38,507 nt of DNA. Origin: Chloroflexota bacterium. Lineage in GTDB: Bacteria; Chloroflexota; Limnocylindria; Limnocylindrales; CSP1-4. The notes under the pieces were generated by a model, which saw only the letters and a list, made by a program, of their open reading frames with translations, was not told where the DNA came from and made no database searches. Below are positions 1-38,507 of the stretch, in pieces (the stretch's first letter is position 1; every line of letters begins with the position of its first letter). Location of the stretch: positions 1 through 38,507 of the forward strand of contig PLMA01000065.1 in the NCBI GenBank assembly GCA_003141455.1, given 5' to 3'. The position numbers and the translations under genes are program-made.

Positions 1-2
1 GT

Positions 3-2180
3 TCAGGCCAGCTCATCTGCCAGCTCCTCGGGCTCGGTGACGGGCCGACGGCAGGCAAAACCTCGACAGACGAAGGCGGTAGCTCGGCCGCTCATTGCGA
101 AACGGCCGTGCAGCAGATCCAGGGTGCTCGACTCGGGGTCCCCGAGCGCCAGGACCCTGTACGGCTGGAAGCCGCGCCGTGCAACCTCCACCAGCGCCCG
201 CGTGTCCGCCGCCTCTGGCTCGCCGACGATGGCCACCTGGGCCACACGCGCCGACGCGAAGTCGAGCGCCCCGAGCCAGGCCGCGAAGGCCCGCGGGTAT
301 CGCACTGCCCGCCGCTCTATCTGGCCGATGGCCCGCTCGGCGGTGTCGCGAAGGTGTGCCGCCCCGGTCAGCTCGGCCAGTCGAAGGACGACTGCGGCTG
401 CCGTGGCGCCGCCTGCCGGAGTGGCTCCGTCCTGGATCTCTTTCGGCCGGACTATCAGCGGCTCCGCGTCGGTGGCTGTGTCGAACCAACCGCCGCCGGC
501 GTCTGCGAATTGCCGTTCCACGACGCCGATCAGCTCGAAGGCGGCCACCAGCCATCGCTCGTCGAACGTGGCCTCGTAGAGGGAAACAAGACCATCGGCG
601 AGGCAGGCGTAGTCGTCGAGACCGGCTATCCCGGTGGTCCGACCAGACCGGAACGAGCGCGCCAGCCGACCGCCTGGGCCACGCAGGAGACGGAGCGCGG
701 CTTCGGCGAGTCTTTCGGCGACGGCTAGATCATCCGGCCGGTCAAGCACCGGGATAGACTCCGCAAAGGCGGCCAGGGCGAGGCCGTTCCAGGCTGCCAC
801 TGCCTTGTCGTCAAGCGCCGGCTGGGACCGACTCCCGCGCCGCTCCAACAGCAGGCGGCGGGCCAGTTCCAGCCGGCTGGTGACTGTCTGCGGGGCGAGC
901 CCGTACATGGCCGCGACCTGCTCGTCGCTCATCACCCGGGAAAGGATCGTGCGGCCCTCCCAATTGCCATCCGCGGTGACGCCGTAAGCCGACGCGAACA
1001 GCGCGGCCAGACCCGGGTCGCCCGCCTGCGGCCCCGGCCCCGGTTTCGCGACCGCCCCATCAAGCACGGCGGCGACCTCATCGCGCGTCCACACGTAGGT
1101 GCCACCTTCGATCCCGTCGGTGTCGGCATCCTGGCTGGCGGCGAACAGCCCGTCGCGAGTGCGCAACTCGCGGACCATGTAGTCGAGCGTCGTCTCGACC
1201 ACGTCCCTGAAGCGTCTCTCGCCGGTGAGCTGGTAGGCGTGGAGGTAGACCCGCGCCAGCTGGGCGTTGTCGTAGAGCATCTTCTCGAAGTGCGGCACAA
1301 GCCAGTCGGTGTCGGTCGCGTAGCGGTGGAAGCCGCCACCGATCTGGTCGTGGATGCCACCGTCGGCCATGGCGTCCAGGGCGCGCATGGCCGTACCCAG
1401 AACCCGATCGTCCGGGCCGACGCGCGCTCGTCGCAATAGCAAGTCGATGACCGCCGGCTGGGGGAAGCGCGGCGGGCCAGCCCAGCCGCCGTGCTCGAAG
1501 TCGAACGCATCCACGAGCCGCTCAATTGCCGCCGCTACGACTTCGCCGCGACGATCGCTCGACGGAAGGCCCGACGGCAGCACAACCTCGACCGCCACGC
1601 CGCTGTCAGAGGCAGCAGACGGCGAACGGACAGGCCGGGAAACTTCTTCCGAGTCCTCGGCCAGGGCCGCCGAGCGCAGCCTTAGCTCATCGACGAGCTG
1701 ATCCGCTGCGGCCTCGAGCTCGGCCCGACGCTCGCCCCAGGACCTCTCCACCGCCGCGAGGATCTGCCGGAACGATGGCATGCCGTATCTCGGATCTCGC
1801 GGGTAGTAAGTGCCGCCGTAGAAGGGTCGACCGTCGGGTGTCAGGAAGAGACTCATCGGCCAGCCGCCTCCACCGGTCATCGACTGGAGCGCTGCCATGT
1901 AGACCGCGTCCAGGTCGGGCCGCTCCTCGCGGTCGACCTTGATCGAGACGAAGCCGGCATTCAGAACCGCAGCCGTTTCCTCGTCCTCGAACGACTCTCG
2001 CTCCATGACATGGCACCAGTGGCATGCCGCGTAGCCGATGGACAGGAAGATCGGTCGGTCCGCAAGGACCGCTCGCGCGAGCGCCTCGGGTCCCCACGGA
2101 TACCAATCGACCGGGTTGTGGGCGTGCTGGAGCAGGTAGGGGCTGGTCTCGGCGGCGAGGCGGTTTGACTTCGCGGACAT
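3..2180 (-). CDS. DUF255 thioredoxin-fold protein (YyaL/SPATA20-like)
   Basis: The 725-residue protein has the family's usual length. Its N-terminal DUF255 domain begins with a [14 protein letters not shown] segment near residues 13-26 and carries a CHWC motif (C53-C56), a thioredoxin-like active-site position. The rest resembles an all-helical six-hairpin glycosidase-like fold, with a conserved [12 protein letters not shown] segment. The biochemical role of the family is unsettled; redox or sugar-related roles have been proposed. I chose the ATG at 2180, where homology begins; an open frame runs 13 codons further upstream to 2219. Its stop lies at the very left edge, so the gene is complete. 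No operon partner is visible. Confidence 0.93.
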
Positions 2181-2666
2181 CCGCCTGATCGTAGGCGCAC
2201 GCGTGGATGAACGATCCACAGACCTACGGCCGGCGCGCTCCTCGAACCCGCCCGATAGGCGGCCCAGGGATTGGGGCCGTTGAAGACGGCCGATTGGAGG
2301 TCGATGGCGTTGGGGATGTCGTTGGCGCCCGGGCCCACACCATGACCTGATCGTGTCGCGCTCGATCGGAAGACCGTGCTGGCTTGCCCTTGAGGGTCAC
2401 GCCCGTGCCACGCTCAAATCAGCGGCTATCACCCTCGCGTCGAGCCAATGCCCGGCCGACATCCTCGCGAGGTAGGTCGGACGGTCGGACAGCGTGGTTC
2501 AACACCCAGCCTCCGTCTCACCTCTCCGTCGCCACGAGGCTCTTTTGGCGCCGCGTCGTTGCGGAGAGCACGTACACTGTGATGCTTGGGGCAACGGGAA
2601 TCGGCGCATCATTATCCGCGGCGCGACGAAGATCGCCCGATCTAAGACCCTGCGCAGGAGTGACCG
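2181..2666. other. Intergenic region, no gene recognised
   Basis: This stretch separates the divergent DUF255 gene and the small membrane protein gene, so it should hold two promoters. A minus-strand frame from about 2400 to 2220 gives a protein-like stretch containing the words [12 protein letters not shown] and NGPNPWAAY. It has no Shine-Dalgarno, no clear start and no family I recognise, so it may be a decayed gene end. A GGAG ribosome-binding site for the next gene lies about 8 nt before 2667. Confidence 0.4.
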
Positions 2667-3011
2667 ATGGCCAACAATCGACCCGACGAGATCGACGTGG
2701 ATGACGTTCCGGATGGGACCGACACGACCACGTTCGCCGATACGCTGGTCGCCCGAGGCCGCGCGGTCGTCGATCGCGTCCCGGCCGTCGCGGACAGCGC
2801 GCGCGAGGCGCTCGCCGATGCCCAGGATCACGTCAACCAGTTGTCGGACATGGGTGTCGTCGCAGCGCTCGGCTTCGCGCTTGGCGTGAGCAGCGGTCTG
2901 CTGCTGGCGGGCGCCCCCCGGGTGATCCTCGCCCTGTCGGCGGTCCCGGTCGCGCTCACGTTGCGGTCGGCGATGACTCGTGGGGTTCGGCCGGCCAGCC
3001 TCGTCAACTGA
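2667..3011 (+). CDS. Small membrane protein of unknown function
   Basis: This 114-residue protein has an acidic N-terminus (residues 1-25), an Ala-rich amphipathic middle (about 30-65), and two close hydrophobic segments at about 67-83 and 85-100. The ATG is preceded by AGGAG with normal spacing. The shape (soluble helix, then a membrane hairpin) resembles ElaB/YqjD-type or phage-holin-like small proteins, but I cannot assign a family. It converges on the gene at 3092-3466 across a shared hairpin terminator. Confidence 0.75.
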   Translation: MANNRPDEIDVDDVPDGTDTTTFADTLVARGRAVVDRVPAVADSAREALADAQDHVNQLSDMGVVAALGFALGVSSGLLLAGAPRVILALSAVPVALTLRSAMTRGVRPASLVN

Positions 3012-3052
3012 CTCTCGGGCCTCGGCCCAGCGAGGCACCAGTACAGCCACAT

Positions 3053-3085
3053 GGAGAGAGGCCGGCGATCCGCCGGCCTCTCTCC
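3053..3085. terminator. Bidirectional hairpin terminator
   Basis: There is a perfect 15-bp inverted repeat (arms 3053-3067 and 3071-3085, three-base loop) with half-sequence GGAGAGAGGCCGGCG. It lies between two convergent genes ending at 3011 and 3092, where a shared terminator is expected. There is no strong T tract on either side. Confidence 0.8.
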
Positions 3086-3091
3086 TCGATC

Positions 3092-3466
3092 TCAGATCGG
3101 CATTGGCGCCGGCTCGGCGGGATGGGCGAGGATGCCCGTCTCATCGGCCGGTGACATCGCCGGCGTCGGCGTCGGGTGCCTCATGACGCCGATTACTCGG
3201 CCCGAGCCCCAAACTGACGCCGTCCAGCGCCGCAAGGCCGGAGCCATGAGCACAAGGCCGAGTATGGTGGCCCCCAGGATCACGACCGCGACCCATGGCC
3301 ATCGACTGGCCCGCCGACGGCGGGTCCACCCATCGGGCAGCGCGTCGCGAGCGGACGCGAGCGCCGACCTCGAGGCGCCCACGAGATCCGCATCGGAAAG
3401 GCGCTGACGCTGCGCCTCCAGGGTGGACACCACCTCCCCGACTGACGGAAGTTGTTCGACGCGCAT
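3092..3466 (-). CDS. Single-pass membrane protein, unknown function
   Basis: This 124-residue protein has a soluble helical N-terminus (about 1-50), one strong transmembrane segment at about residues 55-75 following an Arg-rich stop (TRRRRASRW), and a Pro/Thr-rich C-terminal tail. It starts at an ATG with an excellent AGGAGGT site five bases upstream. The layout resembles an anti-sigma-like or regulatory anchor, but no zinc motif or known domain is visible. It is transcribed away from the gap at 3467-3959. Confidence 0.78.
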   Translation of the reverse strand: MRVEQLPSVGEVVSTLEAQRQRLSDADLVGASRSALASARDALPDGWTRRRRASRWPWVAVVILGATILGLVLMAPALRRWTASVWGSGRVIGVMRHPTPTPAMSPADETGILAHPAEPAPMPI

Positions 3467-3759
3467 CTGGACCTCCTGACGTGTGGCGGTGCGGATTGGA
3501 CGACCCGCGGTTGCGGAGCCGTGGCCGCTGGCGAATCCCTCAGTCGGTCACGAGTCGACGGCGCAACGAGTTCACCTCGCGTGCCAAGACATGCCTTGAG
3601 CAAGGCTATCGTACGCGCCCATCGCGAACCCAGACGGGCTCTGATTAATGCGCACCCCGAGCCGTGCAGCGCCAGGTTGCTACCTCTGCGCGCGACCTCA
3701 CATTCCGTGTGGGTACAATCGCGCCACCCATCGATCAGTGCGTCAGGAGTGTTCGAAGC

Positions 3760-3942
3760 GTGCACGTCGTCCACATTCCCAAGAACCACCTGATGCTCAT
3801 CGCCGGCCTGGTCTGGTGCGCGGCGGGCGAAGACGATCACGCCGACGACGCCGACGGAGCGAGGCAGGAGAGACCAGTCCTGCCAGGCAGGCCCATTCCG
3901 GTGCCGATCCCAGCGCTGACGGCTTCTGCGCACGCGCACTAG
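3760..3942 (+). pseudogene. Possible remnant of a small membrane-protein gene
   Basis: A GTG at 3760 has AGGAG ten bases upstream and a TACAAT hexamer at 3714. The frame begins VHVVHIPKNHLMLIAGLVW, which looks like the first membrane helix of a small protein. After about 23 residues it turns into low-complexity acidic and proline-rich sequence with no membrane character. An intact start with a broken body suggests a decayed gene. This is my reading of composition, not a family match. The rest of 3467-3959 shows nothing I can call. Confidence 0.25.
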
Positions 3943-3959
3943 TCAAAGGAGTGACCAAG

Positions 3960-4166
3960 GTGGCCAAGCTGAGTCCCAAGAAACGAGAGTCTCTGCCCAG
4001 CTCGAATTTCGGGCTACCCGGCGAGCGCAAGTACCCGATGCCCGACGAATCTCACGCCCGCAATGCCAAGGCACGCGCGTCCCAGCAAGAGAGCGAAGGA
4101 AAGATCACCGGCGCTCAGAAGCAGAAGATCGACCGGAAGGCCGACCGGATCCTGGACGACGCCTGA
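3960..4166 (+). CDS. DUF6582-like small basic protein
   Basis: The 68-residue protein starts at a GTG with AAAGGAG eight bases upstream. The N-terminus reads VAKLSPKKRESLPSSNFGLP, followed by GERKYPMPDESHARNA. That pattern (a Lys/Arg-rich lead, LPxxxFxLPGERKYPxxD, then HARNAxAR) matches small proteins often labelled DUF6582, of unknown function and also seen near phage genes. The C-terminus is a charged helix. An open frame extends upstream but has no coding character before the GTG. Confidence 0.82.
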   Translation: MAKLSPKKRESLPSSNFGLPGERKYPMPDESHARNAKARASQQESEGKITGAQKQKIDRKADRILDDA

Positions 4167-4265
4167 AGGTCGCTGGACGCCGTGGTGGCCGGGGATGGCA
4201 GCGAATCGACCGTCCTCGGGCCAACGTACACGTGGGACACGGTCGGTTCAGATCGGCCCGGCCGC

Positions 4266-4505
4266 CTAGACATTGCTGCGCGGTGAGATCAGCAGGAAGA
4301 TCAGAACGATGACAGCGAACACCGGCGAGTTGCCGCACTCGGGCGTCACTGAGAGACACGCGTCAGTTGGGAGGTCCGGATCATCGCCTGCTCCGTCGCG
4401 TGGGTCGAGTGTGAAACCGAGCGCGATGCAGTTGCTCTCGAAGACACGCTGAAAGCAGACTGGCTTCCCCGACTGACGGCGGGGATCGCGGTCACCGTCA
4501 AGCAC
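4266..4505 (-). CDS. Possible small membrane protein
   Basis: A 79-codon frame starts at GTG without a clear Shine-Dalgarno. The middle has four cysteines and an acidic stretch (DPRDGAGDDPDLPTDAC). The C-terminus is one strong hydrophobic segment (VFAVIVLIFLLIS) followed by basic residues. This could be a small tail-anchored protein or the end of a lost larger gene. I recognise no family, and the first 25 residues may not be coding. It lies about 50 nt downstream of the nitroreductase on the same strand. Confidence 0.35.
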   Translation of the reverse strand: MLDGDRDPRRQSGKPVCFQRVFESNCIALGFTLDPRDGAGDDPDLPTDACLSVTPECGNSPVFAVIVLIFLLISPRSNV

Positions 4506-4556
4506 TGGCCGGGCTCAGCGGGAGCGGTTGCGCCGAGCCACGCGACTGGTCGGCGA

Positions 4557-5117
4557 TCAGCCGACCCAGCGGATCTCCGGCTCCTTTCGAGCGACGGGCG
4601 GCATCTCTGCCTTCGGATAGCCGACGATGATCGGTGCGACGGGAACCCACGCCGCTGGTAGGCCGAGCGCGTTCTTCCCACTTGCCGTATTGAGATAGCC
4701 CTGCGCGAGGCCGATCCAACAGGTTCCCAACCCGACTGAATACGCAGCCAGCATCAGGTTCTGGGCGGCCAGCGCGCAGTCTTCGGCGACCCAGGGACTC
4801 TGGGAGCTCCCCGAGATCACGATCAGTGCCGGGGCATGGTAGAAGAGCTGGTAACTGTCGTCGGTGAGACTCGCCCGGCGACGGTCTGACTCTGGCCCGG
4901 CGGGCAGGGCCGCCAGGAGGTAGGACTTCGCTTCATCGGAAACCCGGTCGAGCAGAGCCTGATCGCGAACCACGGTGAAAGTCCACGGTTGCTCGTTCGA
5001 GGCACTCGGCGCCCGCACGGCGGCATCGATGGGGCGCCGGACAGTATCGTCATCCACGGCCTGGGCCGTGAAGTCGCGAGCTGACCGGCGCCCCAAGATC
5101 GCCGCGTTGATATCCAT
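4557..5117 (-). CDS. Nitroreductase family protein
   Basis: This FMN-dependent NAD(P)H oxidoreductase of about 186 residues is typical of the short nitroreductase class. Visible motifs are the N-terminal FMN-binding RRSARDF, the APSASNEQPW segment near residues 35-45, and the later AAQNLMLAAYSVGLGTCWIG core that packs on the flavin. Its physiological substrate cannot be read from sequence. I chose the ATG at 5117 because AGGAA sits eight bases upstream; a GTG at 5132 would absorb that site. No operon partner is evident. Confidence 0.92.
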   Translation of the reverse strand: MDINAAILGRRSARDFTAQAVDDDTVRRPIDAAVRAPSASNEQPWTFTVVRDQALLDRVSDEAKSYLLAALPAGPESDRRRASLTDDSYQLFYHAPALIVISGSSQSPWVAEDCALAAQNLMLAAYSVGLGTCWIGLAQGYLNTASGKNALGLPAAWVPVAPIIVGYPKAEMPPVARKEPEIRWVG

Positions 5118-5570
5118 CGATCGGTTCCTCACACTAACGAGCCTGCCTTTGACACCGTGGCGGGGGTCCTCGTGTCGGCGGATCGAGCGCCTGGCCTATC
5201 GACGCCCGGTTTCTCGGCCAGTCCTCCAAGCGTACAGGTTCCCCGACGTGCCCCGCTGGACTGGTCGGACTGGGCCGGTTCAGCGCTTACGCGATGGAAA
5301 GAGCCGGCTGTCAACTGCGGCACCCCGGTCGCGCTCCCGGCCAGTGAACTCGACCGGCAGGTCGCTGCCGGCATGCCGTGGCATCGCCCACTAACTGACG
5401 CCATGGGTTCAGGCGCGTTGCGCCATCCCGTCGCTCGGCCAGAACCAGAACAAGGCCGATAGACCGAGTGCCTTTGCCTCCTGCGCAGAATGTCCGCCCG
5501 ACCGAAGGGCCCTTGCCAGCCCCCTTCCGCCCCTCTCGCGCGATCTGATATAACTTGTGCCTGCTCCCGA
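5118..5570. other. Intergenic region, nothing recognised
   Basis: About 450 bases separate the nitroreductase start and the tRNA fragment. A 101-codon plus-strand frame (5157-5462) is rich in Pro, Arg and Ala with no hydrophobic core or family resemblance, and I do not call it. I saw no hairpin terminator or phased repeat. Confidence 0.4.
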
Positions 5571-5613
5571 GCGGGAGTAACTCAGTTGGCAGAGTGTCTG
5601 CTTCCCAAGCGGA
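5571..5613 (+). pseudogene. Truncated tRNA-Gly(CCC), 5' half
   Basis: Positions 5571-5577 give the acceptor strand GCGGGAG. A D arm follows, with ACTC pairing GAGT around AGTTGGCA. The anticodon arm TCTGC-TTCCCAA-GCGGA has anticodon CCC. The D stem carries a paired A-U where G-C is usual, so the 5' half folds well. No T arm with GTTCGA and no CTCCCGC acceptor return follow; a 24-bp palindrome begins ten bases later. The gene therefore lost its 3' half. tRNA genes are common integration sites for tyrosine recombinases, and a recombinase fragment lies 1.8 kb away. Confidence 0.8.
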
Positions 5614-5622
5614 TCGTGATGC

Positions 5623-5646
5623 TTTCGGAAGGCTAGCCTTCCGAAA
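5623..5646. repeat. Perfect 24-bp palindrome
   Basis: The half-site TTTCGGAAGGCT is followed directly by its exact reverse complement, with no loop. It starts ten bases after the end of the tRNA-Gly 5' half. With no spacer and no T tract it is not a standard terminator, though it could act as one. It could also be a recombination or breakpoint-associated sequence. Confidence 0.75.
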
Positions 5647-5932
5647 TGCCGGAAGCCCAGCTTTCCCTCCCCCCCGTCACCCACCCGCCTTGCCGTTCCT
5701 GCCGTCTCAATCCAGCACGGCAGTAATGAATGGTAAGAAGGTCAGGCCACGTTTGGTCGGTGGAGCCCAATTCCACAACTGAGTGGGCTAAGCCGCTGCT
5801 CCGCGTCGTCTGCGCCGAGCCCACCGCAGAGAGAAGCGCCGACATTCGCGCCTCCACCTCTTCGACGCCAGACCTCATTAGGAACCACCACCGCTGGCAT
5901 CAGTCGCGGGCCTGCTCCCGGGCGCGCCAAGG

Positions 5933-6145
5933 CTAAAGGCGCCCGAGCAGGAAGCCTAGGGCCAGGCCCAGCACGAACACGGTCGCGACCGTCGCCAGCT
6001 CTCGGCGCCAGGTGAGCCGGAACCGCGCCGTCAAGCGCAGATACCAGAGAGGCTCATCGGCAAAGAAGACCTTCTCCAACCCAAACTCCGCGGCGAGCTG
6101 CGCTTTCGGGTCAGCGGGGATGGGGTGACGGTGCGGGAGCTTCAC
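5933..6145 (-). CDS. Small single-pass membrane protein
   Basis: This 70-residue protein starts at a GTG with AGGAG eight bases upstream. Residues 1-45 are soluble and mixed-charge, with the segment EPLWYLRLTARFRLTWRREL leading into one membrane helix at about 50-68 (VATVFVLGLALGFLLGRL). The aromatic/Arg face before the helix suggests a membrane-surface helix. No family is recognised. It sits alone between the tRNA remnant and the methyltransferase remnant. Confidence 0.65.
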   Translation of the reverse strand: MKLPHRHPIPADPKAQLAAEFGLEKVFFADEPLWYLRLTARFRLTWRRELATVATVFVLGLALGFLLGRL

Positions 6146-6483
6146 GGCTCGGTCTCCTGATTTGCCCAGCCGATTGTGGCGGGGTCGGATCGGAGGGCCT
6201 CTCTAGCCGGTGCACGTCATGGCTCGATCATGCCACACCTTGCCGGTGCTGGGTCTCGCATTCGACCGTTCGTCGCCCGCGGTCCATACCCGCTTACGCC
6301 GCCGGGCGCTCAAGAGTAGACGGTCGTCTCATCGACGCCTATCGGATGCTTGATGTGGAGGAGCGATGAACCCGCGAGCGGTAGGTGAGGGCAACCGCTA
6401 GGAGCAAGCGCTCGCGTAGATCAGACCGCCATAGACGGACCTTCGAAACTTGAAGAAAAGCCCACAACCGAGGAGATCATCCG
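6146..6483. other. Intergenic region upstream of the ParB-methyltransferase remnant
   Basis: No gene is seen here. A tiny frame at about 6366-6401 (11 codons) has GGAGG upstream and ends at TAG, but is too short to support. The ribosome-binding site for 6484 is GAGGAG, eight bases before the ATG. Confidence 0.4.
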
Positions 6484-7476
6484 ATGAGCGCAACTGCAGG
6501 TTCCACCCGGCAATCGCATCGAAGAGCGGGCCATAGCCCGCGCCGGCGAGGCCGTGACGTCCCCCAAACCCGGCCGACTCTGCCCGCGGGCGGGGTCGGC
6601 GGGCAAACCCACGAGGCCAAGATCGCCCCCCAGCTGCGCAGCCTCGTCGTGCCGATCGATAGCGTCACCCTCCATCCAAACAACCCCAGACGCGGCGTGG
6701 TAGACGCCGTGGCAGCCAGCCTGGCCCGCTTTGGCCAGCAGAAGCCGATCGTCGTCCAGGCCAGCACCCGATACATCGTCGCGGGCAATCACTTGCTGAA
6801 GGCGGCCCGCGCCCTGGGTTGGAGCGAGATCGCGGCCAACGTGGAAGAACTCGATGACGCCACCGCCATAGCATTCATGCTGGCTGACAATCGCACCGCC
6901 GACCTCGGCGGCTACGACGACGCCCTCCTGGCAGCGATCCTCGCCGAGCAGGAGGCGGCGGCCAACCTCGCCGCCACCGGATACGACGCCGATGATGTGG
7001 CAGCGATCCTTGCCGCCGCACAGATCGCCGACACGCGCGATGCCGACGCCGCACCGCCGGTGCCAGAGCCCGCCGATCTCTATGTGGAACCCGGCGATCT
7101 GTGGGCCCTCGGTCGCCACCGATTGCTGTGCGGCGATGCCACGGACCCCGCCGCCGTTGCCCGCCTGGTTGGTGGAGATACGGTCGACCTGCTCTGGTCG
7201 GACCCGCCGTATTCGGTTGCCTACACGGGTAAGACCGCGGCTGCGTTGACGATCGCCAACGACGATCTCGGTATCGAGGGCACCCGAGAGCTCGTCGCCG
7301 CCGCCCTGCGCCTGGTCCCCCTACGAGCGGGTGGCGCGTTCTACCTCGCCTCCCCCGCGGGTCCGGCGCACCTCGCGTTTCTGCTCGCTCTCGGTGACGC
7401 CTGCCTCGCGGTCCACCAGACTCTGATATGGGTCCCCTTGATCTGCGCGACCAGGCCATCGTCTCGATCCTCGTGA
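6484..7476 (+). pseudogene. ParB-domain DNA methyltransferase, truncated
   Basis: The start is sound: ATG with GAGGAG upstream. After a basic lead, residues about 50-150 are a ParB/Srx-like N-terminal domain (SVTLHPNNPRRG, then ADNRTADLGGYDD), as in phage and island ParB-methyltransferase fusions. A beta-class N6-adenine methyltransferase domain follows with catalytic D240-P-P-Y243. Homology stops at QTLIWV near 7430. The usual continuation and the C-terminal FxGxG S-adenosylmethionine site of this permuted class are absent, and the frame runs into recombinase sequence read out of frame to 7476. It is therefore almost certainly inactive. The remaining N-terminal part could still be translated. 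Confidence 0.85.
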
Positions 7477-7985
7477 CGACCGCCGCCCGCAACTCGAGCG
7501 TCCGGCTCCTGCGACTCGAAGACCTGGACTTCGAGCGCTCGGTCATCCGCTTCCGGCGAGCCAAGGGCGGCAAGACCCTACATCTCGCCCTTCAGCCGGG
7601 GACCGCGACCGCGATCCTCGCCTACCTCGAGCGCGGACGAGCCGCCTTCCTTCCATCCTCCCCCACTCCTGACAACGATCCGGGCTGGCTCTTCCTTTCG
7701 CACGCAGGCGGCGAGCCGCGGGCGCTCACGATGAATTCGGTCTCGCTCATGCTGACCCGCCGCTACCACGTCGGCGGCGGGAGCCTGCGCTGCTTTGGCT
7801 CCCATCGCATCCGCCATGCCACAGCAACGCTTCTGGTCAACAACGGGATGCCCCTCGAAGAAGTGAGCCGCTACCTTGGCCACTCCTCGACGATGCCAAC
7901 CCGACGGTATGCCCAACAAACACCGGAGGCCCTGGGCATTCGGGCCGCGGACGCGCTCACACGAGCCGGACTGGTGGCAAGCTGA
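7428..7985 (+). pseudogene. Tyrosine recombinase catalytic domain, N-terminally truncated
   Basis: The 185-residue frame begins abruptly at PLDLRDQAIVSILV, which is the start of an integrase catalytic domain. All catalytic positions are visible: R21 in the TAARNSS segment, H126-x-x-R129, H152 in LGHSS, and nucleophile Y161 in RRYAQQ. The N-terminal SAM-like/core-binding domain of about 100 residues is missing, replaced by the methyltransferase joined in another frame. The ATG at 7428 lies in the junction and has no ribosome-binding site. It may be a relic of the element that used the tRNA-Gly site. Activity is unlikely without the arm and core-binding regions. Confidence 0.85.
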
Positions 7986-8054
7986 CCGTGCGCCACTAGA
8001 CGGCCGCCCGCCGGATCGACGAAGCAGCACTCCGGCCGCTCGACCTCTGAGGCT

Positions 8055-8080
8055 TGACCGAATCTTGAGCAAGTCCTGAG
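8055..8080 (+). promoter_or_regulatory. Candidate operator, 11-bp phased TTGA repeats
   Basis: Three TGAC/TGAG tetramers at 8055, 8066 and 8077 are spaced exactly 11 bases, each preceded by T or CT. The core CTTGAGCAAGTCCTGA closely matches CTTGACCAAGTCTTGA at 16320-16335, upstream of the paralogous operon. The site lies about 90 bases before the SHOCT gene. Such direct repeats fit an OmpR-family regulator, perhaps the one at 11260. Confidence 0.55.
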
Positions 8081-8170
8081 GCGGCCTCCATGGACTTCCG
8101 CTCGGCCCCAGATAGTCTCGGTAGGTGCTGGTCAGTCACCGCACCGGCCAGATCAACTGGAGGCGTTCTG

Positions 8171-8374
8171 ATGATGTCCTGGGGAGCCGAAGGCTGGATC
8201 TGGATGGTTGTCTGGATCGCCGCCCTGCTGGTAATGGTCTGGCTGGTCGTCCGAAGCCCAAGCCATCCGGTGGAAGCCGACGCCATGGAAATCCTGCGGG
8301 TTCGCTTTGCACGCGGCGAGATCAACCAACAGGAATTCGAGCAAGCCCGCGCGATCTTGCTCGACAAGCGATAG
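8171..8374 (+). CDS. SHOCT-domain membrane protein
   Basis: This 67-residue protein has one membrane helix at about residues 10-29 (WIWMVVWIAALLVMVWLVV) and a C-terminal SHOCT domain (about 40-65) with the pattern EILRVRFARGEINQQEFEQ. SHOCT domains are short helical oligomerisation modules. I chose the ATG at 8171, which has GGAGG seven bases upstream; the frame is open further back without coding character. Eleven bases separate it from the cupredoxin gene, so the two form an operon. A paralogous pair lies at 16427-17193. Confidence 0.88.
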   Translation: MMSWGAEGWIWMVVWIAALLVMVWLVVRSPSHPVEADAMEILRVRFARGEINQQEFEQARAILLDKR

Positions 8375-8385
8375 GAGTCGATCGA

Positions 8386-8970
8386 ATGTTCAAAGGCATG
8401 CGCATTCCCAACGGCCTTGTTGTCGCCGTCGCAGTCGTCGCGCTCACACTGGGTGCCGCCGCGTTCGGCGCCGCGGTATTGGGCCACCTGCCTTCGTCTG
8501 GCGGCATGATGGGCGGCACCAACGGCTCCGGCATGATGGGCGGCACCAACGGCTCCGGCATGATGGGCGGCACCAACGGCTCCAGCATGATGGGCGGCGC
8601 GGTCGCGAGCGCTGCACCTCAGCCCGGAAGTGCCGGGTTCGTCCCGGGAACTACGATCTCGCCTCGCACCGTCCGGGTGCTCGCGGGACCCGGCTACACC
8701 TTCACGCCCTCCACGATTACAGTGGCCCGCGGTGAGACTGTGACGTTCGTCGTCACGAGCATGGGACCGCTCGTCCACGAGTTCATGGTCGGTTCGGTCG
8801 ACGCAGTTGCGGCCGATCAGGTAGGCACCCCGGAAGTCGCCGACATCGGCATGATGCAGTCGAAGTCGATCACCTACACCTTCGATGGCTCCGGACCCTA
8901 CGCCTACGCATGCCACGCCACCGGGCACTACGAAGCCGGAATGCGCGGCACGATCACGGTCGTCGGCTGA
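8386..8970 (+). CDS. Membrane-anchored type 1 cupredoxin with Met-rich repeats
   Basis: This is a 194-residue exported or anchored blue-copper-like protein. Residues 6-30 form a signal anchor. A Met/Gly-rich linker (about 38-72) is made of three tandem MMGGTNGSG units. The cupredoxin domain (about 90-194) has all type 1 copper ligands in classic spacing: H131, then C176, H181 and M186 in CHATGHYEAGM. Known relatives bind copper outside the membrane; the Met-rich linker suggests extra Cu(I) sites. ATG has GGAG nine bases upstream. It follows the SHOCT gene and precedes a copper ATPase. Confidence 0.9.
   Translation: MFKGMRIPNGLVVAVAVVALTLGAAAFGAAVLGHLPSSGGMMGGTNGSGMMGGTNGSGMMGGTNGSSMMGGAVASAAPQPGSAGFVPGTTISPRTVRVLAGPGYTFTPSTITVARGETVTFVVTSMGPLVHEFMVGSVDAVAADQVGTPEVADIGMMQSKSITYTFDGSGPYAYACHATGHYEAGMRGTITVVG
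8503..8598 (+). repeat. 27-bp in-frame tandem repeat, 3.5 copies
   Basis: Three identical 27-base units (8503-8529, 8530-8556, 8557-8583) begin GGCATGATGGGCGGC, followed by a partial unit to 8598. They encode GMMGGTNGS repeats in the cupredoxin linker. Identical units at the DNA level point to recent expansion by slippage. The paralog at 16660 has only a single GGMMGFG. Confidence 0.95.
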
Positions 8971-9078
8971 CGCTGGGCGACAGGTAGCCCTCGACAACCG
9001 CTAGCAGGTCGGCCAATTCGCCGGCCTGTTGACGATTCAGACCAGAATGGTCCCAAGGAATCGCCCGAAAGACAGCCA

Positions 9079-11259
9079 ATGAACGAGCACGATCACAACC
9101 CTCATGCCAGTCATGGCAGCCACACCGCCCCGGACACCGGTGACGACCACATGCGCCCCGCCGCGCATGAGGCGCAGGCGACCCATGACGGCCATGACGC
9201 GGGCCACTCGCCGGCCGGCGGCAGCGCCGAGCATGCCGGCGGTCACGAGGCCACCGCGGGTCACGCCGGCCACGACCGTCACGCCGGCCATTCGGTGGCC
9301 ATGTTCCGCGACAAGTTCTGGCTGAGCTTCGCGCTGACGGTCCCCGTCGTCTTCTGGAGCCACGACCCGCAGAAGTGGCTCGGCTACGTAGCTCCCACAT
9401 TCCCCGGTTCAGACCTGATCCCGCCAGCGCTTGGCACGATCGTCTTCCTGTACGGCGGCCTTGTATTCCTGCGCGGCGCTCTTGGCGAGCTCGCCGGACG
9501 GCAGCCCGCAATGATGACGCTGATTTCGCTAGCGATCGTGGTCGCCTTCGTCACGAGCTGGGCCGGAACGCTGCGCCTATTTGACATCGAGATCTGGTGG
9601 GAACTGTCGTCTCTCATCGTCATCATGCTGCTCGGACACTGGCTCGAGATGCGCTCGATTGCCCAGGCACGAGGCGCCCTGGCGGCCCTTGCGGAACTCC
9701 TGCCGGACACGGCCGAGCGCGTGACCGGCGCAGGTACCGAGACCGTCTCGATGGCCGCGCTTGCGGTTGACGATGTCGTATTGGTCCGGCCTGGGGGACG
9801 GGTCCCCGTCGACGGAGTGATCGTCGAGGGTTCGGCGGACGTGGACGAGTCGATGATCACGGGCGAGTCTCGAGCCGTCGCCAAGGAGCCGAGCGCAAAG
9901 GTTGTGGCCGGCACAGTGGTCGCTGGCGGCAGCTTGCGAGTCCGCGTAGCCGCCGTTGGGGAGGAGACGGCGCTCTCGGGGATCATGCGCATGGTCGCCG
10001 CTGCCCAGGCGTCCGGCTCACGGGCTCAGGCGCTTGCTGATCGTGCGGCCGCGATCCTGTTCTATGTCGCGCTCACGGCGGGGGCGATCACGTTCGCCTT
10101 CTGGTGGATCGACGGAGATCGTTCCGGCGCGCTGGTTCGGACCGCCACAGTCCTTGTCATCGCTTGCCCGCATGCGCTCGGGCTCGCAATACCCCTTGTC
10201 ATCGCCATTAGCACTTCGCTCGGCGCCCGGAATGGCTTACTCGTCAAGAATCGAATCGCGCTCGAACGGGCGCGCAATCTCGACGTCGTGATCTTCGACA
10301 AGACGGGCACGCTGACGAAAGGTCAGCCGGCGCTCACTGCAGTCAGCGGGAACGACGAGACCGAGGTTCTCCGCCTGGCAGCGTCGGTCGAGGCGGACTC
10401 CGAGCACCCGCTGGCGCGAGCGATCGTCTCCGGCGCGAAGACTCGCGGGGTCGAGCCGGTGACAGTCACTGGTTTTGAGTCATTGGCCGGGCGCGGCGCC
10501 CGGGCGAAGGTCGATGGTCAAGACGTGGCAGTCGGTGGCCCACGCCTGCTCGCCGACCTTGGGCTGACGGCAGATCCGGCAACCGAGGTCTGGGCCCGAG
10601 AAGGTCGCACCGTTCTTCACGTCGTGGCCGATGGCAAGGTCATCGGAGCCCTGGCGGTCGAAGACGAGGTCCGTCCCGAATCGGCCGAAGCAATAAGCCA
10701 GCTCCACGCCATGGGGCTCAAAGTGGCCATGATCACGGGCGATGCTCAGGCCGTGGCCGACTCCGTGGCCCGCCGCCTCGGCATCGACGAAGTGGCGGCG
10801 CAAGTTCTCCCGTCGGACAAGGCCGAAGCCGTCAAGCGCTTCCAGGCAGGCGGCCGCAAGGTGGCAATGGTCGGGGACGGGGTCAACGACGCCCCGGCCC
10901 TCGCGACCGCCGACGTCGGCATCGCCATCGGTGCGGGGACCGACGTCGCCATCGAGTCGGCGGGCATCGTCCTGGTGCGCAGCGACCCACGTGACGTCGT
11001 CGGCGCGATCAAGTTGTCGCGCGCCACCTACCGCAAGATGGTCCAGAACCTGGTGTGGGCAACCGGCTACAACCTGCTCGCAATCCCCGTGGCCGCGGGG
11101 ATCCTGGTTCCGTGGGGTCTCGACCTGCCGATGGCTGTCGGCGCAATCGCCATGAGTGCCTCCACGATCATCGTTGCCGCCAACGCCCAGTTGCTGCGCG
11201 GACTCAAGCTCCGGCCGGATCAGGTTTCGGCGACTCGGGCAGCCGCGGTGGAGGCGTAG
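9079..11259 (+). CDS. copB: Copper-exporting P-type ATPase, CopB type
   Basis: This 726-residue P1B ATPase moves copper out of the cytoplasm. The first 70 residues are strikingly His-rich (over 15 His) instead of a CxxC metal-binding domain. The membrane motif is C363-P364-H365, the CPH form of the CopB (P1B-3) group. Other landmarks are T261-G-E-S (actuator), D407 in DKTGTLTKG (phosphorylation), EHPLARAI (nucleotide binding) and G599-DGVNDAP. The membrane segments are complete. Its stop abuts the response regulator start with no gap, giving a copB-regulator-kinase operon. CPH pumps have been linked to Cu(I), Cu(II) or silver; which one is not readable here. Confidence 0.95.
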
Positions 11260-11946
11260 ATGCCCGACACCTCGCCCGCTCGCATCCTGGTCGTCGACGA
11301 CGAACCTCCGATCGTCGAACTGGTGCGCGGCTACCTCGCCCGCGAGGGCTGGTTGGTCGACGTGGCAGTCGACGGCCCGAGCGCAGTCGAGCGGGCGCGA
11401 TCCGATGCGCCCGACGTGATCGTGCTCGATTTGATGCTGCCTGGGATCGACGGCATCGAGGTCTGCCGTCAGGTTCGGACCTTCTCCGATGCATACATCC
11501 TGATGCTGACGGCCCGCTCGGAGGAGATCGATCGGATCGTCGGCCTGTCGGTCGGCGCGGACGACTACCTGGTCAAGCCGTTCAGCCCGCGCGAGCTCGT
11601 GGCTCGGATCAAGGCAGTTCTCCGGCGACCACGCTCCACCTCTCGAGTCGCGGCCCCAGTCGGTCTCGCCATCGACGAGCCTCGCCGCGACGTGCGGGTA
11701 GACGGGGCTAGCGTCGAGCTGACGGCAACCGAGTTCGGCATCCTCGCCGCGCTGGCGCGCGACCCCGGAGTAGTGCTGAGCCGGGCAGCCTTGCTCGACC
11801 TGGTATGGGGACAGGAGTTCATCGCCGACGACCACCTCGTCGACGTCCACGTGGCGAACCTGCGCCGCAAGCTCGGTGACGACACTTCCGCGCCGCGGTT
11901 CATCGAGACTGTGCGGGCTGTCGGATACCGGCTGATCGTGTCATGA
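11260..11946 (+). CDS. OmpR-family response regulator
   Basis: This 228-residue regulator has a receiver domain (1-120) with the acidic pair in VVDDEPP, phosphoacceptor D57 (VLDLMLPG), T in LMLTARS and K in LVKPFSP. A winged-helix DNA-binding domain follows (about 130-225, with TATEFGILAAL and VDVHVANLRRKLG). The start touches the copB stop, and its stop overlaps the kinase start by four bases (ATGA). By context it is a copper-responsive CopR/CusR-like regulator. The CTTGA repeats at 8055 and 16322 are candidate sites. Confidence 0.95.
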   Translation: MPDTSPARILVVDDEPPIVELVRGYLAREGWLVDVAVDGPSAVERARSDAPDVIVLDLMLPGIDGIEVCRQVRTFSDAYILMLTARSEEIDRIVGLSVGADDYLVKPFSPRELVARIKAVLRRPRSTSRVAAPVGLAIDEPRRDVRVDGASVELTATEFGILAALARDPGVVLSRAALLDLVWGQEFIADDHLVDVHVANLRRKLGDDTSAPRFIETVRAVGYRLIVS

Positions 11947-13040
11947 ACCGCTGGCTTCGCTCCCTTCGCGCCCGGCTGCTGCTGGCCAATCTCATCGTTG
12001 CATTCGCGGCTCTTGGGACAGTCGTCGTCGGGGTCAGCCTTGTGGGTCCCGGCTATTTTGCCCACGCCATGGGTATGCAATCCGACAGTGCTATGGGCGC
12101 GATGATGAACTCGGCCACAGGACTCGCATTCGACGATGCCCTGCGCAGCGCGTTGCTCGCCGCGGGTCTGATTGCGGTGGCGGCGTCGATAGCGGTGAGC
12201 CTTGCGGTCTCGGGTGCCATAGCCGGGCCCGCCACACGCCTCGCCAGGGCCGCGCGCAGGATCGCCGCTGGTCACTATGCCGAGCGTGTCCCTGACGCAG
12301 GGGCGGGGGAGATCGGCGAGCTTGCGACGAGCTTCAATGTTATGAGCGCCTCGCTCGAGGCCAACGAAATACGCCGCTTGGAGCTGGTCGGCGACGTGGC
12401 GCACGAATTGCGGACGCCGCTCGCGACCCTCGACGGCTATCTCGAAGGTCTCGAAGACGGAGTGATTGCGCCGAGCGACGAGACCTGGCGCCTTCTCCGT
12501 CGTGAGACTGGTCGTCTGACGCGGTTGGTCGACGGCCTCCAGGAGCTGTGGCGCGCGGAGGCCCGACAGCTACCGCTGAAGATCGAAGCCGTCGACGCCT
12601 CGGTTGTTGTGGCCAATGTGGTCGAGCGATTCGCGCCCCAGGCCGCCGCTCGGGCGATCGCGCTCAAATCGGACGTTCCTGGGGGTCTGATGGCCCGTGC
12701 CGACCGAGACCGGCTCATCCAGATCCTCGGCAACTATCTTGCCAACGCGATCCGCTACAGCCCGGACGGGGCGTCGGTCCACCTTCAGGCTAGAAGAGTG
12801 GCGGACGCCGTCGAGTTCGCGGTCGTCGACCATGGTCCCGGCCTCACGCCGGAGCAGCGTGCCAGAGTGTTCGAGCGCTTCTATCGCATCGACCCCTCTC
12901 GGTCAAGGGCGCTCGGAGGCTCGGGCATCGGCCTCGCGATCGCCCGGGCGCTCGCAAGCGCCATGGATGGCCATGTTTGGGCTGACTCGGATGGGCCCGG
13001 CACTGGCTCAACCTTTTCCGTGGCGCTGCCGGTCGCCTGA
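11943..13040 (+). CDS. Sensor histidine kinase, copper-sensing by context
   Basis: This 365-residue membrane kinase has helices at about 13-35 and 67-92 enclosing a very short external loop that is Met-rich (AHAMGMQSDSAMGAMMNSA, residues about 39-57). A HAMP domain (about 93-145), HisKA with H154 in VAHELRTPL, and a HATPase domain with N, G1 and G2 boxes (GNYLANAIRYS, DHGPGLTP, GSGIGLAIAR) follow. The Met cluster is a plausible Cu(I)/Ag(I) ligand set, as in periplasmic copper proteins. It overlaps the regulator gene by four bases. Confidence 0.94.
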   Translation: MNRWLRSLRARLLLANLIVAFAALGTVVVGVSLVGPGYFAHAMGMQSDSAMGAMMNSATGLAFDDALRSALLAAGLIAVAASIAVSLAVSGAIAGPATRLARAARRIAAGHYAERVPDAGAGEIGELATSFNVMSASLEANEIRRLELVGDVAHELRTPLATLDGYLEGLEDGVIAPSDETWRLLRRETGRLTRLVDGLQELWRAEARQLPLKIEAVDASVVVANVVERFAPQAAARAIALKSDVPGGLMARADRDRLIQILGNYLANAIRYSPDGASVHLQARRVADAVEFAVVDHGPGLTPEQRARVFERFYRIDPSRSRALGGSGIGLAIARALASAMDGHVWADSDGPGTGSTFSVALPVA

Positions 13041-13127
13041 CCGCCGGGATCTCCGGGCTCCTAGGGTCTTGGCCATAGTGAGCACGCTGCGCTTTCCCGG
13101 TTCGTGGTCGGGCGGAGCCGCATGACT

Positions 13128-13164
13128 CTCAGCCCCTGCTAAGCGGTGGCTCAGACGCTGCTAA
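13128..13164 (+). promoter_or_regulatory. Phased CTCA/CTAA operator upstream of the VanW gene
   Basis: The tetramers CTCA, CTAA, CTCA and CTAA occur at 13128, 13139, 13150 and 13161, exactly 11 bases apart. The two CTAA units share the longer word CTGCTAAGC. Orientation matches the other sites of this family (CTCA on the coding strand of the downstream gene). The nearest plus-strand gene is the VanW protein. Confidence 0.6.
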
Positions 13165-13258
13165 GCCGCGCGTCGGATCCTCCGGATATGGACAAGTCCC
13201 TGAAACGATTGTGCCCGCTAGACCACGATCGCCCGGCTGATGGACGCACCCGCCGAGG

Positions 13259-15481
13259 ATGGCGGTGTGGACGATGAGTTGGGAAGGGAAACATCCACGA
13301 CGCGGAGCTGAATCAAAGTCGTTGGAATCCGCAAGTGCGACAGCATTCGACTGGAAGGATCAACGGAAGGCCAAATCACAGGCCGGGTTACGCACGTCCT
13401 CGATGCCCCTTCTTTCGAGGCGTTTCGTCATCGGGTTCGTTCTGGGACTCTTGGGGACCACCCTAGTCGTAGGCGCCGTCGCATTCGGCCTCTCGCGGCT
13501 GTACGACGGGAAGATCATGCCGGGTGTTCGTGTCGGGACCGTTGACCTTTCGGGGCTGACTCGTGATGAAGCCATCGGCAGACTCGACTCAGCTTATGCG
13601 TACCTCCGTCAGGGCAAGATCGTCCTGACCACGCCGGGCGGCACGGGAACGATCACCTACCAGGAGGCCGGGCGCGGCCCAGATTCGGCCGCAATGGCGG
13701 ATGCCGCCCTGGCGGAAGGCCGCGCGGACGACCCGCTCACCAGCGTTGCCGCGACGATCCGGACTGTTGTGGTCGGCGCGGACGTCCCGGTCATGGTGAA
13801 GCTGGATCCGAAGGCTCTAGCAGCCAGCCTCCAGCGGGTGACGAGCGCTAGCCTGGTACCCCCAAGGGACGCATCCGTCGTCATCAGCGGGACTGGTCAC
13901 ACGGTTCTCCCGGCTGCCGCCGGACACGGAGTCGACGAGACCGCCATCGCTGCGCGCGTGATCGATCAATTGTCTGCGCCCGGCGCGCCGGCCGAACGCG
14001 AGATTGGCGGCTCGTCCACGACCGTAGAGCCGAGAGTCTCGGACGCGGACGCAGCAGCCGCTGCGAAGGGCGCGGACAACATGGCCGTCGTGGTGACGCT
14101 GACGAACGGGGACAAGACCTGGACGATCGACGCAGCCACGATCCACAGCTGGATCACTTTCGGCGTCCGAGCCGGCGGAACCTACGCCTCGGCGGTAGAT
14201 CCGGCCTCGGTCAAGACCTTTGTCGCGTCGCTGGCGAAGGATGTCGATGCCGATCCGGTCGAGCCCAAGGTCATCTACAAAGACGGCCTGCCCAACGGCC
14301 TATCCGCAAGCACGCCGGGTAAGGCGCTCAACGTCGACGCCACGGCACAGGCGGTCGAGTCGTACCTCGACGGTCTGGGGTCGGGCAACTCGAACCCTGT
14401 TGCGAACCTGGCCGTGGTCGTCGATGACGTCGCAGTCAAACTCGTGGCAAACCCGGGTCTCGCCGGGTTCGTGCGAGTTGGGCAGTGGAGCACGACCTAC
14501 TTTCCCGGCGAATCCAATGGCAACGGCAGGAATATCGAGATCCCGGCCGAGATGCTCAACGGAACGGTGATCGGCCCCGGACAACAGTTCAGCTTCCTCA
14601 ATGCGGTGCCGATTGACGAGGCCCACGGCTTCAGGCCGGGCGGGGTAATCCTCGATGGCAAGAGCAACCACACCGGTGCGATAGGCGGCGGCATTTGCTC
14701 GGCGTCGACAACCTTCTTCAACGCCGCGGCTCGCGCCGGGCTCCAGATCGACGAACGGCACGCACACTTCTACTACGTGAATCGCTACCCGGTCGGCCTC
14801 GATGCCACTGTCTACTCAAATGGCACCCAGACGCTGGACATGCGCTGGACGAATGACACAGACAACCCGATCGTGATACGCAGCTGGTGGACGGGTCGCA
14901 GCACGCGCGTAATCACCGTCGAGCTGTGGAGCTTGCCCATCGGTCGCACGACGACCTTCTCGGGCGGAGTCAAGAGCAACGTCGTCAAGGCCACCGACGG
15001 CACCCAGTACGTGCCGTCCCTTCCGGCCGGCCAGAAGACGTACCGGGCGGAATACCCGACGGACGGATACAACACGGTCGTGACTCGCACGGTCGTGGAC
15101 AAGAGCGGCACAGTCATCCACCTCGACACATGGACCTCTCGATATACCAAGGTGGACGGGTTGCTGCAGATTGCCGGCACGCCTCCGCCTTCGCCCTCGC
15201 CCACTGCCAAGTTGACTCCTACTCCTGGCCAGAGCTCGAGCCCTAGCCCGGGCCCAACTGCGCCGCGGCCCTCGCCGACTCCACCGAGCCCAAGCCCAAG
15301 CCCAAGCCCAAGCCCAGGGCAGCCGGCGCCATCGCCTTCGGCGCTTCCGCCCGCCCCGAACCCCACGCCGATTCCGCCGTCGCCCCGCCGCCGGCGATCC
15401 AAGCGCCGGACTCTCACCCAGTCCTCAGCTTCGGCTCAGATGCCCCTAAGCCGACAGGCACATGCTCGACGCCATGGATGA
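13259..15481 (+). CDS. VanW family protein with Ser-Pro tail
   Basis: The start is uncertain: ATG 13259 gives 740 residues, while ATG 13403 (MPLLSRRFVIGF) starts just before the signal anchor; neither has a good ribosome-binding site. After the membrane helix come YoaR-like peptidoglycan-binding repeats (about residues 90-370), a VanW domain (about 410-540; NGTVIGPGQQFSFLNAV, then GAIGGGICSASTTFFNA), a G5-like/beta region, and a low-complexity Pro/Ser tail (about 640-715) ending in Arg. VanW proteins are cell-wall associated and of unknown mechanism. The last 20 bases overlap the HMA-like gene. Confidence 0.9.
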   Translation: MAVWTMSWEGKHPRRGAESKSLESASATAFDWKDQRKAKSQAGLRTSSMPLLSRRFVIGFVLGLLGTTLVVGAVAFGLSRLYDGKIMPGVRVGTVDLSGLTRDEAIGRLDSAYAYLRQGKIVLTTPGGTGTITYQEAGRGPDSAAMADAALAEGRADDPLTSVAATIRTVVVGADVPVMVKLDPKALAASLQRVTSASLVPPRDASVVISGTGHTVLPAAAGHGVDETAIAARVIDQLSAPGAPAEREIGGSSTTVEPRVSDADAAAAAKGADNMAVVVTLTNGDKTWTIDAATIHSWITFGVRAGGTYASAVDPASVKTFVASLAKDVDADPVEPKVIYKDGLPNGLSASTPGKALNVDATAQAVESYLDGLGSGNSNPVANLAVVVDDVAVKLVANPGLAGFVRVGQWSTTYFPGESNGNGRNIEIPAEMLNGTVIGPGQQFSFLNAVPIDEAHGFRPGGVILDGKSNHTGAIGGGICSASTTFFNAAARAGLQIDERHAHFYYVNRYPVGLDATVYSNGTQTLDMRWTNDTDNPIVIRSWWTGRSTRVITVELWSLPIGRTTTFSGGVKSNVVKATDGTQYVPSLPAGQKTYRAEYPTDGYNTVVTRTVVDKSGTVIHLDTWTSRYTKVDGLLQIAGTPPPSPSPTAKLTPTPGQSSSPSPGPTAPRPSPTPPSPSPSPSPSPGQPAPSPSALPPAPNPTPIPPSPRRRRSKRRTLTQSSASAQMPLSRQAHARRHG

Positions 15482-15701
15482 GCGGACGATCCGAATCAGG
15501 CTTCTGGACCTCGGCTGCGTCGCGGAAGCGATCGGACTCGAGCGACGCCTCGCGCGGACGCTGGGAGTCCTGGGGGCCGCGGTGAACCCGGCGACCGACA
15601 CCGCCTACATCCGCTACGACGGATACCGAACGTCACCCGAGCGCCTGCGGGCCGCGATTACCGCCGCGGGATTCCGCGCCGGCGATCCAATTGCGGGCTA
15701 G
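15462..15701 (+). CDS. HMA-like protein with one cysteine
   Basis: This 79-residue protein fits the beta-alpha-beta-beta-alpha-beta ferredoxin-like HMA fold (TIRIRLLDLGC, a helix ending RTLGVLGAAVN, TAYIRYDG, then LRAAITAAGF). The usual metal site GMxCxxC is reduced to LGCVAEA, with only the first cysteine left. It may bind metal with other ligands, bind differently, or be decaying. The start could be 15462 or the ATG at 15474; both overlap the end of the VanW gene. The stop lies three bases before the next frame. Confidence 0.65.
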   Translation: MLDAMDERTIRIRLLDLGCVAEAIGLERRLARTLGVLGAAVNPATDTAYIRYDGYRTSPERLRAAITAAGFRAGDPIAG

Positions 15702-15704
15702 ACC

Positions 15705-15926
15705 GTGCTGCTTGCCATCCGCAATCTCACACGCGACCGGACGCGCTTCGGGCTGAGCGTCGCCGGCGTCGCTCTCGCGGTGATGCTAATCCTGCTCCTG
15801 TCATTTCTGCTCGCGCGGCTGCAGGGCCGAGTTCCTCGGCGAGCTGCCGGAGACAGGGCAGGCCACGACCTGACCCTCGCCACCAATCAAGTTGAGCAAC
15901 AAGAAGCATCAAGGAGATCCACGTGA
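15705..15926 (+). pseudogene. N-terminal fragment of an FtsX-like ABC permease
   Basis: A GTG start opens MLLAIRNLTRDRTRFGLSVA and one membrane helix, the typical beginning of a DevC/MacB/FtsX-type permease of about 380 residues. Resemblance ends near codon 40 (SFLLARLQGR); the rest of the 73 codons is hydrophilic and unlike a permease. A different frame just after the break reads AEFLGELPETGQATT then a stop, perhaps the tail of another lost gene. I infer a deletion. The frame's TGA overlaps the YHS gene start. Confidence 0.6.
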
Positions 15927-16132
15927 TCCACCATCACGAGATGTCGGAACAGCCAGGCAAGGTTACGGATCCGGTCTGCGGCATGACCGTCGAAGCCGAG
16001 CAAGCCGGAGCTCAGGGCCTTTCGACCGAGTACGAAGGCAAGACCTACTTCTTCTGCGGCCGCGGCTGCAAGCTCGAGTTCTCAGACGATCCGGCCCGCT
16101 TCCTCGACCCCTCGTACCATCCGGCTATGTAG
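15923..16132 (+). CDS. YHS-domain metal-binding protein
   Basis: This 69-residue protein starts at GTG with AAGGAG seven bases upstream. After a His-containing lead (IHHHEM) it carries a YHS domain: DPVCGMTV with C19, then YEGKTYFFCGRGCKLEF with two cysteines, and DPARFLDP. YHS domains often accompany copper ATPases and bind copper or other soft metals. Standing between copper genes, it probably serves as a cytosolic metal-binding or chaperone protein. Confidence 0.88.
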   Translation: MIHHHEMSEQPGKVTDPVCGMTVEAEQAGAQGLSTEYEGKTYFFCGRGCKLEFSDDPARFLDPSYHPAM

Positions 16133-16319
16133 CGCCTGCGGCGGCCTCCATCGCCAAGGTCGCCACTACGGCTTGGCAGGCGGCGATAGTGGCGGTCGGC
16201 TAGCGGGAAGGGGCGTCGGTCGTTCCGGTGTCACCGCGCACGACTTCGATGTCGACGTCGACCGGCGGAACTCTGCGCAGCCTCGACGAGGTTCGGAGCT
16301 GGGGCGGGGCCCAGCTTAT

Positions 16320-16336
16320 CTTGACCAAGTCTTGAC
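16320..16336 (+). promoter_or_regulatory. Candidate operator, TTGAC direct repeat
   Basis: Two TGAC tetramers at 16322 and 16333 are 11 bases apart in the sequence CTTGACCAAGTCTTGA. The same sequence with two changes in these 16 bases lies upstream of the first SHOCT/cupredoxin operon (8065-8080). It is about 90 bases before the SHOCT start, as in the other copy. Similar distance and sequence suggest a shared regulator. Confidence 0.55.
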
Positions 16337-16426
16337 GCGAACCAGCGCTCTGCCTTGAGGTGCGCCGCACAGACTGACGCAGACGGGGCGGAATGCCCGT
16401 CCGAATCCAGCACAAGGAGAGACGCC

Positions 16427-16660
16427 ATGATGGGATACGGCTTCGACGGCAGCGGCGTCGGGTGGATCTGGATGCTCGGTGGCCTGCTCGTAATGGTCGG
16501 CTTCGTGGTCCTGATCGTGTGGGCCATCGGTGCCGCCAACCGTGGCACGACCCGGGAGCCCGAGCGACCGACAGCACTCGACATCCTGCGCGAACGATAT
16601 GCCCGCGGAGAGATCACCCAGCAGGACTTCGAGCAAGCGAAGAAGACGTTGGGGTACTGA
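16427..16660 (+). CDS. SHOCT-domain membrane protein (second copy)
   Basis: This 77-residue protein has one membrane helix (about 12-36, WIWMLGGLLVMVGFVVLIVW) and a C-terminal SHOCT domain (LDILRERYARGEITQQDFEQ). ATG 16427 has AAGGAGA at good spacing. It is a paralog of 8171-8374: both share the GWIWM lead and nearly the same SHOCT core. Its TGA overlaps the cupredoxin ATG by one base, so translation is likely coupled. Confidence 0.9.
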   Translation: MMGYGFDGSGVGWIWMLGGLLVMVGFVVLIVWAIGAANRGTTREPERPTALDILRERYARGEITQQDFEQAKKTLGY

Positions 16661-17193
16661 TGGTGACCGACCGTCGAATCCCCGTCCTCGGGGTCAGTCT
16701 CGCCGCCGCCGGCATACTTCTCATCGCGCTCGGCGCAGCGTTCGGCTCGAGCCCCGGGTCGCCATCCAGCCAAGCTGGCCCGTGGGGCTTTGGTCCCGGC
16801 GGGATGATGGGCTTCGGCGCGGCCAACGTCAGCTCGGCTGCAGATCCGGGCTCTTCGGGCTTTGTCGCGGGGACGACCTCAGCGCCCCGCGTCGTGCGCA
16901 TCATCGCCAGTAACGCACTGCGCTTCTACCCCGATGTCGTGACCGTCAAAGCAGGCGAGACTGTCACCTTCGAGGTCACGACGATGGGCATGAGGAGCCA
17001 TGAATTCATGGTCGGACCGGCGTCCGACGTGGCGGCCGACATGGCGGGCACCCCCGAGGTCGCCGACATCGCGATGATGCAGACGAAGTCGCTTACCTAC
17101 ACCTTCAACGGGCCCGGGCCGTTTGCCTTCGCCTGCCACGCCACCGGCCACTACGAGGCCGGCATGAGGGGGACGATCACCGCCCTGCCGTGA
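16660..17193 (+). CDS. Membrane-anchored type 1 cupredoxin (second copy)
   Basis: This 177-residue protein has a signal anchor (about 8-27), a Gly/Met linker with GPGGMMGFG, and a cupredoxin domain with ligands H114, C159, H164 and M169 (CHATGHYEAGM identical to the first copy). The domain matches the paralog at 8386 closely (GTPEVADI, MMQ-KS, TYTF), whereas the linker lacks the tandem repeats. It should bind one copper on the outer face. A GTG at 16663 is an alternative start. Confidence 0.9.
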   Translation: MVTDRRIPVLGVSLAAAGILLIALGAAFGSSPGSPSSQAGPWGFGPGGMMGFGAANVSSAADPGSSGFVAGTTSAPRVVRIIASNALRFYPDVVTVKAGETVTFEVTTMGMRSHEFMVGPASDVAADMAGTPEVADIAMMQTKSLTYTFNGPGPFAFACHATGHYEAGMRGTITALP

Positions 17194-17219
17194 CGCACGT
17201 GCTGCGGTCGCGGCTGCAG

Positions 17220-17242
17220 GCTCCGCCAGGCGCTCGCGGAGC
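17220..17242. terminator. Hairpin between convergent operons
   Basis: GCTCCGC (17220-17226) and GCGGAGC (17236-17242) form a perfect 7-bp stem with a nine-base loop. It lies between the cupredoxin stop (17193) and the convergent gene ending at 17247. There is no T tract. Confidence 0.45.
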
Positions 17243-17246
17243 GTTG

Positions 17247-17504
17247 CTACGCCATCGGCGGCAGTCGGAGGAGGCGGGCCAGACGAGTGAACGGTCGGCG
17301 CTGACCGCGGACTGAGGCAAGAAGGCAGGCCAGGCCGGCGGCGGCCGCCACAAGCCAGATGATCTCCAGCCCATCGCGTGCCTCGATGGCGGAGTCCATG
17401 CCCAGGGCTGCTATCGAGAGTCCGACTGTGCCGAGGGTGACTCGGTCGATGATCGAACCGACACCGATGGCGTTGCCCGGTCCGCCATTTCTGGCGTCCG
17501 TCAT
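17247..17504 (-). CDS. Small two-helix membrane protein
   Basis: This 85-residue protein has hydrophobic segments at about 22-38 and 47-64 and a basic C-terminus (GQRRPFTRLARLLRLPP). ATG 17504 has TGAGGA about six bases upstream. It loosely resembles DUF2892-type small inner-membrane proteins but lacks their usual GxCP motif, so I leave the family open. It is the last gene of the operon running from 19609. Confidence 0.7.
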   Translation of the reverse strand: MTDARNGGPGNAIGVGSIIDRVTLGTVGLSIAALGMDSAIEARDGLEIIWLVAAAAGLACLLASVRGQRRPFTRLARLLRLPPMA

Positions 17505-17545
17505 TGGGTCCTCACCAGGCTCGCCATACCCGACGCCCCCGATTG

Positions 17546-17800
17546 TCAGATGGCCCATTCGCTCGCGGGCGATTCGGTGCACGGGTCGGTGGAACAGCAG
17601 TAGTCGCTGGCCGCGACATAGCGCCCGGGTTCGCGGCGGAAGCTTGCGAGGCAGCCGGAGCACCGGAAACGGAGCAATCGTCCGCCGCATAGCGCTGTGA
17701 TGCCTTCGCCCGCTCCGATTGACTCGCCACATACGGCACACGCACCCGCAGGCTGATTACTCGATTCGATCAAGACGAAGTCGTCTCGGACGCCCAGCAT
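17546..17800 (-). CDS. YHS/TRASH-like cysteine-rich metal-binding protein
   Basis: This 84-residue protein carries C21-x2-C24, C38, C47-x2-C50, then C68, C69 and C74. The ACAVCGESI start, the RFRCSGCLASF middle and the REPGRY end follow the YHS/TRASH pattern, a small metal-binding fold common in copper and mercury loci. The extra C-terminal cysteines (YCCSTDPC) are unusual. The start is fixed by a one-base overlap with the upstream stop (TGATG), which implies translational coupling. Confidence 0.72.
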   Translation of the reverse strand: MLGVRDDFVLIESSNQPAGACAVCGESIGAGEGITALCGGRLLRFRCSGCLASFRREPGRYVAASDYCCSTDPCTESPASEWAI

Positions 17801-18189
17801 CAGACGCCCGATCGAGGAGACGTGCCTTCGGCCGAATCGGTGTCCGACGCAGTGGGGGCAGCGGAGTGCGAGCCGTGCTCTCCGCCGTGGCTCATGCCGT
17901 GGCCCATGAAGAGGTGCATGCTCAAGCATCCGCCGAGGAAAATGAGCGGCGTGAGTGTTGCGAGAGGCACGCCGACTGCGAGAAGAGCGCCCAAACCGAT
18001 GACGGCGCTGCCAATGATCTTCGCCGTGCGCGGCAGGGCAAGGACCGCGCCGAAAGCCTTGGTTCCGGTGCTTGCATCGGTGCGCCCGTCGGCGTAGTGG
18101 GCGTGTGCCTCCATTGTGTCGCTCGGGGCCGAGCCGTGTCCGTGGCAGGAGGGGGTGGCAACGACTGGTTCGCTTGTCTGGACGGTCAT
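17800..18189 (-). CDS. His/Met-rich small membrane protein (DUF2933-like)
   Basis: This 129-residue protein has a His-rich soluble lead (CHGHGSAP, EAHAHYADG), a membrane hairpin at about 55-90, and a metal-ligand-rich tail (GGCLSMHLFMGHGMSHGGEH). The tail pattern, a membrane helix running into Met/His/Gly, is seen in small DUF2933-like proteins of copper loci. A similar protein lies at 27402-27713. ATG 18189 has AAGGAGA upstream and overlaps the Lgt-like stop by four bases. Confidence 0.8.
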   Translation of the reverse strand: MTVQTSEPVVATPSCHGHGSAPSDTMEAHAHYADGRTDASTGTKAFGAVLALPRTAKIIGSAVIGLGALLAVGVPLATLTPLIFLGGCLSMHLFMGHGMSHGGEHGSHSAAPTASDTDSAEGTSPRSGV

Positions 18190-19004
18190 GGCAGTGCTAT
18201 CTCCTTGGTGGGGAATGCGGATGCGGCAAGGCGCTGTCGGACGAAGTTTGCAAGGATTGCCGCGCCTCCAAGCGCGAGCCCGAGGCCGATGACCTGGGCG
18301 GTCTTGAGGCCGAAGAAGACGGCCTGTTCGTCGCGTAGGAAGAAGAGGGCGAAACGGATGCCGGCGACCCCTACCAGGTAGGTGCCGGCCAGAGCGCCTG
18401 CGCCAAGGCCGGCGAGTCGTTGGCGGCCAAGCCAGAGCGCGGCGAACAGAAGGCCAAGAGCGATCGCTTCGTATGCCTGGGTCGGCTGAAGGGGAACGCC
18501 AAGAGGCGCCATCGCGGCAGAGTTCCGGTAGACGACGGCCCAGGGCAGCGTCGTCGGCAGACCGAACGAGTCGCCGGTGATCAGGCAGCCGACGTGGCCG
18601 ATGGCCTGACCGATGGCAGCCGCAGGCGCCGCAGCGTCGAGCACGGGCCAGAGCGGCACCCCGCGTAGCCTGGCGAATACGGCGATCGTGACGATCGCGG
18701 CGATGAGGCCGCCGTAGAAGCTGAGCCCGCCCTCCCAGACCATGAAGACGTGCAGCGGGTCTGCCCCGAGCATCGGCAGGTCGTCCTGGAGCTCGTAGAG
18801 AAGACGCCCGCCGACGATCGCGGCGATAGCCACCCACCAGATGCCGTCCGAGACCGCGCGCCCATCGAGTTTCTTGCGGCGTGCTTCGTAGGTGAACACC
18901 AGGATCGCGACCGCCGCCGCTGCCAGCAGCGTCAGGCTGTACCACCGGATTGCGAGACCGCCGAACGAGGCGATGACGGGGTTGACGTCGATTGTGAAAG
19001 GCAT
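18186..19004 (-). CDS. lgt-like: Prolipoprotein diacylglyceryl transferase-like protein, divergent
   Basis: This 272-residue polytopic protein follows the Lgt plan: early IRWYSL, GGRLLYELQ, WEGGLSFYGGLI, and later QPTQAYEA. Lgt transfers diacylglycerol to the cysteine of prolipoproteins. The signature that usually reads GRxGNFxNGE is GHVGCLITGDSFG here, so the conserved Arg and Asn are replaced, and the His in the GGLSFxGG motif of E. coli is Tyr. It may be a paralog with changed function. ATG has AGGAG six bases upstream. It sits in an operon with copper-binding proteins. Confidence 0.85.
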   Translation of the reverse strand: MPFTIDVNPVIASFGGLAIRWYSLTLLAAAAVAILVFTYEARRKKLDGRAVSDGIWWVAIAAIVGGRLLYELQDDLPMLGADPLHVFMVWEGGLSFYGGLIAAIVTIAVFARLRGVPLWPVLDAAAPAAAIGQAIGHVGCLITGDSFGLPTTLPWAVVYRNSAAMAPLGVPLQPTQAYEAIALGLLFAALWLGRQRLAGLGAGALAGTYLVGVAGIRFALFFLRDEQAVFFGLKTAQVIGLGLALGGAAILANFVRQRLAASAFPTKEIALP

Positions 19005-19015
19005 TGGGCTCCTGA

Positions 19016-19609
19016 TCAGCGCTGGTGGAATGGATGGGGCCTGGCCGGTCGCCGGGCGGCCAGCAGGACAGCCGTCGCACCCGCGATGAGGGCGCCGAAG
19101 CCGGCGGCCACCTCGACAGACACAATCCCGATGCCTGCGAGCACGGTCGCCGCCGCCACGCTGGTAGCCAGCGAGCCAGCGACCCAGCGGCGCGGATGCG
19201 CCGTCGTTCGACGCTCAACAAGGGCGATTTCGCCGCGATAGCGGCCCATGCCGCAGGTGAACCGGACGGTGCCTCGGGGCTGGCCGGGAAGGTCGACGAC
19301 GGTCGTCCCGTTCGGGGCCAGCCGGCGTTCGATGTGCGGCGAGGAGAAGACGACCCGCTCCGTGCAGTGGTCGGCATCGAGCCGGTGGAAGACGAGCCGT
19401 AGCGGGGCATCAGCGATCGCCGTGGACTGCGCGGGCTGATATCCACGATCGACCCAGATGTCTACCACCTGCGGCTCGGCTTCGGTTTGCTCGCCGACGC
19501 CAGCCGCCGCGGCCGTGCGCACGTTGCGGCGGGCAGTTGATGGCAGTCCATCGATGTATCCGAATGAACCCCGCGAAGTGTCGTCGACAAGCGTCGTAGT
19601 CGTGCCCAT
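19016..19609 (-). CDS. Cupredoxin-domain membrane protein
   Basis: This 197-residue protein begins with a soluble region. A cupredoxin_1-type domain (about residues 45-125) follows: VDIWVDRGYQP, LRLVFHRLDADHCTERVVF, then VRFTCGMGRYRGEI. The CTERVVF and TCGM words are typical of cupredoxins found next to or fused to copper ATPases. Two membrane helices follow (about 140-185) and a basic tail. It has no signal peptide, so the domain may face the cytoplasm. The start could instead be 19642. It is the first gene of a five-gene operon. Confidence 0.82.
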   Translation of the reverse strand: MGTTTTLVDDTSRGSFGYIDGLPSTARRNVRTAAAAGVGEQTEAEPQVVDIWVDRGYQPAQSTAIADAPLRLVFHRLDADHCTERVVFSSPHIERRLAPNGTTVVDLPGQPRGTVRFTCGMGRYRGEIALVERRTTAHPRRWVAGSLATSVAAATVLAGIGIVSVEVAAGFGALIAGATAVLLAARRPARPHPFHQR

Positions 19610-19632
19610 GTCAGCAGTACAACGGCTCCGGC

Positions 19633-19669
19633 TGAGACCCATGTGAGAGCTACCTAACGAACCGCTGAG
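19633..19669 (-). promoter_or_regulatory. Phased operator upstream of the 19609-17247 operon
   Basis: TGAG occurs on the plus strand at 19633, 19644 and 19666; the intermediate position 19655 reads TAAC. All are in 11-bp phase. In coding orientation this is CTCA-N7-(degenerate)-N7-CTCA-N7-CTCA, 24 bases before the ATG at 19609. An ATG at 19642 would lie inside it, which favours 19609. Confidence 0.65.
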
Positions 19670-19683
19670 AGTCGTTCGGCGGG

Positions 19684-22098
19684 TCAGCCCGCAGCCGCTG
19701 GAGACGCGGCCGGGAGGTGCTCGGCCACGCGAGCGCCCCGAGGCGGGCGGAACCCTCGCAGGCGGAGCGCGTTCGAGACGACGGTCACGCTCGAGAGAGC
19801 CATCGCCGCCGCGGCGAAGATCGGGTCGAGGAGGATCCCGGCAAACGGGTAGAAGGCGCCGGCGGCCAGCGGGATGAGAGCGACGTTGTAGGCAAAAGCC
19901 CAAAACAGGTTCTGCTTGATGTTCCGCATCGTCGCCCGGGACAGGGCAAAAGCGGTCACAAGCCCTAGCAAATCGCCGCTCATGAGTGTCACGCCGGCAG
20001 ACTCGATGGCGATGTCCGTCCCGGTTCCGATCGCCACTCCGACGTCGGCTGAGGCGAGGGCGGGCGCATCGTTGACGCCGTCGCCAACCATCGCGACTTT
20101 CTTGCCCTCGGCCTGGAGCCGTCGAATCTGGGCCGCCTTTTCGTCGGGCCGGACGTCGGCGAGTACGCGGTCGACTCCCGCCTGGCGAGCGATTGCTGCG
20201 GCGGTCGTTGCGTTGTCGCCGGTCAGCATTACGACCTCGAGCCCGAGCCGGTGGAACTCAGAGACAGCGGCCGACGAGCTCGGCTTGAGCGTGTCGGCAA
20301 TGGCCAGCACGGCTGCCAGCTTGCCGTCGATCGCAACATAGACGGGAGTCTTTCCGGCCGAAGCCAGTTGGCCAGCGGCGGCGGCCAACGGCGAGGGGTC
20401 GATGCCCATCGTTTCGAGGTAGCCGGCCCGGCCGACGAAGACATTTCGTCCCGCGACCGTGGCCGCGATGCCCTGGCCGCCAACGGTTGAGAAGTCGACC
20501 GCGTCCGGAAGAACGAGCGCCTGCTCGTCTGACGCGTAGCGCACGATCGCCTCACCGAGCGGGTGCTCGGAGCCGCGCTCTGCCGCCGCCGCCAGGGTGA
20601 CGACATCGATCTCGCTGGGCGCATCGGGGACACGCACGATATCGGTGACGCGCGGCCGGCCCTCGGTCAGGGTGCCGGTCTTGTCGAGGACTACGACCCT
20701 CACCTGGTGCAGGCGCTCGAGCGCTTCGGCGTTACGGAACAGGATGCCGTGCTCGGCGCCCTTGCCCGTGCCGACCATGATCGAGGTGGGGGTCGCCAGC
20801 CCCAGCGCGCAGGGGCAGGCGATGATCAAGACCGCGACCATGTTCAGAAGGGCCAGGTTGAAGGCCGGCTGCGGTCCGGCGAGGAGCCAGACGATGAAGG
20901 TGAGCCCTGCCGCGCCCAGGACCGCAGGGACGAAGTAGCCCGTCACTGCGTCGGCGAGCCGCTGGATGGGCGCCTTGCTGCCTTGCGCGTCCTGGACGAG
21001 CCTGACTATCTGGGCGAGCACGGTGTCGCGCCCCACTCGACGCGCCTCGAAGGTGAACGACCCTGAGCCGTTCATCGTGCCGCCGATGACCTCGTCGCCG
21101 GCACCCTTGATGGCCGGCATGCTCTCGCCGGTGACCATGCTCTCGTCGACGTTTGAGGAGCCGTTGGCTACGACTCCGTCCACGGGCACCTTCTCGCCGG
21201 GGCGGACCCGAACTACGTCCCCGACGACAACCGCGTCCACCGCGACGTCGAGCTCGACGCCGTCCCGCACGACCCGAGCCGACCGCGGCGCGAGGCCGAT
21301 CAGCTTCTTGATCGCATCGGAGGTGTGGCTTCGCGCGCGGGCTTCGAGGAACCGGCCGAGCAGGATCAGCGTGATGATCGCCGACGACGTGTCGAAGTAG
21401 AGCGGAAGTTCGCCGTTCCGGGCCACACCGGCGGCCTCAAAGAAACCTGGGAAGAGGATCGCGGCGACGCTGTATGCGAACGCGGCGGAGGTTCCGACGG
21501 CAATGAGGGTGTTCATGTCGGTGGCGCGATGGCGGGCGACTTTGAAGGCTCCGGTGTAGAAGCCGCGCCCCGCGTAGAACTGAACCGGCGTTGCGAACGC
21601 GAGCTCCAGCCATGGGTTGGATAACCAGCGCGGCAGGAACGGCGCGATCGTCATGGACGCGAGGGCGACGATGAGCGGGGCCGTGAAGAGCGCCGCGACG
21701 ATGAGATGCCGGCGAGTCTCGGCGAGGTGGCGCTCGGCGTAGGTCGCCTCTTCTCGCGACTCCGCGGGTGAGTCTGCAGCCGCATATCCCGTCGCTGCGA
21801 GGCCCGTCGGAGGCTCGTGTTCAACGCCGGCCGCCAAGTCGTTGGCGATCCCTCCGCCCTGCTCCGCCTTGTCGAGACGCGGCTCGTAACCCGCGGCCTC
21901 GACCGCCTGGCCGAGGCCGGCTGGAGTGATGCGAGCCGAGTCGTACCGGACGCTCGCGGTCTCGGTCGCGAGGTTGACCGTGGCCTCGATGACTCCATCG
22001 GCCTTGCGCAGGTATCGCTCGATGCGGTTCACGCACGAGGCGCAGGTCATGCCTTCGACGGGGAAACGGATTGTGGCGGCGGTGATGGTTTCGTTCAT
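19684..22098 (-). CDS. copA: Copper-exporting P-type ATPase, CopA type
   Basis: The 804-residue P1B-1 ATPase exports Cu(I). It has one N-terminal HMA domain with C19-x2-C22 (GMTCASC), the membrane motif C428-P-C430, a TGES actuator loop, D472 in [18 protein letters not shown] and [13 protein letters not shown]. All eight membrane segments appear present. I chose ATG 22098; an upstream ATG at 22158 lies inside the phased operator, so it is probably not used. No ribosome-binding site is strong. It is transcribed alone, divergent from the cupredoxin/CcdA-like operon. Confidence 0.95.
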
Positions 22099-22157
22099 CG
22101 AGGGTCTCGGCTTTCGGGTTGCGGCGCGGTTCGTCACCGGATCGTGCGCCTCGAACA

Positions 22158-22183
22158 TGAGACCTGGCTGAGGGCCGACTGAG
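22158..22183 (-). promoter_or_regulatory. Phased operator upstream of copA
   Basis: TGAG occurs at 22158, 22169 and 22180 on the plus strand, exactly 11 bases apart (CTCA-N7-CTCA-N7-CTCA in the copA direction). It ends 60 bases before the chosen copA ATG. Confidence 0.7.
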
Positions 22184-22245
22184 CGCCAGGTCAGAAAGCG
22201 GACTGCGCGGCCCCGGACGGCCCCCGCCCTGTCCAGGAACCGGCT

Positions 22246-22260
22246 CTCATATCGCTCTCA
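22246..22260 (+). promoter_or_regulatory. Phased operator upstream of the cupredoxin/CcdA-like/HMA operon
   Basis: CTCA occurs at 22246 and 22257, 11 bases apart, each extended to CTCTCA. It lies 78 bases before the ATG at 22338 and points the opposite way to the copA operator, matching the divergent gene. Only two units are visible. Confidence 0.5.
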
Positions 22261-22337
22261 GGTACCGGTGACACCATGCGCACGCGTCCAAAAGCAAGCC
22301 GGTGCTCTGCGCGCCGATCACACCAGGGAGAACTCAC

Positions 22338-22856
22338 ATGACTACCCGCGCCGCCAGACGCGCGCAGGAACGAGCACTAGCCACAGGCGAAATACCGGCG
22401 GCCAAGCCTCGGCGAGCAGCCAAGCCGGCTGCCGGAACGAAACCCAGCAAGCTCCGGGTCGCTGCGTTCCTCGCAATTGCGGCCATCGTCATCGGTGGCG
22501 GCGTCTACCTCGCCGGCAGTGTGTTCATGGGGCAGCGCGACAAGACGACCGTGGCCGGCGCGATTGCCGTGGGCATCAGCATGGACGGTTTCAACCCGAG
22601 CACACTCGACGCCAAGCCAGGTCAGACGCTCACCCTCGACTGGTGGAATCAGGACGCCGCGATGCACCTGACCAACGGCGTTCACACGCTGGTTTCGGAC
22701 AAGCTCAACGTGCGCCTGGAGCTCCCGGCCCAGAGCCGCAAGACCGTGACGCTGACGGCGCCGATGACGCCGGGCGACTACGACTTCTGGTGCGACAGCT
22801 GCTGCGGTGGGAAGGACAACCCCAAGATGCACGGCACGCTCCACGTCGAGGCGTAG
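22338..22856 (+). CDS. Membrane-anchored cupredoxin with CxxCCGGK loop
   Basis: The 172-residue protein has a basic cytoplasmic lead (1-35), one membrane helix (about 38-60), and an external cupredoxin domain (about 75-172; MDGFNPSTLDAKPGQTLTL). The C-terminal metal loop is C152-D-S-C155-C156-G-G-K-D-N-P-K-M164-H. C152 and C156 have the C-x3-C spacing of CuA sites, but the CuA His position is not conserved; H110 and H116 could also serve. I infer a soft-metal or redox-active site. ATG has AGGGAG upstream. It is followed three bases later by a CcdA-like gene. Confidence 0.85.
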   Translation: MTTRAARRAQERALATGEIPAAKPRRAAKPAAGTKPSKLRVAAFLAIAAIVIGGGVYLAGSVFMGQRDKTTVAGAIAVGISMDGFNPSTLDAKPGQTLTLDWWNQDAAMHLTNGVHTLVSDKLNVRLELPAQSRKTVTLTAPMTPGDYDFWCDSCCGGKDNPKMHGTLHVEA

Positions 22857-22859
22857 TCG

Positions 22860-23732
22860 ATGTCAGGCTCTACTTCTGGCAATCCCTGGGTGACGATCGG
22901 CGAGTCGGCGGGAATCCCGAAGGCTGCGCTCCTGCTCTTCGGCGGGCTCGGTGCGATTGCGATCTCGGCCTCGCTTGTCGTGCTGCTCGGGCCGGGCTTC
23001 TCCTCGCCGAGGTTCGGGACGCTGACGGCTCCGGTCGTCATCAGCTCGGGCTTCGCGGATGGCTTCAACCCGTGCGCCTACGCCCTGCTGGTGCTGTTCG
23101 CGACCTACACGCTCACTCTCGTGAACGCGGTCACGTCGGACGGGCGGCCGACACCGTTCGCTCGGCGCACCCTGTTGGGCGCCGGCTCGCTCTACGTCGG
23201 GGCCGTATTCGTCACCTACTTCCTGCTCGGCTTGGGCCTGTTCACCTTGTTCGAGGGCTTCGGGCGCGACCACATCGTGGCCCGCGTCGCGGCAGTGCTC
23301 GCGCTGGGAATGGCGGTCTGGATGCTCAAGGACGTGTTCTTGCCGGGCTGGGGCCCGACGATGGCGGCTCCATCCGGCACGCATGGCTGGATGAACAAGG
23401 CGATGCAGCGCGGCGGACTCGCCGGAATGCTGATGGCCGGGATCCTCGTTGGCATCTGCACGGTCCCGTGCTCGGGTGCCATGTATTTCTCGGTGACGGC
23501 CGTGCTTCATGCATCCGGCGGCGGGATCGTCGGTCTCGCGCTCCTGGCGCTCTACAACGTCGCGTTCATACTTCCTCTGCTGCTGTTCCTGCTCTTCGTG
23601 TCGAACCGACGCGTGCTCGGCACGATCGGGCGCTGGAACAAGAAGAACGGCACAGTCGTGAAGGCGGTGCTGGCGCTCGGCGTCATGGCCATGAGCTTTG
23701 GGCTCCTCCTCTCGCTCGGCGGTGCCATGTGA
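22860..23732 (+). CDS. CcdA/DsbD-like membrane protein
   Basis: This 290-residue polytopic protein of the CcdA/DsbD transmembrane family normally passes reducing equivalents across the membrane to thiol proteins. Key cysteines are C72 in DGFNPCAYALLVLF and C204 in ICTVPCSGAMY, with C200 just before. These are the paired membrane cysteines expected of the family. The partner is the upstream CxxCC cupredoxin. A paralog with cysteines at 63, 200 and 204 lies at 32428-33288. Its TGA overlaps the HMA GTG by four bases. Confidence 0.88.
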   Translation: MSGSTSGNPWVTIGESAGIPKAALLLFGGLGAIAISASLVVLLGPGFSSPRFGTLTAPVVISSGFADGFNPCAYALLVLFATYTLTLVNAVTSDGRPTPFARRTLLGAGSLYVGAVFVTYFLLGLGLFTLFEGFGRDHIVARVAAVLALGMAVWMLKDVFLPGWGPTMAAPSGTHGWMNKAMQRGGLAGMLMAGILVGICTVPCSGAMYFSVTAVLHASGGGIVGLALLALYNVAFILPLLLFLLFVSNRRVLGTIGRWNKKNGTVVKAVLALGVMAMSFGLLLSLGGAM

Positions 23733-24037
23733 GTGCCGAATTTGTGCGCCTCCCGATCGAAGGGATGACATGCACGTCGTGCGTCTCCCACATCACCAAA
23801 GCCGTTCGAAAGGTCGATGGCGTGGAGTCGGTCAAGGTGGATCTCGGATCGGAGTCGGCGGTCGTCGGATTTGATGCCACGGTAACGTCCGTGACCGTGA
23901 TCGCGGCCGCGATCAATTTGGCCGGCTACGAGCCGCACCCCGAGCAAGCGGCGCCTTTCGTTCCGGGGCCTTCCCGAGGACTCCTGGCACGACTCGGACT
24001 TCGTCATGGCGGCGACGAGCCAGCCATTGACCGCTGA
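23729..24037 (+). CDS. HMA-domain copper-binding protein
   Basis: The 102-residue protein begins at a GTG overlapping the previous stop (GTGA). The HMA domain (residues 1-70) has C15-x2-C18 in EGMTCTSC and ends AGYEPHPE. A Pro-rich, basic tail of about 30 residues (FVPGPSRGLLARLGLRH) follows. It resembles CopZ-type copper chaperones; delivering Cu(I) to CopA, encoded divergently 1.6 kb away, is a reasonable inference. It is the last gene of the operon, before two strong hairpins. Confidence 0.9.
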   Translation: MSAEFVRLPIEGMTCTSCVSHITKAVRKVDGVESVKVDLGSESAVVGFDATVTSVTVIAAAINLAGYEPHPEQAAPFVPGPSRGLLARLGLRHGGDEPAIDR

Positions 24038-24103
24038 CTTCTGGGTTGATTCTTATCTCGCGCTCACGCCCTTCTAAGCCAGGGGCAACCATGATCGTTC
24101 CAA

Positions 24104-24139
24104 TTGGCGGGCCGTGGTACCCCCTCCCCGGCCCGCCAA
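24104..24139 (+). terminator. Hairpin terminator, first of two
   Basis: The arms TTGGCGGGCCG (24104-24114) and its exact complement (24129-24139) form an 11-bp stem with a 14-base loop. It lies about 65 bases after the HMA stop. Confidence 0.6.
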
Positions 24140-24147
24140 CGCGTCCC

Positions 24148-24177
24148 CGAGAGCCGGCCCAAGCGGGCCGGCTCTCG
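24148..24177 (+). terminator. Hairpin terminator, second of two
   Basis: A perfect 13-bp stem (CGAGAGCCGGCCC, 24148-24160, and 24165-24177) with loop AAGC is followed by CCATTTCCTC. Together with the hairpin just upstream it insulates the operon from the lipoprotein gene. Confidence 0.8.
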
Positions 24178-24184
24178 CCATTTC

Positions 24185-24210
24185 CTCACCTTGCCTTAAG
24201 CCTGGACTCA
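24185..24210 (+). promoter_or_regulatory. Weak phased CTCA site upstream of the lipoprotein gene
   Basis: CTCA at 24185 and 24207 are 22 bases apart; the middle unit at 24196 is degenerate (TTAA). Orientation and the 24-base distance to the ATG match the better sites. On its own it would not be convincing. Confidence 0.35.
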
Positions 24211-24233
24211 TGTTCTGCGGCCATCATCGCGGC

Positions 24234-24728
24234 ATGAGAAAAAAGCATTCCCTGCTCCTTCTGGTGTCGATCGCGGCGTTCGCCTCCGCGTGCAGTTCTG
24301 CACCATCGGCCACGCCATCGGTTCCGCCCGTCGCCGGCGGGGCGGCTGCCTCAGTCAGTGCGAGCTCGAGCACCTCGAGTTCGGCACACCTGTCGGGAAG
24401 CGCGACACAAACGAGCGACGCCGCAGGGGTCACCATCGCAGTCACGTGGGCCGGCCCCTCGGCTGGCGCGGTGTTCGAAGTCCAGATGGACAACCACATG
24501 ATCGATCTCGGGTCGGTTGATCTGACCAAGGCGACGCTTACCAACGACAGGGGGGAGCGACTCTCGAGTCCAGCCTCGCAGGGGGGATCCTCCGGACACC
24601 ATCGCGACGACAAGCTCACCTTTGGGCCTTCTTCGACGGCGTTCCTCGAGAGCGCGAGCTGGGTCCAACTCGAACTGCCCGCGGTGGGCGACAACTCACC
24701 CAGAGACTTCAAGTGGAACCTGTCCTAG
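24234..24728 (+). CDS. Secreted lipoprotein with metal-locus domain
   Basis: The 164-residue protein opens with a lipoprotein signal (MRKKHSLLLL) and a lipobox FASAC at residues about 16-20, then a Ser/Ala/Thr-rich linker. The C-terminal domain (about 60-164) is a beta-type fold with TIAVTWAGPSAGAVFEVQM, DNHMIDLGSVDL, a GHHRDDKLTF stretch and FKWNL. I have seen this pattern in uncharacterised secreted proteins near metal genes; the His pair could bind metal. It is a plausible client for the Lgt-like proteins. It is followed by the CCAHH membrane protein. Confidence 0.82.
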   Translation: MRKKHSLLLLVSIAAFASACSSAPSATPSVPPVAGGAAASVSASSSTSSSAHLSGSATQTSDAAGVTIAVTWAGPSAGAVFEVQMDNHMIDLGSVDLTKATLTNDRGERLSSPASQGGSSGHHRDDKLTFGPSSTAFLESASWVQLELPAVGDNSPRDFKWNLS

Positions 24729-25216
24729 CGAGCGGTCGTTGCGACCGAAGGCGGGTGGGCCCCATAGCTACGGGGTCAATGGCGGCGGCCTCGCTCGTCT
24801 TTCTGTACCTGGTCCTGATCAGCCTCGCTCAGGGGCCCGACCACGCGATCAACCAGCTACGCGCGGATCTGCCTTTCGTTCTAGCCATCGCCGCAGGCTT
24901 CGGCATACAAGTCGGGCTCTTCGTGGAGCTCAGGTCGCTCCATTCCCGACACCGTGCGTCCGGCGCCCTCACGGCCGGGAGTGCCGGTGCCGGGACCGCG
25001 GCGATGCTGGCGTGCTGCGCCCACCATCTCGTCGACGTCCTACCTCTAGTAGGTCTGTCTGCCGCAGCCGTCTTCCTGAACGACTACCGAGCGCCCTTGA
25101 TCGCCATAAGCCTCGGCATGAACGCGTTGGGGATCGTTGTCATCGGGCGCCAGGTCCTGCGCGCGCGGCGGAATTGCCGGATCGCCGCGGAATCGCCCGG
25201 CACCGCCGGAGCGTGA
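24713..25216 (+). CDS. Four-helix membrane protein with CCAHH motif
   Basis: This protein is up to 167 residues long. GTG 24713 overlaps the lipoprotein end by 16 bases; ATG 24779 (MAAASLVFLYL) would start at the first helix, and neither has a good ribosome-binding site. Helices lie at about 21-40, 52-70, 88-118 and 128-147. The third begins MLACCAHHLVDVLPL. The paired Cys-Cys and His-His inside a membrane helix recall metal-transfer sites such as that of MerT, but I know no established function. It converges on the kinase gene with a two-base gap. Confidence 0.75.
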   Translation: MEPVLASGRCDRRRVGPIATGSMAAASLVFLYLVLISLAQGPDHAINQLRADLPFVLAIAAGFGIQVGLFVELRSLHSRHRASGALTAGSAGAGTAAMLACCAHHLVDVLPLVGLSAAAVFLNDYRAPLIAISLGMNALGIVVIGRQVLRARRNCRIAAESPGTAGA

Positions 25217-25218
25217 CT

Positions 25219-26628
25219 TCAACGACCCGCGGCAGGAAGCTCAATTGAGACGATCGTGCCACCTGACGGGCGCGGTGAGACTGTGATCGAGCCCGCATGC
25301 GCCTCGACAATCCATCTGGCAATAGCCAACCCGAGCCCGGTGCCGGCAGGACGAAGCGAGCGCGCTGCCGACCCGCGGTAGAGACGCTCGAAAACGTGAG
25401 GGCGGTCTTCCTCTCGGATACCGATGCCCGTGTCCGAGATCTCGACCTGGGCGTTCAGACCCTCACGGAAAAGGCTGGCGGTCACGATGCCACCGGCGGG
25501 CGTATAGCGCCCTGCGTTGTCGAGCACGATCAGAAGCAGCTCTTTCAGCCGGTCGCGGTCGCCCTGGACGACGACGGGTTCGATCGAGTCGACCTCCATG
25601 CGGACATGCGCCGCGGCCGGACCGGCCTGGCGAACGGCTTCGAGCAGCACCGCGTCCAACTCCACAGGAGCCACCTCAAGCCGGGCACCGGATTCCGCCC
25701 GAGCAAGCGAGAGAAGGTCGCCGACCAGGCGCGCCATCCGTTCGGTCTCGGACCGGGCGTCGGCGAGCAGGGCCTCCCGCTCGCCGACGGGCAAGTCTGG
25801 TCGGGCGGCCAGGTCCAGGCTCGCCCGGAGCGTCGTGAGCGGCGTGCGCAGCTCGTGGGACGCATCCCCGAGGAAGCGCTGCAGGGCTTGGTGGTTCTCC
25901 TCGAGGGCGGCGAGCATTTCGTTGAACGCGACCGCCAGCTCCGATACTTCATCGCCGCCCGTGCCAACCGCCTCGACCCGCGCGCCGAAGTCGCCCGACA
26001 GTGATATCGCCCTAGCTGTGTCGGTCACGTCGGCGACCGGCGCAAGGGCCCGGCGAGCGAGTAGCCAGCCCGCGCCAAAGGCGAGCGCGGTGAGAAGCAG
26101 TGCGCCGATGACGAGAACCAGCGCGACCGTTCGGAGCAGGTTATCCAGGTCATGGGTGGAGGCCGCCCAGACGACGTAACCAGCGACCGCCTGGCCCGGG
26201 CCGAAGATCGGCTCGACGACGAGTCGGTAGCTCTCACCGCCCGCGAGCGCCGCATGGACATCTTGCGGATGAGCGCCCGGGGCTATATCACTCGGAGGGA
26301 TGGGCAACAGTTGCGTTCCGGCCGGAGCCGAGTCCAGTACGAGCTTGCCCGCCGGATCGAGAATCTCGACTCGGCCGCCAGTCGCGGCAAACTGATCGAG
26401 CAGTCGCGCGGTCGGATGGAGCTGCCCGTCCGCACCGATGTCCTGAGCGAAGGCGCCGGCGGCGTGGTGGGCGTTTGCCATGAGGCTGCTGTCGAACGAG
26501 GTCTGGAGCTGTTCGCTGAGCACCAGGAAGACTCCGGCACCGAAGACGGTCAGCGCAGCGACCAGAAGCCCCGTGTAGATAAGGGCCAGGCGCGTCCGGA
26601 TCGGCAGTCGCCGGACGGAGAGGTTCAC
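25219..26628 (-). CDS. Sensor histidine kinase
   Basis: This 469-residue kinase has a first helix at about 12-32, a 130-residue external sensor domain ([32 protein letters not shown]), a second helix at about 168-190, HAMP (about 190-245), HisKA with H258 in ASHELRTPL, and HATPase boxes ([24 protein letters not shown]). No metal-ligand cluster stands out in the sensor apart from a His pair near residues 48-49. It overlaps the regulator gene by four bases. It resembles CusS/QseC-type kinases. Confidence 0.94.
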
Positions 26629-27305
26629 TCCTTGAGCACGTAGCCGGACCCGCGGACCGTGTGGATCAGGCGCGGTTCGCCAGTGGCTTCGAGTTTGTTG
26701 CGCAGATACCTGACGTAAACCTCGAGGACGTTTGACTCGCCGCCGAAGTCGTAAGACCAGACCCGATCCATGATCACGTCGCGGGTCATAACCTTGCGCG
26801 GATGGCGCATCAGGAGTAGCAGCAGGTTGAACTCGGTCGTTGTGAGCGAGATCGAGCGGCCGGCACGGCTCGCCTCCTGGGCGTCGACATCGAGCTGCAG
26901 GTCACCGAACCGGAGAATCTCTCCCGCCGGGTTGGGGCGCCGCCGGAGGAGCGCCCGAACGCGGGCGAGGAGTTCCTCGAAGCTGAACGGCTTGACGAGA
27001 TAGTCGTCGGCGCCGGTCTCGAGCCCCTCGACGCGATCCTTGACCTCGTCGCGTGCCGTGAGCATCAGGATCGCGACATCGTCGCCGGCGTCACGGAGGC
27101 GACGGCAAACTTCGAGGCCGTCGATGCCCGGTAGCATCACGTCGAGCACCACGAGGTCCGGCGTCTGGTCGCGAGCCTTGTCCAGCCCTTCCTCGCCTGA
27201 TCCAGCGTCCGTCACCCGGAAGCCTTCATACACGAGGCCGCGCCGGACGACCGATCGGATCTTCGGGTCGTCGTCGATAACGAGGATGCGTGCCGTGTCG
27301 CTCAT
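26625..27305 (-). CDS. OmpR-family response regulator, candidate regulator of the phased operators
   Basis: This 226-residue regulator (start [11 protein letters not shown] at 27317 is an alternative) has a receiver with VIDDDPK, phosphoacceptor D55 (VLDVMLPG), LMLTARDE and LVKPFSF, then a winged-helix domain with [11 protein letters not shown] and [11 protein letters not shown] three-unit CTCA operator ends 25 bases before its start, which suggests autoregulation. The same repeat precedes the neighbouring operons, so this protein probably controls most of the block from 13 to 35 kb. Confidence 0.95.
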
Positions 27306-27329
27306 TGCGCCAATCATGGCATCAGAACC

Positions 27330-27355
27330 TGAGAGTTACATGAGAGCGGGCTGAG
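27330..27355 (-). promoter_or_regulatory. Phased operator upstream of the response regulator
   Basis: TGAG occurs at 27330, 27341 and 27352 on the plus strand, exactly 11 bases apart (CTCA-N7-CTCA-N7-CTCA in the gene direction). Two units extend to CTCTCA. It sits directly beside the terminator of the upstream operon. Confidence 0.7.
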
Positions 27356-27356
27356 T

Positions 27357-27397
27357 CGGCAAGCGGCACCCAGCAGGGAGAAGGGTGCCGCTTGCCG
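27357..27397 (-). terminator. Hairpin terminator of the DoxX-like operon
   Basis: A perfect 15-bp stem (CGGCAAGCGGCACCC, 27357-27371, paired with 27383-27397) has an 11-base loop. It lies five bases past the stop at 27402 and just before the next operator. There is no T tract. Confidence 0.75.
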
Positions 27398-27401
27398 GTG
27401 T

Positions 27402-27713
27402 CTAGTGGCATGAGTGGGAACTTGGCTTTCGGCCAGAGTCGGGCGGCGATCCGTTCGGGTCCACCGCGGCCGGAGCGATAGCGGATGCATGGCTGCCATG
27501 ACCCGCGTGACCGACGTGCATGAGGAGCATCCCGCCGATAACTCCGCCATAGATGAGCGTCGCCGCCGAAATCACGCCCGCGAAGACCAACCCGATTCCG
27601 ACCGCTCCGGCCCCAAGAGCGGGGAGAAACCAGGAGGGTCGGGCGGGCTGCCTGGTGCCTCCATCGCGCTGGGTCTGTTGATGCACGGAATGGTCGTGCT
27701 CGGTTGCGGCCAT
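27402..27713 (-). CDS. His-rich two-helix membrane protein
   Basis: This 103-residue protein has a His-containing lead (TEHDHSVHQQ), a membrane hairpin at about 30-66, and a His/Gly tail (MLLMHVGHAGHGSH) ending SSHSCH. It parallels the protein at 17800-18189: soluble His-rich start, hairpin, then a GG-L-MH-GH tail. The likely role is metal binding at the membrane. ATG has GAGG about nine bases upstream. It is second in an operon with the DoxX-like gene. Confidence 0.78.
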   Translation of the reverse strand: MAATEHDHSVHQQTQRDGGTRQPARPSWFLPALGAGAVGIGLVFAGVISAATLIYGGVIGGMLLMHVGHAGHGSHASAIAPAAVDPNGSPPDSGRKPSSHSCH

Positions 27714-27771
27714 GGGTCGGTACCTCGAGGTGATGAGGGCGGCGCCAAGCCGGCGCTGGCAGAGAGAGACG

Positions 27772-28368
27772 CTAAGAACGGGCCGGCGAGACCGCTGCAG
27801 GTCGTGGAGCAGTTGCCGTCCGCGTGGAGCGGAGCCGGCGCAGGAAGACGAAGGCTGTGCCGGAGATGATGATCTGGATAATCGGCATCAGGCTGTCCAG
27901 ATCGACGCCTTCGCCGTTCGGATCGGCGGCGATCAACCAGGGGTGACTCGCGCCGCCTGCGATGTGGAAGTTGATGTTCATGAAGATCGCTATCACGCCG
28001 CCGAGGACGATGAGACCGAGGACTACCTGTCGCCCTGTGAAGCCCAGCTGCGACCAGTGGGCCACCCAGAGCAGGGCGGCTCCGATCAGGACTAAGCCGA
28101 GCGCGAGCTCGCCGACCATGACGAGGTACCCGAAGAGCTGTCCGTTGGGGATGACGACGCTGTCGACAAACGATTTGTATGGGCCAGTCAAATCCTTGGT
28201 CTGATCGGACAGAGTGTTCGCAAGACCACTCGCGAAGTCGCCGGCCAGCACCTTCGCGAGCCCCGACATAAACCACTCGTAGCCCAGGAAGATCTGGACC
28301 GCGAGCAAGCCCACCAGCAGGGGGCGGGCGCTGCCCTCGAATTGCAGATCTGGCTTGTCCTCATGCAT
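27772..28368 (-). CDS. DoxX/DoxD-like membrane protein
   Basis: This 198-residue protein has four membrane helices. The N-terminal ARPLLVGLLAVQIFLGYEWFMSG followed by LAKVLAG matches the DoxX/DoxD family (small subunit-like proteins of thiosulfate:quinone oxidoreductase and related membrane oxidoreductases). The middle NINFHIAGGASHPW region is also typical. The exact redox role is not known. ATG has AGGAG ten bases upstream. It leads the operon under a four-unit operator. Confidence 0.85.
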   Translation of the reverse strand: MHEDKPDLQFEGSARPLLVGLLAVQIFLGYEWFMSGLAKVLAGDFASGLANTLSDQTKDLTGPYKSFVDSVVIPNGQLFGYLVMVGELALGLVLIGAALLWVAHWSQLGFTGRQVVLGLIVLGGVIAIFMNINFHIAGGASHPWLIAADPNGEGVDLDSLMPIIQIIISGTAFVFLRRLRSTRTATAPRPAAVSPARS

Positions 28369-28436
28369 CGGACGTGGCTCCTGACTATCGGGTGGCCAAC
28401 GAGGCCACCGTCTTGGTCAACTCTCGTCCGCCGCAC

Positions 28437-28473
28437 TGAGGCTCATGTGAGCGCAAGCTGAGGACCGGATGAG
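28437..28473 (-). promoter_or_regulatory. Phased operator, four units, upstream of the DoxX-like operon
   Basis: TGAG occurs at 28437, 28448, 28459 and 28470, exactly 11 bases apart on the plus strand. It is one of the two cleanest copies in the window. It lies 69 bases before the ATG at 28368. Confidence 0.8.
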
Positions 28474-28492
28474 AATGTCCGCGTCGGACAGC

Positions 28493-29146
28493 TCACGCCG
28501 GCTGATGCGACCGACGCCAACTGATGTTGGGGATGAAGCGGGGCGTGGTGGCCGTGTAGAGCTCGTATTCGGGACCAAACTGAGCCCGCACCTCACGTTC
28601 CTCGCTAATCGCGAGTCGCGTGTATGCGAATGCCAGGACTGGGAACATCGCGAGCGTCAGCAGGGTCGGCCACTGGAGGAGGAACCCGGCCATGATCAGG
28701 AGGAAGCCCACGTACTGGGGGTGCCGCACTGAGCCGTAGGGTCCGCCCGTCGCCAGGCGGTGCTCTCGCTGGGCCCTCCAGAGCACCGGCCACGCCTTGC
28801 CAAGGACCAGGAAGCCGGCGCCCATCACGAGGTAGCTGGCGAGGTGGAATGGGCTCAGGTGCGGGTCGCCCTGCCAGCCAATGAGGTCGTTCAGGAGATG
28901 GCCGCCGGCATGGGTCGGAGCCAGTGCTGGAAACGCAGATCCGAGCCAGCCCGAGAGCACATAGATCGTGAGAGGGAACCCGTACATCTCGGTGAAGAGG
29001 GCGACGATGAACGCCGAGTAGGCGCCCATGACCCTCCAGTCGCGCTTGGTGCGTGGATGGAAGAACGTGGCCGCGAACCCGATGAAGACGATCGAGTTGA
29101 TTGCCACGAGAATCCAGAGCCCGCCCCCGAAATCGTCACTGCCCAT
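28493..29146 (-). CDS. Isoprenylcysteine carboxyl methyltransferase-like membrane protein
   Basis: This 217-residue polytopic protein has the C-terminal ICMT/phospholipid-methyltransferase signature: GPYGSVRHPQYVGFLLIMAG, followed by a helix and AISEEREVRAQFGPEY. Bacterial members methylate unknown small molecules or lipids with S-adenosylmethionine and are common in metal-resistance loci. The N-terminal half has about four further helices. ATG has GGAGA about six bases upstream. It is preceded by its own operator at 29221. Confidence 0.88.
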   Translation of the reverse strand: MGSDDFGGGLWILVAINSIVFIGFAATFFHPRTKRDWRVMGAYSAFIVALFTEMYGFPLTIYVLSGWLGSAFPALAPTHAGGHLLNDLIGWQGDPHLSPFHLASYLVMGAGFLVLGKAWPVLWRAQREHRLATGGPYGSVRHPQYVGFLLIMAGFLLQWPTLLTLAMFPVLAFAYTRLAISEEREVRAQFGPEYELYTATTPRFIPNISWRRSHQPA

Positions 29147-29220
29147 GGTTCTCCGTCTGCGCCATGTCGGCGCTCAACTTCGACGATTGGTGTCGCTAAC
29201 TCGATCCTCGGTCCCTAGCC

Positions 29221-29246
29221 TGAGAGAGCGATGAGCCGAGCCTGAG
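29221..29246 (-). promoter_or_regulatory. Phased operator upstream of the ICMT-like gene
   Basis: TGAG occurs at 29221, 29232 and 29243, exactly 11 bases apart. Orientation matches the minus-strand gene starting at 29146, 75 bases away, and not the plus-strand CDF gene on the other side. Confidence 0.7.
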
Positions 29247-29335
29247 TCTGTGACTAGAAACGTCCCCCGTGGGCAGGACGACCTAACCCCCGTGCGGCAT
29301 GATGGTGTTCCCAAGGCGATCGCAACGAGACACGG

Positions 29336-30370
29336 ATGAGCGGGCTCTATCACGACCACGGCGACCATGAGCACGAGCACGGCCGGCTCGCCCGACTGGT
29401 GGCCGCCCTGGTCGGCCACAGCCACGATCCGGGCGACTCGATCGACGATGCCCTGACGAGTGACGCCCGGGGCATCAAGGCGCTCAAGCTGTCGCTCCTC
29501 GGCTTGGGTATCACCGCGGTGCTGCAACTGGCTGTGGTGCTCGTGTCAGGGTCGGTCGCACTGCTCGCCGATACGATTCACAACTTCTCGGACGCTCTGA
29601 CCGCGATCCCGCTGTGGATCGCGTTCGTGCTCGGCGCCAGGGTGGCGACCCGGCGTTACACCTTCGGCTATCGCCGCGCCGAGGACCTTGCCGGCCTGTT
29701 CGTCCTGCTCATGATCGTTGCCTCGGCCATCCTCGCCTCGTATGAGTCATTGAGCCGGCTAATCAATCCTCAGCCAATCACGAACATTCCCATCGTGATG
29801 GCCGCCGGCTTCGTCGGGTTCCTGGGCAATGAGGCAGTGGCGCTCTACCGCATCCGAGTCGGGCGTTCGATCGGCTCGGCCGCCCTCGTCGCCGACGGCT
29901 ACCACGCTCGAACCGACGGACTTACGTCACTGGCGGTGGTCGGCGGGGCGCTCGGCGTAGCGGCGGGCTATCCCCTCGCTGACCCGATCGTCGGGCTCCT
30001 GATTACCGCTGTCATTCTCGTGGTCCTGCGCGAGGCGACCGCTCAAATGCTCGGACGGCTTATGGATGCGGTCGAGCCCGAGCTGGTCGAGCAAGTCGAG
30101 CAGACGGCGCGGGCCGTTCCCGAGGTCCAGGATGTCGGTCGCGTCCGTCTCCGCTGGCTCGGGCACGCCCTCGAAACATCGCTCACGATTACGGTTGACT
30201 GCGACTTATCGGTCGCGGATGGTCACCGGGTTGCGGAAGAAGTCCGTCACAGCCTCCTTCACGAGATCCGCCGGCTAGACACGGCCCTAATCCACGTGAA
30301 CCCCTGCGGCCATACGGGCGAAGACCCGCATGCCCTCACGCGCCATCACGACCAGAGCGCGGCGAGCTGA
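29336..30370 (+). CDS. Cation diffusion facilitator (CDF) exporter
   Basis: This 344-residue CDF protein exports zinc or related divalent cations by proton exchange. The first 32 residues are His-rich (YHDHGDHEHEHG, GHSHDPGD). Two metal-site motifs are present: LADTIHNFSDALT in helix 2 and VADGYHARTDGLTS in helix 5, both HxxxD as in zinc-type members. Six helices are followed by a cytosolic domain (about 225-320). Its end overlaps the convergent MFS gene by 35 bases. No CTCA operator faces this gene. Confidence 0.93.
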   Translation: MSGLYHDHGDHEHEHGRLARLVAALVGHSHDPGDSIDDALTSDARGIKALKLSLLGLGITAVLQLAVVLVSGSVALLADTIHNFSDALTAIPLWIAFVLGARVATRRYTFGYRRAEDLAGLFVLLMIVASAILASYESLSRLINPQPITNIPIVMAAGFVGFLGNEAVALYRIRVGRSIGSAALVADGYHARTDGLTSLAVVGGALGVAAGYPLADPIVGLLITAVILVVLREATAQMLGRLMDAVEPELVEQVEQTARAVPEVQDVGRVRLRWLGHALETSLTITVDCDLSVADGHRVAEEVRHSLLHEIRRLDTALIHVNPCGHTGEDPHALTRHHDQSAAS

Positions 30371-31610
30371 CCAGCTCGTGCTCCGGTCGAACTGACCGGA
30401 AGGCGCGGTAGAGTGCCACGTCGTAGGTGATCTTGAGGCCGCCCGCCAGCAGGAACGGCAGGGCCGCCAAGCTCGCCACGCCGAACAGCGGGGCAGCAAT
30501 GAGGGGTGACACCGACGCGCCGAGGCTCCGAGCGATGCCGGTTACCCCCGCGGCGGCCGATCGCTCGTCGAGACCAACTACGGCCATCGTGTAGGACTGG
30601 CGGGTCGGAACGTCCATCTGGCTGATCGAGAATCTAGCCAGCAGCACTACGATCGCGAGCGGCAGTGTCGGCATCAGCGGCACCGCGGCGAGCAGCACAT
30701 TCGACGGCAGATGGGTGAAGACCATGGTTCTCACCAGGCCGATCCGGTCCGCGATCCATGAAGCCGCAAGCGCGGAGATCCCGGCCAGAAGGTTGGCGAC
30801 GAAGAACACGCCGCCGAGGACCGCCACATCGGCACCGAACCGGAGATGGAACCAGTAAGCGACGAGGCTCTGGACGACCAGGCCCCCGCCGAACGCATCG
30901 AGCGCGAAGAGGGCGCTAAGGCGGGCGACGATTCCACGCGAGCGATGCAGTCCGAGCCGCCCGGCGATCGACACGTCGGGTGGCTGCGCAACCTCCACGC
31001 GCGCGGAGACCTGCCAGAACAGATACGCGAGCACCACTCCCAGGAAGGCATACAGGACGATCACCACGCGGTAGGCATCGATCGGCGCGCGACCTCCGGC
31101 GATCAGCGCGCCTGCCACCCCTCCACCAACCAGGGCACCGGCAGCCGTCGCGAACGAGCCGGTCAGGTTGAACCACGCGAACACGTGCGTTCGGGCGCGA
31201 TCCACGATCGTCTGGGATAGCGAAGCCTGCTCGACGGCGAGGAATGGCCCGACCTCGTTGCCGCTAGGGCTGATCACGCCGATGGTCGCGGCGAGGACCA
31301 GCACCGGCAGGGCGCTCGTCGAAGCGAACCCGAGGCCTGCCAGGGTCATCAGCAACGCGCCAACCAGTAGCACGCGGCGGCGCCCAACCCTATCTGCGTG
31401 CGTCGTCAACCAGAGCGAGATCGCCGCATCGCCCAGCAGTGTCAGGGTCAGCAGCAGCCCGATGACGTGGTCAGGCAAGCCCAGAGCGGCGAGATAGAGG
31501 ACGAGCACCACCGAGGCCAGCCCGTAGCCGAACATACGCACGGCTCGGGTGGCGAACAGAAGCCGCCCGTCGCGACCTAGGGTAGTGGGCATCGACGCGC
31601 TCGGCGCCAC
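30336..31610 (-). CDS. MFS transporter
   Basis: This 424-residue major facilitator has twelve predicted helices. The loop 2-3 motif reads THADRVGRRRVLLVG, the family A motif. The substrate is unknown. It directly follows a ChrB-domain gene: the GTG at 31610 abuts that gene's stop (TAG then GTG), so the two are co-transcribed. ATG 31592 (MPTTLGRD) is an alternative start. Pairing with ChrB suggests oxyanion or chromate efflux, by context only. Confidence 0.9.
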   Translation of the reverse strand: MAPSASMPTTLGRDGRLLFATRAVRMFGYGLASVVLVLYLAALGLPDHVIGLLLTLTLLGDAAISLWLTTHADRVGRRRVLLVGALLMTLAGLGFASTSALPVLVLAATIGVISPSGNEVGPFLAVEQASLSQTIVDRARTHVFAWFNLTGSFATAAGALVGGGVAGALIAGGRAPIDAYRVVIVLYAFLGVVLAYLFWQVSARVEVAQPPDVSIAGRLGLHRSRGIVARLSALFALDAFGGGLVVQSLVAYWFHLRFGADVAVLGGVFFVANLLAGISALAASWIADRIGLVRTMVFTHLPSNVLLAAVPLMPTLPLAIVVLLARFSISQMDVPTRQSYTMAVVGLDERSAAAGVTGIARSLGASVSPLIAAPLFGVASLAALPFLLAGGLKITYDVALYRAFRSVRPEHELVSSPRSGRDGA

Positions 31611-32048
31611 CTAGGCTGTCTCTACCTCGCGCTGGCACCAAGCGTATAGGGCGTCGTATACGGGGAGTTCAAGGGCGAGCTGTTCTTGATCGGGCAGCCC
31701 CAGGAGAGCGAACCCCTCGGCGAGGGCAAGGAGGCCCCGGGATTGAGGCGTGGCGTCCCGGTCATCGGATACATCGGCACCGTGGACTACGCGGGCCATA
31801 AGCGCCAGGGCCGGGTCCATGCCCATGCTGTATTCGTCAACCAACACCTCGAATGAGCAAAGCCCGTCACGATGCGTGTACCGCGCACCCTTCGCGTCGA
31901 AGCTGATAGCTCCGTTGCGCTCGGCGTATGGGAGAACCTGATCGGCAGAGACGTACACGATCTCTGCGCCCGGTTCGATAAACTTGCGGATCAGCCACGG
32001 ACAGGCAACTCGGTCCGTGTGCGGATGCTCACGAGTAACCCATTGCAT
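31611..32048 (-). CDS. ChrB-domain (chromate resistance) protein
   Basis: This 145-residue protein corresponds to the C-terminal half of ChrB. The motifs TDRVACPWLIRKFIEPGAEI, ISFDAKGARYTHRDG, CSFEVL and YDALYAWCQ follow the family. ChrB proteins take part in chromate resistance as regulators or accessory enzymes. The N-terminal DNA-binding half of full ChrB is absent, as in many stand-alone members. ATG has AGGGAGA upstream. It heads a two-gene operon with the MFS transporter. Confidence 0.88.
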   Translation of the reverse strand: MQWVTREHPHTDRVACPWLIRKFIEPGAEIVYVSADQVLPYAERNGAISFDAKGARYTHRDGLCSFEVLVDEYSMGMDPALALMARVVHGADVSDDRDATPQSRGLLALAEGFALLGLPDQEQLALELPVYDALYAWCQREVETA

Positions 32049-32427
32049 TTCTAGTCTCCCTGGCCCGTGGCGAGAGCGCGGTGTCGGTCAGATCGGCTAC
32101 GTGGTAGGCAAATTCCGCCATAGGGCCGCACTGATTCATACCCAAGCCTACGACCCCGCGGTCGCACGCGCTTCAGGTAGAAGCTCGCCGCAACTCGTTT
32201 CCCGCAGTTGCCGACTCCGAGCTAGCCGAGGATCTGGCGCTGCTCGATCTGGCCGGTCGTCTCTCCAGGCTCTGGGAGGGCGATGAGTCGGCGCTCGCGG
32301 AGCCCGGCGACGTCACCCTTCCGAACCTCGACGCTGCGTCCGGCTGGAGTTGGGGCTCGATGTCTTGCTCACCGGAAGGCTGATCGGCGCGCAAGAACCA
32401 ACAGTCTGCCTGGCGCGGGCGCTCGGT
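32049..32427. other. Intergenic region with a possible coding remnant
   Basis: No intact gene is seen. On the plus strand the frame ending at a TGA near 32382 reads NSFPAVADSELAEDLALLDL, then GRLSRLWEGDESALAEPG, which has the composition of a real helical protein but no start signal and no family I know. It may be the decayed end of a lost gene. Confidence 0.35.
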
Positions 32428-33288
32428 TCAGACCATGACCAGGATCGCGAAGCCCATCGCCAGGACGACGATCGCGAGCACCAACTTGGTTCCGCCGGCG
32501 TGCTGGAGGTGCCACCGATTGATGACCCTGATGAGGCCCGGCCGGCTTGCTAGAACAAGCAGGACCAGCAAGGGGGTGACATAGGCAAGGTTGTACAAGA
32601 TCAGCCCGCCCAGCCCCGCGCCCACCGTGCCGTTGGTCGAAAGGAGAGCGACGACACCGAGGTAGACGGCGCCGCTGCACGGCACTGTGCAGAGCCCGAT
32701 GAGCACGCCGCCGCCAAAGAGCGCGAGGCGCGAAGTGGAGCGCGCCCAGTCGCGCATTCGGCCGTGCAGAGCGTGAGGCGCCTCGAGCTTCCACGACACG
32801 TCTGGCAGAAGCACGTCGCGAAGCATCCAGAGTCCGAGTCCGATCGCGATGAGCGCGGCAATTCGGCTCGGAAGGTGGTTGCCGCCGAAGTGGGTGAATG
32901 TGGCGACCACGGTCAGCAACCCAAGACCCAGCAGGAAGTACGTGACCAGCACGCCGGCGACGAAGAAGGCTCCCAGACCGAGAACGGTTCGGCTGGCCGC
33001 CTTGATGCTCGACCCGCCATCAGAACCTCCGAGGCCCAGCGACTGACGGGACGCCAATCCGAGCGCGAACGTGGCGAACAGAATGAGCACCCCGAAGGCG
33101 CAGGGATTGAAGCCGTCGAGGATGCCCGCGCCGATGATGGCCGGGACGCTCAGTGTGGTCAGAGTCCCGTGGTCGGCAGCATGGGGTGCGGTGATGAGAA
33201 TGGCGGCAGCCGACGCGGCCACGACCAAGCCCGTGATAAGCAAGAACAGCCTGGTACGAGGTAGGAACGAGCGCGTCACGGCCTGCAT
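32428..33288 (-). CDS. CcdA/DsbD-like membrane protein (second copy)
   Basis: This 286-residue paralog of 22860-23732 shares DGFNPCAFGVLILFATFAL (C63) and GLCTVPCSGAVYLGV (C200, C204), plus the LVTYFLLGLGLL segment. It presumably moves electrons, or less likely metal, across the membrane to the partner cupredoxin. Its ATG overlaps the cupredoxin stop by one base (TGATG), so the two proteins are made together. No HMA gene follows, unlike the first copy. Confidence 0.88.
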   Translation of the reverse strand: MQAVTRSFLPRTRLFLLITGLVVAASAAAILITAPHAADHGTLTTLSVPAIIGAGILDGFNPCAFGVLILFATFALGLASRQSLGLGGSDGGSSIKAASRTVLGLGAFFVAGVLVTYFLLGLGLLTVVATFTHFGGNHLPSRIAALIAIGLGLWMLRDVLLPDVSWKLEAPHALHGRMRDWARSTSRLALFGGGVLIGLCTVPCSGAVYLGVVALLSTNGTVGAGLGGLILYNLAYVTPLLVLLVLASRPGLIRVINRWHLQHAGGTKLVLAIVVLAMGFAILVMV

Positions 33289-33779
33289 CAGGCTGTAACC
33301 GTCAGCTTCCCTTGCATCGACGGGTTCTCTTTGCCGCCGCAGCAGATGTTGCAGTAGAACTCATACGTGCCGGGCGTAGAGGGCGCCGTGAAGCTGAACA
33401 CCTGGCTGCTCTCGGGTCCAACCTTCCAATCGATCTTGAGCTCATCGATCGCGAACTCATGCCAGCCACCCCCGTCACTGTGCATCGACGTGTCCATGCT
33501 CGCGAGCTGGATCTTGACCTCTTCACCCGCCTTCACAGTCAACTGGTTGGGGTCGAAGCCGTCCATGCTGGCGTGAACCTGGAGGGCGCCCGCCTCCGGC
33601 GTGCCCGGTGGCTGCAGCCGGCCAATGACGAGACTGACCGCAACGACCCCTAGAACGATCGCGATCGTGGCAAACACGCCGATCCGGAGCCAGCGTGGCA
33701 GTCCGGCCCCGGGGGCCATCGACTGGCGCGCAGCCGATGAACGACCGGCTCGGTACTTTGAGGTGGATCGGCGCGTCAT
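33288..33779 (-). CDS. Membrane-anchored cupredoxin with CxxCCGGK loop (second copy)
   Basis: This 163-residue paralog of 22338-22856 has a basic lead, one membrane helix (about 32-54), and a cupredoxin domain (ASMDGFDPNQLTVKAGEEV). The metal loop is C143-N-I-C146-C147-G-G-K-E-N-P-S-M155. The GGWHEF segment gives a possible His ligand absent from the first copy. The loop pattern CxxCCGGKxNPxM is shared by both. ATG has GAGG six bases upstream. A four-unit operator precedes it. Confidence 0.86.
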   Translation of the reverse strand: MTRRSTSKYRAGRSSAARQSMAPGAGLPRWLRIGVFATIAIVLGVVAVSLVIGRLQPPGTPEAGALQVHASMDGFDPNQLTVKAGEEVKIQLASMDTSMHSDGGGWHEFAIDELKIDWKVGPESSQVFSFTAPSTPGTYEFYCNICCGGKENPSMQGKLTVTA

Positions 33780-33886
33780 GTGGGCCTCGAATGCGGTCTG
33801 GCGACATCTTCGGCAGGCGGCCGTTGGGTCCCGCTATTGGGACGCCCCTGACCCCCGGAGCCAACCCAGAGGCTGCCCGCGGCGGC

Positions 33887-33923
33887 TGAGATGGCAGTGA
33901 GCGGCACCTGAGAGTGTGCTGAG
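33887..33923 (-). promoter_or_regulatory. Phased operator, four units, upstream of the second cupredoxin/CcdA-like operon
   Basis: TGAG occurs at 33887, 33898, 33909 and 33920, exactly 11 bases apart on the plus strand. It starts 108 bases upstream of the ATG at 33779. With the site at 28437 it is the clearest example. Confidence 0.8.
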
Positions 33924-33952
33924 AAGATGCCCGAGTCGAGCCCCGCGCCCAC

Positions 33953-35128
33953 CTACATATGGTCCGGAACGAGCGGACTCCGCTGCCAGGAATAGCGACG
34001 CGCTTCTTCGCGAAGCCGAAGGAGTATCTGGCGGACGACGAAGTAGACCGCGAAGCCGACGATAAATACGGCGCCGTGAACCGCACGAAGGTGAAGAAGA
34101 GTGAGCGGGAGTGCGGCGGTGCCTATCAGCAGGCCGGCGCCGGACTCGAGGAGTTGCGCTGGTATCCTGCGGGCGCCGATCCGACGGTCGGAAGACCAGA
34201 TGGCCCAGCGGGACGAGCTGACCCTGCCCGCGCAGCAGCCGGTAAGAAAGCACCCGAGCCGCCCTATCGCGATGGCGAAGAATAGACCCGGAGCGGTCGC
34301 ATCCAGATAGGCGCCAACGGGCAGCCCGAAGGCGACCAGCGCAACGATTGCGACGAGAGGCGCTGTCACGAGAAAGCCGTCGACGGCCCAGCCGCCCTTG
34401 AGGAGCGACTCTCCGGGGTGGAGCGCCGCGGACCAGAGCTTTGCTCCCAGGAGGCCCGCGCTGAGCGCGAGAAGCGATACGAAGATCGATCGAGGAATGG
34501 CGATTTGCTCGCTAGCGAGGATCGCCAGCTGCGAGGCCAGGGCCACGATGAGTCCTGCGGCAAACAGCACGGTATAGCTTCCGGGGAGAACCCCCGGGAT
34601 TCGCGCCAGGGGTGCGGCAAGCGCCCAGCGTGTCTTGATCGGCGCGGGAGACGCGGTCTGAACGGACCAGTGACGCCACGACCAAGCCGCGGGGGCCACT
34701 GGTTCGGCGTGCCTCACGGCAACGCGGCCGGCAACCCGGCTCGCCTTCACCAGCTCACCCGAAACGGACCAAACGCCTGGCTTGAGCCCGTAGATCCAGG
34801 AGCTGATCGAAATCGGGCCGGTACCTGGCACGACGCGCTCGATAGCGTCCTCGTGGACGAAGGTGTCGGCCGGGCCCGGCCGGCCCGCAACGTCGGCCCG
34901 CCGTCCGCTCAGCCGAATCGTCGCCTCGTAGGGCTCGCCGACCTCACCCGGGTCGAACCAGTGGCTTACGACGAGCGCCTCGGGTTCAGCGCTGGGGTTC
35001 TCCTGAACCTGCGTCGCCACGAGACTGGGCAGACTGGCGGAAAGCGTCGGCGTCCTCGCTGCACCTGTAGAGCTACGCCTCGCTTCGGCGTTTCGGGAGG
35101 GACGCGTCCGATCCTTGCGTCGTGCCAC
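33953..35128 (-). CDS. Lgt-like protein with extra N-terminal domain
   Basis: This 391-residue protein starts at GTG 35128 with AAAGGA eight bases upstream. Residues 1-140 form an Arg-rich lead plus a beta-rich region (VVSHWFDPGEVGEPYEATIRL, then YGLKPGVWSVSGEL) that looks like an Ig-like domain. The C-terminal part is an Lgt-type membrane domain: AIAIGRLGCFLTGCCAGRVSS, then RRIPAQLLESGAG. The canonical NFxNGE is replaced by CFLTGCC with three cysteines. It may not be a true lipoprotein transferase. It overlaps no gene and follows DUF2892 by two bases. Confidence 0.82.
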   Translation of the reverse strand: MARRKDRTRPSRNAEARRSSTGAARTPTLSASLPSLVATQVQENPSAEPEALVVSHWFDPGEVGEPYEATIRLSGRRADVAGRPGPADTFVHEDAIERVVPGTGPISISSWIYGLKPGVWSVSGELVKASRVAGRVAVRHAEPVAPAAWSWRHWSVQTASPAPIKTRWALAAPLARIPGVLPGSYTVLFAAGLIVALASQLAILASEQIAIPRSIFVSLLALSAGLLGAKLWSAALHPGESLLKGGWAVDGFLVTAPLVAIVALVAFGLPVGAYLDATAPGLFFAIAIGRLGCFLTGCCAGRVSSSRWAIWSSDRRIGARRIPAQLLESGAGLLIGTAALPLTLLHLRAVHGAVFIVGFAVYFVVRQILLRLREEARRYSWQRSPLVPDHM

Positions 35129-35130
35129 GG

Positions 35131-35394
35131 TCAATCCTTTCCGTATCGAAGGCCGCCGATGAGGCGAGACCGGCCGAATCCGAGGCGGGCATAGAGCGGG
35201 CAGTAGCCGCCGGCGCCGGTCGCGACGAGGCCGAGACCCAGAAGCGCGAACCCGACCCAGGCCAGGACCGCTGGCCCGCTGGAACCGCGAAGCAGGAAGA
35301 CCGCGACCATCGTGAGCCCCGGACCGCCGACGACTCGCACGGTTCGTTCGACGGCAGCGAGGCCGCCGCGACGCGTGAGCGTGAAACGTGACAT
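35131..35394 (-). CDS. DUF2892 (YgaP-like) membrane protein
   Basis: This 87-residue protein (start MSRFTLTRRG; an open frame extends to 35427) has two membrane helices at about 22-40 and 47-66, then the family motif GGYCPLYARLGF. DUF2892 proteins are small inner-membrane proteins often next to rhodanese or metal genes; their role is unknown. AGAGG lies eight bases before the ATG. It is first in an operon with the Lgt-like gene. Confidence 0.82.
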   Translation of the reverse strand: MSRFTLTRRGGLAAVERTVRVVGGPGLTMVAVFLLRGSSGPAVLAWVGFALLGLGLVATGAGGYCPLYARLGFGRSRLIGGLRYGKD

Positions 35395-35442
35395 CGGCGG
35401 TACCTCTCGTGACTTTTGTCCTCGCATTCTTCGGCGCGGACA

Positions 35443-35479
35443 TGAGACCTATCCGAGAGCCAGATAAGCGAGCGCTGAG
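35443..35479 (-). promoter_or_regulatory. Phased operator, partly degenerate, upstream of DUF2892/Lgt-like operon
   Basis: Units at 35443 (TGAG), 35454 (CGAG), 35465 (TAAG) and 35476 (TGAG) keep the 11-bp phase. The TAAG variant also appears at 13128-13164 as CTAA on the other strand. It lies 49 bases from the ATG at 35394. Confidence 0.55.
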
Positions 35480-35538
35480 AAGTCGCGACGATCTCTTGGG
35501 GCTGACCTATCCTCGACCTCGTGCATTAGGCTCAATGG

Positions 35539-35811
35539 ATGAGCGTCCGATCGGCGGTCGTGGCGATCCTCGTCGCGATCGTGTGGGGGTTGTGTTTCGT
35601 CCTGATCAAGGCGTCGCTTCCCAACCCAGCACCGCTCCTCCTGGCCGGGCTGCGGGCCGTCATCGGAAGTGCCGTCCTCGGCGGTTGGCTGGTGCTGCGA
35701 ACTCGGCGGCGGGCCGGTGAGGGGAAATCGGGCCGCACCGGAACCACCCGCCGGACGGTCGGTGACATTCTGCTGCGTCCGCAGATCCTAGGGGCGCTAC
35801 TGGACGTCTAG
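35539..35811 (+). pseudogene. EamA/DMT transporter, truncated after two helices
   Basis: The frame opens MSVRSAVVAILVAIVWGLCF, followed by VLIKASLPNPAPLLLAGLRA, the first two helices of an EamA-family drug/metabolite transporter (normally about 300 residues with ten helices). It ends after 90 codons at ALLDV and a TAG. The next 120 bases contain no transporter sequence. I infer deletion of the rest of the gene. The break lies next to the FMN reductase, which is in the opposite orientation. Confidence 0.75.
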
Positions 35812-35938
35812 CGGGCTCCGGCCCTACGACGCCGCGCGGCTGAAGGTGCGAGCACCGCGCGAGATCGTCAACAGCCCAGGACGATCGGGCGGCCGAGTCT
35901 GTCGGGCCGTCCCGAGGTTACGGATGGCGTCGATCCCG

Positions 35939-36538
35939 TCAGCCGACCAGGACTCCAGTCTCGCTCGTCACCGGCACTTTCGGCCGGATGAGGGCCGTAA
36001 TCCGGGCCAACTCGTCGAGCATGGCGTCGGCCGAGCGCGTCATGACGTCGTTGGGCTGCACCGTGCCGGAGTCGTCGATGAACTGCGTGAAGAAGGGAAG
36101 GTTCACCGACTCGGCGACCGGGATCATCTTGAGCGCAGTCACGACCTGCTTGAGCTGCTGAACCGCGCGCGTTCCCCCGGCCACGCCGCCATAGCTCACG
36201 AACCCGACGGCCTTGTCGGCCCATTCCTGTGAGAGGTAGTCGATCGCGTTCTTGAGCGCAGCGCTGTAGCCGAAGTTATATTCGGGCGTGACGAAGACGA
36301 AGGCATCCGAGCGCTCGACTGTGCGGCTCCAGTCGATGGTGTGTTGGTGGACGTACTGGCGCAGGCGTGGATGGCTCGGCTCGTCCAGGAATGGCAGGTT
36401 CAGTTGGGCCAGATCGACGAGCTCGACGTCGAAGCCATCATGCGCAATTGCCAGGGAACGGAACCAGGTCGCGAACTTGGGGCCGACCCGACCGGGGCGG
36501 GTACTGCCGATAACGATAGTGAGGGTGGGCTTTGACAT
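35939..36538 (-). CDS. NADPH-dependent FMN reductase
   Basis: The 199-residue flavodoxin-like enzyme has the phosphate-binding loop GSTRPGRVG (residues 11-19) and the flavin-contact stretch TPEYNFGYSAALKNAIDYL (about 83-102). The SYGGVAGGTRA loop is also conserved. Members reduce quinones, chromate, azo dyes or flavin. It may act with the ChrB locus against metal oxyanions, by context only. The start has no clear ribosome-binding site. A palindrome 57 bases upstream suggests a dimeric repressor. Confidence 0.93.
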   Translation of the reverse strand: MSKPTLTIVIGSTRPGRVGPKFATWFRSLAIAHDGFDVELVDLAQLNLPFLDEPSHPRLRQYVHQHTIDWSRTVERSDAFVFVTPEYNFGYSAALKNAIDYLSQEWADKAVGFVSYGGVAGGTRAVQQLKQVVTALKMIPVAESVNLPFFTQFIDDSGTVQPNDVMTRSADAMLDELARITALIRPKVPVTSETGVLVG

Positions 36539-36594
36539 CGCGGACTCGTTTCGTTGCTGCTAGATCATGCCGATAGGGGCATCCTAGCACATAA

Positions 36595-36606
36595 TTGCAT
36601 ATGCAA
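36595..36606 (-). promoter_or_regulatory. Palindromic operator-like site upstream of the FMN reductase
   Basis: TTGCATATGCAA is a perfect 12-bp palindrome in an AT-rich patch that stands out in GC-rich DNA. It is the size and composition of a MarR- or TetR-type operator. It lies 57 bases upstream of the FMN reductase ATG. No regulator gene of these types is in the window. Confidence 0.5.
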
Positions 36607-36610
36607 CCAC

Positions 36611-37066
36611 TTAGGGTTCGAGGGCCCGGCCGAACGAGCCAAGGCGCGCAAGGAAGCCGGCGTTGGGGCGCTCATATTCGACAGCTACCCGATTCGATAC
36701 TGGGACGAATGGTTGGGGCCGCGGACCCGGCGGCTCTTTGCGGCGACGCTGGACGGAGCCGATCCTGAGACCAAGCCCGAGCCCCGCGGCCTCACTGGTG
36801 CCGTTGCTCCGGCTACGTTCCTCGAGTCCCAACTGGGCCTCTCACCGGACGGTAAGACGCTCTACACAACCTGGGTCGACTATTCTGAGTCGCCGAAGAT
36901 CATCGAGGACCTGGTGGCGATCGACGTCGAGTCGGGCGAGCGGCGGTCTCTGACTCACGGCGATGCCTGGTATGCGCAGCCGAAGGTGTCCCCGGACGGC
37001 CGATTCGTGGTCTGCATCCGCGGCACGTTCGGCTCCCCTACCGATTCAAAGGAGGCTCCACCGTGA
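36611..37066 (+). pseudogene. Fragment of an S9-family peptidase (acylaminoacyl-peptidase type)
   Basis: The frame has no proper start. From GFEGPAERAKARKEAGVGAL it reads ALIFDSYPIRYWDEWLGP, RRLFAATLDG, LGLSPDGKTLYTT, then VSPDGRFVVC, the beta-propeller part of an S9 dipeptidyl/acylaminoacyl peptidase (normally about 650 residues). The N-terminal blades and the whole catalytic domain are missing. It ends in a TGA overlapping the hydrolase GTG start. Both edges look like deletion breakpoints. Confidence 0.8.
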
Positions 37067-37875
37067 GCATCGCCTGGACTGAGCAGGTCCTGCCGGTGAA
37101 CGGTATCGACCTGCACGTCACCCAAGCCGGGACCGGCGAGCCGCTGCTGATGATCCACGGTGTCACCGTCGACGCAACCTTCGAGCACCACGAGATCGAG
37201 CAACTGGCCGACACCTACCACGTCATCGCCCCCGACATGCGTGGCCACGGGCGCAGCACCCGCCCGGCCGCGTTCACGCTCCGCGACCACGTCGAGGACA
37301 TGATCGGCCTGCTCGACACACTCGGGGTCCAGCGCACCGCCGTGCTGGGCGCGTCGATGGGCAGCTACATCGCCCAAGCCCTCACGCTCGCCATCCCCGA
37401 CCGAGTCAGCAAACTGATCCTCGTCGTCGCCAAAGCCCACGGAGCGTCCTCCTCCTCGGCCCGCATCCTCGCCGAACACGCCGACGAACTACGCGGCATG
37501 TCCCGCGAAGAACAGCAACAGTGGCTCAACGCCCGCATGTTCGCCCCACAGACACCAGCGGCAGTCCGCCAGCACGTCCTCGACTGGATCGCCGCCCGGC
37601 AGAGCCTGGGGCTGGGCATGACCGCCGGCCAACTCGAGGCCGCCAACAACGCCGTACTCGACTTCGACTTCCGCGATCAACTGCCCGACCTCGACGTCGA
37701 GACCCTGGTGATCAGCGGGCGCCACGACATCCTGAACCCACCCGAGGAAGGCCAACAGATCGCCCACCTGCTGCCGCACGCCCACCTGCAGGTCTTCGAA
37801 CACTCCGGACACCTGCTCTCCTGGGAAGAACCGGGCCATTACGTTGACGCGATCCGCACCTTCCTCGACGAATGA
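37063..37875 (+). CDS. Alpha/beta hydrolase
   Basis: The 270-residue hydrolase starts at GTG with AAAGGAGG eight bases upstream, the strongest ribosome-binding site in the window. The catalytic triad is S98 in GASMGS, D222 in SGRHDILNP and H250 in EHSGHLLSW; the oxyanion region is MIHGVT. The substrate is unknown. Its codons look even more C-ending than the neighbours' (by eye), and it is joined to a peptidase fragment, so it may be a recent arrival. It could also be expressed from the remnant's transcript. Confidence 0.93.
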   Translation: MSIAWTEQVLPVNGIDLHVTQAGTGEPLLMIHGVTVDATFEHHEIEQLADTYHVIAPDMRGHGRSTRPAAFTLRDHVEDMIGLLDTLGVQRTAVLGASMGSYIAQALTLAIPDRVSKLILVVAKAHGASSSSARILAEHADELRGMSREEQQQWLNARMFAPQTPAAVRQHVLDWIAARQSLGLGMTAGQLEAANNAVLDFDFRDQLPDLDVETLVISGRHDILNPPEEGQQIAHLLPHAHLQVFEHSGHLLSWEEPGHYVDAIRTFLDE

Positions 37876-38327
37876 ACCCAGCACGCCAGGCCCCCTGCGG
37901 GGTGATGTCGGGTCTATCGCGTAAACGGTGTTTCCGGCGGGCTTGGCGGCGCGGCGAGGAGGACCCCGGACGACGCCGCGCGGGGCGTGCGTGGTGGGTT
38001 CTTGTTGCGGTGATTAGTGTGTCCTTCTCGTGGTCATGGCCCCGAGGCATCGGGTATCAAGATCTCTGACAGATCGTCGACGATGGAGCCTCCTCGAAGG
38101 CTGCACGGACCTGTGCCACCTCTAATGTCACCGGCCTACGGGCCGGTCCAGAAGCCGCCTCGACGCCCGGCCGGACATCACCATAAATCTACTTATCGTT
38201 ACGGCCGCCGGATGCCACACCCGAAGACAGGATGACGTCCTTGCAGGCCCCGGTCCCGCCCGCTTGACGGTGCGACAGCGCGACGGGCCAGCCGCGACGT
38301 TGACTCGCGTGCGCCAGACTGGTCGCC
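37876..38327. other. Intergenic region, nothing coding recognised
   Basis: No gene is visible in 450 bases. There is a 7-bp hairpin (ACCGGCC at 38130-38136 with GGCCGGT at 38141-38147), terminator-like but weak. A short CCCC-TGC-GGGG element follows the hydrolase stop. The AT-richer patch at about 38185-38200 may carry a promoter for the methyltransferase. Confidence 0.4.
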
Positions 38328-38507
38328 ATGGACCACCGCGACCATGTCAGGCTGATCCGGGAGGGCGTCCTGGGGGGCGGGAAGATCTGGGCCGACCTCG
38401 GGTCGGGTGAAGGAGCGTTCACCCTCGCCCTGGCCGACCTTCTCGGTCCGAGCGGCTCGATCCACACGGTCGATCGGGACAACCGCGCCCTCGAGGTTCA
38501 GGTGCGG
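38328..38507 (+). CDS. SAM-dependent methyltransferase, partial (cut by window end)
   Basis: Sixty codons are seen and the frame runs off the right edge. The class I methyltransferase motif I is clear: KIWADLGSGEGAFTLALAD (about residues 19-37), followed by SIHTVDRDNRAL, where the Asp after strand 2 normally contacts the ribose of SAM. The substrate cannot be told. The ATG at 38328 has no strong ribosome-binding site. Confidence 0.82.
   Translation, partial: MDHRDHVRLIREGVLGGGKIWADLGSGEGAFTLALADLLGPSGSIHTVDRDNRALEVQVR

Follow-up and report, generated by a model that had tools for sequence, protein, structure and literature searches.

The stretch of Chloroflexota DNA analysed here (the window, 38,507 nucleotides of one contig) carries the tetramer CTCA, repeated every 11 bp, ahead of a series of genes, which raises the question of what these arrays do and which protein reads them. 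We put the probability at roughly 0.8 that they are the operators of an accessory copper-handling regulon, read by the response regulator RR2 through class II activation of the PhoP/PhoB type. This reading builds on features established by computation, namely the arrays and their phase, a fixed distance to the -10 element, a pile-up of start codons and the co-occurrence of arrays with RR2.

Gene content of the island

RR2 (26625..27305, minus strand) belongs to the OmpR/PhoB response regulators by its domains: the receiver (Response_reg) and winged-helix (Trans_reg_C) profiles score 112.8 and 96.8 bits against cut-offs of 30.2 and 26.2. It shares an operon with HK2, a histidine kinase with HAMP, HisKA and HATPase_c domains (25219..26628, minus strand). 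Also on the minus strand are copA, a putative copper P-type ATPase from the open reading frame list, named from its sequence rather than a family profile (19684..22098), a DoxX-like gene (27772..28368; weak DoxX match below the cut-off), an ICMT-like gene (28493..29146; ICMT/PEMT matches), a membrane cupredoxin with an LGT-like gene (18186..19609; Cupredoxin_1, LGT), and a second cupredoxin with CcdA/SfLAP-like genes (32428..33779; Cupredoxin_1, with SfLAP below the cut-off). The first cupredoxin operon, encoding a cupredoxin, a CcdA-like protein and an HMA protein, lies on the plus strand (22338..24037; Cupredoxin_1 and HMA matches, operon analysis).

A preliminary description of this DNA proposed a 'metal' regulon, which gene content narrows to copper handling. 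Across the islands, arrays precede P-type ATPases, cupredoxins, HMA proteins and multicopper oxidase, with first genes that are recurrently copper-related; homologues of copA, for example, are preceded by an array in 15 of 25 cases. Judged by array position, copper export and copper-binding proteins appear to be under array control, as in CusRS-type systems. The sensor stretch of HK2 has no Cys, 0-2 Met and 2-6 His in 16 orthologues, and shows no clear metal motif.

Phase and distribution of the arrays

Every array coordinate reported earlier holds the expected unit, read as TGAG on the plus strand for minus-strand genes. Nine or more promoters with arrays had been proposed; the count is now 12, three beyond that list. 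Within the window, 17 CTCA pairs and eight triples occur at 11 bp, the sole spacing between 5 and 39 that yields triples. Other spacings give 0-5 pairs each, except for 11 pairs at 22 bp, which is a harmonic of the 11-bp phase. As a chance control, 200 first-order Markov sequences gave a mean of 1.25 pairs at 11 bp (maximum 5) and no triples.

The pattern is confined to this contig. Exact triples number eight in the 3.07-Mb genome, all on the window contig, and the triple pattern read backwards is found nowhere in it. Likewise, four-unit arrays with at most two mismatches occur at eight places genome-wide, all on the same contig, against none for the reversed pattern. Two units followed by a -10 element occur at five further places outside the window arrays (reversed control, one); three of the five, with those on contigs C50 and C51 left out, all lie within predicted genes.

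Chance, composition or local duplication could in principle have produced such repeats, and some triples elsewhere are indeed in-gene repeats (e.g. on C84 of genome G009 and in a cluster on C96 of G021). This explanation has a negligible probability given the simulated windows and the reversed pattern, and across 107 genomes phased triples with a -10 number 135 against one in the control, which rules out chance and composition. Moreover, the -10 is fixed, spacer sequences differ between promoters, and arrays recur before homologous genes.

As claimed earlier, CTCA occupies the coding strand of the gene it serves in all 12 window arrays. In relatives this rule is strong, if not absolute as tested: a same-strand start lies at most 150 nt downstream in 128 of 186 -10-anchored arrays, and in 42 a start on the opposite strand is found up to 150 nt away on the other side. 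Some of the 42 reflect divergent promoters that have their own arrays.

The number of units varies. An exact fourth CTCA is present in six of the 12 window arrays, and the fourth unit is weak in arrays of relatives, whose island loci were selected for exact triples, a choice that bears on this weakness. The relatives would thus favour a rule of 'exactly three half-sites', and the window arrays speak against it.

Promoter architecture

A -10-like hexamer, nAnnnT, begins exactly 11 nt past the last repeat in ten of the 12 window arrays and in 112 of the 133 exact triples of the island loci, where the remaining offsets each account for 0-10. The array of RR2 illustrates the layout: as previously reported, the regulator has its own site, three units at 27330-27355, which with the -10 CATGAT (27313-27318) form a minus-strand promoter (27313..27355) whose predicted transcription start coincides with the RR2 start codon at 27305. 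Other minus-strand promoters serve copA (22141..22194; four units, CTGA and three CTCA, at 22158-22194; -10 CACGAT), the DoxX-like gene (28420..28473; four CTCA units, -10 GAGAGT), the ICMT-like gene (29204..29257; CTAG and three CTCA units, -10 GAGGAT) and the second cupredoxin/CcdA-like operon (33870..33923; four CTCA units, -10 CAGCCT). Since the longest-ORF start of copA (22158) overlaps its array, the real start probably lies downstream, at 22098 (MNETI..). The first cupredoxin/CcdA-like operon has a plus-strand promoter (22246..22277) with two units (22246-22260) and the -10 CACCAT.

Three plus-strand arrays had been overlooked. One, of three CTCA and a CTAA (15413-15449), falls within the 3'-terminal part of the VanW open reading frame and, with the -10 CATGCT, forms the promoter (15413..15466) of an HMA-like gene, whose start, corrected to 15474, is at the predicted transcription start; its homologues are array-preceded in 3/3 cases. 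Another, a degenerate four-unit array (24174-24210) with the -10 CATCAT, forms the promoter (24174..24227) of a lipoprotein-like gene, again with a corrected start (24234) at the predicted transcription start and homologues preceded by arrays in 12/14 cases. Upstream of the same gene lies a weak array (24041..24077) with one exact CTCA and no -10 at the expected place.

Other promoters fit less well. That of the membrane cupredoxin operon (19616..19669, minus strand) has four units, one of them GTTA (19655), and the start codon at 19609 is at the predicted transcription start. Its hexamer, TGTACT, lacks the A; the arrays of this gene therefore fail the -10 test and homologues scored 0/6. Two genes named earlier as targets do have arrays: VanW is preceded by alternating CTCA and CTAA, the latter twice, with the -10 GATCCT (13128..13181, plus strand), and the DUF2892-like gene by four units, of which CGAG (35454) and TAAG (35465) are degenerate, with the -10 AAGAAT (35426..35479, minus strand). 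However, neither has a homologue in the fetched islands, so that VanW is doubtful as a regulon member and the DUF2892-like gene uncorroborated.

Start codons pile up in relatives. Of the 186 anchored arrays, 18 have a start codon 12 nt from the hexamer start and 11 have one at 13 nt, against 0-2 at offsets 10, 11, 14 and 15. This clustering is at the predicted transcription start, and several array-served genes thus look leaderless.

The arrays take over the position of the -35 element, with a constant spacing to the -10, a trait of class II activators. Alternatively, they could be repressor operators, with bound RR2 keeping RNA polymerase off promoters whose -35 is weak: the arrays overlap the would-be -35, the -10 is within reach, and geometry alone fits activation or repression. 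Against this, the -10 distance is exact, as sigma contact needs, and no conserved block above 0.4 bits appears beyond the units, flanking bases and hexamer in the 186 anchored arrays. We regard repression as improbable and favour activation.

RR2 as the candidate reader

OmpR/PhoB regulators bind direct repeats in a phase of about 11 bp, and the co-occurrence of such repeats with RR2 was counted across 107 genomes of the family, uncorrected for relatedness. All 23 genomes with an RR2 orthologue hold at least one TCTCA triple, against 15 of the 84 without, and at least two matches to a triple plus -10 occur in 20/23 against 4/84. Among RR2-negative genomes, G022 speaks for the link, with an HK2 orthologue that breaks off at base 6 of the contig; G123, G092 and G096 speak against it, carrying 2-3 array-plus--10 matches with RR2 not found. 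Of 28 RR2 orthologues, 17 are preceded by an array at a distance of up to 400 nt, and eight lack an anchored array in the 1.5 kb on their 5' side. Comparison loci also show a -10 at nine of 15 triples, 13 of which come from genomes without RR2, suggesting that similar arrays may serve other regulators.

Homologues of RR2 at 56-66%, with the same recognition helix, count against this reader: their 34 loci (518,740 bases), from other Chloroflexota and one Peptococcaceae-labelled genome, contain neither a CTCA triple nor a pair followed by a -10, and pooled upstream regions have no 11-bp peak.

Another regulator, RR1 (11260-11946) or its relative RR3, could read the arrays while RR2 merely travels with them. 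Of 39 genomes with an RR1-type regulator (at E 1e-70 or better), 25 have at least one array, as do 13 of the other 68, and in many island loci an RR3-like gene is found some 2 kb from RR2. Yet where RR1 is present at 69% or above and RR2 is missing (15 genomes), TCTCA triples number zero (12 genomes) or one (three genomes), RR1 itself is the single RR1/RR3-type match in this genome at the same threshold, and the RR1/RR3 recognition helix differs (DDHLVDVHVANLRRKL). Given RR1 genomes without arrays, RR1 is an unlikely reader despite the overall correlation. RR2 fits best: its control of the block, proposed in the preliminary description, agrees with its co-occurrence with arrays, the arrays before its orthologues, the fixed -10 geometry and a PhoP-like recognition helix.

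Comparison with known regulators

CusRS/CopRS are two-component systems that govern the export of copper and the proteins that bind it; the copper box they use is short and of inverted type, and is not known to be a direct-repeat array. The CusRS type has a metal-binding periplasmic sensor domain; the sensor of HK2 is not rich in Met or Cys.

In Escherichia coli PhoB, the box takes the place of the -35 and sigma-70 is contacted (class II). According to PMC4415409, the pho box consists of 11-bp direct repeats in which seven bases are conserved and four are less so. The arrays share this repeat and the replaced -35; the half-site CTGTCAT and the phosphate starvation regulon, in that same account, set PhoB apart. 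Similarly, Streptomyces coelicolor PhoP, as outlined in excerpts of PMC4832192 and PMC4415409, has the half-site GTTCACC-N4 and operators that vary in repeat-unit number, resembling the arrays in spacing and varying unit numbers and differing in half-site and regulon.

The nearest solved relative of RR2 is mycobacterial PhoP (entries found include 9ji3), of the same OmpR/PhoB family. In excerpts of PMC4832192 and PMC3413638, the Mycobacterium tuberculosis PhoP half-site is TCACAGC-N4, 7 bp plus a 4-bp spacer in 11-bp phase, three or four half-sites are bound more tightly than two, and class II activation is proposed for lipF and pks2. RR2 keeps five of the six base-contacting residues (N212, V213, E215, Y217, Y220). 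The sixth, S216, is Val in 28/28 orthologues, and the otherwise similar array half-site, TCTCAGc, has T for A at its third base; RR2 is thus PhoP-like and is not classed with the M. tuberculosis protein as a PhoP. Further differences are the array to -10 distance, fixed at most promoters here, and the targets, copper-related genes of an accessory island, under another kinase in another phylum. A search of PMC articles by titles and abstract openings found no such regulon in Chloroflexi. The type of switch is already known; the regulon is new.

A model for the regulon

We infer that HK2, on a signal that may be copper, another metal or envelope stress, phosphorylates RR2, which would bind the arrays and activate rather than repress. 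RR2 would sit head to tail on three or four TCTCAGc-N4 half-sites, one protomer per 11 bp, with the array supplanting the -35 element and the last CTCA ending 11 nt ahead of the nAnnnT -10. This fixed gap would allow the promoter-proximal protomer to contact sigma region 4 and so bring in RNA polymerase, a class II activation parallel to proposals for PhoB and PhoP promoters. The array-type promoter of RR2-HK2 in this genome suggests autoactivation, and several transcripts would begin at the start codon.

Sequence alone thus reveals an entire putative regulon in an uncultured Chloroflexota family, together with the architecture of its promoters and their likely transcription starts. Over 100 native promoters that share one register offer a test bed for how a PhoP-type regulator reads half-site number, sequence and -10 distance, and the compact pattern offers a way to find copper-handling genes of obscure function (DoxX-, ICMT-, LGT- and lipoprotein-like).

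More tentatively, and with slightly less than even odds, this may be a portable copper regulon, made up of accessory islands that combine RR2-HK2 with the promoters it targets, all built to one stereotyped plan of three or four PhoP-like half-sites in fixed register with the -10. In this reading activation may take a tandem trimer instead of a dimer, and many mRNAs would be leaderless. RR2-HK2 islands are patchy within the genus, occurring in three of 21 genomes, and are doubled in some genomes.

Phased arrays and an associated promoter element

The preliminary description listed nine promoters carrying CTCA units in 11-bp phase. This observation is confirmed and extended: the units are present at every coordinate it quoted, and a weight matrix trained on window units (score threshold 16) finds 12 window arrays, namely those nine and three more at 15413, 24041 and 24174. 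Among spacings of 5-39 tested in the window, only 11 bp gave CTCA triples, 8 in all, compared with none in 200 simulated Markov sequences. Across the genome examined (3.07 Mb in 68 contigs, the window being contig C62), there are likewise 8 exact triples, every one in C62, and a four-unit search allowing up to 2 mismatches returns 8 places, in C62 only. The array pattern read backwards has zero matches genome-wide in either search. With 24 stretches from relatives added to the window, 100 arrays score above 16, compared with 4 expected from simulated sequence.

In a column profile of 88 arrays, A at +12 and T at +16 stand out 3' of the last CTCA, other columns past the G that follows it being near background. 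Together these columns define a -10-like hexamer, nAnnnT, which begins 11 nt beyond the last unit. Among 133 exact triples in the island set, located without the weight matrix, 112 have the hexamer at the expected offset, and a shift of -11 to +29 from there leaves 0-10 at any one offset; this set takes in G022 and G123, two genomes in which the response regulator RR2 (26625-27305, minus strand) was not found. In the window the figure is 10 of 12 arrays (0-4 at other offsets); the exceptions are the degenerate array at 24041 and the promoter of the membrane cupredoxin, which has TGTACT instead. When the hexamer is used as an anchor, 186 arrays are obtained, of which some ten may be due to chance, since seven shifted controls give 4-14 each.

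Gene-finder starts are bimodal, with 22 of 180 lying 12-14 nt from the hexamer start and 0 at 15-29. When every ATG or GTG in frame with the downstream gene is counted, 18 of the 186 arrays have one at offset 12 and 11 have one at offset 13, with 0-2 at offsets 10, 11, 14 and 15. Window examples at 12-13 nt are RR2 (start codon 27305), the membrane cupredoxin (19609), the HMA-like gene (15474) and the lipoprotein-like gene beginning MRKKHSLLLL (24234). From this pile-up we infer leaderless translation. At the VanW array, the position predicted for transcription initiation coincides with an ATG that opens a 29-codon frame (13188-13277). This frame, out of register with VanW, is possibly a small leaderless ORF.

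The candidate regulator

The proposal that RR2, an OmpR/PhoB-type regulator, controls the block is supported by genome comparison. At a criterion of at least 76% identity, an RR2 orthologue was found in 23 of 107 family genomes; the closest relatives in named records are topped by Chloroflexi MAGs. In counts that ignore kinship among genomes, at least one TCTCA triple occurs in 23/23 genomes with RR2 vs 15/84 without, at least two in 19/23 vs 3/84, at least one triple plus -10 in 22/23 vs 13/84, and at least two such matches in 20/23 vs 4/84. Matches to a triple with the -10 element total 135 over the 107 genomes, and the reversed pattern 1. Within RR2-positive genomes, whose assemblies are fragmented, 58 of 102 TCTCA triples are on the same contig as a copy of RR2. 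On the 5' side of RR2 itself, 17 of 28 orthologues have an anchored array within 400 nt and 20 within 1.5 kb, 8 having none. Among the four RR2-negative genomes with at least two matches to a triple with the -10 element, G022 has an orthologue of HK2, the histidine kinase of the RR2 operon, truncated at base 6 of its contig, exactly where RR2 would come before. The other three (G123, G092 and G096) carry arrays with RR2 not found and no such explanation.

The other window regulator, RR1 (11260-11946), fits worse as array reader. RR1-type regulators, broadly taken, do correlate with arrays (25/39 genomes vs 13/68), as expected if RR1 relatives share islands. However, of 15 genomes with RR1 at 69% identity or more and no RR2, 12 have 0 triples and 3 have 1. 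A second two-component pair, made up of the RR1-type regulator RR3 and an HK1-like kinase, adjoins RR2-HK2 in five fetched loci (L164, L167, L172, L217 and L227) and is absent beside RR2 in the window.

The nearest solved relatives of RR2, the more probable reader, are Mycobacterium tuberculosis PhoP entries (E 6e-64). According to PMC4832192, PhoP contacts TCACAGC through N212, V213, E215, S216, Y217 and Y220, S216 sharing water with the third half-site base, and binds three and four half-sites more tightly than two. RR2 retains five of these six residues, with Val replacing S216. This Val is found in 28/28 island orthologues, one of which has Ile for V213. The third half-site base is A in PhoP sites and T in window arrays. 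A link between the two substitutions is only suggestive, because 34 loci of 56-66% RR2 homologues carrying that Val contain no CTCA triple. Systems of this kind are known. Within our literature search, the regulon itself is new, and so are its regularity and its accessory distribution.

Target genes

Copper is the likely theme of the regulon. In the islands, the first gene after an array is RR2 at 17 promoters (14 genomes) and a P-type ATPase at 19 (15 genomes). Cupredoxins, a lipoprotein-like gene, HMA, MacB/FtsX permease, multicopper oxidase, YHS/TRASH proteins and M23 peptidase also recur. In fetched loci, an anchored array lies directly 5' of homologues of the P-type ATPase (15/25), lipoprotein-like gene (12/14), ICMT (4/6), HMA (3/3) and DoxX (2/5), and of the first (6/28), second (7/28) and membrane (0/6) cupredoxins, operon-internal copies scoring as misses. 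For VanW and the DUF2892-like gene, no homologue was found in these loci.

In the kinase HK1 (11943-13040), which adjoins RR1 and a second P-type ATPase (9079-11259), a short periplasmic loop rich in Met (HAMGMQSDSAMGAMM) looks like a better copper-sensor candidate than HK2. Positions 15705-15926, after the HMA gene, hold a short fragment of an FtsX/MacB-like permease. It looks decayed, since full-length permeases recur in the same operons of relatives (L166: 377 aa, Pfam MacB_PCD + FtsX).

Wider distribution and a possible island edge

Across the phylum, the pattern of a triple with the -10 element occurs in 57 of 400 genomes, mostly once each (by hand count, 13/33 sampled family members and 44/367 others), and the reversed pattern in 2. 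Taken with the isolated arrays seen in RR2-negative family genomes, this spread suggests that similar half-sites serve other regulators too. In five such isolated cases (L243, L249, L250, L252 and L253), each a CTCA triple with a -10, a TGAG unit in opposite orientation stands before the triple (TGAGAG..TCTCAT is one example), as though a different but related regulator were the reader. An ORF at 6484-7985 joins a ParB-type nuclease/methylase-like N-terminal part directly to a tyrosine-recombinase-like part (7428-7985), both named by reading the sequence, and looks like a mobile-element remnant at an island edge.
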